Virus record (IMG/VR): IMGVR_UViG_3300048592_001015
Span: 1-44,417 of that record
Origin: a virus
Length of the DNA stretch: 44,417 bases
Strand: one strand, 5' to 3'
Shown here: piece by piece, positions 1 through 44,417 of the stretch
Position numbering within the stretch: position 1 is the stretch's first letter
Layout: every line of letters starts with the position of its first letter
Program-made: the position numbers and the translations under genes
Notes under the pieces: model-generated
Seen by the model: the letters and a program-made list of their open reading frames with translations, nothing else
What the model was told of the DNA's origin: nothing
The model's database searches: none

Positions 1-108
1 CCTGGCCCTGGCCCTGGCCCTGGCCCTGGCCCTGGCCCTGGCCCTGGCCCTGGCCCTGGCCCTGGCCCTGGCCCTGGCCCTGGCCCTGGCCCTGGCCCTG
101 GCCCTGGC
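1..108. repeat. (CCTGGC)18 tandem hexanucleotide repeat
   Basis: Eighteen perfect head-to-tail copies of CCTGGC begin at the first base of the window, so the array may be longer in the source molecule. Each unit contains a CCTGG (Dcm/EcoRII-type) site. Read as protein the repeat would give Pro-Gly, Leu-Ala or Trp-Pro dipeptides, but no start codon or gene body is joined to it. It is probably non-coding. A low-complexity array at a sequence end is also a typical place for an assembly to break. Confidence 0.9.
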
Positions 109-230
109 CGTTACTTGCCCGCAACGGACACGTTACTTAGACGCAACGATTGCGAATGCAACCAGGACGCGCATACAACCGTTGCGCGCGCGTAAGCAAC
201 CAGGACGTGTGCAACCTAGACGAGTGTTGC
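109..230. repeat. Iteron-like cluster of GCAAC/GTTGC repeats
   Basis: An 18-bp near-repeat, CGTTACTT-NNN-CGCAACG, occurs at 109-126 and 131-148. GCAACCAGGACG occurs at 158-169 and 196-207, and the variant GCAACCTAGACG at 211-222. Inverted GTTGC cores lie at 181-185 and 226-230. This makes seven GCAAC/GTTGC cores in about 110 bp, several spaced by 15 bp. Repeats of this kind bind replication initiators or regulators. The region lies between the end of the left operon and, if the molecule is circular, upstream of the large leftward operon that enters from the right edge. Confidence 0.6.
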
Positions 231-455
231 TCGCCGGCCACATTTCATTTCGGGTCCGGCACGACGGGGCGGGGATGGGCAAAAAAGCCTACGGAGCCTC
301 AAAACCGAACGGCCCCAGGGCGCAAACTTTGCTTTGCCCGTAGCAGACCCGCCCCCTGTGATCAGCAGTCAACCGATCGCAAACGACCCTCGACCGCCGA
401 TGGTCGCAGGGCCAGGGGGATCAACCGGCAAAAACCGACTCATAAACGGCAGAAA
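231..455. other. Non-coding stretch without recognisable gene
   Basis: I see no convincing gene in this stretch on either strand. Open frames here are short and have compositions unlike the neighbouring genes. A short inverted repeat, GCAAACTTTGC, lies near 322-332. The stretch separates the iteron-like cluster from the leftward terminator. Confidence 0.4.
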
Positions 456-486
456 GGGCGGCAGGGGCACAACCCCCCCGCCGCCC
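456..486 (-). terminator. Rho-independent terminator of the left operon
   Basis: GGGCGGC (456-462) pairs with GCCGCCC (480-486), and an inner GGGG/CCCC pairing is separated by a small internal loop. Read on the minus strand the hairpin is followed by TTTCT. It lies 39 bp beyond the stop of the last left-operon gene, as expected for its terminator. Its C-run is seven long, one of only two homopolymer G/C runs above six that I saw in the window. Confidence 0.65.
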
Positions 487-524
487 CTGCTAGGGCGCCT
501 CGTTTGAGCGTATAGGGCAGTCGC

Positions 525-872
525 TTACGGGCGCGGCGGGGCCACCCCCTGCCACCATGCCGCTAAGGCCGGGGGCAGCACGTCACCAGGGTAGGGAACC
601 CACGGGCGAGAGTCGGGGTCCCGGGTGTCCCCGCCCCAGGTGCGACGAGCGAAAGCGTCCACGGTGCCGGACAGAACGACTTTCCCGTCCCTTGTCACTC
701 GCATCCTGGCCTTGGGACTGACCCCGGTGCTGATCAGGTGACGTGCCGCCTTGTAGAGTCCACCCGGTCCGGTATGCAGTTCACCATCGGAGGTCTCGCA
801 GCGTTCGGTGCGGACAGACGGGCTGGGAACGGCGGGGGGCAGGATGGCGACTCGGACAATGGTGATTTTCAT
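525..872 (-). CDS. Hypothetical protein, 115 aa (last gene of left operon)
   Basis: Not recognised. The ATG at 872 overlaps the stop of the acetyltransferase-like gene by 4 bp (ATGA), which fixes this start; the longer in-frame extension upstream is a shadow of that gene. The protein begins MKITIVRVAILPP and has a basic middle section with RVTRDGKVVLSGTVDAFARR, which resembles a small beta-rich fold. The C-terminus is rich in Pro and Trp. It is the promoter-distal gene of the left operon and ends just before the 456-486 hairpin. Confidence 0.6.
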   Translation of the reverse strand: MKITIVRVAILPPAVPSPSVRTERCETSDGELHTGPGGLYKAARHLISTGVSPKARMRVTRDGKVVLSGTVDAFARRTWGGDTRDPDSRPWVPYPGDVLPPALAAWWQGVAPPRP

Positions 873-1231
873 GCCCGGTTGCTCCAGAAGAAGGAGGGCG
901 GGTCTTGGTTGTCGCGCCACCAGCCCCACTTCTCCATGATGGCGATCATTTCCGGTGTGATTGCGTTCTCCACCTTGATGGCCTCGATATCGCGCCGCGC
1001 CTTGGCCCAGTCGATGATCTCCTTGAAGTAGCCGCGGTTCCGGTTGTTCTCGGTGACCGTGATATTGGCCACGGTGAACCCCTTGAAGGAATTGGCGCCG
1101 ATGCGAATTGGGATCTTGCGCACGTAGACCTTCACTGGCGAACAGTTGATCCACTGAGTGGCCAGGGGGGATTCGTTATACCAACGATCCAGCAGCATCC
1201 GCAGACGCTTTTTCCGCTCACCCTGCGTCAC
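869..1231 (-). CDS. GNAT-like acetyltransferase, 120 aa
   Basis: The segment FKGFTVANITVTENNRNRGYF, followed by a helix (FKEIIDWAKAR) and the VENAITPEMIAIMEKWGWW tail, resembles motifs A and B of small phage GNAT-family N-acetyltransferases: an acceptor strand, an R-x-R-G turn for acetyl-CoA, then a C-terminal strand near an aromatic 'GYW' end. At 120 aa it is short for the family (about 140-160 aa). The substrate is unknown. ATGA overlaps link it to the genes on both sides, so it is translated with them. The assignment rests on motif resemblance only. Confidence 0.65.
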   Translation of the reverse strand: MTQGERKKRLRMLLDRWYNESPLATQWINCSPVKVYVRKIPIRIGANSFKGFTVANITVTENNRNRGYFKEIIDWAKARRDIEAIKVENAITPEMIAIMEKWGWWRDNQDPPSFFWSNRA

Positions 1232-1608
1232 GACCGATCCTCCTCACGCTTGATACCCTGTTCGATCTCGTGGAGCAGCAGGAAGATCCGACTGCACTCG
1301 GCCATCAGCGCCTGCTGGATCATGAAGAGCTCCACAGGATGGTTGGGCTCCTTGGCGTTCCAGCGGTCGACAGTCGCCTGGGTGACCGACGCCACCAGGG
1401 GGGACGCCGGCGACCCGAAGCGGTAGACGCTGGGCTGATCCCGCGTGGCCTTGGTAGCGATGATCGCCAGCCCGCCGGACTTGGACATGGCAATGGGGAA
1501 GTTCTTGCCCTGGGCGCGGAGATCGCGGAGGCGCTGGGCGAACTGGATGCCTGACTTGATCAGGGTTTCGCGGACTTGCTGCTGGGCATCGGCTACGATG
1601 GGATCCAT
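1228..1608 (-). CDS. Hypothetical protein, 126 aa
   Basis: Not recognised. The ATG at 1608 is preceded by CAGGAGCATCCACC, a clear Shine-Dalgarno sequence. The same leader, CAGGAGCATC..CACCATGG, precedes the next gene upstream at 2208, which suggests local duplication of the ribosome-binding region. The protein is soluble, with a central SKSGGLAIIATKATRDQPSVYRF segment and a helical C-terminus ending in an EE/R-rich tail. The stop overlaps the acetyltransferase-like start. Confidence 0.65.
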   Translation of the reverse strand: MDPIVADAQQQVRETLIKSGIQFAQRLRDLRAQGKNFPIAMSKSGGLAIIATKATRDQPSVYRFGSPASPLVASVTQATVDRWNAKEPNHPVELFMIQQALMAECSRIFLLLHEIEQGIKREEDRS

Positions 1609-1623
1609 GGTGGATGCTCCTGT

Positions 1624-2208
1624 TCAGTAGAGGTTGCTGATGATGTCTTGGTTCACACCGTTCTTCTCGAACTCGGTGTAGATCCGGTCCAGGCCCTTGT
1701 AGAAGGCCTCTGGGTCGTAGCCCGGCACGATGGCGCGATACTCGGCGGCGCGCGGGTGGTCATCGAATGCGGTATAGTCGTGGCCCTGGAAGAAGTCGTA
1801 GCAGAGCTCGTTGTCGCCGGTGTTCAGCAGGGCCAGCGAGAACTCGTAGTCGGGCTTGGTGATGGGCACTCGGTTCAGCAGAACCTCCCAGACGCTGGGG
1901 TCGGAGAGCAGGTGCTTGTCATCGCACTCGCCGGCGATACGCTCGAGAACTTCGCCGTAGGACCATTCCTCCCAGAAGTTGATGGACTCCTGGCACTTCT
2001 CCCAGAGAGGGTCCGTGCTGTTGTCTTCGAACAGGAAGTCGTCCGGCTTGGTCTCGATCTGGACAAACTCCTCGTCGGTCAGGCTGCGGAGCATGAAGGC
2101 CCAGGCGCGGATGCCGAAATCGGACCCCACGCCAGACTCGGTCTCACCTTCCGCTTCATACTTGCGGAAGCGTTCGGCTTGTGTCTTGATTCGATCTTCG
2201 GAAACCAT
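1624..2208 (-). CDS. Acidic hypothetical protein, 194 aa
   Basis: Not recognised. The protein is very rich in Asp, Glu, Phe, Trp and Tyr, and is strongly acidic throughout (for example FVQIETKPDDFLFEDNSTDP). It has no signal peptide or membrane segment. Strong acidity in a small early phage protein is seen in some DNA-mimic and anti-defence proteins, but nothing else supports that role here. The ATG at 2208 follows CAGGAGCATCACCACC. A good extended -10 promoter lies 38-70 bp upstream, so this gene can begin its own transcript. Confidence 0.65.
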   Translation of the reverse strand: MVSEDRIKTQAERFRKYEAEGETESGVGSDFGIRAWAFMLRSLTDEEFVQIETKPDDFLFEDNSTDPLWEKCQESINFWEEWSYGEVLERIAGECDDKHLLSDPSVWEVLLNRVPITKPDYEFSLALLNTGDNELCYDFFQGHDYTAFDDHPRAAEYRAIVPGYDPEAFYKGLDRIYTEFEKNGVNQDIISNLY

Positions 2209-2248
2209 GGTGGTGATGCTCCTGTCGTGGCCCCATTGCCACTATGCA

Positions 2249-2277
2249 AACTTACCACGCAGACTAGGTCACGGCAA
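2249..2277 (-). promoter_or_regulatory. Sigma70-type promoter with extended -10
   Basis: On the minus strand TTGCCG (2272-2277), a 17-bp spacer and TGGTAAGTT (-10 TAAGTT at 2249-2254, extended TG-G) point at the gene starting at 2208. The same core, AGTCTNNNTGGTAA-S-TT, recurs at the promoter near 3595, so the two are probably related phage early promoters. Confidence 0.6.
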
Positions 2278-2559
2278 GCCTGAACGGCGCAGGGGGGCCA
2301 CGGTCCCCAAGGGGTCGCGCTGCACATTGTTCACCCAGAGCGCGTCGCTGGCGGCCCCGAACAGGATGGCGGCCCCCATGTAGACTCGGCGGCGCCGCTC
2401 CGAATTGGCGAGGGCGTCCATGTGAATGCGACAGGCGCGCAGCCGGAGGTCGTATTCTTCGGTGCCGATGGCATCTACGACCCGAGCATCCTGGGTGCAG
2501 TCCGGAACCGGGGGGGCCGCGCAGCCCACGAGCCCGATCAACACGATCAACCAGCGCAT
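2269..2559 (-). CDS. Small lipoprotein, 96 aa
   Basis: The N-terminus MRWLIVLIGLVGC is a short hydrophobic signal ending in a lipobox (L-V-G-C, Cys13), so the mature protein should be lipid-anchored in a Gram-negative envelope. A second hydrophobic stretch, YMGAAILFGAASDALWV, lies near residues 60-76. Small phage lipoproteins include outer-membrane spanin subunits and superinfection-exclusion proteins; nothing in the sequence separates these. The ATG at 2559 follows GAGGAGAATTGAC. The previous gene stops one base away, so the two are co-translated. Confidence 0.7.
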   Translation of the reverse strand: MRWLIVLIGLVGCAAPPVPDCTQDARVVDAIGTEEYDLRLRACRIHMDALANSERRRRVYMGAAILFGAASDALWVNNVQRDPLGTVAPLRRSGLP

Positions 2560-2560
2560 G

Positions 2561-2830
2561 TCAATTCTCCTCGGAAAGATGGTTGAACCGCCTGGTCATC
2601 TGGTCCACACTCTCATCGGCTTCCTTGGAAGCGCGGACGTTGATGTAGTCCAGGTCTGCCAGCAGGAACTTCACGCTGAACTCCTCCTTCTCGTCAGCGC
2701 TCCAGTAGGACTGATACTGTTCGAGGAAGTCCCGCATTTCTGCCAGAGCCTTCTCCATGTCGCGCAAGGACTTGGCGGCCTTGCTGTAGATTCGCCGCTT
2801 TTCGCGACGCACTTTCACGGGGATGATCAC
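2561..2830 (-). CDS. Hypothetical coiled-coil protein, 89 aa
   Basis: Not recognised. The start is taken as GTG at 2830, which overlaps the upstream stop as GTGA, rather than a longer form that would run far into the neighbouring gene. The N-terminus is basic (VKVRREKRRIYSKAAK). It is followed by a helix with heptad-like hydrophobics (LRDMEKALAEMRDFLEQYQSYW) and an acidic C-terminus. It is probably a small soluble helical protein. Confidence 0.6.
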   Translation of the reverse strand: MIIPVKVRREKRRIYSKAAKSLRDMEKALAEMRDFLEQYQSYWSADEKEEFSVKFLLADLDYINVRASKEADESVDQMTRRFNHLSEEN

Positions 2831-3108
2831 TCTACATACTCCCAGATGTCGGTAAGGAAGCCGTCCACTTCCCACGGCAGAACCTGCCACGAGCCGTTGA
2901 AGTGCCGGGCGCAGCCGAGCTCCTCGTCGCGAACTTCACCGATGCAGACGCTCTCGAGGTCCTCGAGACTGAGGCTTTCCAAGAACTCCCTGCTCTGTGG
3001 AGTCAGACGAGTCCACTTGGCGAGCGCATACTCCCTGGCTCGGTCCTCCCACGAGTAGCCGCCGTCCGCTTCGAAGAGCGAGATGATCTTGGCCAGACGC
3101 TCGTTCAC
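2827..3108 (-). CDS. Hypothetical protein, 93 aa
   Basis: Not recognised. The GTG at 3108 overlaps the stop of the preceding gene as GTGA; longer in-frame starts would lie inside that gene. The sequence is helical and acidic (LTPQSREFLESLSLEDLESV) with two Cys residues near the C-terminal third and a WQVLPWEVDGFLTDIW segment. It is part of the translationally coupled left operon. Confidence 0.6.
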   Translation of the reverse strand: MNERLAKIISLFEADGGYSWEDRAREYALAKWTRLTPQSREFLESLSLEDLESVCIGEVRDEELGCARHFNGSWQVLPWEVDGFLTDIWEYVE

Positions 3109-3314
3109 GATCCGAGCTCCTGCTGCCTGGGGGGAACGGCGTTCTTGTAGACGGTGAGCACCCAGGGCTTGGAGCCCTTGCCGATCTTCTCCACGATCGC
3201 GGAGAACTTCTCTTCGTGGCACCACCCGAAATAGTCCACGTAGTAGAATCCGTTTGCGCGGATCCAAGCCAGGGCGTCCTCCCGAAAGGCGAAGGTCTTG
3301 CGTTGGTCTTTCAT
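3105..3314 (-). CDS. Hypothetical protein, 69 aa
   Basis: Not recognised. The ATG at 3314 is preceded by GAGGAGTTCTGATC, where the Shine-Dalgarno overlaps the end of the first operon gene. The 69-aa protein begins MKDQRKTFAF and has an ANGFYYVDYFGWCHEEKFSAIVEKI core that suggests a small mixed alpha/beta fold. The stop overlaps the next GTG start by 4 bp. Confidence 0.6.
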   Translation of the reverse strand: MKDQRKTFAFREDALAWIRANGFYYVDYFGWCHEEKFSAIVEKIGKGSKPWVLTVYKNAVPPRQQELGS

Positions 3315-3316
3315 GA

Positions 3317-3568
3317 TCAGAACTCCTCGTCGTTGTATTGGGCGGAATGGGACTCCAGTTGACACAACCGGCGTTCCACGGAGGGACGGACGCACGCCTG
3401 CACGCTCTCGAAGAGCTCCACGTAGAGCGGGCTCAAGAACTTGATACCCGCATCGATCAGGGCGATGTGGGCACCGCCGATGGCGACGCTGAAATCACCG
3501 TGCGGCTTGAAGTTCTCGGAGTAGGCTGCGCGGGCCTTGTGGAAAGCGCGCTTGGCGATATAGGACAT
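3317..3568 (-). CDS. Hypothetical protein, 83 aa (first gene of left operon)
   Basis: Not recognised. The ATG at 3568 is chosen because it sits 27 bp downstream of a well-formed -10 element; upstream in-frame codons fall inside the promoter. The protein begins MSYIAKRAFHKARAAYSE and includes IGGAHIALIDAGIKFLSPLYVELFE, a hydrophobic helix too polar at its ends for a clear membrane anchor. As the first gene after a strong promoter on the arm facing the late genes, it is likely expressed early. Confidence 0.6.
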   Translation of the reverse strand: MSYIAKRAFHKARAAYSENFKPHGDFSVAIGGAHIALIDAGIKFLSPLYVELFESVQACVRPSVERRLCQLESHSAQYNDEEF

Positions 3569-3594
3569 GGTGTCAACCCCTTTTGGCATGGCGC

Positions 3595-3623
3595 AAGTTA
3601 CCATAAAGACTGCCGGGGACCAA
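3595..3623 (-). promoter_or_regulatory. Sigma70-type promoter with extended -10 for the left operon
   Basis: On the minus strand TTGGTC (3618-3623), a 17-bp spacer and TGGTAACTT (-10 TAACTT at 3595-3600 with extended TG) precede the ATG at 3568. It shares AGTCTNNNTGGTAA-S-TT with the promoter at 2249-2277. It is the best match to consensus on this arm. Confidence 0.65.
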
Positions 3624-3674
3624 TGCGCTAGGCGCAGGGCTGCCATACCAATGCCGCATGGCGCCCCCAGACTG

Positions 3675-3685
3675 CTCTAAATAGG
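3675..3685 (+). promoter_or_regulatory. CTCTAAATAGG element, copy 1 (divergent intergenic region)
   Basis: The 11-mer CTCTAAATAGG lies between the divergent left operon and late module. The same 11-mer is found at 34344-34354, and its reverse complement at 26054-26064, all in intergenic DNA. Extended similarity (CCTATTTAGAGC-N-GTCT, read on the minus strand here) is shared with the 26054 copy. A divergent intergenic site suggests a regulator-binding site or phage-specific promoter. No good -35 for the late module is visible. Confidence 0.45.
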
Positions 3686-3725
3686 GCGGCTTGCACCGTC
3701 GTTGGAGCTCGTGCCATGCTTACTC

Positions 3726-4298
3726 ATGTTCACGAAGGACGAAAAGCGGTTCTACAGGTCGGTCAGACGGGCTGGGCGCAGCGCCGGACTGGTCGTAAAC
3801 CGCATTGAGAACTCGGTGGAGTCCGGCTGGCCGGATGTGATCATGCGCGGCGACGGTAACTATCACGCGTATGCGGAACTGAAGATCGCAAGAGGCTACC
3901 AAGCCAAGATCAAAGTTCGACCAGAGCAGATCAATTGGGCTGAGAGCCACCGGGACCTGGGGGGTATCGTTCACGCCCTGGCCCTATGCGAGTTGGACCC
4001 TCTGTATTTCTGGGTCGTGACTGCAGACAGGCTGCGGCACGCTGCGGAAATGGGATGCCTGAACGAGCCCTGCTATGCGATAAGACACCTGCCGCTTGTG
4101 ATAATGGGATGGACCGGATCGTATGTCAACCTACAACCGCAGAATCCCCCATTTGCTCAAGAGCGATCCAGACTGGCCCAAGCGAAGAGCCGCGTGTCTG
4201 TCTCGAGAGCCGCTATGCAGATACTGCGCCGAACTCGGATACAGCACCCCCGCAACCACCGTAGACCACATAATCCCGAGAGCCCGTGGGGGGACTAG
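3726..4298 (+). CDS. VRR-NUC-like PD-(D/E)XK nuclease, 190 aa
   Basis: Asp37 in SGWPDV and Glu51-x-Lys53 in YAELKI, followed by Gln68 and Trp71 (RPEQINW), reproduce the PD-(D/E)XK plus Gln arrangement of VRR-NUC/Holliday-resolvase-like nucleases, which cut branched or flapped DNA. It sits next to HNH and terminase, where it could trim DNA for packaging or replication. The start is uncertain: ATG 3726 is the first in-frame ATG, but the GGAG at 3704 is better spaced to an out-of-frame ATG at 3715. The last 58 codons overlap the HNH gene and look like shadow sequence, so the C-terminus may be recently extended. Confidence 0.7.
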   Translation: MFTKDEKRFYRSVRRAGRSAGLVVNRIENSVESGWPDVIMRGDGNYHAYAELKIARGYQAKIKVRPEQINWAESHRDLGGIVHALALCELDPLYFWVVTADRLRHAAEMGCLNEPCYAIRHLPLVIMGWTGSYVNLQPQNPPFAQERSRLAQAKSRVSVSRAAMQILRRTRIQHPRNHRRPHNPESPWGD

Positions 4299-4476
4299 TG
4301 ACGACGACAACCTTCAGTCCCTCTGCAACGGATGTCACAATGCCAAGACCGGCAGGGAGAAGCACGGGGGACTGGACGAACGGAAGGTCGTGAAACCAGG
4401 AACCGAGACCAGGCGATATGGGAGTTCGCCCAGGGCAAGGTTCTTAATCAGAGGATACAAAGATGGACAGGGGTGA
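4123..4476 (+). CDS. HNH endonuclease, 117 aa
   Basis: This is a classic HNH/ββα-metal nuclease: Cys32-x2-Cys35, the VDHI motif (Asp48-His49), Asn63 in DNLQSLC, and Cys68-x2-Cys71-His72 with Lys75. The two Cys pairs hold a structural zinc; His49, Asn63 and His72 form the active site. In HK97-like phages an HNH protein encoded beside the terminase works with it to cut cos ends, and the same position here suggests that role. Its first 176 bp overlap the upstream nuclease gene in another frame, which is unusually long for this compact genome. Confidence 0.88.
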   Translation: MSTYNRRIPHLLKSDPDWPKRRAACLSREPLCRYCAELGYSTPATTVDHIIPRARGGTSDDDNLQSLCNGCHNAKTGREKHGGLDERKVVKPGTETRRYGSSPRARFLIRGYKDGQG

Positions 4477-4945
4477 ACAGACAGGCGCCAAGGCGCCACG
4501 AAAAGGTTCACTGATACGGACATCGCAGTCAGGCATCGCCGCATTCTCGGTCGCGGCCCTTGACCGGTTTCCGCCACCGGACTTCCTCAACGACATGCAG
4601 AGGAATCTGTGGGTTGCCTCACTGAGCGACATCCCGCTGGAGTTCTTCCGCGCGCGGCACATCCCCATGATGATCCAGTATGTCCGCGCCGTCGCCCTCA
4701 TGATGCACTACAGCGATGCGGTGGCGGAAGACCCGGACGATGCGATCGCAGTGAATGCCTGGGAGCGGATGATCCGTATCTCGAGCAGACTGGAACTCCA
4801 TCTGTCGCTGAACACCGGCAGGCTGATCGATACTATCTCGAGGGCTCGATCGGAGTTCCGCGCTGCCCAGCAGGGCAAGACCGCCAAGGAGGCGGGAGAA
4901 GTCGGCCGCAATTCACGATCGGGGCTCGTCTATGTTAGTGATTAA
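4463..4945 (+). CDS. terS: Terminase small subunit (P27-like), 160 aa
   Basis: The position immediately upstream of TerL, the size, and the helical arrangement (FLNDMQRNLWVASLSDIP, then a long RAVALMMHYSDAVAEDPDDAIAVNAWERMIRISSRLELHLSL helix bundle) fit P27-family small terminase subunits, which recognise the packaging site and hand DNA to TerL. The N-terminus is basic. It overlaps HNH by 14 bp and TerL by 14 bp. No recognisable DNA-binding motif is visible by eye, so the call rests on context and fold-like pattern. Confidence 0.8.
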   Translation: MDRGEQTGAKAPRKGSLIRTSQSGIAAFSVAALDRFPPPDFLNDMQRNLWVASLSDIPLEFFRARHIPMMIQYVRAVALMMHYSDAVAEDPDDAIAVNAWERMIRISSRLELHLSLNTGRLIDTISRARSEFRAAQQGKTAKEAGEVGRNSRSGLVYVSD

Positions 4946-6647
4946 GCGCAGGAAGAAGCCGGACACGGCGTTTCTTCCATCCCAGAAGACTGTGAAGGTC
5001 TCGGACCTGGGGGGTGTCCTCGGGGCCGCTTATACCGCCGTCCAGAACGGTGAAGGGCCGACCAAGCGGAAGGCGCACGCGGAGGTCAAGAAGCCCCGCG
5101 TTCCTGCCGAGATGCCGATCGAGGAGAAGATGATCTCCTTTATCGAGACCCTCAAAGTCCCAGACGGCCCGGACGTCGGCAAGTTGATCGTGCTGCGCGA
5201 TTGGCAGAAGCGTATGATCAGGCAAGTCTACGGGCCGACCCGCAAGAACGACAAGGGCGAGACCATCCGCGCAGTCCGCCAAGCCATCTGGACCATGGCC
5301 CGCAAGAACGGCAAGACGTCGCTGGCCGGGGGGCTCATCCTGGGGCACCTGACCGGCCCCTGCGCGATTTGGAACGGTCAGCTCTTCAGCGTGGCGTTCG
5401 AGGTCGGACAGGCGGCGCTCGCATACCGCGCGTTCCAGAGCATGGTTTTGCAGGACGAGGACTTGGCTGGCCGCATCATCCTCACAGAGTCCAGCAAGCG
5501 GGCGACGTGCCAGATGTCCAACAGCGTCTTTCGCGCGCTGTCTTCGGAGTCCCGCTCCAAGCACGGCTTGAACCCGAACTTCGTTCTGTTCGACGAGTTC
5601 TCACAGTTTGGGATCGACAGGGCGCTGTTCGACGTCATGACGACGTCCATGGGCGCGCAGAAGGAACCGCTGTCTTTGATCATCAGCACCCAGGCAGCGG
5701 ACGACTCTGCCGTCCTCAGCGAGCAGATCGACTACGGCAGGCAGATCCACAGGGGGGAGATCAAGGATCCGACTTTCCACCTCACGGAATACTCCCTGCC
5801 ACCTGAGGAGGACCCGTTCAACGAGAAGAAGTGGCATCTGGCGAACCCGGCCCTGGGGGACTTCAGAAGCCTCGACGAAATGAGACTCTATGCCGCACGG
5901 GCTCGCCGGCTGCCGTCGATGATGAACTCATTCCGGAATCTCTACCTCAACCAGCGGGTAGCCCAGAAGTCCACACTCATCGACGAGGTCACCTGGGCGA
6001 AGTGCGTTGGGGACATCGACTACGACTCGCTGGAGGGTCGCTCCTGCACGGCGGGCCTTGACCTGTCGTCTAAGGTCGACCTGAGCTCGCTGGTGCTGAT
6101 CTTCGACGACCCCCCGTTTGAGGTCGTGCCGTTCTTCTGGACACCGAAGAACACTCTCGAGGAACGCACGAAGCGCGACCGCGTTCCCTACGAGCGGTGG
6201 GTCGAGAACGGTCACATGGAAGCCGTGCCGGGGAACGCAATCGACTTCCGGTTTGTCACCCAGCGCATCGCCGAGCTCTCGGCCATCTACAATATCCGGG
6301 TGATTGGATTTGACCGTTGGCGCATCGACGTCTTGAAGACTTGGTTTGACGAATACGGGGTGGACATCCCCATGATGCCCATTGGCCAGGGATACAAGGA
6401 CGGAACCCTGATGGTGGAAAGGATCGAGGAAGCCCTCCTGAATAACTCGATCGTTCATGACAACCATCCCGTGCTGAAGTGGAATGCCATGAACGTCCAG
6501 GCCACCCGCGACCCGGCGGGGAACAGGAAGTTCGACAAGTCCAGCAGCACCGCGAGAATCGACGGATTTGTTGCGATGGCCATGGCTCTTCGGGTTAAGG
6601 AAATGGTGGAAGACACCGGGGGGACGCTGCCGATTGCCGTAATTTGA
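4932..6647 (+). CDS. terL: Terminase large subunit (HK97-type, Terminase_1), 571 aa
   Basis: This is the packaging motor ATPase and nuclease. Walker A is ARKNGKTS (123-130) and Walker B is NFVLFDEF (Asp221-Glu222). A LSLIISTQA segment near 247-255 is the likely coupling motif. The C-terminal RNase H-like nuclease starts with AGLDLSSKVDLSSL (about 368-381) and includes VIGFDRWRID. Length is typical. The start ATG 4932 overlaps TerS. The N-terminus MLVIKRRKKP shares a basic motif with several unrelated proteins of this phage (see findings). Confidence 0.95.
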   Translation: MLVIKRRKKPDTAFLPSQKTVKVSDLGGVLGAAYTAVQNGEGPTKRKAHAEVKKPRVPAEMPIEEKMISFIETLKVPDGPDVGKLIVLRDWQKRMIRQVYGPTRKNDKGETIRAVRQAIWTMARKNGKTSLAGGLILGHLTGPCAIWNGQLFSVAFEVGQAALAYRAFQSMVLQDEDLAGRIILTESSKRATCQMSNSVFRALSSESRSKHGLNPNFVLFDEFSQFGIDRALFDVMTTSMGAQKEPLSLIISTQAADDSAVLSEQIDYGRQIHRGEIKDPTFHLTEYSLPPEEDPFNEKKWHLANPALGDFRSLDEMRLYAARARRLPSMMNSFRNLYLNQRVAQKSTLIDEVTWAKCVGDIDYDSLEGRSCTAGLDLSSKVDLSSLVLIFDDPPFEVVPFFWTPKNTLEERTKRDRVPYERWVENGHMEAVPGNAIDFRFVTQRIAELSAIYNIRVIGFDRWRIDVLKTWFDEYGVDIPMMPIGQGYKDGTLMVERIEEALLNNSIVHDNHPVLKWNAMNVQATRDPAGNRKFDKSSSTARIDGFVAMAMALRVKEMVEDTGGTLPIAVI

Positions 6648-6689
6648 GGGTTGCGCTGTCCACGTGGTCGAGTATATCATGGCTATGCC

Positions 6690-8543
6690 ATGAAGATCCA
6701 TCAACTATTCGCAACCTCCCAGCCCGGCGATCCATTCACCTTCGTCGTCTCGACGGAGGGGATGAACCGGAAGGGCTTCCGGATCAACCAGAACGGGTGG
6801 GACCTGTCCCACTTCCTGGCGAATCCCATCGCTCTCTGGATGCACGACCACACGATGCCGATCGGGCGTTGGGAGGACGTGCAGATCCAGGGAGGCCGCC
6901 TCGTGGCGAAGCTCAAGCTCGCCGCGCAGGGCACCAGCGAGTTCATCGATGGCATCCGAGGTCTCCTGGAGCAGGGAATCCTCAAGGCCACCAGCGTCGG
7001 CTTCCGCGTCCTGGATTACGTCGAGGACAAGAAGACCAAGGAGCTCACGGTCACCAAGGCCGAGCTTCGCGAGATCAGTATCGTGACGGTGCCCGCCGAT
7101 CCCGGCGCGCTGCGCGCGATGCAGAACCTGTCGGCGGAAGTGCGTGACCGCATACTGATGCCGAGGTCCCCGAGCGGCAAGACTGCCGATACCCCACCAC
7201 TCCCGAAGAGGAATACGACAATGACGCTCGCGGAACGCATCCGGGCGCTCGAAGCCGAATTGAATGAGAAGAAGGCCCGCCTGACCACGCTGGCCGAGCA
7301 GGAGGAGCTCAGCGACGAGGAGAGCTCCGAGCTGGACACGCTGTCCGAGGAGGCCGAGACCCTCGGCACGAAGCTCAACTCGCTGAAGCGCGCCGAGGCG
7401 GCCCTCGCGTCGAACGCCAAGCAGACCCGCCCCGGCGGCAAGACCACGACCCCGGCGCAGGCGCGGCGTGAGCGCCAGAAGGCCGAGCTCCTCTTCCGGG
7501 GGGCGTTCGTCCTGGCCAAGTCGCACGTCACCAACCGCTCGGTCCAGGACATCGTCCTCTCCGAGTTCGGCGGCGACAAGGAGCTGGAGATGATGACGCT
7601 GGCCGCCGCCAATCCGGCGATGACCAACGTCGCGGGCTGGGCCTCGGACCTGATCGAGACCCAGATGGGCGAGTTCCTGGATCTGCTGTCGCCGGAGTCG
7701 GTGTTCGCGCGCATGGCCGGTCTGCGGGTCTCGTTCGATCGGAACGGCGGCGTGAAGCTCCCGGGCCGCGCGACGCGCTCCCTGGGGGGTTCGTTCACCG
7801 GCGAGGGCGCCCCCATCCCGGTCCGGCAGGCGCAGCTCAACACCGTCCTGCTGTCGCCCTTCAAGGCCACCGTGATCACCACGATGACGCGCGAGCTCGC
7901 GCAGCGTTCGGCGCCCGCCGCCGAGCCGCTGTTCCGGCAGATGCTCATCGAGGACACGGCGATCACGATCGACGCGGCCTTCATGGACGACGCGGCGGCC
8001 AGCGCCGTCCGCGCGGCCGGTCTGCAGGTCCTGGGCACCGGCTCCGCCTCGGCGGGCAATTCGGTCACCCAGATCATGACCGATCTCCGCGGCATGGCGG
8101 AGGATCTGATCCTGGCGCAGGCGGGCCGTCGCCCGGTCTGGATCATGAACGACATCCGCCGCCTCGGCCTGATGACGGCGCTGTCGACGACCGAGGACAC
8201 CCGGCCGTTCGCGGACGAGGTCCGCGGCGGGTCGCTGCTGGGCTACCCGATCGTCACGTCGATCAACGTGCCGAACGACGTGGTGTTCCTGGTGGACCAG
8301 GCGGAGCTCGCGCAGGGCTACGGCGACTCGCCGGTGATCGACATGTCCAATCAGGCGACGCTGCACATGGAGGACACGACCCCGCTCCCGCTCGCGAGCG
8401 GCACGCAGGGATCGGCCGTCGTCGCGACCCCCATGCGCTCCCTGTTCCAGACGGACAGCCTCGCGCTGCGCCTCATCTGGGACGTGTCGTGGGTCCTGCG
8501 TCGCGCGGGCGCCTGCCAGTTCCGCACCGGCGTCGCGTGGTGA
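6690..8543 (+). CDS. Prohead protease-scaffold-major capsid protein fusion, 617 aa
   Basis: Residues 1-155 are an HK97-type (U35/S78) prohead protease: GFRINQNGWDLSHFLANPIALWMHDH holds the catalytic His region, ATSVGFRV has the Ser (Ser102), and ELREISIVTVPADP is the third conserved block. Residues 178-260 form a Glu-rich coiled-coil delta/scaffold domain. The rest is an HK97-fold capsid protein, from LAAANPAMTNVAGWASD to the C-terminal FQTDSLALRLIWDVSWVLRRAGA. No stop separates the parts. An internal ATG at 7221 has a well-placed GAGG, so a separate scaffold-capsid product could also be made. MCP codons are strongly GC3-biased, as for a highly expressed gene. Confidence 0.92.
   Translation: MKIHQLFATSQPGDPFTFVVSTEGMNRKGFRINQNGWDLSHFLANPIALWMHDHTMPIGRWEDVQIQGGRLVAKLKLAAQGTSEFIDGIRGLLEQGILKATSVGFRVLDYVEDKKTKELTVTKAELREISIVTVPADPGALRAMQNLSAEVRDRILMPRSPSGKTADTPPLPKRNTTMTLAERIRALEAELNEKKARLTTLAEQEELSDEESSELDTLSEEAETLGTKLNSLKRAEAALASNAKQTRPGGKTTTPAQARRERQKAELLFRGAFVLAKSHVTNRSVQDIVLSEFGGDKELEMMTLAAANPAMTNVAGWASDLIETQMGEFLDLLSPESVFARMAGLRVSFDRNGGVKLPGRATRSLGGSFTGEGAPIPVRQAQLNTVLLSPFKATVITTMTRELAQRSAPAAEPLFRQMLIEDTAITIDAAFMDDAAASAVRAAGLQVLGTGSASAGNSVTQIMTDLRGMAEDLILAQAGRRPVWIMNDIRRLGLMTALSTTEDTRPFADEVRGGSLLGYPIVTSINVPNDVVFLVDQAELAQGYGDSPVIDMSNQATLHMEDTTPLPLASGTQGSAVVATPMRSLFQTDSLALRLIWDVSWVLRRAGACQFRTGVAW
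7207..7223 (+). promoter_or_regulatory. Internal ribosome-binding site and start within the protease-MCP fusion
   Basis: GAGG (about 7209-7212) lies 8 bases before the in-frame ATG at 7221, which begins MTLAERIRALEAELNEK, the usual type of start for an HK97 delta-domain/capsid protein. The 20 residues before it are Pro-rich linker-like sequence. This suggests that separate protease and capsid genes were joined by loss of a stop codon, while internal initiation may still operate. Confidence 0.55.
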
Positions 8544-8550
8544 TCTGAGC

Positions 8551-8574
8551 GAGGGGGGCTTCGCGGCCCCCCTC
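8551..8574 (+). terminator. G6/C6 hairpin after the capsid gene
   Basis: GAGGGGGGC (8551-8559) pairs perfectly with GCCCCCCTC (8566-8574) around a TTCGCG loop. There is no T-run after it, so it may act as a leaky terminator or an mRNA 3'-end stabiliser. It would set capsid mRNA levels above those of the downstream portal and tail genes. Confidence 0.55.
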
Positions 8575-8599
8575 ACTCTCCGACAGGGGGACATGAGAC

Positions 8600-9094
8600 A
8601 TGCCGATCAACATTGCGACCCCGGCCGACATCGGTGGTGCCCTGGGCACTGACGAAGTCCGCGTGCTCCACATGACGGGGCCGTATCGGGACATGATCCT
8701 GGTCAACAAGATCAACGACCCCACTCTGGATGATGCGGTCGCCTCCCGCGAGGTCATCACGGAGCAGGGCGCGGGCATCATCACGACCCCGCAGACCCTG
8801 ACCCTGACCTTCACGGAAGTCGGCGGTGGCGCGCTGGTGAATCCGCCCCCGGCGTATCCGCACGACATCCTGCTCCGGCTGACCGGCTCCACGACTGGCG
8901 GGGTCACGCCCACCCACGCGGAAGTCGATCACAACGGCGATTCGATCGAGGACCTGCCGGTGACCGAAGTCAGCCCCGGCGTGTGGACCATCCCCTACGC
9001 TTTCGATGCGGAAGGCACCCACATCGTGTCCGTGGTCTTCAACACCGGAGATCACGGCAACGCCTCCGTCACGATGCAGCCCGCAACGCCCTGA
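8600..9094 (+). CDS. Putative head decoration protein with Ig-like domain, 164 aa
   Basis: Not assigned to a named family. It follows MCP and its hairpin, with the Shine-Dalgarno AGGGGG upstream of ATG 8600. The N-terminal half (ATPADIGGALGTDEVRVLHM) is followed by a Pro/Gly hinge and a C-terminal beta-rich segment, EVSPGVWTIPYAFDAEGTHIVSVVF, that looks like a bacterial Ig-like or fibronectin-like fold. Small proteins with such domains beside the capsid gene are often capsid decoration proteins. The codon use is MCP-like, consistent with a structural protein made in quantity. Confidence 0.55.
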   Translation: MPINIATPADIGGALGTDEVRVLHMTGPYRDMILVNKINDPTLDDAVASREVITEQGAGIITTPQTLTLTFTEVGGGALVNPPPAYPHDILLRLTGSTTGGVTPTHAEVDHNGDSIEDLPVTEVSPGVWTIPYAFDAEGTHIVSVVFNTGDHGNASVTMQPATP

Positions 9095-9096
9095 TC

Positions 9097-10434
9097 ATGA
9101 GCCTTCTCACCTCCTGGTTCGGCCGCTACTTCCCGAGCCGGAACGACTGGAAGCCTCCGTCGTTCTGGCCGGTGACGTGGTGGCAGCAGGGCTACCGAGC
9201 CCCGACCTCGCAGCGCAACGCGGCCGTTGAGGCTTGCGTCGGCGCGATTTCGCAGACCATTGCGATGCTGCCCATCGCGCATTGGAGGGAGGATGAGAAG
9301 GGTGGAGCGGTGCGAGTCAAGAACTCCGCCGCCAGCCGAGTTCTGCGCAAGCCGAACGCATACCAGACGAAGTCCGACTTCTTCCTGAACCTCGTGCGGT
9401 CCGAGCTCTTCCAGGGGAACGGATACGCGCTCGCCCAGCGCAACGGCCGGGGGGAGATCAGCGCGCTTCATCCTGTCCAGCCTGCGTCGCTGTATCCGTT
9501 TGTCAGCGAAGAAGACGGCAGCATCTTCTATCAGTTCGCCCAGACGCCGATCGGGCAGGACTTCGACCCTGTTCTTGAGGACCTATATCGAGCGGACGAC
9601 GTGCTTCACGTCCGGATGCACACTCCCGTCCACCCCCTGGTCGGCGAGACCCCTCTGCTGGCGGCGTCGCTGGCCGTAGACTCCGGCAACGCCATACAGA
9701 CGGCGAGTGCGGCGTTCCACACGAACATGTCGCGCCCCAGCGGCTATCTCAAGGTCCCCGGCTCGCTGAAGCAGGACATCCTGGAGTCGCTGCGCGGGGA
9801 ATGGCAGGCCGCCTATCAAGGCGTGAGCGCAGGTCGTGTCGCTGTTCTGCAGGGCGGCGTGGAGTGGCAGGCGCTGTCCATGACCGCGGTGGATGCCGCG
9901 ATCATCGACTCCTACAAGATGACCATTGCGGACATCGCGCGGGTCTTCCGGGTGCCGCTGGCGATCATCGGCGACAATACGTCGACCTACAACAATACCG
10001 AAGTCCTCATGAAGTTCTGGCTGAACACCGGCCTCGGCTTCATGCTGGAGCATCTGGAGCTCGCGCTCGATGCGCTGTTCCAGCTCCCGGAAGGTGAGTG
10101 GGTCCAGTTCGATACCGACTATCTGCAGCGCGCAGACTTCTCCGCCCGCATTGAAGGTCTTGTGCGGGGGGTGCAGGGAGCGCTCTTTACGCCGAACGAG
10201 GCTCGCCAGCGCGAGGGACTTCCGAGGGTCGCATACGGCGACGAGCCCCGCGTCCAGGCGCAGGTCGTTCCGTTGTCGTTCGCATCCCACGCCCCGGGAG
10301 AGTCGGCTCCCACCGCGCCCGCGGTTGACCCCCCAGGGCCTTCCGATGATGATCCGCCGGAGGACGAGGAGGAGAATGCCCTGGCGGCGATCCCCGAAGT
10401 CTGGCTTGCTCGATATGAGGAGACGACCCCGTGA
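9097..10434 (+). CDS. Portal protein (HK97 family), 445 aa
   Basis: This is the dodecameric portal that forms the DNA channel at one capsid vertex. It has hallmarks of HK97-type portals: the early [24 protein letters not shown] helix, [48 protein letters not shown] and the [15 protein letters not shown]...[14 protein letters not shown] stem region. A Pro/Asp/Glu-rich tail of about 60 residues ends it. ATG 9097 is used because the longer frame runs into the upstream gene. Unusually it lies downstream of the protease and capsid rather than between TerL and protease. Confidence 0.93.
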
Positions 10435-11642
10435 AGATGGAAGATATCATCCGGGGCCTCAAGGCAATCCTGGAGCCGAAGCTCGCCGAACTCCGTAAGG
10501 AGCTCGCCGAGACCCGACGGGAAATGCGGGAGCTGGTCGACGCCGCCCAGGCGCAGATCGCAGACCTGACCAAGGAGAACGCAGATCTCAAGGCGCACGT
10601 CCAGCAGATCGACGAGGCGGGCATCAACCAGACCCGGCTGGCGATCGAGTCCGAGCGAGTCCTGGCCGAGGTCGCAAAGCAGATTGGAGGACTGTCCATT
10701 CCGGACGTGGCGGTGTTCCAGGCATCTGTGGATCGGGTGCTTGCCCGCTTCGAAGAGAAGTGGAAAGAGGCGTCTGACGAGATCCTATCCGTGCGGTCGG
10801 AGAACACCGACGCGCGCATGGACGTCAGCAATTTCATTTCCGAGACCTCCGCGGAAGTGAACCGCCGCCTGGATGAAGCGCACGCCAAGGTGGACGAGAG
10901 ATTGGCTTCCTTGAAGGATGGACGGGATGGCGAACCCGGTCCTCAAGGCGAGCCGGGACCGATGGGGCCAGCGGGGTCTCCTGGGCCTGAGGGTCCCATC
11001 GGTCCGCAGGGTGCCCCAGGCGAGCAAGGCCCCCAGGGCTTGCCCGGCCCGCAGGGTCTAACGGGTCCAACGGGGCACATCGCCAACGTGAAGACCATAC
11101 GGACCGGCGTCGAATACGGCGAAGGCGACCTGGGCTACTGGCGCGGGGGGTTGTGGCTCGCGACGAAGGATGTTCGCCAGCCCCCCGGCGAGGACCTGTC
11201 GTGGAAGCTCGTGGTCAACGGTGTCGACCCGGACTCCTTCAAGATGTCCTACAGCCCAGAGGGCGAGCGCGGGACGTTCGGCTTCGCCCTCAGCGACGGC
11301 ACGCAGAAGTCCTTTGAGGCTTGCTTCTCGCCGGTGCGTCACCTGGGCGCGTGGGAGGCCGAGGCCGAATACAATCTGAACGAAGAGGTCGCGTTCAACG
11401 GCTGCACCTGGAGGGCCTTGCGTCCGACAACGAGCCAGCCTCCCAGTGAGGACTGGAGACTTGTGTCACAGCGCGGCAAGTCCGGGCCGAGGGGGGATTC
11501 TGGCCCTCCGGGGCCGCCCGGCTCTGCTGGTCCTCCGGGTGCGGGCATCAAGGCTGTGGAGTTCGTCGACGGCGGGTTCCTGATCACGCTCACCGACGGA
11601 TCGTCTCTGGCCGCCCCTGTGACGGAGACCCCCGATGAGTGA
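10431..11642 (+). CDS. Collagen-like structural protein with coiled coil, 403 aa
   Basis: GTG 10431 overlaps the portal stop (GTGA). Residues 1-160 are a long coiled coil ([39 protein letters not shown]). Then comes about 17 Gly-X-Y triplets ([20 protein letters not shown]...), a middle domain with two aromatic 'W..G..W.A' repeats like carbohydrate-binding modules ([23 protein letters not shown]), a second shorter collagen stretch and a terminal beta segment. Collagen-like trimers form phage fibres. Its location between portal and connector hints at a head or neck fibre (whisker) that might bind host surface glycans. Confidence 0.8.
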
Positions 11643-12288
11643 GACCTTCGCCAACGAAGCAACGATCAAGTCGCAGGTTCGGTTCTCCGACTTCGACACG
11701 AACGTCAGCGGCCCGCTGCGGACGGTGGAAGAGGTCAAGGCATGGTTCGGCATCACCGACACCACCCACGACACTCAGCTCGCCCTGGCTGTGGATGCGG
11801 TCAGCGCAGCCATTCGTGGATACACGGGGCGAGTCCTGACGTCGGGAACCCACACTGAGACCTTCCGCGATGTGATGGACATCAAGCCGGAGCGATACCT
11901 CCAGGAGATCCCGGTTGCGTCCGTGACCGGGGCGCTGCTCTTGAACAAGCGGACGGGACGGGTGACGCTGACAGGCGGTCCCGAGCTCGTGGTGGAATAC
12001 GAAGGAGGATACACCGACCTCCCTGCCGATCTCACGGTGGTGTTCTACGAGCTGGTTCGCCAGCAGATGGGAGCCTGGGGGGTTGAGCAGCTCGGGAATG
12101 CGAAGCCCGCCGACGATCCCCGCGAGAAGGCTGTCTGGCTGGGATCGCTGAAGGTGGAATACGCCATCAGCGCGACCGCTGCCCAGGCGAAGGCCTCTGG
12201 AGCCGGTGGGATCTCGGAAGCCGCCCTGGCTCCCTACGCCAATGTCCTCGATCAATATCGCGCGTTCCGGACGCTGGTCGCGACATGA
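11635..12288 (+). CDS. Head-tail connector (gp6-like), 217 aa
   Basis: [36 protein letters not shown] is the typical N-terminal pattern of the phage gp6-like connector family: helix, 'D..L..ai.aA...I..yTGR'. It is followed by the [17 protein letters not shown] beta region and a helical C-terminus. Connectors of this family stack under the portal to join head and tail. The start ATG 11635 overlaps the previous gene by 8 bp. Order after portal and before other neck genes fits. Confidence 0.8.
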
Positions 12289-12581
12289 AGGCCTCCATCG
12301 ACAGGCTCATCGCCAAGTATGGCGAGCCGGTGCAGTTCACCCCGCGCGGCGGAACGACGACTTCTATGTCGGCTGTCGTTCAGCTCCCCATGTCGGATGC
12401 GCTGGTCAATGACTTCGATGTCACGGGCTTCGTTGTCTACATGCGGACCCAGGATGTCCCGCAGGCGCCCACGAAGTTCGACCGAGTCACCATCCGGGGG
12501 GAGGACCGCGGCATCGAAGAAGTCCAGGTCGAGACCCTTTCCGGGGAAACGATCTGCTATGTGCTGAGGGTCCGTGGATGA
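12285..12581 (+). CDS. Head-closure/neck protein, 98 aa
   Basis: A small beta-rich protein (GEPVQFTPRGG...FDVTGFVVYMRTQDVPQAPTKFDRVTIRGEDRGIEEVQVETLSGE) in the position of phage head-tail joining proteins (stopper/head-closure family), which plug the portal after packaging. It is ATGA-coupled to the connector and to the next gene. The family call rests on size, beta pattern ('p..fD.v.i.g....i..V') and synteny. Confidence 0.65.
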   Translation: MKASIDRLIAKYGEPVQFTPRGGTTTSMSAVVQLPMSDALVNDFDVTGFVVYMRTQDVPQAPTKFDRVTIRGEDRGIEEVQVETLSGETICYVLRVRG

Positions 12582-13000
12582 GCAGCATCGCAGTCCGTCA
12601 AGCCCTTCGGGATGCTTGGCCGTCCATCACCCCCCTGCTGCCCTATGTGGAGACGATCAGCGAAAAGGTTGATCCGGCCGTCACGGCAGTCCAGATCTGG
12701 GGCACGTTCATCTTCGATAGCACGACCCGGGACTATCAGTCGATGGGCTCCAAGCCGTGGATCGAGGAACAGGGAATCGCAGCGGTTGTCCTTATCGCAT
12801 ACGCCGGTGTCGGCGATGAAGAGGTCGCCGCTGCCGCAGATGATGTCGTCCGTGGGTGGACCTCGTGGATCAACTCCGTGGGCGACATCTGGATCCATTC
12901 GGTGGACCCTCCGCGGCCGCCGGATCCGGAGGCTGTCGGCGATATGTATCGCTTGACAGTCAATCTTAACTACAGATACCAGACCAAAGGAGGGTCCTGA
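12578..13000 (+). CDS. Probable tail terminator / neck protein, 140 aa
   Basis: It sits between head-closure and major tail protein, where tail-terminator proteins are normally encoded; these cap the tail tube and attach it to the neck. The pattern fits: an N-terminal amphipathic helix (SSIAVRQALRDAWPSI), a central AAVVLIAYAGVGDEEVAAAADDVVRGW and a C-terminal strand (MYRLTVNLNYRYQT). There is no direct family motif by eye. Confidence 0.6.
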   Translation: MSSIAVRQALRDAWPSITPLLPYVETISEKVDPAVTAVQIWGTFIFDSTTRDYQSMGSKPWIEEQGIAAVVLIAYAGVGDEEVAAAADDVVRGWTSWINSVGDIWIHSVDPPRPPDPEAVGDMYRLTVNLNYRYQTKGGS

Positions 13001-13003
13001 ACT

Positions 13004-13642
13004 ATGGCACGCGAGAGCACCATCGGGTCGGTCTTCATGCTCGAAGACATGCCCGCTTCGGCGGGGGCCGCCATCACGGATATCACCGTGGGCGCCACCA
13101 CCGAGATCACCGTGACGGGCACGTTCGCAATCAACGACTACGTCACCATCGCGGGCACCGGCTCCAGCACGCTGGATCGCAAGACCGCGCATCGGGTCAG
13201 CGCCACCGGCACGGGCACCATCACGATCGACACCGACACGACCGGCGAGACGATCGCAGCGGGGGGCACGGCCACGAAGATCGTGACCACCGAGGTCTGC
13301 TTCTCGGAGTTCGGCGTGGAGGCCGCCACCCCCGGCGAGGTCGACGTCACGACCATGTGCGATCTCGAGCGCCGCAACGTCGCGGGCCTCAGCAGCCCCG
13401 GCAGCGCGAGCTTCTCCGGGCCGCTGGACCTCACCGATGTCGGGCAGCAGAAGCTCCTGGCCGCGCACGGCGACGGTCTGGCGCGCAACATGATCTGGAC
13501 GACGCGCGGTGGGCAGGTCGGCATCCTCTACGGCGTCGTCACCGCGTTCGCGGCCGCGCCGCAGGGCGTGGAGCAGGCGGTCACCTTCAACGGGGCGTTC
13601 CAGATCCAGGACCGCCCGATCTACCTGCCGCCGGTGGCCTGA
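13004..13642 (+). CDS. Major tail (tube) protein, 212 aa
   Basis: The start MARESTIGSVFMLEDMPASAGAAI and the beta-rich, Thr/Gly/Ala-heavy body fit siphovirus tail-tube proteins. An inserted Ig-like segment covers about residues 25-85 (ITVTGTFAINDYVTIAG...), and the C-terminal half carries SGPLDLTDVGQQKLLAAH and GAFQIQDRPIYLP. It forms hexameric rings around the tape measure. Strong GC3 codon bias like the capsid gene indicates abundant expression. It directly precedes the tail-chaperone pair, as usual. Confidence 0.82.
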   Translation: MARESTIGSVFMLEDMPASAGAAITDITVGATTEITVTGTFAINDYVTIAGTGSSTLDRKTAHRVSATGTGTITIDTDTTGETIAAGGTATKIVTTEVCFSEFGVEAATPGEVDVTTMCDLERRNVAGLSSPGSASFSGPLDLTDVGQQKLLAAHGDGLARNMIWTTRGGQVGILYGVVTAFAAAPQGVEQAVTFNGAFQIQDRPIYLPPVA

Positions 13643-13649
13643 GGCCGTC

Positions 13650-13928
13650 ATGCTCAAGATCCAGGAGCTTGAGATTGACGGTGAGATCTTCCGCCTGCGT
13701 GAGCCGCGCCTCGCCGACTACATCAGGGCGAGGGCGGTGCAGGGGGAGGACTTCGTGTTCACGATGCTGGCCGGGATGCTGCTCGACGAAAGCGGCAACC
13801 CGATCGGAGACGAGGGCGTGCAGAATCTCCCCCTGCGCGCCTTCGACCGGCTCACGGAGGCCGTCACCAAGTTGACGGCTCTGCGTGTCGACCCTTTGGA
13901 CCCGACGACCGCTTCCTCCACCGACTAG
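13650..13928 (+). CDS. Tail assembly chaperone (gpG-like), 92 aa
   Basis: A small acidic protein between the tail-tube and tape-measure genes (IQELEIDGEIFRLREPRLADYIRARAVQGEDF...RLTEAVTKLTALRVDP), the expected place and type for a lambda gpG-like chaperone that wraps the tape measure during tail assembly. ATG 13650 lies 8 bp after the tail-tube stop. Near its 3' end lies a canonical slippery heptamer, so a fraction of ribosomes should continue in the -1 frame to make a longer GT protein (13650-14230). Confidence 0.8.
   Translation: MLKIQELEIDGEIFRLREPRLADYIRARAVQGEDFVFTMLAGMLLDESGNPIGDEGVQNLPLRAFDRLTEAVTKLTALRVDPLDPTTASSTD
13892..13898 (+). promoter_or_regulatory. Slippery heptamer for -1 programmed frameshift
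   Basis: C-CCT-TTG fits X-XXY-YYZ exactly in the zero frame of the upstream chaperone. After a -1 slip the codons are CCC TTT, and the new frame is open through 13925-14230 with sensible sequence (GPDDRFLHRLALAIGG then TVQELKERMS). This yields the GT fusion typical of siphovirus tail chaperones. Confidence 0.8.
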
Positions 13929-13945
13929 CGCTCGCTATCGGCGGG

Positions 13946-14230
13946 GTGACGGTTCAAGAGCTGAAGGAGCGAATGTCGGCCCAAGAGTTCATGGACTGGC
14001 GAGAGTTCGCTGCGTCGGAGCCTTTTCTAGCCGAACGTGTTGATCTGGCTGGAGCCTTGATGTCTTCCGTTGTTGCGAACTCGAACCGGCCCAAGAACGC
14101 CAAGCCCTACACGATCAGCGACTTCATGATCGTGCAGGCCGCCTTGGACAAGCAAGCGCCGGACGAAGACAAACTACAAGAGCTTCACCTCAAGAATACC
14201 ATCCTCACGCTGGGGGGTTCCGTAACGTGA
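13946..14230 (+). CDS. Tail assembly chaperone, frameshift-encoded T part
   Basis: Read independently from GTG 13946 it gives 94 aa (TVQELKERMSAQEFMDWREFAASEPFLAERVDLAGALMSSVVANSN). Sequence conservation seems to extend upstream of that GTG into the -1 frame (RFLHRLALAIGGV), so it is better read as the C-terminal half of a GT fusion made by slippage at 13892-13898. The 'ELk.rms..Ef.dW..f...ePf..eR.d' pattern is typical of the T domain. The domain links gpG-bound tape measure to tail-tube subunits. Confidence 0.78.
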   Translation: MTVQELKERMSAQEFMDWREFAASEPFLAERVDLAGALMSSVVANSNRPKNAKPYTISDFMIVQAALDKQAPDEDKLQELHLKNTILTLGGSVT

Positions 14231-14829
14231 TCAACTACTCCCAACCGGTCGTCATTCTTGGCAAGGCCGAATTTCTGGCTGCGATCAGGAACCTGCCCGG
14301 TCGGGTGGTTCAGAAGATCATGGACGCCTGGACCCTCAAGCAGGCCCAGGCGCTCGCCAACATCGCTCGGCGCTCGGCCCCCCGCGATCGTAACCCGAAC
14401 CGAAACAAGCCTGAGACCTCCCGTCTGTGGCGGTCGATCAAGGGCTCCAAGGTTCGGCGTTTGCAGAAGTTCCCAGGCACGGTGTCGCGGTCGATCGCGT
14501 TTGGAGCTTCTGCACGGGGGTCCAGGCTGGGTGGCGGCGGGCGAACGGCTAGACCCCGCCGTAGGGGCAAGGCCCCCCGCATGGGGCCACCAGCGCCTCG
14601 TGCGAGGCACTTCCACTTGGCGGTCCTGGGCACGAAGGAGCGAGTGCAGCGCAGGACCGGTCGCCGCACGGGCAGGATGTGGGGGGCCACGGCGAACCCT
14701 CAGTTCTGGCAGCGGTCTTCCGCAACGGTTCTGTCCGTTGCCAAGGGTGAGGTCGGGGCTCAGCTCCGGGTCGCCTACGACCGCGGTATCCAGTTGGAGA
14801 TCAACCGCTTGAAGAGGAAGTATCTCTGA
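14227..14829 (+). CDS. Basic HK97 gp10-like tail/neck protein, 200 aa
   Basis: GTG 14227 overlaps the chaperone stop. The N-terminal half (GKAEFLAAIRNLPGRVVQKIMDAWTLKQAQALANIARRSAPRD) has the shape of the HK97 gp10-like tail-component family ('...l.kl...v...l..A....a..v...ak..aP...'). A long Arg/Gly/Pro-rich basic segment follows (about 95-140), then a helical end. The position between chaperone and tape measure differs from the usual place among neck genes. The basic segment is unusual and could bind nucleic acid or the tape measure. Confidence 0.6.
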   Translation: MINYSQPVVILGKAEFLAAIRNLPGRVVQKIMDAWTLKQAQALANIARRSAPRDRNPNRNKPETSRLWRSIKGSKVRRLQKFPGTVSRSIAFGASARGSRLGGGGRTARPRRRGKAPRMGPPAPRARHFHLAVLGTKERVQRRTGRRTGRMWGATANPQFWQRSSATVLSVAKGEVGAQLRVAYDRGIQLEINRLKRKYL

Positions 14830-17294
14830 TGGCTACCGCCGAACTCGTCGTTGCATTCAGTGCGAAGATCGATTCCCTCGAAGGATCGCTCAAGCGGGTT
14901 ACGACCGCGCTGGGTCAGTTGGAACAGAAGTCAACCGCTTCCCAGCGAGCGGTCGCCGACTCGACCAACCGCATGTCCGAGAGCTTCACGAAGGCGGCCG
15001 GGAATGTCCGCGCGTTCGTCGTGGCCTATGCCGGGATCCAGGCTGGGCAGGCCATCCGCCAGATTGTCCTGGCTGTCGACGATCTGCAGGCATCCTTCAC
15101 ACGGCTCCAGGTCATCACCGGCCTTACGAAGAGCTCGGTCCAGGGCATCGTCTCGGAGCTCCAGCGGGTATCGACGCAGACCGGCCAGCCTCTCGAGAAC
15201 ATGGTCAACCAGTTCCAGAGGTTCTACGTCGCGACCACTCAGCTCGGCGCATCTTCGCAGCAGGTGGAGCAGTTCGTCTCCGTGCTGGCTCGGTTCGCCC
15301 AGGTGTCGGGCGCAGGTCCGCAGGAAGCCGCCAACGCGATCACCCAGCTCGCCCAGGGTCTCGCCTCTGGTCGTCTGCAGGGCGACGAGCTGCGCTCCAT
15401 CATGGAGAACATGCCGGTCCTGGCCCAGGCCATCGCCCGCGAGCTCGGCGTGTCGGTTGGCGAACTCCGCAAGATGGGCTCGGAAGGGAAGCTCACCGCT
15501 GAGAACGTGTTCCCAGCGATCTTGCGTGCCGGGCAGCGCATGTCCGAAGCGATGCGGGGGGTGCCCCTCACTCTGCGTCAGGCGTGGGAAGCCTTTAAGA
15601 CTTCGGCCATCTCTGCGATTTCGGCAGTCGACTCCGCTATCGGTGCGAGCGAGTGGTTGCAGCGAGCCCTGGCCGGAACGGCGACGGCCGTCCAGAATAC
15701 CGCTCGTCGTTCCCTGGGCTTGGACTACACCCAGACTTCCGGGGCGAATCTGTCCGCTGTTCTGCAGAATAACCGCGAGCGTGCGGCTGAACTGGCAGAC
15801 GAGCTCAGGACTGTCAACAACCTGCTGACCGAAGCCGAGTCCCGCAGACGGCCTTTCCTGACTGGTCCTGCCGGAGCAGTTCGCACGGATGACAGGAATG
15901 AGCTTCGGCGTCGTAGGGACGCCCTTCAGGCAGAGGCAGCCGCCGTCGAAGCCGAAGTTCGTGATCTGGCCGAACGTGTCCGCATCGCCCAGCAACAAGA
16001 GGCTATCCGGCGAGAGCGCGAAGGTCGCGATGAACGGATTGCGGCTGCGACCAACGCGGCCCGCGATATCCGAGAGCAGGCCAACCCCCTACTGGAAGCG
16101 ACCCGCGAACGTGATGAGAGACTCGCTGCTCTCAACCGCACGTTAGAGGATCGCCGCGCTCGTGCTCGGGAGGAAGGTAACGTAGCCGAAATAGCGAGCA
16201 TCAATCGCTGGGGCCAGGAGCAGACCGCGGCCATCACCGCCATTTACGAGCGCGAGGCTCGGGCGGCCGGAGCCGGTGCGCGAGCCGCTGCCGAGCGTGC
16301 GGATGCTGAGCGCCGTCGCACGGAGCGTGAGAATCGCCAGCGCAGGCTGGCAGAGTCTCGTCAGGTCGAAGAGATCATGCGGGCGGCGGGCAATAGTATC
16401 GAGAGCCTGCGTCGTCAGTATGCGGAATGGGACGAGGCCCAGGAGCGTTCCGGCTCGAACTACGAGGAGTTCATCCGCAGAGTCCAGGGGGGCACGGCGG
16501 ACGTCGCTATCCTGTTCGATGCTGTTCGCCGTCAGGCCGAGCAGACCGCAGAAGCGATGTATCGCGCGGGCTACGATCCCCAGGAAGCCATCCGCACCTT
16601 GGGCGAAGAGCTCGGTCGGCTGCGTGATCGTCTCGTGGCCGTCGGCCAGGATCCAGGCGTGATCGACGCCGCTGTCCGGGGCAACGTGGAGCGGGCCACC
16701 CGTTCGCTGGACCAGCTCCGGGACAAGAGTGAGCAGACCTGGAAGGATATTGCGACCCAGGGCGCGCGGGCTTTCTCGACGGACCTTGCTGGATCGTTGA
16801 TTGACTTCGCCACCACCGGCGAAAGCAAGTTCGATGAAATGGCCGCGAACTTCGCCAAGAACATCGCCAAGATGATCGTCCAGATGATGATCCTCAAGGC
16901 TATCATGGCGGGCTTCAGCGCAGCAGGCTTTCCCCTCCAGGCTACGGGCGGAGTCGGCGGGCGATCTGCACCGTCCTCCAACCCCTATGGGGCCACGGGC
17001 GGGGGCCAGGGCGGGGCAGCGCGCTCTAGCGGCTCTAGCGGGGCTGCTTCTTACTTCTTGAGCAGTGGTGCGAGCCTCCCCAAGGTCCCGGCCCAGCAGG
17101 GGGGAGACGTGAATATCGTTGTCTACAACAATACGCAGAACTCGCAGGTCAAGACGCGAGAGTCGTCCGACAGCATGGGCAACAAGCGCATCGAAATGAT
17201 CATCGAGGAGGTCGTCAAGAACGGCTTCGCTGCCGGGCGATACGATCCAGTCATGAGAAGCTCATACGGCGTCAGCCGTCCTGGGAGGGTGTGA
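14829..17294 (+). CDS. Tape measure protein, 821 aa
   Basis: The longest helical protein of the tail module. Residues 75-235 match the tape-measure N-terminal domain (FTRLQVITGLTKSSVQGIVSEL, ANAITQLAQGLASGRLQGDELRSIMENMPVLAQAIA, ENVFPAILRAGQRM). Extended coiled coil rich in Arg/Glu/Ala runs from about 295 to 640. Then come a hydrophobic patch (FAKNIAKMIVQMMILKAIMAGFSAAGF) and a Gly/Ser-rich end. At about 0.15 nm per residue it predicts a tail near 120 nm. The start overlaps the previous stop as TGATG. Confidence 0.92.
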   Translation: MATAELVVAFSAKIDSLEGSLKRVTTALGQLEQKSTASQRAVADSTNRMSESFTKAAGNVRAFVVAYAGIQAGQAIRQIVLAVDDLQASFTRLQVITGLTKSSVQGIVSELQRVSTQTGQPLENMVNQFQRFYVATTQLGASSQQVEQFVSVLARFAQVSGAGPQEAANAITQLAQGLASGRLQGDELRSIMENMPVLAQAIARELGVSVGELRKMGSEGKLTAENVFPAILRAGQRMSEAMRGVPLTLRQAWEAFKTSAISAISAVDSAIGASEWLQRALAGTATAVQNTARRSLGLDYTQTSGANLSAVLQNNRERAAELADELRTVNNLLTEAESRRRPFLTGPAGAVRTDDRNELRRRRDALQAEAAAVEAEVRDLAERVRIAQQQEAIRREREGRDERIAAATNAARDIREQANPLLEATRERDERLAALNRTLEDRRARAREEGNVAEIASINRWGQEQTAAITAIYEREARAAGAGARAAAERADAERRRTERENRQRRLAESRQVEEIMRAAGNSIESLRRQYAEWDEAQERSGSNYEEFIRRVQGGTADVAILFDAVRRQAEQTAEAMYRAGYDPQEAIRTLGEELGRLRDRLVAVGQDPGVIDAAVRGNVERATRSLDQLRDKSEQTWKDIATQGARAFSTDLAGSLIDFATTGESKFDEMAANFAKNIAKMIVQMMILKAIMAGFSAAGFPLQATGGVGGRSAPSSNPYGATGGGQGGAARSSGSSGAASYFLSSGASLPKVPAQQGGDVNIVVYNNTQNSQVKTRESSDSMGNKRIEMIIEEVVKNGFAAGRYDPVMRSSYGVSRPGRV

Positions 17295-17644
17295 TGTCCT
17301 ACGCTGTCTGGCCCTTCGCCTGCCCGGCGTCTCTTCAGCAAGCCTCGAACCCGGCGCTCGTCCGCAGCACCGTGGATGATGGCTACCCGAAAGTCCGTCG
17401 CCGCTTCACGAAGACATGGCGGACCTTTCAGGTGACGTGGCGCCTGGACTGGTCGGAGTTCGACAATTTCTGGAACTTCCATGAAGTGGATTGCGGCGCC
17501 GGATCGGTGCCCTTCTACATCACCCATCCGATGACGCAGGAGCAGATTCTGGTCCGGTGGAAGGATCCGCCGCAGACCCAGGCCGACACGTCCACCAAGC
17601 CGATCTTCGCGATCTCCGGGGTTCTCGAGGAGGTCTTCTCGTAA
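17294..17644 (+). CDS. Minor tail protein, 116 aa
   Basis: A short protein (YPKVRRRFTKTWRTFQVTWRLDWSEFDNFWNFHEVDCGAGSVPFYI) resembling the lambda gpM/DUF2460-type distal tail components that follow the tape measure: 'vR.rft.....f.v.w.ls..e...f..f.......g..pF.i..P'. ATG 17294 overlaps the tape measure stop (TGATG). It is probably part of the distal tail ring. Confidence 0.65.
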   Translation: MSYAVWPFACPASLQQASNPALVRSTVDDGYPKVRRRFTKTWRTFQVTWRLDWSEFDNFWNFHEVDCGAGSVPFYITHPMTQEQILVRWKDPPQTQADTSTKPIFAISGVLEEVFS

Positions 17645-18120
17645 TGCCTCGCAGCCTAACCCCCCGCGCTATTCTCGAGGCTCAGCGCCAGAATAGCGAC
17701 GACACGTTCCTCGTGCTGCTGTCCATCCTGCTCAATGGAACGGCCGAGGACATTCATGTCGTCAACAATACGGTGAACATCACCTCCAGGGGGGTTGAAT
17801 ATCTGGCGTGTCCGTTCCAGATCGTCCTGCCTGATGATGTGGAATACGCCCTGACGAACGCTCGGCTGGAGCTGGACAATGTGGACCCGAAGATCTGGCA
17901 GGGCATTCGGCTGCTGAGCTTCGCCCCCGAAGTTCGGCTTGAGGTCATCCTAGCCAGCGACCCGGACTCGGTCATCTTGGGGAGCTCGGGCCTCAAACTG
18001 CGCGAAGCCTCTGCAACCAACACGGTCATCTCTGGCACCCTGGTCCCAGACACGATCTGGCAGGCAGGCTTTCCCGAGGGCGACTTCGACCCCCCGCAGA
18101 ACCGCGGGCTGTTCACGTGA
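17644..18120 (+). CDS. Minor tail protein (DUF1833-like), 158 aa
   Basis: The sequence starts RSLTPRAILEAQRQNSDDTFLVLLSI and continues with an ITSRGVEYLACPFQIVLPDD segment and LELDNVDPKIWQGIR. This matches the DUF1833 pattern found directly upstream of NlpC/P60 tail proteins in siphoviruses. The likely role is in the distal tail/tip complex. The longer upstream frame is a shadow of the previous gene; ATG 17644 follows its stop directly. Confidence 0.75.
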   Translation: MPRSLTPRAILEAQRQNSDDTFLVLLSILLNGTAEDIHVVNNTVNITSRGVEYLACPFQIVLPDDVEYALTNARLELDNVDPKIWQGIRLLSFAPEVRLEVILASDPDSVILGSSGLKLREASATNTVISGTLVPDTIWQAGFPEGDFDPPQNRGLFT

Positions 18121-18509
18121 GGGAGTTGATCGGCATACCCTACGTCAGCAAGGGTTCGTCCCTGTCTGGCGTAGACTGCTGGGGACTGGTCTGGCTCTAC
18201 CACCAGAAAGTCCTTGGACGGGAAGTGCCGCGCTATGCGAACGGCTACGACGAGGCCGAGTCCGATCAAGCATCTGCCATGATCCAGGCTGGCTGGTTGG
18301 ACTGGGAAAAGATTGCGCTGGGCACCGAGCGCCAGGGCGACGTCTTGGCCTTTCGCGGCTTGCGGACCAGCGCCGCGATCCATTGCGGGGTCGTGGTGGC
18401 GCCCGGTCAGTTCCTGCATTGTCTGCGGGGGCGGGCCACGTGTCTTGAGAAGTATGATCGGGGACTGTGGAAGTCCCTTCTTGTGAGGATTGGTCGATGG
18501 AACTCCTGA
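18117..18509 (+). CDS. NlpC/P60-family tail-tip peptidase, 130 aa
   Basis: A cysteine peptidase of the NlpC/P60 type: SGVDCWGLVWLYHQ holds the nucleophile Cys21, SAAIHCGVVVAPGQFLH supplies the catalytic His89, and a polar residue (His101) follows. It is the lambda gpK C-terminal domain equivalent. It cuts peptide stems of peptidoglycan at the tail tip during DNA entry and assists tip assembly. GTG 18117 overlaps the previous stop; its 3' end overlaps the tail-tip gene by 13 bp. Confidence 0.88.
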   Translation: MRELIGIPYVSKGSSLSGVDCWGLVWLYHQKVLGREVPRYANGYDEAESDQASAMIQAGWLDWEKIALGTERQGDVLAFRGLRTSAAIHCGVVVAPGQFLHCLRGRATCLEKYDRGLWKSLLVRIGRWNS

Positions 18510-21500
18510 TCCGCCCGAACGCGATCGACAGCCAGACGATCACGCATTATCTGGCTGAAGGCCCGACCCTTGAGGAGGCGCTGATCGCTTCTGGTTGGGA
18601 CATGGCCCTGCGCGACTTCACGATTGTCATCGTGAACAACCAGGAGGTCACGGCCTGGGGGGACTATCGCCCCAAGGAAGGAGACGTCATCCGAGTGATG
18701 CTGCGTCCCAGCGGTGGTCGTGGCGGCGGCGCAGGAAAGCAGATTCTCGCCGCGGTCGCTATCATCGTAGTGGCCATCGTCGCGGCGTATGCTGCCCCCA
18801 TCCTTGCGGGAGCTCTAGCACCGGCACTCGGCATCACTTCGGCTGCCGGTGTCGCTGCGCTCGGGGCGGGCATCGCCGCTGGCATCACGATTGCCGGGGC
18901 TCTGGCTATCGGGGCACTCGTCAAAGCCCCGTCCATGTCTCAGGGCACGATCGGCGCAAACCCCGACAATTCCTTCTCCGATTCCAATAGCATCTACTCG
19001 GTGTCGGGTGCTTCGAATTCGGTCAATCGCTACGGAGTCGTCCCGCGGCTCTACGGCCGTGTTCGTGTCACGCCTCCTCACGCAGTGGAACCGATCGTCG
19101 TTGCTTCTGGCCCGTCCCAGTCGCTGCGCGGCATTCTGGACTTCGGCTACGGCCCGCTCTCGGTCCAAGATATCCGCCTGGGCACCACGCCGATCAGCGA
19201 TTTCCCGACAGCCCGCTACGTCATCCATCCGTATTACAAGGCAGGTGACCCCCTTACGATCTATACCAACGACGAGGCGACACTCCAGGTTGGCGCTGTC
19301 CTGTCGCAGGGGGTGGACAACATCCGTCAGCTCCCGCAGAAGGCGAACGCCGCGTATTTCGAGTTCGGCTTCCCTGGCGGCCTCATTCAGTTTGATCAGC
19401 AGGGCAAGGCATACCTTCGCCGCGAGCACATTTCCATCTTCGCCCGTAGGGTCTCTGGCGGGGGGTGGTTCTCGGTCGGAGACGTTCCGCATTGGGCGTG
19501 GTATGACTCGTCCCATATCGGCGGTATCGGGCAGAGCGGCGATGTCCAGCTCGGCGTCTTGAACGTGGTCTACGCTCAGAACTCCAACCGCACCATCTTC
19601 GTGGACAGGAACGGCTTCGTTCCCTCTGCAGGTCAGTTTGTCCGCTGGGCAGGGGGGACCTATTCCGTCAACGCTGTCGGAACTGTGACGCCTCCCAAGT
19701 ATGCCTCGCAGACCAGGAGCGTCACCCTCAGCGACCTGCCCCCCGGCATCGCCTGGGGGAACTCGCTGCTGGGTCCGGATTACGCCATGATTCCCCTTTC
19801 GGAAGGGACCATGCCGTCTGTCTGGCGCCTCGGCTACAACCCGTCCGGCACGAACCTCTGGGTCACGTTTGGCCCATCGATCTACGACGTGGAGTTTCAC
19901 GGCCAAACGCGGGTGCCGCGCACCGTGACTGTCGCCATGATGATGCCTGACTACGATGAGTGGGAAGTCCTCGTCCGGCGGTCCACGCCAGAATCCACGG
20001 ATCCGCTCATTGCGAATGGTATCACATGGACCTCGGTGCGAGCTCAGGCTTGGGCCAGCCCGATCGCTCCCCGCCAGCCGCGCACGATCATGGAATTCGA
20101 GATCACCGCCACCGATCAAGTCAGTGGTCAGGTGGCCGCCATCAATGCTCTGGTCACTTCCATGCTTTACGACCCTCGTGTTGATCTGGTGGTTCCTACG
20201 CGGAACCCGGCGTGGGTCTATGCGGACTTGCTGACCGGCACGGCGAACAAGAACCGTATCGACTGGAGCCGTCTGGACGAAGCCAAACTGATCGAGTGGG
20301 CTGATTGGTGCGATGATCAGTCGCCCCAGGGCGATGCGAACGCTACCTGCGATCTGGCCATCGACTACCGCACAACGGTCGGAGAAGCCGCCCAGACCAT
20401 AGCGGCGGCGGGTAGGGCAATGCCCGTGGTCAGAGACGGCGCCTACTCCGTGATCATGGAGAACGAGGACCGCATCCCCGTTCAGATGTTCACCAACCGC
20501 AACGCTCGGGAGTTCAAGTTCACCCGTATGTGGGCAGACGAGCCGCACGGTGTGAAGATCCGCTACCTGTCCGAGGTCTCCTGGGACAGGGATGAGCAGA
20601 TTGTCTACATGGACGGCTACGACGCGAACAATTCCACGAAGTTCGACACGCTGGACCTCGTTGGCACCGTCCGTCCCCAGCAGGCATTCCGCATGGGTCG
20701 CTACTATCTCGGCCAGCTCCGCCTCCGCAAGGAGCGTTGCGAGCTCCAGGCCGATGTCGAGAACCTCGTGTGCCAGCGGGGGGACTTAGTCCAGGTCGCC
20801 CATGACCGTCTGCTCCGCAGCGCCGTCACCAGGGCAGTTTCCCTGGAGCGAGGCGTTCAGGTGAACATCGACTCCGACTTTGACCAGTCCGCATTGGTGA
20901 GCCAGCAAGCCGGGGATTACTGGCCCGGAAATGCGGGGACTCCGACAGGTATGCCGCCGGGATGGCTCGTGTCTGGCCAAGGCGGGGCCGGGGTGACCAC
21001 CGTCCAGGTAATCGGCAAGGGAGTAGACGAAGATGGCCTGGATTACTGCGACATTCGTCTGGCGTCGAACTCCCTGCTGACCAGCACCGTCTCTATCCGG
21101 CCGTTTGGGCAGGACAGCACGAATATCGCTGCTGAGATCAATAACGACGACGTGATCTATTACGAGCAACACGTGAAGCTCATCCAGGCGAACCTGTCCT
21201 ACACTCCCGTCTACAGCATGGACATCCAGCCGCTGAGCACGGTCGGCGGAGCTGGCATGGGGACTAATCAGGTAGCGGTGCTGCCCGACTTGTCTCAGGT
21301 CATGGACCTGTCCCTCGCGGATTCGGCCTATATCGGCGTCGAGGCTATCGGCCCGCGCACCGCCAACCCGGCGGTCGTTAATCAGGTGGTCCCCCTGTTC
21401 CGCATCAGCACGGTAGCGGGGCAGACTATGGACATCATCGTCCGCCTGTCCGGCGCCCGGATTCGTGTCCAGAACCGGAAGATCGACTATCTGGAGCGAT

Positions 21501-23740
21501 TCGATAACGCTGGGACGAACCTTCTGCCGAACTCGTCTGCAGAAGGGTCCGTCCTAGGCGTGCTTAGTGGCTCGGGGGGTGATGGGTCCACGCCGGGCCG
21601 TCTGCCGACCGGATGGTTCACGGCGCAGTATGCCGGTTGGACCCGTGAGGTCATTCGAATCGACAGAACGTGGAGCTTCTGGGACGTCGATGTTCGCTTG
21701 CGCGCGGATGCCGGGGCAGCGTATTGCTCTGTCGTCTTCAGCGAGATCCAAGATCTTCCCCCGTCCAAGATCTTCTCGTGTGGGGTTCTGGTTCAGCAGG
21801 TGTCCGTAATCGGCAGTCCGCCGACTTATGCCACGAGGGTCACGGCATACACGGAAGACGACACCTTCATCCAGAATAACCAGACCAACCAGACGCTCAG
21901 CACCAACAACGTCACGTGGGAAGAGCAGTTGAACGTGAACTACTCGGGGGTGTCTGGAGCGGAGCGTTTCGTCTTTGCGTTCATTGTGACCCCCGCCGTT
22001 GGTCAGGCTACAGACGTCACGCTCCGGTTCCGCCTGCCTATCGCCACCGAAGGCTCGACCTCGCCAATCAACAGCCTGCCAGCAGAGGATCCCCCGCCGT
22101 CCTACTACGCCGATATCCGCCTCTCGGATGGGACGCTCCTCAGCTCGGTGCCTGTCCTGGACCAGCCCGCTTCAGATGCTCTGGTGTTCGACCAGGGTGT
22201 CACTGCTCGCATGGGTCCGGAGGACATCATTGCCCTGGGGGGTTTGGAGACCGAGACGACTGAGTGGATCGTGGACGGCATCGTTCCCGGTTCGGACCTC
22301 AGCGCAACCCTCAACCTCATCGAATACGCGCCGGAGCTCCAGACCGTGGACTCGGAGCCGATTCCGCCATACATTCCGCCGAACAGCGACACGGGCTTCG
22401 TCGAGCAGCTCGGCCCTGTCCGCAACGCGAATCTTCTGATCGCCCAGGGATACAGCGGAGCGTTCGCGGTCTCCTTCCTCAAGGCATCCTGGCTTCCCCC
22501 CTCCTACTCGGCGGCGCACTATGTCATCGAGAGGGTGCTCTCCCTGACTGGTCTTGGCAATAGACAGATCGTAGCCCAGACCAGCGACACGAGCTACAGT
22601 GATGTCCTGCCGACCGAAGGTATCCCGGCCACCGGCGCGCCCGTCTCCTACTTCATCACGCCGGTCACCAATCGCGGCCAGCGGGGGGAGGAGCTCGAGA
22701 TTACTGGGACGGTGTTCCCGGACACGGCTGCTCCGGATGCCCCCGTGCTGACCTCGAACGTCATGGGAACGATGACTCGGCTCCTGTGGACGATACCCAA
22801 GGCGCCGGACGTCGTATCCTATCAGATTCGGTGGTCGCCCGATTACACGACCTCTGCCTGGAACAGGATGCAGATCCTGGTGGGGTCGGTGACCGGCTCC
22901 ACGAATACGGTGTCTGTCCACACTCGTTCTGGCCTGTATGCCATCCGGGCTCTTGATCGTGCGGGGAACTGGTCGCCGGCGTCGTTCACCAGGACGCTGG
23001 TTGAGATGGCCCCGGCGGTGGACTCGTCCTATGAAATGGGCGGGCCTCCCTGGAACGGCACGTTCGAGAATGTGGAGATCAACGGTGACGGGGATCTGGT
23101 TCTGTCGATCGACCCCTCCACCGGGGAATACTTCCCGTCGGGCTTTTTCTACTTCGACAATCCTCTTTCCCTCCAGCAGGTCTGGGGGGTGCGGATCCAG
23201 GCCAACACGGACATCACCTCCCTGCCGGATGACCCGGATAGTTCGGCACACGATGCTCAGGTCATCATGTCGGTCCTCAAGACCCTTCCGCTCCTGAATT
23301 CGGCGTGGTTCACCCCCCTGGCGAATGCGGTGCCCCTGGCGGGCAGCCCGACGGCCTTCGGACAGTGGACGCCGGTCATCGAAGAATGGATGGACGGGAA
23401 GGTGTTCTACTCTGGTGTCTGGCTGCGGAGCTTCGACGGCATCACGACTCCGGTTGTCAAGGCGGCGAAGGCCGAGCTCTTCTTCGATCCACGCCAGGAG
23501 GCGGGCAACGACGTCCCAGCGCCGGGGGGTGTTCTGCAAGTCACCTACCGGTTCCCATTCGTGGAGACCCCCGGTCTTCAGATCACTCTCAACAACGGCG
23601 ATCGGGACGATTTCATTATTCGCACGGCGAGTAGCCCGACAGGGTTCACCGTCGAGATTCGCAGCGGCAATGGTCAGCTCGTCCCTGGTCGGAACATTGA
23701 CTGGGTCGCTATCGGCTACGGCATCGGTCTTGGAGGATAA
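18497..23740 (+). CDS. Tail-tip / central fibre protein (gpJ-like), 1747 aa
   Basis: The largest protein. The N-terminal 75 residues form a ubiquitin-like/beta-grasp segment similar to lambda gpI/gpL-linked domains (MELLIRPNAID...VIRVMLRPSGG). It is fused to a strongly hydrophobic Ala/Ile stretch (about residues 80-140) that could insert in a membrane. A gpJ-like body follows (YGRVRVTPPHAVEP, ILDFGYGPLSVQDIRLG). Then come a phage-tail baseplate-hub-like region with KFTRMWADEPHGVKIRYLSE and fibronectin-type and beta-sandwich segments towards the C-terminus (APDAPVLTSNVMGTMTRLLW). It probably recognises the receptor and triggers DNA release. Confidence 0.88.
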   Translation: MELLIRPNAIDSQTITHYLAEGPTLEEALIASGWDMALRDFTIVIVNNQEVTAWGDYRPKEGDVIRVMLRPSGGRGGGAGKQILAAVAIIVVAIVAAYAAPILAGALAPALGITSAAGVAALGAGIAAGITIAGALAIGALVKAPSMSQGTIGANPDNSFSDSNSIYSVSGASNSVNRYGVVPRLYGRVRVTPPHAVEPIVVASGPSQSLRGILDFGYGPLSVQDIRLGTTPISDFPTARYVIHPYYKAGDPLTIYTNDEATLQVGAVLSQGVDNIRQLPQKANAAYFEFGFPGGLIQFDQQGKAYLRREHISIFARRVSGGGWFSVGDVPHWAWYDSSHIGGIGQSGDVQLGVLNVVYAQNSNRTIFVDRNGFVPSAGQFVRWAGGTYSVNAVGTVTPPKYASQTRSVTLSDLPPGIAWGNSLLGPDYAMIPLSEGTMPSVWRLGYNPSGTNLWVTFGPSIYDVEFHGQTRVPRTVTVAMMMPDYDEWEVLVRRSTPESTDPLIANGITWTSVRAQAWASPIAPRQPRTIMEFEITATDQVSGQVAAINALVTSMLYDPRVDLVVPTRNPAWVYADLLTGTANKNRIDWSRLDEAKLIEWADWCDDQSPQGDANATCDLAIDYRTTVGEAAQTIAAAGRAMPVVRDGAYSVIMENEDRIPVQMFTNRNAREFKFTRMWADEPHGVKIRYLSEVSWDRDEQIVYMDGYDANNSTKFDTLDLVGTVRPQQAFRMGRYYLGQLRLRKERCELQADVENLVCQRGDLVQVAHDRLLRSAVTRAVSLERGVQVNIDSDFDQSALVSQQAGDYWPGNAGTPTGMPPGWLVSGQGGAGVTTVQVIGKGVDEDGLDYCDIRLASNSLLTSTVSIRPFGQDSTNIAAEINNDDVIYYEQHVKLIQANLSYTPVYSMDIQPLSTVGGAGMGTNQVAVLPDLSQVMDLSLADSAYIGVEAIGPRTANPAVVNQVVPLFRISTVAGQTMDIIVRLSGARIRVQNRKIDYLERFDNAGTNLLPNSSAEGSVLGVLSGSGGDGSTPGRLPTGWFTAQYAGWTREVIRIDRTWSFWDVDVRLRADAGAAYCSVVFSEIQDLPPSKIFSCGVLVQQVSVIGSPPTYATRVTAYTEDDTFIQNNQTNQTLSTNNVTWEEQLNVNYSGVSGAERFVFAFIVTPAVGQATDVTLRFRLPIATEGSTSPINSLPAEDPPPSYYADIRLSDGTLLSSVPVLDQPASDALVFDQGVTARMGPEDIIALGGLETETTEWIVDGIVPGSDLSATLNLIEYAPELQTVDSEPIPPYIPPNSDTGFVEQLGPVRNANLLIAQGYSGAFAVSFLKASWLPPSYSAAHYVIERVLSLTGLGNRQIVAQTSDTSYSDVLPTEGIPATGAPVSYFITPVTNRGQRGEELEITGTVFPDTAAPDAPVLTSNVMGTMTRLLWTIPKAPDVVSYQIRWSPDYTTSAWNRMQILVGSVTGSTNTVSVHTRSGLYAIRALDRAGNWSPASFTRTLVEMAPAVDSSYEMGGPPWNGTFENVEINGDGDLVLSIDPSTGEYFPSGFFYFDNPLSLQQVWGVRIQANTDITSLPDDPDSSAHDAQVIMSVLKTLPLLNSAWFTPLANAVPLAGSPTAFGQWTPVIEEWMDGKVFYSGVWLRSFDGITTPVVKAAKAELFFDPRQEAGNDVPAPGGVLQVTYRFPFVETPGLQITLNNGDRDDFIIRTASSPTGFTVEIRSGNGQLVPGRNIDWVAIGYGIGLGG

Positions 23741-23743
23741 GAC

Positions 23744-25303
23744 ATGACACAGTTCGCACTCCCCTCTCTCGTCCCGACCACGGACGACGGCGTCTCGCTG
23801 TCCTCCAAGTTCAATGGGGCGATCGCCGCGCTCTATTCGAACCACCAGGGAGTCAACCCCCCGCCCTCGCCGACGGAGGGCATGACCTGGGCCGACACGA
23901 GCCAGATCACGGCCTCGCCGAAACTGGTCACCGTCCGCACGTTCCAGGCCGGGGCTTGGTATGCCCTGGGAACGCTGAACCTGGACACGAACGTCTATTC
24001 GGTCACAGGCGGTCTTTCCAGCGGTGGTGGATCGCTGACCGGCCCCATCCTGTTCCCCGACGGGACCGAGGCCGCGCCGAGTATCTCGTTCTCGGGCGAC
24101 ACCGATACCGGCGTCTACCGGACCACCTCCAATGAGCTCGGGTTCACGCTGGGGGGTGTTCAGGCCGCTCGTCTGGCTGCCGGGCAGTTGTCCGTCATCG
24201 GCAATTTCCGGATCAACAGGACGGTCGACGACGCCTACCTCTACCTGGACGCTCCTTCGTCCAAGAATCGCATGATCTTCGGCCGCACGGGCAGCAGCAC
24301 GCGATGGACCATGGCCCTCGGTTCGCTGGCTCCGGAGACCGGGGACAATTCTGGATCCGACTTTTCAATTGCTCGCTTCGCCGATGCCGGGACCTCGCTG
24401 GGTGCGGCTTTCAACATCAAGCGGTCCACCGGCGACGTCGAGATACTCAACAACCTTACGATGCACAAGAACATCATTCTGAAGGGTGACTGGCCCGCCT
24501 ACATCTTCGAGAAGAAGGCTGGCCAGGAAGCCTCGATCTTGACATACAAGGGCGGCAACCTGCGGTGGGCGGTCCTCGTGGGTGATAGCGGTGCCGAGAG
24601 CGGGGGGAATGCCGGGACCAATTTCACGATTGGCCGATATAACGACGCGGGTCAGATCATCGATGCACCGTTTGCGATCATCCGCCAGACCGGGCAGGTA
24701 ATCAGCGGAAACGTCACCCTGGAAAGGGACGCAGGAGCCGGTATCCGAATCAACCAACAGTCCAGCGTCAGTGGATACTTCTACGCCACGATTGGTGTCG
24801 CGAATGTTCAGGGAACCGACCACTATCTCCAGGCCGGTCACAGCACCGGAGTCTGGGCAGGGTGGCGACTCGGGACCGGCGGGGGGTATTTCGAATATCA
24901 GAACAACTCCACTATTCTTCGGAGCATCGACGGGGCCACGGTTCAGTTCAACCCCCCGAGCGATGAGCGCATCAAGAAGAATATCGTGCCGACCCAGGTC
25001 GATGCTCTCGGCGCTTTGCTCCAAGTGCAGGTTTCCGAGTTCGACCACGACCCACCCGGCCCGGAAGTCCTGCCCGCGCTGCGCACGAACTCCCATGTTC
25101 GCCTGGGATTCGTCGCCCAGCAGGTCGAGCCCTACACGCCGGAAGCGGCCATGTCAACTCCGAGCGACTTGTTCCCCGACGGCTTGAAGTCCGTGAACAA
25201 CGGGGCTCTCGTCCCATATCTGGTGCGCGCGCTTCAGCAGCAGCAGGAGCTCATTGCGTCGATGCAATCCCGCCTCGACGTCTTGGAAGGGAATACGCCG
25301 TGA
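23744..25303 (+). CDS. Tail fibre with C-terminal S74 intramolecular chaperone, 519 aa
   Basis: The body is beta-repetitive with two near-duplicate modules (RMIFGRTGSSTRWTMALG..GSDFSIARFADAG and LTYKGGNLRWAVLVG..GTNFTIGRYNDAG). The C-terminus, from SDERIKKNI (Ser406 is the predicted cleavage residue) through LGFVAQQVE to the LVPYLVRALQQQQELIASMQSRLDVLE coiled coil, is a peptidase S74 chaperone domain. That domain trims itself off after trimer folding. This marks the protein as a trimeric fibre or spike. It is encoded 3 bp after the tail-tip gene. Confidence 0.9.
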   Translation: MTQFALPSLVPTTDDGVSLSSKFNGAIAALYSNHQGVNPPPSPTEGMTWADTSQITASPKLVTVRTFQAGAWYALGTLNLDTNVYSVTGGLSSGGGSLTGPILFPDGTEAAPSISFSGDTDTGVYRTTSNELGFTLGGVQAARLAAGQLSVIGNFRINRTVDDAYLYLDAPSSKNRMIFGRTGSSTRWTMALGSLAPETGDNSGSDFSIARFADAGTSLGAAFNIKRSTGDVEILNNLTMHKNIILKGDWPAYIFEKKAGQEASILTYKGGNLRWAVLVGDSGAESGGNAGTNFTIGRYNDAGQIIDAPFAIIRQTGQVISGNVTLERDAGAGIRINQQSSVSGYFYATIGVANVQGTDHYLQAGHSTGVWAGWRLGTGGGYFEYQNNSTILRSIDGATVQFNPPSDERIKKNIVPTQVDALGALLQVQVSEFDHDPPGPEVLPALRTNSHVRLGFVAQQVEPYTPEAAMSTPSDLFPDGLKSVNNGALVPYLVRALQQQQELIASMQSRLDVLEGNTP

Positions 25304-25662
25304 CTGCAGACCAGTTCGTTCGGAGGACGGGGGTGTCCGCCCTGCTCCTCCTGGTGGCCCTGCTGAGCGCAGGGTGTGAGAGCCTGTCCATCTCACCGGC
25401 GTCCGTCCAGGCGTCCGGGGCACCCCCCATCGTGCGGGCTACCGACCGCGGCACGGCGACGCTCACCGTCATCGCCTGCCCGCTCACGACCAGCGGGGCG
25501 ACCGTTCTCTCCGAGTTTCTACAGACTCTGCAGTCGAGCTCTCCGGTCGTCACCGCAGACAGCCGGGCCACCGCGCGGCTGATCATCAACGCCTGCGCGG
25601 CTCCGCCGGATGCCGCGACAGTCAGCGCCCTTTCCCAGCTCCAGAGGAGGAGATACCCGTGA
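25300..25662 (+). CDS. Lipoprotein, 120 aa
   Basis: GTG 25300 overlaps the fibre stop (GTGA). The signal segment VSALLLLVALLSAGC ends in a lipobox (S-A-G-C, about Cys26). The mature part is Ser/Thr/Ala-rich with two further Cys residues (VIACPLT, IINACAA) that could form a disulphide. A small lipoprotein after the tail genes is a usual place for an outer-membrane spanin (Rz1-like), but no inner-membrane partner is seen beside it. Export to the outer membrane is the firm part of this call. Confidence 0.7.
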   Translation: MTADQFVRRTGVSALLLLVALLSAGCESLSISPASVQASGAPPIVRATDRGTATLTVIACPLTTSGATVLSEFLQTLQSSSPVVTADSRATARLIINACAAPPDAATVSALSQLQRRRYP

Positions 25663-25943
25663 AGAAGATTCGCCGCGTGTTCGATCAACCGCCGCCCCCG
25701 CCGCCCATCGAGGATGATGCGCAGATGGAGCTTCCGCTCGAGGGTCTCCGCCTGGGCGATTCGCGGCAGGGAGTGGCAGCGCTCCAGCTCCGCCTCGGGC
25801 TGCCCGTGACGGGCACCTACAGCGAGGTCGACGCCTATGCGGTGGCCGATCTCCAGCGCCATCTGCATATGACAATCAACGGCGTGGCCTGCCCGAAAGT
25901 CCACGGCCACCTGGGTCTCCCCTGGCCGCCGTTCCAGAATTAG
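25659..25943 (+). CDS. Peptidoglycan-binding domain protein, 94 aa
   Basis: After a basic start and a Pro-rich stretch (MKKIRRVFDQPPPPPP), residues 28-90 form a PG_binding_1-type module: LRLGDSRQGVAALQLRLGLPVTGTYSEVDAYAVADLQRHLHMTINGVACPKVHGHLGL, the three-helix 'G..V..LQ..L......G......aV..fQ...gl..dG..' pattern. No catalytic domain is attached. It could target murein for a separate hydrolase, or bind the wall as part of the virion. It is the last gene of the late module and is GTGA-coupled to the lipoprotein. Confidence 0.72.
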   Translation: MKKIRRVFDQPPPPPPIEDDAQMELPLEGLRLGDSRQGVAALQLRLGLPVTGTYSEVDAYAVADLQRHLHMTINGVACPKVHGHLGLPWPPFQN

Positions 25944-26008
25944 CCCGCGTCGTCATGAGGAAAACGGAAAAGCTCATCCCCTGAGATTTTCACGAACCGG
26001 GCTGGTAG

Positions 26009-26037
26009 GGGGCGGGGGGTGGTCCCCCGCCCCTTTT
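26009..26037 (+). terminator. Strong Rho-independent terminator of the late module
   Basis: GGGGCGGGGG (26009-26018) and CCCCCGCCCC (26024-26033) form a perfect 10-bp stem with a GTGGT loop, followed by TTTT. It lies 65 bp after the last late gene. Confidence 0.88.
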
Positions 26038-26047
26038 CCTTGTGCCA

Positions 26048-26212
26048 GGGGGGCCTATTTAGAGCCGTCTAGCCTGCTGGGCGGTGCAGGGGTAGCGGCG
26101 GGGGCCTATGGGGGCCTAAATGAGTGCCCCCGGCCCAGTCCCCCCTGTTGTGGGATCCGAGGGTCTTCGTCCGGAATGGGGACAGCGGGGAGTATGCTGC
26201 CAGGGGGGCCGG
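26048..26212. other. Convergent intergenic region with CAGGGGGGCC repeats and TTTAGAG element
   Basis: This is non-coding DNA between converging operons. CAGGGGGGCC occurs near 26047 and 26202, and the reverse-type CCCCCCTG at about 26142-26149, so alternative long-range hairpins are possible. Reverse-complement copy of CTCTAAATAGG lies at 26054-26064 with the longer match CCTATTTAGAGCCGTCT. Two GGGGGCCTA repeats lie at about 26100 and 26111. Towards the right, TCTGC-ATTCTA-GCAGA (about 26216-26232) is a small hairpin that could end the leftward operon. No open frame here looks genuine. Confidence 0.5.
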
Positions 26213-26233
26213 ACGTCTGCATTCTAGCAGATA

Positions 26234-26737
26234 CTAGTGGGGCTGACCAGCCCTCTTGTTCAGACCGAAGAAGACGGCGCTGTTACCGCCGCCGATATTG
26301 CGATAGGAGATCGCCCCAAGGAGAGGCGTCCCTGGCGCGTCGAAGTTCAGCGGCCCGCACTTGAGCTCGTAGAGCCGGAGAAGGCCGAGCGCCACCATGT
26401 CCAGCTCCGGTGTGACCTCCGCCAAGCTCCTTCCCGAATTCGGGTTCATCTTGACATACGCCTCCGACGCGAGGCATACGATGGAGACCACCATGTCGGG
26501 CGACATTTCGCCCAGAGTCGACATGAGCACCTGGTCCTTCTGCAACGCCCGCAAGTCCTGAACAGCCGGCGAAAAAGCGAGCTCGTGCTCCTCGCCCATA
26601 TACGCCATGCTGATCTCCTTGTCGGCCGCGGAGTCCAGGAATCGGTAGGTCTGCGCTCGGATGCGATCGATGGTGGCACCGGAGGCCCTCAGATACAGAG
26701 GAGACACGATGTTCTCCACGACGTCGTCAGTGTTCAT
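26234..26737 (-). CDS. Hypothetical protein, 167 aa (last gene of right operon)
   Basis: Not recognised. ATG 26737 overlaps the upstream stop (ATGA). A mostly helical soluble protein: DRIRAQTYRFLDSAADKEISMAYMGEEHELAFSPAVQDLRALQKDQVLM and MSPDMVVSIVCLASEAYVK. It ends in LGAISYRNIGGGNSAVFFGLN, a Gly-rich strand-turn segment. It is the most promoter-distal gene of the right operon. Confidence 0.6.
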   Translation of the reverse strand: MNTDDVVENIVSPLYLRASGATIDRIRAQTYRFLDSAADKEISMAYMGEEHELAFSPAVQDLRALQKDQVLMSTLGEMSPDMVVSIVCLASEAYVKMNPNSGRSLAEVTPELDMVALGLLRLYELKCGPLNFDAPGTPLLGAISYRNIGGGNSAVFFGLNKRAGQPH

Positions 26738-26946
26738 GCGGCAGGCCCCCACATCAGGAACGGAAAGGTCTTGTTGAAGTCCGCCAGGAGAAAGGAGGTC
26801 TCCAGGGGGGCTTGGCCGTCGACGATCAGAATACCTTTGACCCTCATGACGCTGGGCTTCGTGTTGCTCTTGACCACGCGGGTCTGGAGCACGACGAACA
26901 CCTGGTCCGGGTGTGATCGCCGATTCTTGTAGATGTTGCCGATCAT
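26734..26946 (-). CDS. Hypothetical protein, 70 aa
   Basis: Not recognised. ATG 26946 overlaps the upstream stop; a longer in-frame extension lies within that gene. A small beta-rich protein (HPDQVFVVLQTRVVKSNTKPSVMRVKGILIVDGQAPLETSFLLADFNKTFPFLMWG), possibly an OB- or SH3-like barrel. No nucleic-acid-binding motif is identified. Confidence 0.55.
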   Translation of the reverse strand: MIGNIYKNRRSHPDQVFVVLQTRVVKSNTKPSVMRVKGILIVDGQAPLETSFLLADFNKTFPFLMWGPAA

Positions 26947-27338
26947 GTGTGGATGCTCCAGCCTTCGTTGTCTCGATACAACAGACCCCCGTGCAGGAGC
27001 GGGATGCTCTTGGCGCCGGGTTTGTCCAGAACCTTCTGGGCGAACCACGTGAAGGACGGACGGGACGGGCTGTCCGGCCCGAACTGCAAACGGACGACCT
27101 CGCCCTTGACGGGGGGCTCCGGACCATCAGGCCCCCCGGTGAACCCGTGGGTCCCGGAGGCATCGCTGATGAACATCTTGATGATGCGGCTGATGGCCAA
27201 CATGAGCTCCTCTTCCTGCCCGGTTGTCTGGCAGAACATGATGCTGTCCTTCAGATGAGCCGGGCACAGGAACTCAACGATCAACGATTTCCTGGGCCAG
27301 CACTGACTGCGGGCCAGATTCTGGGTCGGGGTGTCCAT
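26943..27338 (-). CDS. Hypothetical protein, 131 aa
   Basis: Not recognised. The start ATG 27338 is preceded by GGAGGATTGACT, an ideal spacing, and is preferred over the TTG-initiated longer form. Features are KSLIVEFLCPAHLKDSIMFCQTTGQEEELMLAISRIIKMFI, a Gly/Pro-rich linker (GFTGGPDGPEPP) and a C-terminal FTWFAQKVLDKPGAKSIPLLHGG. It is probably a two-part soluble protein. Confidence 0.55.
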   Translation of the reverse strand: MDTPTQNLARSQCWPRKSLIVEFLCPAHLKDSIMFCQTTGQEEELMLAISRIIKMFISDASGTHGFTGGPDGPEPPVKGEVVRLQFGPDSPSRPSFTWFAQKVLDKPGAKSIPLLHGGLLYRDNEGWSIHT

Positions 27339-27340
27339 AG

Positions 27341-27442
27341 TCAATCCTCCCTGGTATTGTCATCGCGGGCGACCGCAAAGATCGTGATGCCTGCTGCTCC
27401 GAAGAGGGCGCCAGCCAGAAACGTGAGAATGTAGCCGATCAC
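27341..27442 (-). CDS. Single-span membrane miniprotein, 33 aa
   Basis: GTG 27442 overlaps the preceding stop (GTGA). The 33-residue product IGYILTFLAGALFGAAGITIFAV-ARDDNTRED has one 20-residue Gly-rich transmembrane helix followed by an acidic tail. It resembles DUF3789-type phage membrane miniproteins by pattern. The GxxxG-like spacing could allow helix packing. A role as holin or antiholin is possible but unsupported. Confidence 0.5.
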   Translation of the reverse strand: MIGYILTFLAGALFGAAGITIFAVARDDNTRED

Positions 27443-27705
27443 GTCTTCACTTTCCTTCTCTCTATAAGGGGACCGATCAGTTTCCCAGCGGAGCCGCGCA
27501 GGGGGGTGCCGTTCCGCCGGAATTCGTGTGACTGCCCCGTGGCCAGATTGACGACGTGCCACCTGTCGCGACGAGGCTGGTGCTTGTGGAAGCGGACCTC
27601 ACTCAAGATCCGCCCCGTCTTGTGATAGTGGGGGCAGTAGCCGAACTCTGCCTGCTCCTGCCGCCACTTCTTCAGAAGCCGGCGATCAACCCCCTTCAAT
27701 TTCAC
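27439..27705 (-). CDS. Basic hypothetical protein, 88 aa
   Basis: Not recognised. GTG 27705 lies inside the end of the upstream gene (20-bp overlap). Strongly basic (DRRLLKKWRQEQAEFGYCPHYHKTGRILSEVRFHKHQPRRDRWHVVNLATGQSHEFRRNG), with a CPHYH and several His residues that might bind zinc. Possibly a nucleic-acid-binding protein. Confidence 0.55.
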   Translation of the reverse strand: MKLKGVDRRLLKKWRQEQAEFGYCPHYHKTGRILSEVRFHKHQPRRDRWHVVNLATGQSHEFRRNGTPLRGSAGKLIGPLIERRKVKT

Positions 27706-27880
27706 GGGCGCGGGCCTCCAGGGTTTCTGCGATCTGAAGGTTGCGCCACGCGGCGAGAGTGTCCCCCCAGGCTTGGTCCTGGTCTGCGATCTGCCTGCGG
27801 ATGGCTGCCCTGGCGCGGAGCGCTCCAGGCCCAGAAAGGATCTTCTGGACGTAGTCCGGGCAGGGCTGCCCGTTGTTCAT
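27686..27880 (-). CDS. Small helical hypothetical protein, 64 aa
   Basis: Not recognised. ATG 27880 gives MNNGQPCPDYVQKILSGPGALRARAAIRRQIADQDQAWGDTLAAWRNLQIAETLEARAREIEGG, almost entirely helical. Longer in-frame starts run into the next gene. It overlaps its downstream neighbour by 20 bp, more than most junctions here. Confidence 0.5.
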   Translation of the reverse strand: MNNGQPCPDYVQKILSGPGALRARAAIRRQIADQDQAWGDTLAAWRNLQIAETLEARAREIEGG

Positions 27881-27884
27881 GAGC

Positions 27885-28202
27885 TCAGCGGGCGCGGACA
27901 TAGATCTGCTTGTCCTTGCGGTTGATCTCCACACGGCCCTTGCTCGCACCGAAGCGGACCGCCGACCATGCGCCGGGAATGGTCTTCCTGATTTCGGAGA
28001 GGGCGACCCAGTCCTTTCCCTTGAGGAAGTCCGCCACCCGGTTCATCCGGGCCTTCGTCTCAGCCTTGTAGAAGGAGGCGGGCTGTTCAATGCGCTCGAC
28101 GCGCTTGGCTTCGGACGGCTCCGAGAGCACGATCACTCCCGGACCGGTGGCGTGGACCACGAGCTCTTTCAGAGTCTGGTCCTTCACAAGATAATACTTC
28201 AT
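27885..28202 (-). CDS. Hypothetical protein, 105 aa
   Basis: Not recognised. ATG 28202 follows GGAGTGATCAGC; a GTG nine bases upstream is a weaker choice. The sequence begins MKYYLVKDQTLKELVVHATGPGVIVLSE. The C-terminal half looks like a small winged-helix: RMNRVADFLKGKDWVALSEIRKTIPGAWSAVRFGASKGRVEINRKDKQIYVRAR. If so it could be a transcriptional regulator or DNA adaptor. It follows an intergenic leader that contains a candidate promoter. Confidence 0.55.
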   Translation of the reverse strand: MKYYLVKDQTLKELVVHATGPGVIVLSEPSEAKRVERIEQPASFYKAETKARMNRVADFLKGKDWVALSEIRKTIPGAWSAVRFGASKGRVEINRKDKQIYVRAR

Positions 28203-28293
28203 GCTGATCACTCCAGGCCGCCCCCATGGCGGCCGGGGGGTAGCATGGCACGGCCTTAAACGACGAGCAAGCGGGGTTACGCAAACGCAACGT
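28203..28293 (-). promoter_or_regulatory. Intergenic leader with weak candidate promoter
   Basis: Between the helicase stop and the 28202 start, the minus strand carries TGCTACCC (reverse complement near 28237-28244) resembling the TG-N-TA extended -10 series seen at 32031, 36468 and 42700, and a CCGGCCGCCATGGGGGCGGCC hairpin-like stretch just before the ribosome-binding site. The -35 is poor. The hairpin could affect translation or end the helicase transcript. Confidence 0.3.
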
Positions 28294-29718
28294 CTACAGA
28301 GCGGCCCGCCAACCCCCGTTCATGACGATGCTGGCCAAGGACTCTTTTGCCGCTTGCTGTTTCTGGATCTTCACCTCCAGAGTATTGGGCGAAAAGAGAT
28401 CGACGATCGTCAGGTGCTTGGTCTGCCCGATGCGGTGCGCTCGGTCTTCGCTCTGCCAGCGAATCTCCGCATCGTCGATATTGTTGAAGTAGATCATCGT
28501 ATCGGCTTCTGCAAGGTTGAGGCCGATGCCGCCCGAGTGAGGATTGGCCAGAAAGATCTTGATGGCCGGGTCCTTCTTCCACTGATGAATAGACTCGTTG
28601 TCGCCCTTCTGATAGCGGACATATCCGATCCCGTTCTTGGCCAGCAGGCGCTCCCACTCGGCGAGGCACCAGCGGAAGGATGTCCAGAGTATGGTCTTGC
28701 CCGGTGCTTCGTCGATATGCTCCAGCGCCCGCTCCCACCGATTCGACGGCAGGGGGGTAGCCCTCTTGTTCTCATCGAGGATGAAGCCGATGGCGATCTG
28801 GCGGAGCTTGGCCCTGGCCGAGATCAGATGGGCAACCGTCACCCTTTCCAGCTCAGACAGTTGAACGATCAGTTCCTCCCGCATCGTAGTGTAGGCGGTC
28901 TTCTGCTCGGCCGTCATCGGAACCGGGCTCGGCATTGGGATCTTGTCGGGAAGGTCCAGGCACTCCTTCTTGGTCTTGACGAAGACGTGCGGGCCGATCC
29001 TAGACATCAGTTCGTCGACTCGCTGATATCCAACGATCTGCATGGCCCCCCTGGGGGCGCCTGGGATGGAGGTCGTCTTGCAGTAGAGCGAGCGGAACTG
29101 GATGTAGGTCCGGCACCGCAGGATGTCGGGCGACAGGAAGCTCAACTGCGACCAGAGGTTCTCGAACCCTTTCACCAGGGGGGTGCCTGTCATGATCAGA
29201 CGATAGGCTGCCTCGGGGGCGATCTCCATGGCGACCTTGGTTCGAATCGCCTTGGGATTGCGGATGCGGCTGGACTCGTCCGCGAAAAGGCCGACCTTCT
29301 TCTGCTTGAGCAGCCAGCGACAGAAGTTCAGACCGTCCTTGGTTGTCAGCGCCTCCCAGTTCATGGTGACGATGATCAGACCATCCTTCTTCTTGAGGGT
29401 GTAGAGGGTCTCCTGTTTCCAGCTCTTGGTCCTGTTGGAGACCCACAGAATGGGACGGTAGGGGATTGGGCAATGCTGGACAGCCTGTTCCTCCAACCAT
29501 TGAGCATGGACACCGTTCGGGGCCAGGACCAGAGCGACTTCGATGACCCCGGCCTTGTAGAGCTCAGCCATTTTGATCAGCGCTGTCTTGGTCTTGCCCG
29601 TGCCCGGCTCCATGAACAGACCAGCGTAGTTCTCGTTCTTCTTACCGAGCCACGACAATGCCTCCTTCTGGTGCTTCCTCGGAGGGGGGATATCTGCACT
29701 CGGCTGTAGGAGTCTCAT
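28294..29718 (-). CDS. SNF2/DEAD-like superfamily 2 helicase, 474 aa
   Basis: An SF2 ATPase of the SNF2 type, common in phage replication modules. Motif I is FMEPGTGKTKTAL (36-46), motif Ia is LVLAPNGVHAQW, motif II is FADESS (Asp147-Glu148), motif III is MTGTP (176-180) and motif VI is QSEDRAHRIGQ (422-432). Motifs IV-V are in KTILWTSFRWCLAEWERLL and SGGIGLNLAEADTMIYFN. It is nearly the minimal two-RecA-domain core, with no accessory domain. It probably remodels protein-DNA complexes or branched DNA during replication or recombination. ATG 29718 overlaps the DUF4031 stop. Confidence 0.92.
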   Translation of the reverse strand: MRLLQPSADIPPPRKHQKEALSWLGKKNENYAGLFMEPGTGKTKTALIKMAELYKAGVIEVALVLAPNGVHAQWLEEQAVQHCPIPYRPILWVSNRTKSWKQETLYTLKKKDGLIIVTMNWEALTTKDGLNFCRWLLKQKKVGLFADESSRIRNPKAIRTKVAMEIAPEAAYRLIMTGTPLVKGFENLWSQLSFLSPDILRCRTYIQFRSLYCKTTSIPGAPRGAMQIVGYQRVDELMSRIGPHVFVKTKKECLDLPDKIPMPSPVPMTAEQKTAYTTMREELIVQLSELERVTVAHLISARAKLRQIAIGFILDENKRATPLPSNRWERALEHIDEAPGKTILWTSFRWCLAEWERLLAKNGIGYVRYQKGDNESIHQWKKDPAIKIFLANPHSGGIGLNLAEADTMIYFNNIDDAEIRWQSEDRAHRIGQTKHLTIVDLFSPNTLEVKIQKQQAAKESLASIVMNGGWRAAL

Positions 29719-30074
29719 CTGGGTGACCTCTTGACCACGACGGGTCCTATCATCAATCGAATGTGGAGGGGAAGGGGACGAAGCATGTCGGCCGCGGCCT
29801 CGTCCGGCGACGGCAGATTGCCGGTCCGCTTACGCATCGCTACCATGCGCGCCAGGACCTTCAGACCGATCGGAACGGCCCCCCGTAGGATGGCGAGGTC
29901 CCGTTTGCCGACGCCGATGTCATAGTGGTCGCCCTGATACCAACGACGGGCGATTCCGATGGCATCAGCCATCGCGTGGAGTTCTTCCTCCGTATCCGCG
30001 ATCATGTGACTCATCCGCATACGGCCGAACTGGCCCATCGGATAGCGATACATGTCGTCGACGTAGACTACCAT
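29715..30074 (-). CDS. DUF4031 domain protein, 119 aa
   Basis: VVYVDDMYRYPMGQFGRMRMSHMIADTEEELHAMADAIGIARRWYQGDHYDIGVGKRDLAILRGAVPIG fits the DUF4031 pattern ('vYvDd.........w.HmiAD..eELH.fA..iGl.r.w.q....hYdv....R..Ai..GAv'). The Asp/His/Glu residues suggest a metal site, but the function of the family is unknown; it is common in phages. The Shine-Dalgarno GGAG precedes ATG 30074 by 9 bases. The first 110 bp overlap the zinc-ribbon gene in another frame. Confidence 0.78.
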   Translation of the reverse strand: MVVYVDDMYRYPMGQFGRMRMSHMIADTEEELHAMADAIGIARRWYQGDHYDIGVGKRDLAILRGAVPIGLKVLARMVAMRKRTGNLPSPDEAAADMLRPLPLHIRLMIGPVVVKRSPR

Positions 30075-30189
30075 GGGGAAGACTCCGGCAGTTCGGACAG
30101 AGGTCCATGTCAGCGGGTTCGTAGGGGGCATCGTGCGACGACATGCGATATCCGATTCCACAATTGTCGCATGTCTCCATCGTGCTCAT
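29965..30189 (-). CDS. Zinc-ribbon protein, 74 aa (3' end overlaps DUF4031)
   Basis: METCDNCGIGYRMSSHDAPYEPADMDLCPNCRSLPHGSL carries two Cys-x2-Cys knuckles, a rubredoxin-like zinc ribbon. The start ATG 30189 overlaps the upstream stop (ATGA), so the N-terminus is firm. The last 37 codons lie inside DUF4031 and look like shadow sequence. Either the protein is naturally longer than its domain, or a frameshift joins the ribbon to DUF4031. Probable role: nucleic-acid or protein binding. Confidence 0.6.
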   Translation of the reverse strand: MSTMETCDNCGIGYRMSSHDAPYEPADMDLCPNCRSLPHGSLRRRHVSLSDGPVRPYADESHDRGYGGRTPRDG

Positions 30190-30515
30190 GACCGTGTCAC
30201 CATCCGGATGCGATACTCAGCGTTCTGCAGGGCGACGCAGAGCGAGCCGAGCTTCATGTTGCGGGCTTCGCCGGGCGGCATGTTGATGGCCAGGGCGAGG
30301 TCACGTTGTGCTTCGGCGATCTCCGCCATGGAGATCAGATAGTTCGCCTGGATGATGTCACCGGGGGGAACACCCCCCTCGCTCGGGCGGTCGTATTTCC
30401 GCGCCATCGAGCCGCGGTCCTGGAGCAGGGTCGGTCCGGGGATGATCTCCCCGTCGTCGTTCTTCGCCCAGGCGGTGCGGCCGTAGAAGTCCAGCAGGTC
30501 AGCGAGTGCAGACAT
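30186..30515 (-). CDS. Hypothetical protein, 109 aa
   Basis: Not recognised. ATG 30515 follows GGAGAAAGTGAC. The sequence is MSALADLLDFYGRTAWAKNDDGEIIPGPTLLQDRG, a short basic/acidic linker, then helices ANYLISMAEIAEAQRDLALAINMPPGEARNMKLGSLCVALQNAEYRIRM. It is probably a helical soluble protein with no membrane segment. Confidence 0.58.
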   Translation of the reverse strand: MSALADLLDFYGRTAWAKNDDGEIIPGPTLLQDRGSMARKYDRPSEGGVPPGDIIQANYLISMAEIAEAQRDLALAINMPPGEARNMKLGSLCVALQNAEYRIRMVTRS

Positions 30516-30516
30516 G

Positions 30517-30855
30517 TCACTTTCTCCGTGAAGGACGGTAGTTATCGTCCGGGGTTGAGGATGAAGAGCGGAAGATGATAGAGCATTCACCCTTGTAGTC
30601 GTGCTTGGACATCACGCCGGGCGAGCACGACCATTTTCCGCACGACCATTCCTCTCCCAGGCGCCCGCTCGGCTCCCAGAGAAAGGCGTGGATGATACCG
30701 TTGACATCGATCGCGTGGTAGGCTCGCTTGATGCGGTTCGCGGGATAGCCGCGCTCGTAGGGCCAGCCCTCCCCGAGCCTGCCGTCCGAGTGGTGATTCG
30801 GCTGTTTCCGCCGTTTGATGGTGATCGGCTTGTTGCGCCGTATTATGATTGCCAT
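30517..30855 (-). CDS. Hypothetical protein with basic N-terminus, 112 aa
   Basis: Not recognised. It begins MAIIIRRNKPITIKRRK, one of several proteins of this phage that start with a short hydrophobic step followed by Arg/Lys runs. The middle holds KRAYHAIDVNGIIHAFLWEPSGRLGEEWSCGKWSC with Cys residues that might pair or bind metal; the C-terminus is Ser/Arg-rich. A GAGG lies 8 bases before ATG 30855. Confidence 0.58.
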   Translation of the reverse strand: MAIIIRRNKPITIKRRKQPNHHSDGRLGEGWPYERGYPANRIKRAYHAIDVNGIIHAFLWEPSGRLGEEWSCGKWSCSPGVMSKHDYKGECSIIFRSSSSTPDDNYRPSRRK

Positions 30856-30895
30856 TTACGAGCCCTCTGGCTACGGGCAGCCCCCCATGGGCCAC

Positions 30896-31030
30896 CTAGC
30901 GTTTCGTAAAGCCCGCCACGAGTATAGTCGCCAAGGCGCATAGGCTAAAGACCGATGCGGAACGCAGGTCCCCAGCCAAGGCCGCAACCACCGTCATGAA
31001 CGTGGCGAAGCAGAAAAGGAAGAAGGGCAT
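30896..31030 (-). CDS. Two-helix membrane miniprotein, 44 aa
   Basis: A short gene easily missed: ATG 31030 overlaps the stop of the Pyr_excise-like gene as TGATG, and the 44-aa product ends at TAG 30896-30898. Sequence: MPFFLFCFATFMTVVAALAG, a short polar DLRSAS turn, VFSLCALATILVAG, then FTKR. That gives two transmembrane helices joined by a tight loop with a basic C-terminus, a topology shared with class II-like holins. No lysis gene is next to it, so the holin idea is only a suggestion. Confidence 0.5.
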   Translation of the reverse strand: MPFFLFCFATFMTVVAALAGDLRSASVFSLCALATILVAGFTKR

Positions 31031-31434
31031 CAGACGAACACCGGCCACAGATAGTCTAGGGCTGGCTTCTCCTTCCAGTCATACTTGCGGTAGAACTCGA
31101 AGTCCTTGTGGAGCAGCGCCGCACGGTGCGCCGAGTGGAACTGGTCATCCCCGAACCAGGGGGGAAGGGTGTAGGTCCGGACGTTGAACTTGAGCATCGT
31201 GTTTCGGTAGCCTCGCCGAACCCACTCGTCGACGCAGATATCGTGGTATTTCTTGAGGGCGCGAACGTGCCCCGCCCACATTCTCGCGGCAGGGTGATTG
31301 GACCACCCCCCGCCTTCTGTTATCGCCCTCACGAGCTGAGCGGCTTCAAGCCGTTGTTTGCCAAGACGGCGATAGTCAAGCATCTGGGCGCTGGACTTGA
31401 AGTCCGCAACGGGGAGGAAGGTCTGCATCGTCAC
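31030..31434 (-). CDS. Pyrimidine-dimer DNA glycosylase-like (MSMEG_6728/Pyr_excise) protein, 134 aa
   Basis: MQTFLPVADFKSSAQMLDYRRLGKQRLEAAQLVRAI and WSNHPAARMWAGHVRALKKYHDICVDEWVRRGY match the MSMEG_6728/Pyr_excise-type pattern: 'MqTFLP.pdf..SA..LD..RLgkQR.Ea.Q.l......W.nHPa..MW.gy..aL..Y....c.eW..RGy'. The family is annotated as pyrimidine-dimer excision-like, and may act on damaged or modified pyrimidines. The start is GTG 31434 (GTGA overlap), with ATG 31428 as an alternative. Confidence 0.78.
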   Translation of the reverse strand: MTMQTFLPVADFKSSAQMLDYRRLGKQRLEAAQLVRAITEGGGWSNHPAARMWAGHVRALKKYHDICVDEWVRRGYRNTMLKFNVRTYTLPPWFGDDQFHSAHRAALLHKDFEFYRKYDWKEKPALDYLWPVFV

Positions 31435-31622
31435 ACTTTCCTCACGACGATAGTGCCCCGGTGGTCGTTGTCTACCAGATGCTGCGCCCAGAACGCAGCG
31501 ACTTCCTTGGCCATCTCCTTGGACATGAAGCGCCGGGGTTGGCCGAACAGCGACATGTTGCCGTTCTTGAGAACGTGCATCTCAGGCCCTGGGGGGTTCT
31601 TGTGGACTACGATGTAGGACAT
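31431..31622 (-). CDS. Hypothetical protein, 63 aa
   Basis: Not recognised. MSYIVVHKNPPGPEMHVLKNGNMSLFGQPRRFMSKEMAKEVAAFWAQHLVDNDHRGTIVVRKV: a strand, a turn, one helix and a terminal strand. It resembles its upstream neighbour in length and in a 'YIV' start, so the pair could be diverged duplicates. TGATG/GTGA overlaps on both sides. Confidence 0.55.
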   Translation of the reverse strand: MSYIVVHKNPPGPEMHVLKNGNMSLFGQPRRFMSKEMAKEVAAFWAQHLVDNDHRGTIVVRKV

Positions 31623-31816
31623 CAGTCGGACACCTTGATGATCAAAACCTTGCGTCCTGGGCGCAGGGCCTTCTCCTTGCGGGCGCGCTGGCGGGCCTGC
31701 TCCTCGGTCATTCGAAGGGCACGGTTTTTCTCGATCTCGACCATGAGAATGTTGTCGAAAGCGAAAAGGCTCGGCTGGCCGATCGTCGATCGTGCCTCAA
31801 CGATATACTTGGTCAT
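31622..31816 (-). CDS. Hypothetical protein, 64 aa
   Basis: Not recognised. MTKYIVEARSTIGQPSLFAFDNILMVEIEKNRALRMTEEQARQRARKEKALRPGRKVLIIKVSD: strand, helix, strand, basic. The start overlaps the previous stop (ATGA) and the stop overlaps the next ATG (TGATG). Similar layout to the 63-aa neighbour. Confidence 0.55.
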   Translation of the reverse strand: MTKYIVEARSTIGQPSLFAFDNILMVEIEKNRALRMTEEQARQRARKEKALRPGRKVLIIKVSD

Positions 31817-32004
31817 CGCAGCCCCAGGCTCCGGATGAGAAGTTCGATGCGAAGGCGCTCCATCACATTCTCGACAATGGGTTCTTCGCCATCCGTGGAT
31901 ACGATCTCCACACCGCTTGCGAGCAGTTCTTGAATCTTGGCTGTCGGCAGTTCGGCAGTCGGTATCAGAGTGCCGTCTTCAGCGACGTAATTGTGGTCTT
32001 TCAT
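31813..32004 (-). CDS. Hypothetical protein, 63 aa
   Basis: Not recognised. MKDHNYVAEDGTLIPTAELPTAKIQELLASGVEIVSTDGEEPIVENVMERLRIELLIRSLGLR: acidic with a long C-terminal helix. ATG 32004 follows GCCAGGAGGGGC, a leader sequence also present before the thymidylate-synthase-like gene and the 42668 gene. It is probably the first gene of a sub-operon that runs left from a candidate promoter at about 32031. Confidence 0.58.
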   Translation of the reverse strand: MKDHNYVAEDGTLIPTAELPTAKIQELLASGVEIVSTDGEEPIVENVMERLRIELLIRSLGLR

Positions 32005-32030
32005 GTATGCCCCTCCTGGCGGGCAAGCCT

Positions 32031-32038
32031 AGGGTAGC
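32031..32038 (-). promoter_or_regulatory. Candidate extended -10 promoter
   Basis: The minus strand reads TGCTACCCT (-10 TACCCT at 32031-32036 with TG one base upstream), 27 bp before the start at 32004, and GCCAGGAGGGGC follows as ribosome-binding site. The -35 is weak. It belongs to a series with 36468-36473 and 42700-42705 sharing TGCTA plus a CAGGAGGG leader. Confidence 0.4.
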
Positions 32039-32056
32039 ACAGATGCGGGGGGTTGA

Positions 32057-33949
32057 CTATACCAGGACTTCCTGCATGTCCCCCCAGGTCCTGCCGACTG
32101 CCAGATCGCAGACCACCGGGACGTGGAGGCTCACGGCGTTGTTCATGATCTCCACGCACTCCCGCGCCTCCTTCTCATTAGAAACGCTGAACACGTTCTC
32201 ATCGTGCACCGTAAGGCGAACCTTGAATCCGGCCCGCCAAGCGTCCAGCATGGATTGCTTGGTCATGTCGGCCGCGCTGCCCTGGATGCGGCGGTTGAAC
32301 ATCTTGCGGGCATCGTCGCCACCACCTGGATAGTAGAACACTCGGCACCGGCGACCGGAGAGGGTCGTAATGAAGCCCTCCCTTCGTGCTTCGCGCTCGG
32401 TGGCCTTGGCCGTCGCCTTCATGAAGGGCACGATCTTGTTGTATTCGTCCAGCAGCCGCCGCCCTTCTCTACCCGGCGCCAGATAGTTGATTTCCTGACC
32501 GCTATCGTTGATGAAGGAGTCCGGGTAGGCATCCAGCCCCAGGGCAAGACACAGACTTCCACCCCCCTGGCCATACATCTGTGCGAGGTTCAGGATCTTG
32601 GCGCTGCTGCGCTTGACATTCATCAGATCGGCGACCTTCTGGTGGAGATCCAGCCGGGGGTTGGCGTGGAACTCCTGGGCCATCTTGGCGGCGAGCTTGC
32701 TGCCTCCCTCGACGGCCCAATGGATCGCCAGACGCGGTTCCTGCGACGCATAGTCGGCGCTGGCCAGGAGCTCGCCCTCGTCGGCTTCCACCAGTCCGCG
32801 GATCACGCTGGCCACGACTTCGTCGCGGGCCGGGAGCTGCTGAAGGTTGGGATCCTGGCTGGAGAACCGACCCGAGACGGTGCCGCCATCGTCGGACTTG
32901 AGCTGGTTGAACTGCGCGTGGATGCGGCCCTTGTGATGGTGATCCAGGACCAGCCTCTCTACGAAAGTCACCCGTTGTCGATTCTTGCGGCGCAGGGCCA
33001 GGATCGTCCTGGCTACCTCCCCGGCCTTGTTCTGGTGCTTGCCGAGTTGATCCAGGAACGGCCCGGTCAGACCCTCCTTCTTTTTCTTGGGGGTCACGGG
33101 GAACCCGCTCACGCCCTCCACCTTGAGGACCCTGATCTGGGTTTCGATGTCCCAGGCTGTCATCCGGATGCCGGTCAGGCGCTTGAGTTCACGGGCGACA
33201 TCAGACTCCTCCACCAGGAGGTCCTCGCGCAGGATCTCTGCCTTGGGGACGTTCACGCGCACGCCCGCTCGCCGCATTTCGATCAGCATGGGGAGCAGGT
33301 CCATCTCGAGACGGTAGACCTTGGTGAGCTCCTCTTCCGCAATGCGCGGCATGAGCCTCTTGTGAACGCGCCATGTCGCAGAAGCGTCCTGCTCAGCGTA
33401 GGGGCCGACAGCGAAGGACGGGATGTCGGCCATCATCCCTTTCGGGTTGCCCTTGACCCCCGCTTGCTTCGCCCACTCGTAGAGCAGGCTTTCGTCCTTG
33501 CCCTCGTTGAGCTCCTCCTTGGCCAGATTGTCAAGGCTGTAGGAGAAGCGATGCTCATTGAGCAGGGGGGCGGCGACCTGGACATCGTGGATTCGTCCTT
33601 CGGGGATCATGTTCATCCACCCCAGGTCGTAGGACGCATTGGCGAACGCCCACTCCAGATCCCCCCTGCGGAGCTGGGTGCGGAGCCAGCGCATGAACTT
33701 GCCGATGTCGCCCTGCCAGTTCCCGCCGATGTGGCGAAGAGGATAGTAGCGGCAGTCCTCCAGTTTCTCAAGACCCCAGGCCAGGGCCACGCCGACGATG
33801 TATCCCTCGTTGAAGGCCCATCCAGGACCCTTGATCTTGAGCATCGGATCGTGGGTTTCCAAATCGAGCGCGACCAGGGAACCGGCAGGGATCTCAGGTA
33901 GTTCTGGAGGAGGGGGGACCCAGTCCATGATGGCTATCTCCGGGAACAT
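32057..33949 (-). CDS. polA: DNA polymerase I (family A) with 3'-5' exonuclease, 630 aa
   Basis: Exonuclease domain: Exo I LDLET (Asp29, Glu31), Exo II FANASYDLGW (Asp108), Exo III YAEQD (Asp188). Polymerase: motif A ASADYASQEPR (Asp399), O-helix RSSAKILNLAQMYG with Arg447, Lys451 and Tyr459, motif C TVHDE (His582-Asp583). The residue matching E. coli Phe762 is Leu455, a change reported to mark slower, often temperate-phage polymerases. There is no 5'-nuclease domain. It is the probable replicative enzyme of the phage. ATG 33949 overlaps the upstream stop (TGATG). Confidence 0.95.
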   Translation of the reverse strand: MFPEIAIMDWVPPPPELPEIPAGSLVALDLETHDPMLKIKGPGWAFNEGYIVGVALAWGLEKLEDCRYYPLRHIGGNWQGDIGKFMRWLRTQLRRGDLEWAFANASYDLGWMNMIPEGRIHDVQVAAPLLNEHRFSYSLDNLAKEELNEGKDESLLYEWAKQAGVKGNPKGMMADIPSFAVGPYAEQDASATWRVHKRLMPRIAEEELTKVYRLEMDLLPMLIEMRRAGVRVNVPKAEILREDLLVEESDVARELKRLTGIRMTAWDIETQIRVLKVEGVSGFPVTPKKKKEGLTGPFLDQLGKHQNKAGEVARTILALRRKNRQRVTFVERLVLDHHHKGRIHAQFNQLKSDDGGTVSGRFSSQDPNLQQLPARDEVVASVIRGLVEADEGELLASADYASQEPRLAIHWAVEGGSKLAAKMAQEFHANPRLDLHQKVADLMNVKRSSAKILNLAQMYGQGGGSLCLALGLDAYPDSFINDSGQEINYLAPGREGRRLLDEYNKIVPFMKATAKATEREARREGFITTLSGRRCRVFYYPGGGDDARKMFNRRIQGSAADMTKQSMLDAWRAGFKVRLTVHDENVFSVSNEKEARECVEIMNNAVSLHVPVVCDLAVGRTWGDMQEVLV

Positions 33950-34284
33950 CAGTCGATCACTTCAAAGGGTTGGATCTGCGCCGCGCGCAGGTCTGCGATC
34001 AGGGTCTTGGCCAGGGCCTCCCCACGACGGTAGGAATTGGGACGATTGGCCTTCAGCCAGTCCAGCTCCTCGACGCGCTTCATGCGGCTGACCATGGAGT
34101 CCTCGGAGAGCTCGCGGCCCAGCGCACGGCAGGCTTCCCGGATCTTGTAGAAGGACTCGTGGCCCAGCAGGAACCTGCCCGCCAGGATGGATGCGAACCC
34201 GGCCTTGCCCAGAAGGCCGAGAGCGGTGCGCTCAACGGGGAAGTCGCGCTTCCAGTTGAGCATTTTCTTGCCTGCGTTTGACAT
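33949..34284 (-). CDS. Hypothetical protein upstream of polA, 111 aa
   Basis: Not recognised. MSNAGKKMLNWKRDFPVERTALGLLGKAGFASILAGRFLLGHESFYKIREACRALGRELSEDSMVSRMKRVEELDWLKANRPNSYRRGEALAKTLIADLRAA: basic and helical, with a possible helix-turn-helix in about residues 45-75. It is translationally coupled to polA (TGATG), so it may be a replication accessory factor. It follows an intergenic region with a large hairpin and the CTCTAAATAGG element. Confidence 0.58.
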   Translation of the reverse strand: MSNAGKKMLNWKRDFPVERTALGLLGKAGFASILAGRFLLGHESFYKIREACRALGRELSEDSMVSRMKRVEELDWLKANRPNSYRRGEALAKTLIADLRAAQIQPFEVID

Positions 34285-34326
34285 TCAAATGAGCCCTTTG
34301 CCGGGGTTGCGGGGCCAGGGGTAGCG

Positions 34327-34362
34327 CAGGGGGGCCTAGAGCCCTCTAAATAGGCCCCCCTG
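34327..34362 (-). terminator. Perfect 12-bp G6/C6 hairpin containing CTCTAAATAGG
   Basis: CAGGGGGGCCTA (34327-34338) pairs with TAGGCCCCCCTG (34351-34362); the loop contains CCTCTAAA with a further AGAG/CTCT pairing. It sits between the DUF3310 stop and the 34284 start. It is probably a terminator-like element, although the minus strand lacks a T-run after it. The 11-mer CTCTAAATAGG (34344-34354) is shared with 3675-3685 and 26054-26064, so the site may have a second, regulatory use. Confidence 0.6.
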
Positions 34363-34371
34363 GCGTTCGGA

Positions 34372-35037
34372 TTAGGTCGCCGCCGCCACAAGGGCGCGCA
34401 TACGCCCCAGCGCCTCGCCGAGATACGCCGGGTTGCGCGTCTCGTGGAAAGCGTGCAGCAGGATGAAGACCACGCGCTCCGCTTCCGGGATGTTGTTCGC
34501 GTCCAGGAACTCGCCGATCGACGGGGCAACGAAGCCCTCGTCCTCGTGCTGCCCTTCCATCTCCAGCGTCTTCTCCAAGAAGTGCTGCGCCTTCTGCAGA
34601 TCCTCAAGACCGTTCTTGTCCCGCCACCGGAACAGATACTTCGACGTCTGGCCGATCAGGTAGCCGTAGTCGTGGCCACCGACGAAATCCCAATGCTGGA
34701 TCGGCTTGGCGTAGTGGGAGCCCCCCACCTGACGCAGATTGGCGCGCTGCCCTTCGGCGATGTCTTCACTCACTGGCGGTTCTCCGTTGATCAGGTTTTC
34801 GATCCAGGCAGCGGTCGCTCGCTGCGCATCCAAGGAAGTGGCGCGTCTCTCATACAGCTCCCTGTAGAGGGCCACGTTGTGGAGGGACGTGGCCAGCGAG
34901 CCGTAGAGGTCTCGTAACCAGTTCGCGGCGGCCGCCATCTGATCCCCATCTGCCGTGCCGAGGTTGAGCACAATCAGAAGGGTGCGGCGGCCAGCGGTGA
35001 GCTCCTTCGGGGAGTCCGGTTGTCCGTGCTTCTTCAC
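34372..35037 (-). CDS. DUF3310 protein (nucleotide-metabolism associated), 221 aa
   Basis: The C-terminal half starts QVGGSHYAKPIQHWDFVGGHDYGYLIGQTSKYLFRWRDKNGLEDLQKAQHFLEKTLE, the DUF3310 signature found in many phage proteins annotated as nucleotide-kinase-like. About 90 N-terminal residues are helical (MAAAANWLRDLYGSLATSLHNVALYRELYERRATSLDAQRATAAWIENLI). This extension makes the protein longer than a bare DUF3310. GTG 35037 overlaps the HD gene stop. Its place beside nucleotide enzymes fits a role in nucleotide supply. Confidence 0.8.
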   Translation of the reverse strand: MKKHGQPDSPKELTAGRRTLLIVLNLGTADGDQMAAAANWLRDLYGSLATSLHNVALYRELYERRATSLDAQRATAAWIENLINGEPPVSEDIAEGQRANLRQVGGSHYAKPIQHWDFVGGHDYGYLIGQTSKYLFRWRDKNGLEDLQKAQHFLEKTLEMEGQHEDEGFVAPSIGEFLDANNIPEAERVVFILLHAFHETRNPAYLGEALGRMRALVAAAT

Positions 35038-35522
35038 AGGACCAGCCCCGCTTCCCGGGCGAAATTGAACAGTGGAGGGGGGATTTCCGATTCGCTGTTC
35101 ATGATATAGTCTCCAACCTTGAGGAGGATCTCGGTGAAGTTCTGGTTGCCGATCAGCACTTCTCGCTGGGCGTGCAGACCTGCCTCGATGAGGTCGGCCC
35201 ACGCCAACCACTTTCTGGTGATCTCGGGCAGCATGTCCTCGTGCATGATTCCCATGCCCGTTGCGACGCTGACCTCGATGCCGCGGTGCTCGTTCGTCCT
35301 GGCGGGCCGGGGCATATCGCCGATCCGCGATTCGGCCAGATCGTGCTCCAGGCACGCCTGCATCAGCGACCGGTAGTGACCAGGGGGGCCGTCGTAGAGC
35401 CGGCTGATCAGCATGGCCACCCCCCACAGATGGGAGGCGAGGTTCTGCGGCCGCGAGTTCTGCATCGTGTGCCAGCGGGTCACATCGTAGCCCGCCTTGA
35501 TGAGTTGATTCAGCGGAGTCAT
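35034..35522 (-). CDS. HD-domain phosphohydrolase (5'-deoxynucleotidase-like), 162 aa
   Basis: RWHTMQNSRPQNLASHLWGVAMLISRLYD, ACLEHDLAESRIGDMPRPART and a distal Asp (KWLAWADLIEAGLHAQ) give the H...HD...D metal-binding pattern of HD hydrolases similar to YfbR 5'-deoxynucleotidases. It would dephosphorylate deoxynucleoside monophosphates or related nucleotides. In phages that replace a base, such enzymes remove the unwanted normal nucleotide. TGATG overlap with the thymidylate-synthase-like gene implies joint expression. Confidence 0.85.
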   Translation of the reverse strand: MTPLNQLIKAGYDVTRWHTMQNSRPQNLASHLWGVAMLISRLYDGPPGHYRSLMQACLEHDLAESRIGDMPRPARTNEHRGIEVSVATGMGIMHEDMLPEITRKWLAWADLIEAGLHAQREVLIGNQNFTEILLKVGDYIMNSESEIPPPLFNFAREAGLVL

Positions 35523-36439
35523 CACTTCACCCCATACATGCGCGCCGCGTGGAACCAGTCGCAGTCCGGGAACACGTCCAGGATCGACAGGTCCTTCTGG
35601 TGCCACGCCGCGAGCATGGGAAGGACCACGTTGTCGATGAAGCGGTTGCCAGACTCACACGGCTCGAAGTCCGGCTTGCCGTCTTCCGAGAGCCGCATGA
35701 ACAACATGTTCAGTTCCTCGACGAGGTCCTTCGTATCCAGCGGAACGACCGGGGGGTAGGGGATCACCTGCACGAAGTCCAGCATCCCCTTGCCCGGCCC
35801 GAAGTCCAGGTAGATGTGGGCGTTCGTGCTGATCTGGTGCAGGAAGCCGACGCGGACGCCGACGCAGGCCGCGATGTATTCCTGGAGGAAGGAGAACTGC
35901 ACGATGTTCGCGCCGAGCATTCCCCAGAGGAGGTCGTTGCTGCGGTTGAAGACGGTGAGGTCCAGCCCCCCGTTGACGATACGCAGGTTGATGTGAACGT
36001 TGCAGGGAATGTCCCTGCTCTCGGCGCCCAGGTCGTCGTTCGAGTTCCAGATGGCCATCGTCACACGGCGGCTGCCCGGCTGTTCGCGCAGCATCTGGAT
36101 CGCTTCCGGGATCTGGTCGGCGAGCCGCTTGCCGTAGTGACCACGGAGGGTCACGCCATCGTCGCTGTATTCCCGAAACCGGGGGGTGATGTCGGTGAAT
36201 GGCTTGAGCAGGTTCACCCTGGACAGGATGCTCAGCCCGTCCAGCAGAAAGAGGAACGGGTTGGCGCGGCGGCGCGGGCAGAGCAGGACCCGCTTGACGG
36301 GGTTTGCTGTCGTGACCGTGAGCGGCAGCGGGTAGGAAACGACCCGGCCGTTCCGGCTCACCTCCTCGATACCCTCCTGCCGGAGGCGGTGCGGCAGGAC
36401 GCTGATCGCGTGGTTGACGTTTTCGTATTGGACATGCAT
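35522..36439 (-). CDS. Thymidylate synthase / dUMP hydroxymethylase family protein, 305 aa
   Basis: Thymidylate-synthase superfamily: YGKRLADQI, SRR (124-125), WN, catalytic Cys146 in DIPCN, RSND (166-169), Asn178 in GANIV and His208-x-Tyr210. Asn178 matches the residue that selects dUMP over dCMP. Unlike true TS, Cys is followed by Asn not His. The usual catalytic Glu in 'ELLWFL' is Asp67 in NPFLFLLDGL. The Trp-containing cofactor segment is replaced by FREYSDDG. It may therefore make 5-hydroxymethyl-dUMP rather than dTMP. ATG 36439 follows CAGGAGGGCCTCAACG. Confidence 0.85.
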   Translation of the reverse strand: MHVQYENVNHAISVLPHRLRQEGIEEVSRNGRVVSYPLPLTVTTANPVKRVLLCPRRRANPFLFLLDGLSILSRVNLLKPFTDITPRFREYSDDGVTLRGHYGKRLADQIPEAIQMLREQPGSRRVTMAIWNSNDDLGAESRDIPCNVHINLRIVNGGLDLTVFNRSNDLLWGMLGANIVQFSFLQEYIAACVGVRVGFLHQISTNAHIYLDFGPGKGMLDFVQVIPYPPVVPLDTKDLVEELNMLFMRLSEDGKPDFEPCESGNRFIDNVVLPMLAAWHQKDLSILDVFPDCDWFHAARMYGVK

Positions 36440-36467
36440 CGTTGAGGCCCTCCTGGTGGCCGGGGTT

Positions 36468-36475
36468 ACACTAGC
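36468..36475 (-). promoter_or_regulatory. Candidate extended -10 promoter of the TS-like gene
   Basis: The minus strand reads TGCTAGTGT (-10 TAGTGT at 36468-36473, TG one base upstream), overlapping the end of the glycosyltransferase gene. It lies 29 bp before ATG 36439, with the CAGGAGGG ribosome-binding site between. The -35 is weak. Confidence 0.38.
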
Positions 36476-37250
36476 ACGGGGCAGCGGCGAACGCACGCTT
36501 CCACGCTATCTTGACTTCGAGTCTTGTTGGGTTCTTGAAGCCTCTCCAGTTCGTGTTGTCCTTCTCCACCAGGGACACGAAGTCCGGGTGCAGACGGTAG
36601 AGTTCCCTGGCGGCGCTGTCCGCCATCTCTTCCGTGCGGTAGGTCGCGCACCCCCCACGGGCATTGGAGGCGCCGACTTGGTCCTGGGCGTATTCGTAGA
36701 TCACGCAGTTCGCCAGACGGTTCCGCAGGAGCTGGAGTGTCATGTCGAAGTCCTGCTTCGCCGGCACCCGATCGAACCGGCACGAGGGGGGAACCCGGCT
36801 CCGGTCGTATGCCAGGAATCGCATCATCCGCTCGTTGATCTGGTGCGGCTCCGGCTTGCGGTTGTTCCCCTCCCTGGCGCTGATGCCGACATGGGCAAAC
36901 CGCTGGAGCTTCGACCGGACCATGGCCATCATATCGGCGATGTCGGACGGCTTGGCGTCCAGGAGCTTGGAACGGTCGTCCGGGTTCTTGCGGCTGAACC
37001 GGAGATCGTCATCGCAGAGAATCATGAATCGTGTTTCGCAATTCTCCAGGAGCCATTGCCTCGTCGGGGAGAGGCTCTTGATCTCCTTGGGCAGCCGAAG
37101 GACCGGGACGGCCGGATACTTCATGCGGTGAAACTCGAACTCGTGCGCCTGCACGACGAGGACAGGGGTGACGCCCCCCGCCCGTAACGCGATCAGAGTA
37201 GGCTGGTTGTCCACGCGCCCCAGCGTGTGGATATAGACGGTCAGTTCCAT
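36471..37250 (-). CDS. GT-A type glycosyltransferase (TAGT-like), 259 aa
   Basis: MELTVYIHTLGRVDNQPTLIALRAGG..PVLVVQAHEFEFHRMK opens a Rossmann-like nucleotide-sugar fold. SPTRQWLLENCETRFMILCDDDLRFSRK contains Asp80-Asp81-Asp82, the D-x-D metal/UDP-sugar site. This layout resembles the TET/JBP-associated glycosyltransferases (TAGT) that glycosylate hydroxymethylated bases in phage DNA. The C-terminal half (FDRVPAKQDFDMTLQLLRN) should bind the acceptor. The start overlaps the end of the HMUDK-helical gene by 10 bp, which ties the two together. The acceptor is inferred. Confidence 0.72.
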   Translation of the reverse strand: MELTVYIHTLGRVDNQPTLIALRAGGVTPVLVVQAHEFEFHRMKYPAVPVLRLPKEIKSLSPTRQWLLENCETRFMILCDDDLRFSRKNPDDRSKLLDAKPSDIADMMAMVRSKLQRFAHVGISAREGNNRKPEPHQINERMMRFLAYDRSRVPPSCRFDRVPAKQDFDMTLQLLRNRLANCVIYEYAQDQVGASNARGGCATYRTEEMADSAARELYRLHPDFVSLVEKDNTNWRGFKNPTRLEVKIAWKRAFAAAPC

Positions 37251-38119
37251 CCTGCGAACTCCCTGTAGCGCGACCGAACGGACCCCTCGCCGTTCTTCAG
37301 TCGCTGATACTTGTCATACTCGCACATCACGTTCTGGGTGTCCATAAGCTCCAGTCGGTCATAGATGTGCGGCAGGCGAGCGGCGCCCCTGGCATGGGCC
37401 AGCCGCAGCACGTCTAACCACTCGTTATAGGGCATTCCTGCGCCAGGGGGCTGTCCTACAAGGCGGTTCACCCCCCGCTTGCTACCGGGGCCTTGCGGCG
37501 CCCACGACAGCCTGTCCGACCACGGAAGCTCGTGATGGATATGCCGGAGATCGGCGACCGCCTGCCCTGCCATGAACGATCCAATGCCGGGCTTGCCGTT
37601 GAGCCAATCCCAGACCTCGCGCATCGTCTGCGGGTGCTTCGGTGCCGTGCGCCTCGCCGCCCAGAGGGGGGCCAGGACCTTCCGCGTCACCTGGAGGATC
37701 TTGTCTCCGCCCAGCGCCCCGTTGATGATGTAGGCGCCCGTGAACACCTTCTCGCGACGAGCCTTGCGCTTGAGCAGCACCATCGTCCACTGATACTCGT
37801 CGTAGGGGGCGGGGTAGGGAAGGGCTTGCAGCGACGGCGGCCAGTTGATCAGGCGCCCCCCGACCGCGGCCACCATGCGATTCTGCAGGCCGATCTCTGG
37901 GTGGGTCTGGTGCCAGCGCAGGAGCCAATGGCTGACTCGGTCGTCCATGCGGCGGACGTTGCACCAGCGATAAGCGGTGAACAGGGAATCCTGGCTCCAG
38001 GGTTTGGGATCGTTATTCTCCCTTCGTGCCCTGACCTTCTCCCTTTCTTCGACCCAATAGCACATCGCATCCAATTGGTCGGGCTGGATGCGGTCGCCTC
38101 TACGGCGTATTATCTTCAT
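37241..38119 (-). CDS. 5-hmdU DNA kinase helical domain / aGPT-PPlase-like protein, 292 aa
   Basis: MKIIRRRGDRIQPDQL precedes CYWVEEREKVRARRENNDPKPWSQDSLFTAYRWCNVRRMDDRVSHWL (20-66), the N-terminal signature of the HMUDK-helical/aGPT-PPlase family. PGIGSFMAGQAVADL (177-191) is a helix-hairpin-helix-like turn, and GPGSKRGVNRL (210-220) is the second hallmark. The fold is DNA-glycosylase-like, and the family is tied to phage thymidine hypermodification through 5-hydroxymethyl-dU. No P-loop kinase is fused here. ATG 38119 follows GGAGGGGCCC. Confidence 0.78.
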   Translation of the reverse strand: MKIIRRRGDRIQPDQLDAMCYWVEEREKVRARRENNDPKPWSQDSLFTAYRWCNVRRMDDRVSHWLLRWHQTHPEIGLQNRMVAAVGGRLINWPPSLQALPYPAPYDEYQWTMVLLKRKARREKVFTGAYIINGALGGDKILQVTRKVLAPLWAARRTAPKHPQTMREVWDWLNGKPGIGSFMAGQAVADLRHIHHELPWSDRLSWAPQGPGSKRGVNRLVGQPPGAGMPYNEWLDVLRLAHARGAARLPHIYDRLELMDTQNVMCEYDKYQRLKNGEGSVRSRYREFAGWN

Positions 38120-38137
38120 GGGCCCCTCCAAACGAAA

Positions 38138-38165
38138 CGAGGGGGGCAGTTTCCCACCCCCCTCG
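38138..38165 (-). terminator. G6/C6 hairpin between acidic-protein gene and HMUDK-helical gene
   Basis: CGAGGGGGG (38138-38146) pairs perfectly with CCCCCCTCG (38157-38165) around CAGTTTCCCA. Read on the minus strand, it is followed by TTTCGTTT, a usable T-rich tail. It should end most transcripts of the abundant acidic protein. Confidence 0.7.
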
Positions 38166-38187
38166 CTCACGCGCCGATCATCAGCGA

Positions 38188-38838
38188 TCAGGTGATGCTG
38201 ATGTAGCCCTGCTTGAGGCAGTGACCGGCGAAGCCGCGCGGCGTGGCGAGCTCGGCCTCGGAGGCCTTCTTGATGAACTCGCCGACCGTCTTGCACTTCT
38301 GGATCATCGCCCACTTCGCGGCGCGGCCGGTGCCCTCCTGGAACTTCGCGTCCTTCTTCAGCACCGTGATCTTCTGGTCGTCCTTGATCTTCGGCTCACG
38401 GGGCGGCGGGGCGCGCTTGGCCTTCGGGGCCTCCGCTTCCTCCTCGTCCTCGGCGGGCGCGGCCTTGGTCTTCACCTTGGCCTTCGCCGACTTCTTGGGC
38501 GGCGGGGCGGGCTCCTCCTCGGCTTCCTCCTCGGCCTCCTCCTCGTCGGCCTCCTCCTCGTCCTCGGACTCCTCGGTCTCCTCCTCGTCCTCCTCCGGCT
38601 CCGGCTCCGGCGCGGCCTTGGCCTTGGTCTTGACCTTCGCCTTGGCCTTCTTCTCGTTCAGGACGAAGTTCCCCTCGTCATCGGTCGAGAGGACCAGGCC
38701 CTTGGTCTCGAGGATCGCGGCGAGCTCCTTGCGGCCGGTCGCGACGTTCTTGACCTTCGTGGCCTTGCCGTTCACCTCGGTGAGGATGTCGGCCAGATCG
38801 GACGCGTCCAGCTCGTTGATGTCGACTTCGTTCGGCAT
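38188..38838 (-). CDS. Acidic low-complexity phage protein, 216 aa
   Basis: Three parts. Residues 1-60 (MPNEVDINELDASDLADILTEVNGKATKVKNVATGRKELAAILETKG) are folded. About 60-150 is a disordered Glu-rich segment flanked by repeated KAKVKTKA motifs. The C-terminal 65 residues (KITVLKKDAKFQEGTGRAAKWAMIQKCKTVGEFIKKASEAE..GHCLKQGYISI) match a domain common in phages and prophages. Codon use is as GC3-extreme as the capsid gene, and it has its own strong promoter and terminator. I infer abundant expression, perhaps a DNA- or nucleoid-binding role. Function unknown. Confidence 0.75.
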   Translation of the reverse strand: MPNEVDINELDASDLADILTEVNGKATKVKNVATGRKELAAILETKGLVLSTDDEGNFVLNEKKAKAKVKTKAKAAPEPEPEEDEEETEESEDEEEADEEEAEEEAEEEPAPPPKKSAKAKVKTKAAPAEDEEEAEAPKAKRAPPPREPKIKDDQKITVLKKDAKFQEGTGRAAKWAMIQKCKTVGEFIKKASEAELATPRGFAGHCLKQGYISIT

Positions 38839-38886
38839 TGGAATCTCCTGGGTTGCCGGTCTGCCGGGAACTACCCGGCCATTTTC

Positions 38887-38915
38887 AATATACCCTAGTG
38901 ACGGGTCGGTTGCAA
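38887..38915 (-). promoter_or_regulatory. Strong sigma70 promoter for the acidic-protein gene
   Basis: On the minus strand TTGCAA (38910-38915), a 17-bp spacer and TATATT (38887-38892) precede the ATG at 38838, with CCCAGGAG as ribosome-binding site. It is the closest match to the sigma70 consensus found in the window. A GGGGG...CCCCCC pairing just upstream (about 38915-38935) may terminate the dUTPase transcript. Confidence 0.75.
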
Positions 38916-38924
38916 GGGGGGAAA

Positions 38925-39353
38925 TTAGGCCCCCGTGCTGCCGAAGCGGCCTTCTCCCCGAGCGGACGGGGTCAGCGCTTCCACGTAGTCGATCTCCGCC
39001 CGGATGAACGGAGCGAGGACCGCCTGGGCGATACGGTCCCCCCGCTTGACGTGGTATATCACGTCGCCCACGTTCATGAGGACGATCATCAGTTCCCCCC
39101 GGTAGTCGTAGTCCAGGGTGCCGGGCGAGTTCAGCACGAAGATCTTGTGCTTCGCCGCCATGCCGCTCCGGCTGCGGATCTGGAGCTCGTGGCCATGAGG
39201 GACCTCGAACATCAGGCCGGTCTTGAAGATGTGGTGCATCCTGGGATACAGAATTCCGTCCTCGGCAGACGGGATGTCCATGCCCGCCGCTCCATCCGTC
39301 GCGTAGGACGGAAGGGCGACAGCGTGGGCTAGAGTGGCGACACGTATGATCAC
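38925..39353 (-). CDS. dut: dUTPase (trimeric type), 142 aa
   Basis: All five motifs of trimeric dUTP diphosphatases are present: I ATDGAAGMDI (18-27), II RSRSGMAAKH, III GTLDYDYRGEL with the catalytic Asp, IV GDRIAQAVLAP, and V GEGRFGSTGA at the C-terminus. It hydrolyses dUTP to dUMP and pyrophosphate, keeping U out of DNA and supplying dUMP to the thymidylate-synthase-like enzyme encoded 2.5 kb downstream. GTG 39353 overlaps the preceding stop. Confidence 0.95.
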   Translation of the reverse strand: MIIRVATLAHAVALPSYATDGAAGMDIPSAEDGILYPRMHHIFKTGLMFEVPHGHELQIRSRSGMAAKHKIFVLNSPGTLDYDYRGELMIVLMNVGDVIYHVKRGDRIAQAVLAPFIRAEIDYVEALTPSARGEGRFGSTGA

Positions 39354-39616
39354 GGGTGCTCCCTCCGGCCGACGGTGCCGGGCTGGAATCCGGGCGTCCT
39401 GGTGTTGTCCAGCACGATGGCCGGGATGGTGGAGTCGATGACCACGCGCTGCACGTCGAAGAACTTCCCCTCGCGCTCGGTGCCATCGTCCTTGACGGGC
39501 GGGCTCAGCAGGAGCTGGGTGCAGCCGCTCAGGTATTCCACGACCGCGGTGATGCGACCCTTGAATCCGGTGACCTTGTCGGAGGCCATGAAACCGAGCA
39601 GGTTATCGTTTCGCAT
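39350..39616 (-). CDS. Hypothetical protein, 88 aa
   Basis: Function not recognised. The pattern DKVTGFKGRITAVVEYLSGCTQLLLSPPVKDDGTEREGKFFDVQRVVI is shared by many small phage proteins ('v.gf.G.vta...yl.GC.q..l.P.....g.....w.d...') and suggests a small beta barrel. ATG 39616 overlaps the upstream gene by 14 bp. It lies directly before dUTPase. Confidence 0.65.
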   Translation of the reverse strand: MRNDNLLGFMASDKVTGFKGRITAVVEYLSGCTQLLLSPPVKDDGTEREGKFFDVQRVVIDSTIPAIVLDNTRTPGFQPGTVGRREHP

Positions 39617-39845
39617 TTCGCTTGAGTTCCTCGTATAGGGTTGGGTGCGTGAACAGGGTGTTCCCCATCACGTAGGTGATAGGCGTGATCTTGACTTTGA
39701 ATTCACCTCCATATCGCTTGACGAGTTTCTTGTGGATCCGTGCGCTGCGATGCCGCGACGCAGGGAACAGGCGCTCTTCGGAGACGGTGATTCGGACAGC
39801 GTGCTGGCTGACGACGATCTTCATCCCGAGGAACGAGTTGATCAC
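39603..39845 (-). CDS. Hypothetical protein, 80 aa
   Basis: Not recognised. GTG 39845 overlaps the upstream stop (GTGA); ATG 39824 (MKIVVSQHAVRITVSEERLF) is an alternative. Basic, with PASRHRSARIHKKLVKRYGGEFKVKITPITYVMGNTLFTHPTLYEELKRNAKR, it probably has a strand-helix-strand layout. It may bind nucleic acid, on charge alone. Confidence 0.55.
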   Translation of the reverse strand: MINSFLGMKIVVSQHAVRITVSEERLFPASRHRSARIHKKLVKRYGGEFKVKITPITYVMGNTLFTHPTLYEELKRNAKR

Positions 39846-40021
39846 TCAGGCTTTTCCTTCTTCCACTCGCCGCACCAGTCGGTCGGCTTGACGGCGGGCC
39901 AAGATGACTTCGTGAAGTTGTAGCCCTCGATCGGCACCGGCGGATATCGTCGGCACTCGTAGGGATCGACGGCCAGCATTCCCTCCTTGCGCCACTGGCA
40001 GGTCCGACACTCGCGGTTCAT
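39842..40021 (-). CDS. Cys-rich zinc-binding-like protein, 59 aa
   Basis: MNRECRTCQWRKEGMLAVDPYECRRYPPVPIEGYNFTKSSWPAVKPTDWCGEWKKEKPE: Cys-x2-Cys, a third Cys and a fourth in DWCGEW form a 4-Cys zinc-ribbon-like pattern often seen in small phage proteins ('C.tC.....g.....CrryPP.........WP.v...dwCGew'). Function unknown. ATG 40021 overlaps the stop of the next Cys-rich gene. Confidence 0.65.
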   Translation of the reverse strand: MNRECRTCQWRKEGMLAVDPYECRRYPPVPIEGYNFTKSSWPAVKPTDWCGEWKKEKPE

Positions 40022-40374
40022 TGCATCACCGCGAAACAGCCGACGGTCTCGCAGGCAGCGTGCAGATGACCGTTGCGGGACGACCTGAAATAGGTGATCG
40101 TCTTGCCGCAGTTCGGGCAGGGCATCTTGCCGGACGGCCCAGGGGGGATGCTGTTCACGATGCGAAGGCTGTTCTGCAGCGACTCGTCCATCGCCTTTCG
40201 CCAATCGTCGACTTCCGCTTGCGTCGGCATGTCCCGATGCTGGCAGCTCCCCCCTCCGGTGCGACTGCACGGCCACGTCTTCGGCGGGTCATTGCCGAGC
40301 GTCAGATACGGGATGCCTGCCCGGCAGACCGGGTTGAGGATCCCATTGTAGTTCTTGCACCAGTTGATATTCAT
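40018..40374 (-). CDS. Cys-rich phage protein, 118 aa
   Basis: Two Cys clusters: N-terminal WCKNYNG..PVCRAGIPY and CSRTGGGSCQHRDMPT, then the CPNCGKT..HAACETVGCF ribbon at the C-terminus. The layout (C-x-N-Y-x-x-x..C-x-A-G-I, 'pT.aE...w', 'CP.CG') occurs in many siphovirus early regions and likely binds two zinc ions. The function is unknown. Its link to the 59-aa Cys protein (ATGA) suggests the two act together. Confidence 0.65.
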   Translation of the reverse strand: MNINWCKNYNGILNPVCRAGIPYLTLGNDPPKTWPCSRTGGGSCQHRDMPTQAEVDDWRKAMDESLQNSLRIVNSIPPGPSGKMPCPNCGKTITYFRSSRNGHLHAACETVGCFAVMQ

Positions 40375-40709
40375 GGCTGTCCCAGGACCTCCCGGCAGTA
40401 GACATCGAGCGCCGCTTTCGCGGCTTTTCGATTGTCGTAGGGACCATGGCTGTTCGCCCAGGTCTCGTCCCAGAACCACCACTTCCCCTCGTGCATGTGC
40501 AGGGGGTCGTTCGGCAGGGTGTGGCCTAGCGCCGCGACGATCGCCTTCACAGCCTCGTAGTGCATGAGGATGATGGCGCGCGAGGAGGGGGGCTTGCGCT
40601 GACCCTGCGCCTGCTCGTGCCTCGCCATCTCCGTGCGGAACTTGAACATAGCGCGAGCCAGCGGCTCGTCCTTGTCCATGTAGAGTTCGAATGCTTCGTC
40701 TTCGGTCAC
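40371..40709 (-). CDS. Hypothetical protein, 112 aa
   Basis: Not recognised. GTG 40709 is fixed by its GTGA overlap. TEDEAFELYMDKDEPLARAMFKFRTEMARHEQAQGQRKPPSSRAIILMHYEAVKAIVAALGHTLP, then a Trp-rich KWWFWDETWANSHGPYDNRKAAKAALDVYCREVL. The C-terminus resembles an AP2/integrase-like 'G.y......A..A...y' segment, but this is weak. Confidence 0.55.
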   Translation of the reverse strand: MTEDEAFELYMDKDEPLARAMFKFRTEMARHEQAQGQRKPPSSRAIILMHYEAVKAIVAALGHTLPNDPLHMHEGKWWFWDETWANSHGPYDNRKAAKAALDVYCREVLGQP

Positions 40710-41014
40710 GACACCAGCCTCAGCTTGAGTTTCTCGGTCGGCAGATAGCGGTGCGGCTGAACTCCGCCCGCGTGATAAAGCATGGGGGGCGCCCGCTTGA
40801 GGCAGACGCGATACCACGCGTCGCGCATGGCTGCCGACTCGGTGTTGAACGGTCCCCCCTCGCTGGTCCCGTGCATCCAATACCAGCCGCAGAAGATCGG
40901 CGGCTCGTTGATGGGCTTCATGGAGTTCCAGATCTTGACTGTCGCTCGATTGGCGTAGGTGAAATGCACCCGCGCCGTGACGAGGGCCTTTTGGATTTCG
41001 TCGGTGAGTTTCAC
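40706..41014 (-). CDS. Hypothetical protein, 102 aa
   Basis: Not recognised. The start is GTG 41014, with GGAGG 9 bases upstream inside the preceding small gene. VKLTDEIQKALVTARVHFTYANRATVKIWNSMKPINEPPIFCGWYWMHGTSEGGPFNTESAAMRDAWYRVC: the 'GGPF.te.AA..da.y' part resembles small phage domains with a C-terminal helix. It is basic towards the end. Confidence 0.55.
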   Translation of the reverse strand: MKLTDEIQKALVTARVHFTYANRATVKIWNSMKPINEPPIFCGWYWMHGTSEGGPFNTESAAMRDAWYRVCLKRAPPMLYHAGGVQPHRYLPTEKLKLRLVS

Positions 41015-41172
41015 TCGGTGTATCCTCCTTCCTTGGCGCGTTGCTCCCAGAGTTTCGCCAGCGCGGTGTGGCGATTCACATCTGGCATGTCTCGATCTCG
41101 CCGGGCGAGGGCCGCCATCTCCCAATGCTGATCGGCCTTGCGGCGGCAGTCTTCGGGGCTGTAGAACTTCAC
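41011..41172 (-). CDS. Small helical hypothetical protein, 53 aa
   Basis: A short gene between ligase and the 41014 gene. GTG 41172 is preceded by GGAGG-ACTGAG at the ligase stop, and its TGA overlaps the next GTG. MKFYSPEDCRRKADQHWEMAALARRDRDMPDVNRHTALAKLWEQRAKEGG has the 'ceeca..AE....A......d......A.lA..We.lA' pattern of small tetratricopeptide-like or helical-hairpin phage proteins. Codon and coupling evidence are good; function unknown. Confidence 0.6.
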   Translation of the reverse strand: MKFYSPEDCRRKADQHWEMAALARRDRDMPDVNRHTALAKLWEQRAKEGGYTE

Positions 41173-41173
41173 C

Positions 41174-42043
41174 TCAGTCCTCCCTGATGCCGAGAAACAC
41201 GGGGAACCTCGGCTTGTCCTTGATCCCCGTGGGTTGGAACTTGAACTTGATCTGCTTGCCGATGGGGGGATTCTTCCACAGACGGGCGCGCGTCGCCTCG
41301 TCCATGCCGGTGCCGATCTCGAACTGCACTCCCCCCGGCAATCTGCAGACCAGGGTGCCGGTCGTGCCCTTGGCGGTCTTTCCCGCCTTGTGGCTCGTCC
41401 GCTTCATGTAGCCGAGCTCGTTGGGCTTCGCCTCGTTCCCGTTGTGCATCTGCTCCACGATCCCGATGCACTCGGCCTCTGCGTCTTCGAACCGCTTCAC
41501 CTTGCAGAGCCACTTGTCGGTCTTGCCGCTGCGACCGTGCTTGTAGAGGCCCTCCGGATTGCGGACCATCACGCCCTCGTAGCCCTTCTCGAGGCAGATG
41601 GCTTCGTAGCGATCCAGGTGATTCCGGTTGCGGATCACGACATGCTTGAGCGGCCGGATGCGGATGAGCTCGTCCGGATCGGGGTCGATCGGCGATGGTA
41701 GATTCGCCAGCCTGCTGACATAGGGATGGTCTGGCATGTCCCAGCGATCGAAGACCCAGAACGTCACCTGGGGGGTGCCCCCCTCGCTCATGACCGCACT
41801 CGTGGTGCGATGGAAGACGCCCTGGCCGGTGGACAACCCGGCGACGAGCTCCCCGTCGTAGCCGTGGAAGTATCGCTGGCCGAGCCATTGCTGGACATAC
41901 GAATTGGGGATGTCCTTGAGCTTCCGGCTGACGAGGCGGCCATCCATGTTCAGCGCCCGCACCCCGTCCAGTTTCGGACTGGCCAGGAGTGGGAACCTGA
42001 GTTCGTCCAGGGTCTTGGGCGTGTAGGCGAGCATCGGCTTCAT
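41174..42043 (-). CDS. ATP-dependent DNA ligase, 289 aa
   Basis: Nucleotidyltransferase motif I SPKLDGVRA with Lys24 (the AMP-accepting residue) and Arg29, motif III-like FHGYDGELV, motif IV YEGVMVRNPEGLYKHGRSGKTDKWLCKVKR, and a C-terminal OB-like domain (GTLVCRLPGGVQFEIGTGM..IGKQIKFKFQ). It seals nicks using ATP; its length is that of compact phage or bacterial LigD-like ligases. ATG 42043 overlaps the upstream stop (ATGA). It would complete repair or replication with PolA. Confidence 0.92.
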   Translation of the reverse strand: MKPMLAYTPKTLDELRFPLLASPKLDGVRALNMDGRLVSRKLKDIPNSYVQQWLGQRYFHGYDGELVAGLSTGQGVFHRTTSAVMSEGGTPQVTFWVFDRWDMPDHPYVSRLANLPSPIDPDPDELIRIRPLKHVVIRNRNHLDRYEAICLEKGYEGVMVRNPEGLYKHGRSGKTDKWLCKVKRFEDAEAECIGIVEQMHNGNEAKPNELGYMKRTSHKAGKTAKGTTGTLVCRLPGGVQFEIGTGMDEATRARLWKNPPIGKQIKFKFQPTGIKDKPRFPVFLGIRED

Positions 42044-42294
42044 TGCAGGCGGGCCTCCGGGGCAAGGCTCTCGGCCACCATCGCGCGGTGGGTGAAGAGC
42101 TTGCTGAAATCGTCGATCGTGAACTCGGCGACGCCCTTGTAGTGAGCATCGATGAGCAGGCCAAGGCAGGTCGCAGGCCCCACGTGACAGATGCACATCA
42201 GTCCACCGGGGCCGTAGAACAGCCCGCCCATGTAGGGCTGTCCGTCGTAGACTTCGGTGTGCGGGACCTGCGACAGGTCGCTGGAGGGGATCAC
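42040..42294 (-). CDS. Hypothetical protein, 84 aa
   Basis: Not recognised. The start is GTG 42294, overlapping the upstream stop; longer in-frame starts are shadows. SSDLSQVPHTEVYDGQPYMGGLFYGPGGLMCICHVGPATCLGLLIDAHYKGVAEFTIDDFSKLFTHRAMVAESLAP: an MCICH Cys pair and mixed alpha/beta pattern. It directly precedes ligase. Confidence 0.55.
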   Translation of the reverse strand: MIPSSDLSQVPHTEVYDGQPYMGGLFYGPGGLMCICHVGPATCLGLLIDAHYKGVAEFTIDDFSKLFTHRAMVAESLAPEARLQ

Positions 42295-42668
42295 GAGGCG
42301 GGGTTCCCCGACACGTCGATCAAGCCGCGCTCCGGCTCGGGGCTGAACAGGACGGGGGCGAGCTCCTTGAAGGAGTTCCTTCCGCCGAAGTCGTTGCGGT
42401 AGATCAGGAACCTCGCGAACTGGCTCGGGCGGCAGATGACCACGACCATGTCCCCCATAGGGCGGGACGGGAACGGCGCACCGAACGCCTTGTAGAAAGC
42501 GTCCTTCGTCGGCTGATCGGCCCCGTATGGGGCGATGTTGAACCGGACGCGGTCCTTGGACATTGACATGGTGGCGAGGATCCTTGTTTCGATTTCTGCT
42601 GCGCCATACATCTGCGCGTGGCGGCGACGTTTGGCGGCGTGATATCGCCATGTGGGACTAGGACTCAT
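42291..42668 (-). CDS. Hypothetical protein, 125 aa
   Basis: Not recognised. ATG 42668 follows CCAGGAGGGCGCCACGCA, the same leader type as the TS-like gene. The basic N-terminus is MSPSPTWRYHAAKRRRHAQMYGAAEIETRILATM, then a folded segment, DRVRFNIAPYGADQPTKDAFYKAFGAPFPSRPMGDMVVVICRPSQFARFLIYRNDFGGRNSFKELAP. It is preceded by a terminator and a candidate promoter, so it begins a transcription unit that includes ligase. Confidence 0.58.
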   Translation of the reverse strand: MSPSPTWRYHAAKRRRHAQMYGAAEIETRILATMSMSKDRVRFNIAPYGADQPTKDAFYKAFGAPFPSRPMGDMVVVICRPSQFARFLIYRNDFGGRNSFKELAPVLFSPEPERGLIDVSGNPAS

Positions 42669-42699
42669 TGCGTGGCGCCCTCCTGGCGGCGCTAGGTGC

Positions 42700-42707
42700 A
42701 GCCTAGC
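42700..42707 (-). promoter_or_regulatory. Candidate extended -10 promoter before the 42668 gene
   Basis: The minus strand reads TGCTAGGCT (-10 TAGGCT at 42700-42705, TG one base upstream), 32 bp before ATG 42668 with CCAGGAGGG between. A loose -35 (TGTTTA at 42723-42728, 17-bp spacer) overlaps the T-tail of the upstream terminator. Confidence 0.45.
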
Positions 42708-42726
42708 ACGGCCAAGGTGGTCTAAA

Positions 42727-42751
42727 CAGGGGGGATTTGCGGTCCCCCCTG
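42727..42751 (-). terminator. G6/C6 terminator hairpin
   Basis: CAGGGGGGA (42727-42735) pairs with TCCCCCCTG (42743-42751) around TTTGCGG. On the minus strand the hairpin is followed by TTTAG. It lies 14 bp past the stop of the 255-aa gene, which it should terminate. Confidence 0.7.
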
Positions 42752-42764
42752 CCCAGAATGCGGT

Positions 42765-43532
42765 TCAGCGGTCCTCGTCGCTGAGGTCCGCGGCCTTCGC
42801 GATTCCGCCCTTGACGGCGTTGTAGAACTCCTTCGCCCGCCGGTAGAACTGCTGCCCGTTCTTCATCTCCAGCGTCGGCTTGTAGACCGTCACGCTGGGG
42901 ATCCAGAAGTCGCCCTTGTCGTTGCTGTCGGCGACCGCCGTCATCGTGTAGCAGTTGAACCAGAACGGCATCTGGACTTCCTCGCCGGTCTGCGGGTGCG
43001 TCTGCCGCTGGCTCATGATCAGCGTGTTCCATCGCTTGCTGACCGCGGCCTTCTTCCCGGTGAGGCTGAGCACGACCGGAATGTTCGTCCCATCCTCCTC
43101 GATCACGACCAGGGCGTAGTATTCGGGGGTGACCACGATCTCCGTGTCGTTGTCGGTCAGGAACACGCCCGCGTTCTTCCGCTCCAGGCCCTCCGTCTCC
43201 TCCTCGGGGACATCCATCCGGACCAGCCCCCCGCCGGAGTCGATCGGGTTCCACTCGATCAGCCGCCGCTGATACACGAGCGGGATGATATGGATCCCCT
43301 CCTCGCCGTCGAAGAGCTTCTGCAGGCTGGCGATGCAGAACATGCCGCCGGTCGCACCCCGGATGAACTCGGGACGGTTCTTCTTCGTGACCTTGCTCAT
43401 CTCATGGAGCAGGGTCAGCCGCGGGATGATCAGGTCCTGGGCGCGGACGTTCTCCGTTCCCATCCCCGCATCGGCAAACGGGTCCACGTCGCGCACGGCG
43501 ACTTCGGTCTTGGTCTTCTTGATCACGGCCAT
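42765..43532 (-). CDS. Conserved phage protein, possibly ssDNA-binding-like, 255 aa
   Basis: I do not recognise a named function. ATG 43532 gives MAVIKKTKTEVAVRDVDPFADAGMGTENVRAQDLIIPRLTLLHEMSKVTKKNRPEFIRGATGGMFCIASLQKLFDGEEGIHIIPLVYQRRLIEW. This 'D..iPrl.LlQ..S.......i.GA..G.f......l.....i..iP....+..ieW' pattern is widespread in siphovirus replication regions, and some members are annotated as ssDNA-binding-like. The beta-rich centre and an acidic C-terminus (AADLSDEDR) are compatible with an OB-fold SSB, but not proof. GC3-rich codon use and its own terminator suggest abundance. Confidence 0.7.
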   Translation of the reverse strand: MAVIKKTKTEVAVRDVDPFADAGMGTENVRAQDLIIPRLTLLHEMSKVTKKNRPEFIRGATGGMFCIASLQKLFDGEEGIHIIPLVYQRRLIEWNPIDSGGGLVRMDVPEEETEGLERKNAGVFLTDNDTEIVVTPEYYALVVIEEDGTNIPVVLSLTGKKAAVSKRWNTLIMSQRQTHPQTGEEVQMPFWFNCYTMTAVADSNDKGDFWIPSVTVYKPTLEMKNGQQFYRRAKEFYNAVKGGIAKAADLSDEDR

Positions 43533-43536
43533 GGTA

Positions 43537-43848
43537 TCAATCCTCGATGTCGCGGTTGTGGAGACGGAAGAATCCCGTTCCAGTGAAGTCCCCGGTCTTG
43601 GCCAGCTCCCGCAGGAGCGTGGTGACGGGGATCGCTTCCTCCCAACGCGGGGGGAATTGACGCTGGTCGCCCCAGTCCGTCGCCGGCAGGGGCTGGTCAC
43701 GCTGCGGATCCACGAGCTGGAACCGGACGTCGCCCTTGGGGAACCGGAAGCAGGAGATCAACAACATAGGATTGATCCCCCAATTCTCGAACTTGGCGCT
43801 CTTGAACACCTGGACGAGCTGCCGTCCATCGGCATTCTCGAAGATCAC
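43537..43848 (-). CDS. Hypothetical protein, 103 aa
   Basis: Not recognised. GTG 43848 overlaps the upstream stop (GTGA). MIFENADGRQLVQVFKSAKFENWGINPMLLISCFRFPKGDVRFQLVDPQRDQPLPATDWGDQRQFPPRWEEAIPVTTLLRELAKTGDFTGTGFFRLHNRDIED: mixed alpha/beta, acidic C-terminus. It is encoded directly before the 255-aa conserved protein, with 4 bp between, and is probably co-translated. Confidence 0.58.
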   Translation of the reverse strand: MIFENADGRQLVQVFKSAKFENWGINPMLLISCFRFPKGDVRFQLVDPQRDQPLPATDWGDQRQFPPRWEEAIPVTTLLRELAKTGDFTGTGFFRLHNRDIED

Positions 43849-44228
43849 CGCGTTCCCGTTGTATCGGGATCCCACGTGACGAAATCCGGATTGCTGTGGA
43901 TGACGTCGCGATTCTTGAAGTCGGGCAGGTCGGTGAGCCATTCGGTGACTTTCCTTTCTCCGGTCCGGATGAACCCGAACTCGGTTGGGTGGGATCCAAA
44001 CCGGATACGACGCTCGTTGGCAATCGCAATCACGGCCGGGATACGGTCGGGCCGGATCATCACGATCCGATACCGCAGGGGGGAGTTCTTGGTTCGGAAG
44101 ACCCGCGCCCCCCTGATCCGTTCGGCTTCGAGGAGGGGATAGTGGTCGATCTCCACCCACTCCTCGGGTCCAGGCGGCGTCGGCTTGTCGGGATCGTCCC
44201 CCGGCCGTCGTCGACGTATGACCTTCAC
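43845..44228 (-). CDS. Hypothetical protein with MKVIRRR N-terminus, 127 aa
   Basis: Not recognised. GTG 44228 overlaps the preceding stop. It begins MKVIRRRRPGDDPDKPTPPGPEEWVEIDHYPLLEAERIRGARVF, sharing the short basic N-terminal motif with the HMUDK-helical protein (MKIIRRRGD). The rest looks like a folded alpha/beta domain (LRYRIVMIRPDRIPAVIAIANERRIRFGSHPTEFGFI). Confidence 0.58.
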   Translation of the reverse strand: MKVIRRRRPGDDPDKPTPPGPEEWVEIDHYPLLEAERIRGARVFRTKNSPLRYRIVMIRPDRIPAVIAIANERRIRFGSHPTEFGFIRTGERKVTEWLTDLPDFKNRDVIHSNPDFVTWDPDTTGTR

Positions 44229-44417
44229 GACTTGGTCCTCTTCACTTCGGCCAGCGTCATCCCGCGCAGTCCGAGAATATCGAGGTTCGTGGGCTTGTTC
44301 TCCTTGATGCGCTGCCGCGCCCAGGCGCCGAGCGTGGAGTGGTGGACTTCCGCATCTACCGTCACCGGCTGGTTCGTCCGCTGCAGAAGCATCCGCCTCA
44401 TCCGGTTCGCGCTGGAG
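44225..44417 (-). CDS. Partial or edge gene, hypothetical protein (58 aa from ATG 44401)
   Basis: The minus-strand frame is open from the window edge to TGA 44225-44227, overlapping the next GTG (GTGA), so it is a real coupled gene. ATG 44401 would give MRRMLLQRTNQPVTVDAEVHHSTLGAWARQRIKENKPTNLDILGLRGMTLAEVKRTKS. The five preceding codons are also open, so the gene may start beyond the edge. If the molecule were circular, the frame meets a stop just after the CCTGGC repeat with no other start, which would favour ATG 44401. Function not recognised. Confidence 0.5.
   Translation of the reverse strand, partial: SSANRMRRMLLQRTNQPVTVDAEVHHSTLGAWARQRIKENKPTNLDILGLRGMTLAEVKRTKS

Follow-up and report, generated by a model that had tools for sequence, protein, structure and literature searches.

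KOPS and other replication-skewed oligomers are oriented by replication arm and are read by a translocating protein, in bacterial chromosomes with dif/FtsK. The sites of phage primases are described as 3–5 nt long, that of T7 being 5'-(G/T)2GTC-3', and according to the available text the T7 sites recovered by screening are clustered and lie up to ~6 kb apart (PMC12839067). The Chi sites known are in most cases rich in G and C, with a length of 5–8 nt; their orientation relative to replication is found in some hosts and is absent in P. syringae (PMC5959072, as far as its accessible part goes). A third kind of site is that of the localised single-strand interruptions carried by T5, phiKMV-like and tf DNA: the tf genome is 46 kb long with its genes in two converging sets, and 14 nicks are described in it, with a consensus on the top strand only (PMC3517423).

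The window, i.e. the whole stretch of 44,417 nucleotides analyzed here (IMG/VR record IMGVR_UViG_3300048592_001015), carries runs of exactly six G in large number. The exact count over its whole length gives 28, 72 and 1 G-runs of five, six and seven letters on the plus strand, and 37, 44 and 1 C-runs respectively, the sole seven-runs being G7 at 2510 and C7 at 473. This agrees with the 73 G-runs and 45 C-runs of at least six, one longer in each case, that an earlier note had counted by hand. The plus-strand ladder, composed of the 72 G6 and the one G7, extends from 834 to 44083 with a mean gap of 601 bp.

The spacing of this ladder is even. Its gap CV over the whole window is 0.46–0.47 relative to a random mean of 0.98, and none of 5000 simulations was as even. 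Only 4 gaps are below 200 bp where 20 are expected at random, and the largest is 1518 bp vs 2920 bp expected. Short gaps nevertheless occur, of 34 and 155 bp (26014/26048/26203), 192 bp (19460/19652) and 197 bp (40587/40784). For the 34 sites between 3959 and 24881 the mean gap of 634 bp claimed previously is correct, while the range is 192–1126 bp and not 193 bp at its minimum.

We submitted 65 of the 69 called genes to 1000 rounds of codon-preserving shuffling. The shuffled sequences contain 29.7±3.7 G6 (maximum 41) against 72 in reality, and 20.4±3.2 C6 (maximum 31) against 44; for G7 and longer the relation is inverted, with a single real run against a mean of 6.6 and a minimum of 1. Their gap CV averages 0.95 and never falls below 0.59 in 1000 rounds. 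The shuffle, which the earlier note had itself named as a possible refutation, thus failed to reproduce either the count or the spacing. The preferred context of the sites is C-[CG]-[AC]-GGGGGG-not G; 13 of the 73 lie outside called genes and the remaining ones use all codon phases.

Relatives were found with the terminase large subunit as query (from 4932; TerL, HK97-like, 4938–6647, plus strand). In 22 sequences of related uncultivated phages (312 kb) there are 405 runs of five G, 655 of six and 5 longer ones, whereas six-runs outnumber five-runs in none of 165 other phage contigs. One site occurs per ~0.6–1 kb in this group. A first comparison had found 53 of 144 G6 and 30 of 84 C6 kept in relatives. 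At aligned places exact six-runs are kept in 108 of 289 cases and five-runs in 13 of 127: the outcome of the conservation check proposed with the original claim is mixed, since the six-runs are kept far more often but most single sites turn over. The site at 33565, in the gene of a family A DNA polymerase (32057–33949, minus strand), is six G in all seven aligned relatives. Selection for a DNA motif, as the earlier note suggested, is therefore supported by the shuffle, by the relatives and by the restriction of the pattern to this clade.

The G5/G6 ladder is absent from the named phages with related replication genes, i.e. YuA, Ab18, Carpasina and DL60 (first 50 kb of each) and BUCT555 (whole). 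In Ab18 the heptamer CCTGGGC is present 78 times vs 34 in the codon shuffle, with a CV of 0.72. A filter for even and enriched k-mers, run over 104 other contigs, returned 16 rows, belonging to four contigs: L178 (type AGGAGGT, which we read as Shine-Dalgarno-like), L033 (a 5-bp tandem array), L128, which is YuA (AGGAGCTG), and L042 (GAAGAA). Among titles and abstracts, a coverage which takes in few subscription papers, we found no even G-run ladder described in phages. A search of genome contigs for the host gave a single match, of 24% identity, in a bacterium.

We then considered the strand of the sites. The original description placed the ladder on the plus strand, which is correct, but overlooked a second ladder, evenly spaced on the minus strand over about half of the record. 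From 24 kb on, the C6 runs (i.e. minus-strand G6) form 31 sites with a mean gap of 639 bp and a CV of 0.43, and none of 5000 simulations was as even; before 24 kb the 14 C6 sites show no significant evenness (CV 0.78, p 0.30). This minus-strand ladder extends from 22496 to 44113. A dense arc fits best at ~22.3–44.3 kb (49.5% of the window record), its borders being loose since the start may lie anywhere in 6–29.75 kb within 2 log units; 34 of the 44 exact minus-strand sites are inside 22.25–44.25 kb, and the density elsewhere is near background. The exact sites are thus 33 plus and 10 minus in the first arm (500–22250), then 39 plus and 34 minus. The ratio is 103:43 in the structural part of five relatives and 9:9 at the tail-gene end of G002.

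Upstream of TerL the genes lie on the minus strand (525–3568 in the window) and contain plus-strand sites and no exact minus-strand site. In this part of the window and of four relatives the sites are 22:0 plus:minus, i.e. antisense. Hence replication orientation can be separated here from transcription orientation, and the strand layout (plus strand throughout, minus strand dense in about half of the record) is independent of the direction of transcription. Placement probably follows the copying of the DNA rather than the reading of genes, and the runs probably guide the proteins that copy or repair the DNA. The skew at third codon positions reveals no replication arms, and is uninformative as independent proof of them.

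It is very improbable that the runs are an RNA-level signal, that codon bias produces them or that they are artefacts of sequencing or assembly. Some G6 and C6 pairs do make short hairpins, several of them in intergenic gaps and resembling terminators, and within 50 bp the order G6-then-C6 is found 33 times vs 1 for the reverse (window and L001–L018); in G008, a cousin phage, the dense minus-strand arc begins near a change of gene direction. Most sites, however, have no G6–C6 partner, which rules out hairpins as the whole story. A transcription or mRNA signal is ruled out by the antisense 22:0, codon bias by the shuffle and the use of all codon phases, and an artefact by the recurrence of the pattern in contigs that come from many different samples and whose long ORFs are intact. 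Of the functions listed with the original claim, priming and recombination are compatible with the strand layout, an RNA motif is contradicted upstream of TerL, and a packaging site is disfavoured because placement on one strand is expected for packaging.

G008 (57 kb, probably a complete genome) has a changed motif, CGGGGGA, in the same layout as the window: 27 of its 28 minus-strand CGGGGGA are within 52% of the genome, with the left border close to the change of gene direction mentioned above. In a block of plus-strand genes at 28.6–32.3 kb the minus-strand sites continue (8 minus, 6 plus). Between 14.5 and 21 kb, limits chosen after seeing the data, GGGGGA is scarce (1 vs ~6.7 expected), its place being taken by G6. 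When GGGGGA and G6 are pooled, the largest plus-strand gap is at most 1861 bp, which none of 5000 simulations reproduced. Such a six-G block inside an otherwise GGGGGA genome makes it more likely that the reader is encoded by the phage than by the host.

We propose, tentatively, that the run is a DNA site whose orientation follows the replication fork, and that priming of the lagging strand is its most likely use. The G-run would mark the lagging-strand template, so that the arm copied rightward would need the site on one strand and the arm copied leftward on the other. Dense arcs of 49.5% in the window and 52% in G008 are as opposite replication arms predict. Replication would be theta and bidirectional, from an origin near coordinate 0 to an end near 20–25 kb, and the plus-strand sites found everywhere would reflect later rolling-circle forks, all moving one way. 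A noncoding stretch at 110–525, with GCAAC/GTTGC direct and inverted repeats and adjoining an 18-copy CCTGGC array, is a candidate origin; it lies close to the outer border of the minus-strand arc. The most likely reader would be a primase starting Okazaki fragments at the G-run. If a gap above ~1.5–2 kb is costly and a second site nearby useless, large and small gaps would both be missing. That a phage-encoded primase, with an exact-length G-run as its unusually long site, acts as an Okazaki ruler of 0.6–1 kb, with theta and rolling-circle replication drawn in the strand map and with motif and reader co-evolving towards six G and CGGGGGA in separate branches, is a more doubtful proposition.

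Several points weigh against priming. A reader of a simple subsequence would not explain why seven G are avoided. It would be unusual for a primer to start opposite G. The primase sites described are of 3–5 nt, those screened in T7 being clustered and up to ~6 kb apart; the third-position skew reveals no arms, and the arc borders are loose. A Chi-like site predicts the same strand layout. A scan of the 69 called genes of the window (68 by Pfam, and 38925–39281 by PHROGs only) recognised neither a primase nor a fragment of one; these genes include a SNF2-type helicase of the replication module (28294–29718, minus strand). The right end of the record seems to be truncated, and a primase gene may thus be missing from it; contigs spanning the missing part, sought with an alignment of the Pam3 gp34-like protein (phrog_2402; 42765–43532, minus strand; 43% identical in G008), amounted to G005, G008 and two distant contigs. 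G008 does encode a Toprim_3/phrog_510 DNA primase (53472–54302), at the arc edge, near noncoding DNA in which a long inverted repeat includes GTTGCC. By tblastn it had no match in the window or in the other loci collected by then, and its structure model is unusable (pLDDT 35). For two G008 proteins a sequence search of solved structures returned nothing.

The second reading, a recombination site of the Chi kind, is only slightly less likely than priming and likewise uncertain. A host RecBCD/AddAB-type enzyme, or a phage equivalent, would read the G-run and switch from degradation to recombination; many replication-oriented copies would then be selected in phages that depend on concatemers and have no recombinase. 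We recognised no recombinase among the 69 called genes, and six-G is over-represented in the phage, as expected of Chi (codon shuffle; 22 sequences). The available text on phage Chi reports over-representation in phages without recombinases or requiring concatemers, strongest in T5-like and P1-like phages (PMC3784561). A leading-strand orientation of Chi would yield the same two-arm layout. A single-strand reader should nevertheless accept seven G, and cousin phages that seemingly exchange DNA have different motifs, which suggests a reader set by the phage. Even spacing is not mentioned for Chi in the accessible parts of PMC3784561 and PMC5959072. In lambdoids, as described in the former, Chi is concentrated between the replication genes and the terminase, and in those without a recombinase the 8-mer occurs at 0.2/kb, whereas here the sites are spread evenly at ~1.6/kb on one strand; the difference in density is a weak argument, the motif lengths being different.

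It is unlikely that the reader is another fork-travelling or DNA-organising factor, such as a helicase loader, a translocase guided as by KOPS, an SSB, a condensing protein or an enzyme that modifies bases processively. Any fork-oriented reader is compatible with the strand layout, and a gene cluster for DNA hypermodification is present in the window phage; but modification enzymes need neither strand arms nor a ladder, and no protein points to such a reader. The Pam3 gp34-like protein has no usable fold match: its structure model is weak (pLDDT 59), its best PDB match has an E of 0.2 with none at or below 0.001, and by sequence the matches to solved structures are at E 0.14 or worse. Even less probable are site-specific nicking sites like those of T5, phiKMV-like and tf DNA. 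A strand-specific short consensus along the genome is common to both, but we recognised no nickase, the tf sites are few, and the even minus-strand ladder, concentrated in its arc, is at odds with a consensus on one strand only.

If fork orientation is correct, raw phage sequence would suffice to deduce the replication mode, with its origin, its end point and a theta phase followed by rolling circle. The normally hidden places of lagging-strand priming, or the switch points of a recombination enzyme, would then be visible as a ladder kept by selection. Phages with similar gene sets and different site forms should then differ in the reading protein, which offers a comparative test.

Compared with T7 primase sites, as presented in the available text of PMC12839067, the runs would share a place on the lagging-strand template, a sequence that is G/T-rich in T7, flanks that matter and about one used site per Okazaki fragment; the T7 core is of 3–5 nt and the screened sites are clustered or up to ~6 kb apart, whereas here the site is of at least 6 nt, strongly enriched and in an even ladder of 0.6–1 kb. 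Like Chi in phages (Bobay et al. 2013, PMC3784561, in its accessible part), they are short, G-rich, above composition and maybe replication-oriented; unlike the 8-mer Chi of E. coli (~0.2/kb), they are an exact-length homopolymer, evenly spaced at ~1.6/kb on one strand, with a motif changed in a cousin. The localised nicks of T5, tf and phiKMV-like DNA (PMC3517423) likewise follow a strand-specific short consensus along the genome, but the 14 tf sites are on one strand and the 116 exact sites here are on both strands in half of the record. What separates them from KOPS-kind oligomers, finally, is that phages of 44–57 kb carry them throughout the plus strand and, on the minus strand, in one arm.

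Runs of exactly six G had been described in the earlier note as over-represented and evenly spaced on the plus strand, and its run counts hold up: for G there are 72 of length six, one of seven and 28 of five; for C 44, one and 37. Synonymous codons were shuffled 1000 times within each of 65 genes, out of 69 called; the sites outside called genes (13 G6, the plus-strand six-G runs, and 7 C6, their minus-strand equivalents) were unchanged in the shuffled sets, which makes this null conservative. Shuffling yields 29.7±3.7 G6 (maximum 41) and 20.4±3.2 C6 (maximum 31), against 72 and 44 in the real sequence, and 6.6 G runs longer than six against one. The even spacing of G6 survives the same comparison: the gap CV is 0.46, vs 0.95 after shuffling (minimum 0.59), and none of 5000 random-placement simulations is equally even. 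The same holds for minus-strand sites beyond 24 kb (0/5000); the 14 at lower coordinates are not even (CV 0.78, p 0.30, random placement). On either strand, all three codon phases are represented among the sites. Short G6...C6 pairs (≤50 bp; window and loci L001-L018 of relatives) are ordered G then C in 33 cases vs 1 reverse, for example at 8553-8572, 30363-30378, 34329-34360, 38141-38162 and 41770-41783 of the window, among others. Some lengthen into terminator-like hairpins in intergenic gaps, with stems likewise of exactly six.

The six-run excess is shared by relatives found by terminase (n=10, 75-86% identity) or polymerase (n=8, 71-84%), and these 18 hold a single run longer than six, of at least nine C, in L011. 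The pooled clade (22 sequences, 312,237 bases, both strands) has 6969, 1533, 405, 655, 4 and 1 G runs of 3, 4, 5, 6, 7 and 9 bases, respectively. Flanks differ between six-runs and five-runs: C at -3 (0.42 vs 0.32), C or G at -2 (0.83 vs 0.63), A or C at -1 (0.84 vs 0.68) and A at +1 (0.42 vs 0.37). Six-runs outnumber five-runs in 18 of the 22 loci, both strands counted, the exceptions being L001 (26:26), L006 (31:32), L008 (9:10) and L004 (8:15). Among 165 further phage contigs (2.17 Mb, often AT-rich) this is never the case, and the ladder is absent from distant polymerase relatives (35-39% identity); locus L033 displays a mild excess (10 against 4.5). Conservation, invoked in the earlier note as a test, is mixed: in alignments at about 73% nucleotide identity single sites turn over, while exact six-runs are kept at 108/289 aligned places vs 13/127 for five-runs (four-runs 114/506, three-runs 915/2619). 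Plus-strand evenness recurs in the related contigs G001-G005 and G007 (0-11/5000). On the minus strand it is found in G005 (0/5000) and is not seen in G001, G002, G004 and G007, whose sites are sparse or shift in density; G003, with six sites, gives 65/5000.

A cousin phage, G008 (IMGVR_UViG_3300048587_000396, 57,115 bases, terminase 60% identical), is probably complete because a 37-base direct repeat, with one mismatch, stands at both ends. It carries a five-G ladder: of 132 exact five-runs, 89 are directly preceded by C and 101 directly followed by A. The plus strand has 40 copies of CGGGGGA and the minus strand 28, 27 of these 28 within 25.25-54.75 kb (52% of the genome); the corresponding minus-strand figures are 38/42 within 24-55.5 kb for the looser GGGGGA and 45/58 within 25.25-55.5 kb for exact five-runs with any flank. 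Minus-strand GGGGGA is even in the dense arc (2/5000), and plus-strand GGGGGA alone weakly so (CV 0.79, 204/5000). Plus-strand six-G sites concentrate within 14.5-28.5 kb (14/18, p 3e-6, limits set post hoc), and 14.5-21 kb is nearly devoid of GGGGGA (1 vs about 6.7 expected). When the two motifs are pooled, plus-strand spacing is even (77 sites, CV 0.59, 0/5000), with a largest gap ≤1861 (0/5000). We read the six-G block as acquired from a six-G phage, or else as an indication that the two forms are both recognised. On either reading, phages bearing the two motifs seem to exchange DNA, so the phage is more likely than the host to determine the motif.

The window (44,417 bases, possibly a fragment) is a tailed phage. 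Its plus strand carries the HK97-like terminase, portal and capsid genes (about 4.6-25.9 kb), its minus strand small genes (0.5-3.6 kb) and replication and nucleotide genes (about 26.2-44.4 kb). The last gene seems cut by the right end, since its G005 relative is longer. At the left end 18 perfect CCTGGC copies (1-109) may mark an assembly stop or a genome end; G001-G003 begin near the matching place. Proteins of 39350-41014 are 82-100% identical to those of G005 and flanking ones 55-84%, so that this segment was probably exchanged recently. A hypermodification cluster (35034-39281; HD nucleotidase-like, thymidylate-synthase-like, TET-associated-type glycosyltransferase (TAGT) and 5-hmdU DNA kinase, with a dUTPase nearby) suggests a modified pyrimidine; G008 has an additional radical SAM/SPASM protein. 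GAGCTC occurs 51 times over the whole window, and AGCTG and AGCTA are depleted.

Exact six-G sites of the window are distributed 33:10 (plus:minus) at 0.5-22.25 kb and 39:34 at 22.25-44.4 kb. In a two-rate fit the arc dense in minus-strand sites spans 22.25-44.25 kb, with a wide support interval for its start (6-29.75 kb). The structural part gives 17:9, 26:6, 20:6, 23:11 and 17:11 in G001, G002, G003, G004 and G007 (together 103:43, p 7e-7), and G005, on the replication side, 40:37. Transcription as the cause of this layout is ruled out, because minus-strand sites are dense in the last 4.7 kb of G002, which matches plus-strand tail genes (9:9), and none lies in the minus-gene region upstream of the terminase gene (22:0, window and four relatives). 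That selection acts on a DNA site oriented by replication, whatever reads it, is very probable.

Bidirectional copying from one origin would create opposite arms, and two opposite arms of a circle predict a strand change over half of the genome, matching the layout; later one-way rolling circles would account for plus-strand sites everywhere. Putative origins, at 110-525 of the window (noncoding, GCAAC/GTTGC repeats) and 55.86-56.1 kb of G008 (noncoding, long inverted repeat with GTTGCC), both lie at the outer edge of their dense arcs. Third-codon-position skew reveals no replication arms, and the arc of G008 starts near a switch of gene direction; both points count against this reading. We tentatively favour a priming site, which would explain the avoidance of large gaps as well as small ones. 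A Toprim_3 protein is encoded by G008 at 53.5-54.3 kb (E 1.6e-11; phrog_510 DNA primase, E 7e-13). Published primase sites, in the portions of the literature consulted, span 3-5 nt, which counts against priming. A Chi-like site, read by a RecBCD/AddAB-type enzyme, predicts the same strand layout; we hold it only slightly less likely than priming. In its favour, PMC3784561 links Chi over-representation to phages needing concatemers or without recombinases, and Pfam scans recognised no recombinase in the window. Nor was a primase recognised among its 69 called genes (68 scanned with Pfam, the other with PHROGs alone); the two absences slightly lower our confidence in priming and slightly raise that in a Chi-like site. 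The proposed mechanism does not account for the avoidance of seven G.

Over-represented, oriented DNA sites are a known kind of phage feature. Among the titles and abstract openings of the open literature searched, none described an even ladder of exact-length homopolymers in two strand domains, with an altered motif in a cousin. In Pseudomonas phage Ab18, CCTGGGC occurs 78 times vs 34 after codon shuffling (maximum 51, 200 shuffles), with a gap CV of 0.72, and is possibly a weaker ladder in a named phage.

Follow-up and report, generated by a model that had tools for sequence, protein, structure and literature searches.

A viral gene cluster likely to build glycosylated 5-hydroxymethyluracil DNA, with a TAGT-family glycosyltransferase in the place of a kinase beside HMUDK_hel

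Introduction

What base might a phage build when its thymine-modification genes include the helical domain of the 5-hmdU DNA kinase (HMUDK_hel) and a glycosyltransferase, but no recognisable kinase? The question is raised by IMGVR_UViG_3300048592_001015, a virus of bacteria whose 44 kb metagenomic record (44,417 nucleotides, analysed in full and referred to here as the window) carries such a cluster. The known 5-hmdU-derived phage bases pass through a phosphorylated intermediate, made by a kinase and followed by amino-acid transfer, and 5-HMUDK acts on hmU, not hmC, in DNA (PMC6457204). A 2019 paper described glucosylated 5hmdU as unreported in phages, and in the literature searched we found no report of glycosylated 5-hmdU in any phage.

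Results

A conserved cluster proposed to make and polymerise 5-hmdU

The initial annotation of the window had placed a dUTPase, an HMUDK-helical protein, a GT-A glycosyltransferase, a thymidylate synthase (TS)-family enzyme, an HD protein and DUF3310 within 5 kb. This held: profile searches confirmed that all the named genes are present, the DUF3310 match being weak. They form a single run (Table 1), transcribed in the order dUTPase, HMUDK_hel, TAGT, TS-family, HD, DUF3310, PolA. The starts of three genes were revised relative to the mechanical ORFs: HMUDK_hel (292 aa) begins at ATG 38119, the TS-family gene at ATG 36439, preceded by AGGAGGG, and the HD gene at ATG 35522, overlapping the stop of the TS-family gene. 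The TAGT and HMUDK_hel genes overlap by 10 bp. The Lys/Glu-rich protein matched no family above cut-off in profile searches, and its homologues also precede HMUDK_hel in loci L005, L008, L010, L012 and L013. M6, Pam3 and RHph_TM26 all carry this block in unchanged order, as do dozens of viral contigs, so the co-occurrence of these genes is not chance; the INPHARED set held no phages near-identical to the window.

Table 1. Genes of the cluster in the window
Feature	Coordinates	Strand	Evidence
dUTP diphosphatase	38925..39353	-	PF00692 E 2.6e-25; PRK00601 equivalog
Lys/Glu-rich protein, no assigned function	38188..38838	-	precedes HMUDK_hel throughout the clade that includes the window
HMUDK_hel, stand-alone 5-hmdU DNA kinase helical domain	37241..38119	-	PF18723 E 1.5e-36
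TAGT-family glycosyltransferase	36471..37250	-	PF20691 E 7.4e-19
dUMP hydroxymethylase (activity inferred), thymidylate synthase superfamily	35522..36439	-	phrog_5131 E 3e-64, DIPCN motif
HD-domain 5'-deoxynucleotidase-like protein	35034..35522	-	PF12917 E 3.6e-10
DUF3310-containing protein, start uncertain (~34941)	34372..34941	-	PF11753 E 5e-5
Small conserved protein, DUF3310-to-PolA gap	33949..34284	-	homologues in same position, L006-L012
Family A DNA polymerase (PolA)	32057..33949	-	PF00476 E 1.9e-39

The dUTPase is intact and scores 153 bits against a cut-off of 103 for the NCBIfam PRK00601 equivalog; its role, inferred from sequence alone, would be to supply dUMP and to keep dUTP from DNA. 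The HD protein is YfbR-like by its Pfam match, and its HD pattern is conserved with M6 gp59 and Pam3 gp53, which occupy the same position; it is proposed to clear dTMP/dTTP or other unwanted nucleotides. The DUF3310 assignment (23.7 bits) falls just under its cut-off of 24, the protein also matches phrog_5839 (E 5e-24), and relatives carry a counterpart at the same position. PolA is presumed to incorporate 5-hmdUTP.

The TS-family enzyme carries the residues of a dUMP hydroxymethylase

The TS-family enzyme matches the Thymidylat_synt Pfam only partially (E 1.6e-16). The altered catalytic surroundings claimed for it in the initial annotation were borne out by alignment, which places an Asp three residues ahead of the catalytic Cys, within the DIPCN motif, and an Asn at the uracil-specificity position; both recur in every HMUDK_hel (HEL)-linked enzyme aligned. 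Asp-x-x-Cys is the hydroxymethylase signature, and the cytosine determinant is Asp179 (PMC6400193). The combination is identical to that of the M6, Kuttervirus and SPO1-like phage enzymes, whereas E. coli TS has Leu and His at those sites and T4 dCMP hydroxymethylase has Asp at the second of them. The closest sequences come from 5-hmdU phages, and the top PDB match is a CMP 5-hydroxymethylase (5b6d). A dTMP-forming thymidylate synthase was rejected, both on score (77 bits against a curated cut-off of 174.6, other equivalogs lower still) and on residues, since Asp takes the place of the Leu expected at -3 and Asn that of the His expected after the catalytic Cys. A T4 gp42-type dCMP hydroxymethylase was likewise rejected, the window enzyme and all aligned HEL-linked homologues having Asn rather than Asp. 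The sequence thus gives good support to a dUMP hydroxymethylase yielding 5-hmdUMP, an activity inferred from signature only. Together with the intact dUTPase, the hydroxymethylase and uracil residues also support the previously suggested route from dUTP through dUMP and 5-hmdUMP into DNA.

HMUDK_hel and TAGT are present, and the kinase is not found

In a profile check set beforehand, the gene at 37241 proved to be HMUDK_hel (PF18723, 126.6 bits against a cut-off of 25; phrog_2396 E 1e-47) and the gene at 36471 a TAGT (PF20691, 68.9 bits against 27.5; phrog_842 E 3.8e-44), with neither falling in an unrelated family. The label aGPT-PPlase, also applied in the initial annotation, held only in part: it covers two families, HMUDK_hel ('clade 1') and ADDT (PF18724, 'clade 2'), and the window has HMUDK_hel alone.

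The window HMUDK_hel retains every invariant column of the HMUDK_hel alignments, and 23 invariant residues are common to kinase-linked and glycosyltransferase-linked copies. Its structure model (pLDDT 92) predicts a helix-hairpin-helix at 166-194 with the hairpin GKPGIG, and has only weak PDB neighbours, an 8-oxoG DNA glycosylase (3knt) and a phage glycinyltransferase (8z2m), DNA glycosylases being matched at E 0.8-1.6. We found no solved structures related by sequence to HMUDK_hel, nor any related to TAGT. The TAGT has the DDD motif claimed for it, with D80-D82, D167, GGC199-201, R205 and W250 invariant in 16 TAGTs. No other glycosyltransferase was found in the window and no nucleotide-sugar gene was seen there; the sugar donor would be host-made. 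A HEL-TAGT fusion, considered as proof of partnership, was found in none of the 67 loci carrying both. The name TAGT implies a link to a TET/JBP dioxygenase. A TET origin of the hydroxymethyl group gained no support, Tet_JBP (PF12851) going unmatched in the window and 38 related records, though that search included no positive control.

The 5-hmdU DNA kinase (PF18748) had no match in the whole record and ADDT none in the window, in searches that did match M6, Pam3 and RHph, and close relatives (up to 30 kb) lack both. No sense-strand ORF in the record encodes a Walker A kinase. These results support the earlier claim that a P-loop hmdU kinase is missing and the pathway a variant one, with the proviso that the IMG/VR record is possibly incomplete.

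Kinase and glycosyltransferase genes exchange around HMUDK_hel

Among 68 non-redundant clusters containing HMUDK_hel and a dUMP hydroxymethylase, 34 have only a kinase, 31 only a glycosyltransferase-type gene, one has both and two have neither (Fisher 7e-16 for exclusion). TAGT accounts for 18 of the 31, none of them with a kinase (8e-8), while ADDT accompanies a kinase in 20 of 20 cases and is absent from the glycosyltransferase-type clusters. Mapped onto the HMUDK_hel tree, the exchange took place about 10 times, with four or more of these events on supported branches. An independent search from TAGT only gave 54 clusters, of which 47 have HMUDK_hel and one a kinase; where a hydroxymethylase is present it is of the uracil type (51/51), usually less than 400 bp away.

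The exclusion has exceptions: kinase and glycosyltransferase genes occur together in a few clusters (L053, L049, L125). Since some phages with TAGT and uracil-hydroxymethylase lack HEL, such as the complete ctUhy936 genome, TAGT can apparently work without it. Another occupant of the slot is a GT-B-like protein whose structure model is poor (pLDDT 36); it is classed as a glycosyltransferase from Pfam matches that stay under the threshold and are seen in only some of its 7 members. For the clusters sampled, then, glycosyltransferase-type genes replace the kinase around a constant HMUDK_hel, in a kit that recurs in dozens of environmental phages. This exchange and the TAGT-only association are what is new here.

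Discussion

We consider it likely that the cluster builds 5-hydroxymethyluracil in place of thymine and adds a sugar to it, giving a base-J-like genome, although the chemistry is untested and the sugar inferred. In the pathway we propose, dUTPase would provide dUMP, which the TS-like enzyme, with good sequence support, would convert to 5-hmdUMP, adding water where a thymidylate synthase transfers a hydride. Phosphorylation to 5-hmdUTP would then fall to a kinase, presumably a host enzyme, with the HD protein depleting dTMP/dTTP and PolA polymerising the product. TAGT would move a sugar from a nucleotide sugar onto the 5-hydroxymethyl group in DNA, a role that family, active site and genomic logic support. 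HMUDK_hel, through its DNA-glycosylase-like helix-hairpin-helix, would bind DNA and present (probably flip) 5-hmdU to TAGT; by analogy, the P-loop kinase of M6-type phages presumably receives its base in the same way. Virion DNA modified in this manner would be shielded from host nucleases. Of the decoration by helical protein and/or sugar suggested at the outset, the sugar enzyme is thus the most likely agent and the helical protein a proposed partner.

Other readings were weighed. The DNA might carry plain 5-hmdU, with TAGT acting elsewhere (on a phage protein or the cell surface) or unexpressed: SPO1-type phages have unglycosylated 5-hmdU (PMC6449724), GT-A enzymes are versatile and, to our knowledge, TAGT chemistry on 5-hmdU has no precedent. 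We nevertheless think this unlikely, given the company TAGT keeps in the TAGT-only sample and its credited second glucosylation of hmC DNA in T6-like phages (PMC13390438). An amino-acid- or polyamine-type hypermodification as in M6, ViI or PhiW-14, its kinase and transferase lying outside the record or too divergent, could be argued from the gene block common to M6, Pam3 and RHph_TM26 and from possible truncation of the record. It is very unlikely: PF18748 and PF18724 are missing from record and close relatives (up to 30 kb) alike, there is no sense-strand Walker A ORF, kinases elsewhere are mostly within a few kb of HEL, and ADDT never occurs in glycosyltransferase-type clusters of the HEL sample. 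Cytosine modification, by a dCMP hydroxymethylase with TAGT acting on hmC as in T-even phages, is all but excluded; TAGT and phrog_842 were named from hmC systems and the top PDB match is a CMP hydroxymethylase, but the specificity residue is Asn, a dUTPase adjoins, and the nearest sequences are those of 5-hmdU phages.

It remains possible that HMUDK_hel is itself catalytic, in base excision, pyrophosphorylation or another transfer. Its helix-hairpin-helix is glycosylase-like, an invariant Asp (D202) lies 22 residues past the hairpin, at what we take to be about the position of the catalytic Asp in HhH glycosylases (hOGG1, MutY), and the domain sits alone on some large contigs. Against this, an invariant Phe (F182) stands at the OGG1 catalytic Lys position, and the domain keeps company with enzymes of unrelated chemistry and occurs in Goe26 as a fusion with the kinase, the pattern that a recognition module common to several systems should show. 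HMUDK_hel is neither the 5-hmdU kinase nor the amino-acid transferase; on balance, and with the fold match weak, we prefer to infer a DNA-binding, base-presenting partner. A bolder reading, which could as easily prove wrong as right, makes HMUDK_hel a general base-presenting adaptor with interchangeable decorating enzymes and base-J-like glycosyl-5-hmdU DNA common in environmental phages. Its decorators would include P-loop kinase, TAGT, GT-B-like enzymes and perhaps a sulfotransferase. If true, thymine hypermodification is a plug-in system.

The cluster points to a second branch of 5-hmdU chemistry, with the sugar placed straight onto the hydroxymethyl group to give a phage analogue of base J, and the exchange gives a testable role to HMUDK_hel, a domain named after its fusion partner only. 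If correct, this would be relevant to restriction and modification-dependent defence, and may yield enzymes that label 5-hmdU in DNA.

Comparison with known systems

The thymidine hypermodification cluster of Pseudomonas phage M6/Yuavirus was reportedly described by Lee et al. (2018, 2022), and M6 DNA carries 5-NedU (Lee et al. 2018, 2022; cited in PMC6449724). M6 shares with the window HMUDK_hel, a uracil-type hydroxymethylase, an HD protein and PolA, arranged alike in both, but has the 5-hmdU DNA kinase and ADDT, both lacking in the window, which instead has TAGT between HMUDK_hel and the hydroxymethylase. Brevibacterium phage LuckyBarnes (NC_047851), a cultured phage, carries an equivalent kit, its complete genome having HMUDK_hel, TAGT, a uracil-type hydroxymethylase and PolA without a kinase; it differs in having two TAGTs, an extended hydroxymethylase and a very divergent HMUDK_hel. 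The LuckyBarnes TAGTs are annotated merely as glycosyltransferases, and we found no report of its modified base in the literature searched. The T-even TAGT (T6, Durham Tequatrovirus phages, PMC13390438) likewise represents this family on hydroxymethylated phage DNA, but adds a second glucose to glucosyl-hmC, whereas the partner enzyme in the window is of the uracil type. In kinetoplastids (JBP1/2 and JGT), TET/JBP oxidises thymine within DNA, whereas Tet_JBP was not matched in the window (again, without a positive control) and the hydroxymethyl group would be made on the nucleotide; the proposed product is nonetheless like base J, an O-glycosylated 5-hydroxymethyluracil in DNA.

Gene content of the cluster

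The window is a 44,417-base virus record from IMG/VR. Its plus strand encodes packaging and structural functions, and its minus strand a replication module. A candidate thymidine/uracil base-hypermodification cluster had been noticed in the initial annotation, and this observation held, with gene starts corrected: every named family of the cluster was confirmed by Pfam and PHROGs, DUF3310 only marginally. The label 'aGPT-PPlase' held only in part: Pfam now lists three separate families, namely the 5-hmdU DNA kinase (PF18748), ADDT (amino acid:DNA transferase; PF18724) and HMUDK_hel (PF18723), and the window has only the last. Neither kinase nor ADDT was matched anywhere in the record by searches that, run identically, were positive in phages M6, Pam3 and RHph_TM26, and the sole Walker A motif in long frames lies on the strand opposite PolA.

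Features of the window and of compared loci (L-numbers; mostly viral contigs)
Record	Position	Strand	Feature
Window	39353-32057	-	Cluster in transcription order: dUTPase, Lys/Glu-rich protein, HMUDK_hel, TAGT glycosyltransferase (PF20691), TS-family enzyme, HD protein, DUF3310, small protein, PolA
Window	35522-36439	-	TS-family enzyme
Window	31033-31434	-	PF03013 pyrimidine-dimer DNA glycosylase family protein (E 2.4e-22), within replication module
Window	1-108		About 18 tandem CCTGGC hexamers at extreme start of record; terminal repeat or assembly artefact
L013	7771-8763		Radical SAM/SPASM protein adjoining TAGT within HMUDK_hel cluster
L034	10852-11631		Sulfotransferase-like gene (PF13469, weak) between HMUDK_hel and GT-like gene, upstream of hydroxymethylase

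The TS-family enzyme as a putative dUMP hydroxymethylase

Sequence features lead us to infer that the TS-family enzyme acts as a dUMP hydroxymethylase. Structure-based work on T4 dCMP hydroxymethylase assigned the hydroxymethylation signature to an Asp at position -3 from the catalytic Cys, which is Leu in TS, and the choice of cytosine to Asp179 (PMC6400193). The window enzyme reads D-I-P-C-N, with Asp at -3, and aligns Asn at the specificity position, a combination shared with M6, a Kuttervirus, an SPO1-like phage and all aligned HMUDK_hel-linked homologues, and absent from E. coli TS and T4 gp42. The gp42 signature Ser, two residues before the active-site Tyr, is Gly or Ala in the window and in 5-hmdU phages. 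The enzyme falls below every curated thymidylate-synthase equivalog cut-off, and in the PDB it matches CMP 5-hydroxymethylase best. Across the window's clade (the window, L005-L013, L029), an Asp occupies the alignment position of the superfamily's cofactor-activating Glu, an unexplained difference.

Kinase and glycosyltransferase genes exchange beside HMUDK_hel

Our first comparison, seeded mainly by HMUDK_hel, comprised 82 loci below 95% identity, 68 of them also with a hydroxymethylase. These 68 carried kinase only (34), a glycosyltransferase (GT) type only (31), both (1) or neither (2) (Fisher p 7e-16, kinship ignored). The GT-type loci comprised 18 TAGT, 7 GT-B-like and 6 of a further GT-like family; because the latter two profiles were built from genes in these slots and match Pfam GTs weakly, the clean test is TAGT versus kinase (0/18 TAGT loci against 35 with kinase; p 8e-8, kinship ignored). 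Whole-record searches added one exception to exclusivity, L049. ADDT occurred 20 times in this set, each time with a kinase. When the kinase/GT label is mapped onto the HMUDK_hel phylogeny, the best tree requires no fewer than 10 switches, of which 4 or more fall on supported branches; a formal sign test is underpowered. Within the window's clade, the slot between HMUDK_hel and hydroxymethylase holds TAGT in L005, L006 and L008, and a GT-B-like protein of ~423 residues in L007, L010, L012 and L029. The sulfotransferase-like gene of L034 leaves a sulfated decoration there possible.

In a second comparison, seeded by TAGT alone (54 non-redundant clusters), HMUDK_hel was present in 47, the uracil-type hydroxymethylase motif in all 51 having a TS-like gene, and a kinase in one (L125, by a custom profile); PF18748 had no match across 47 whole records of this set. 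Of the 67 loci containing both genes, 45 have TAGT no more than 150 bp from HMUDK_hel, and the two are always in separate frames.

The window TAGT retains the invariant DDD, the second conserved Asp, GGC and the C-terminal Trp. Close relatives number only four records in INPHARED, and a viral-contig scan confirmed 187 stretches. Since Tet_JBP had no match in 39 records (a search without positive control), the name 'TET-associated' appears ill-suited here. In T6-like phages, TAGT is credited with attaching the second glucose to glucosyl-hmC (PMC13390438). Clusters L158, L181 and L025 have more than one TAGT stretch, possibly reflecting disaccharide decoration, and the radical SAM/SPASM neighbour in L013 may hint that the added group undergoes additional processing. 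The TAGT-HMUDK_hel-hydroxymethylase kit also occurs in L199, a MAG contig binned as Methylobacter sp., which may point to the host of one phage of this type.

HMUDK_hel as a possible shared base-handling function

The AlphaFold2 model of HMUDK_hel (pLDDT 92) is all helical and predicts a helix-hairpin-helix (helix 166-173, hairpin NGKPGIG, helix 181-194). Its nearest solved structures, both weak, are an archaeal DNA-bound 8-oxoguanine DNA glycosylase and the phage glycinyltransferase PUGT; in a viral structure library it matched other HMUDK_hel proteins and ADDT. Twenty-three residues are invariant across the 41 sequences compared, which include kinase-linked, GT-linked and orphan copies. The simplest inference is one DNA- or base-handling function common to different decorating enzymes. 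HMUDK_hel is perhaps not necessary, since TAGT accompanies the uracil hydroxymethylase without it in the complete genome ctUhy936, in L124 and L134, and in other records.

Stand-alone HMUDK_hel, lacking a neighbouring hydroxymethylase, kinase or GT, occurs mostly on large contigs (L042, L048, L050, L051, L055, L082, L092); several share a neighbourhood, and in L082 an inosine-uridine nucleoside hydrolase adjoins it. On bacterial chromosomes (L202-L252) a divergent HMUDK_hel is followed directly by a TS-like gene (e.g. Pectobacterium aroidearum L215, Vibrio neptunius L233, Prevotella L222). Because defence systems validated with DefensePredictor contain TS and 5hmdU kinase (PMC13092281), these may be defence loci.

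Proposed pathway and comparison with known systems

While gene content, families, signature residues and the kinase/GT exchange are shown, the chemistry, sugar identity and protein contacts that follow are proposals without direct evidence. dUTPase would convert dUTP to dUMP and the hydroxymethylase dUMP to 5-hmdUMP, which an unidentified, presumably host, kinase would raise to the triphosphate. The HD protein is inferred to remove competing thymidine nucleotides; PhiW-14 infection induces a dTTPase (PMC5977210). PolA would then incorporate the 5-hmdU nucleotide, and TAGT would glycosylate 5-hmdU in DNA as HMUDK_hel presents the base, perhaps setting a sequence preference like that of the M6 kinase for TG/TC (PMC6449724).

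Individually, HMUDK_hel, TAGT and hypermodification of hmdU are already known, and the joint occurrence of HMUDK_hel, TAGT and the hydroxymethylase may have been predicted earlier, for example by Iyer et al. 2013. We found no description of phage 5-hmdU bearing a sugar directly on the hydroxymethyl in the literature searched, which did not cover key primary papers; one paper states that glucosylated 5-hmdU was unreported in phage as of 2019. HMUDK_hel, kinase and ADDT are three genes in Pam3, RHph_TM26 and M6, and the kinase is fused to HMUDK_hel in Bacillus phage Goe26, whereas the window has HMUDK_hel only. The glucosylated uracil of SP-15, 5-dihydroxypentyluracil (PMC5977210), differs from the glycosyl-5-hmdU proposed for the window.
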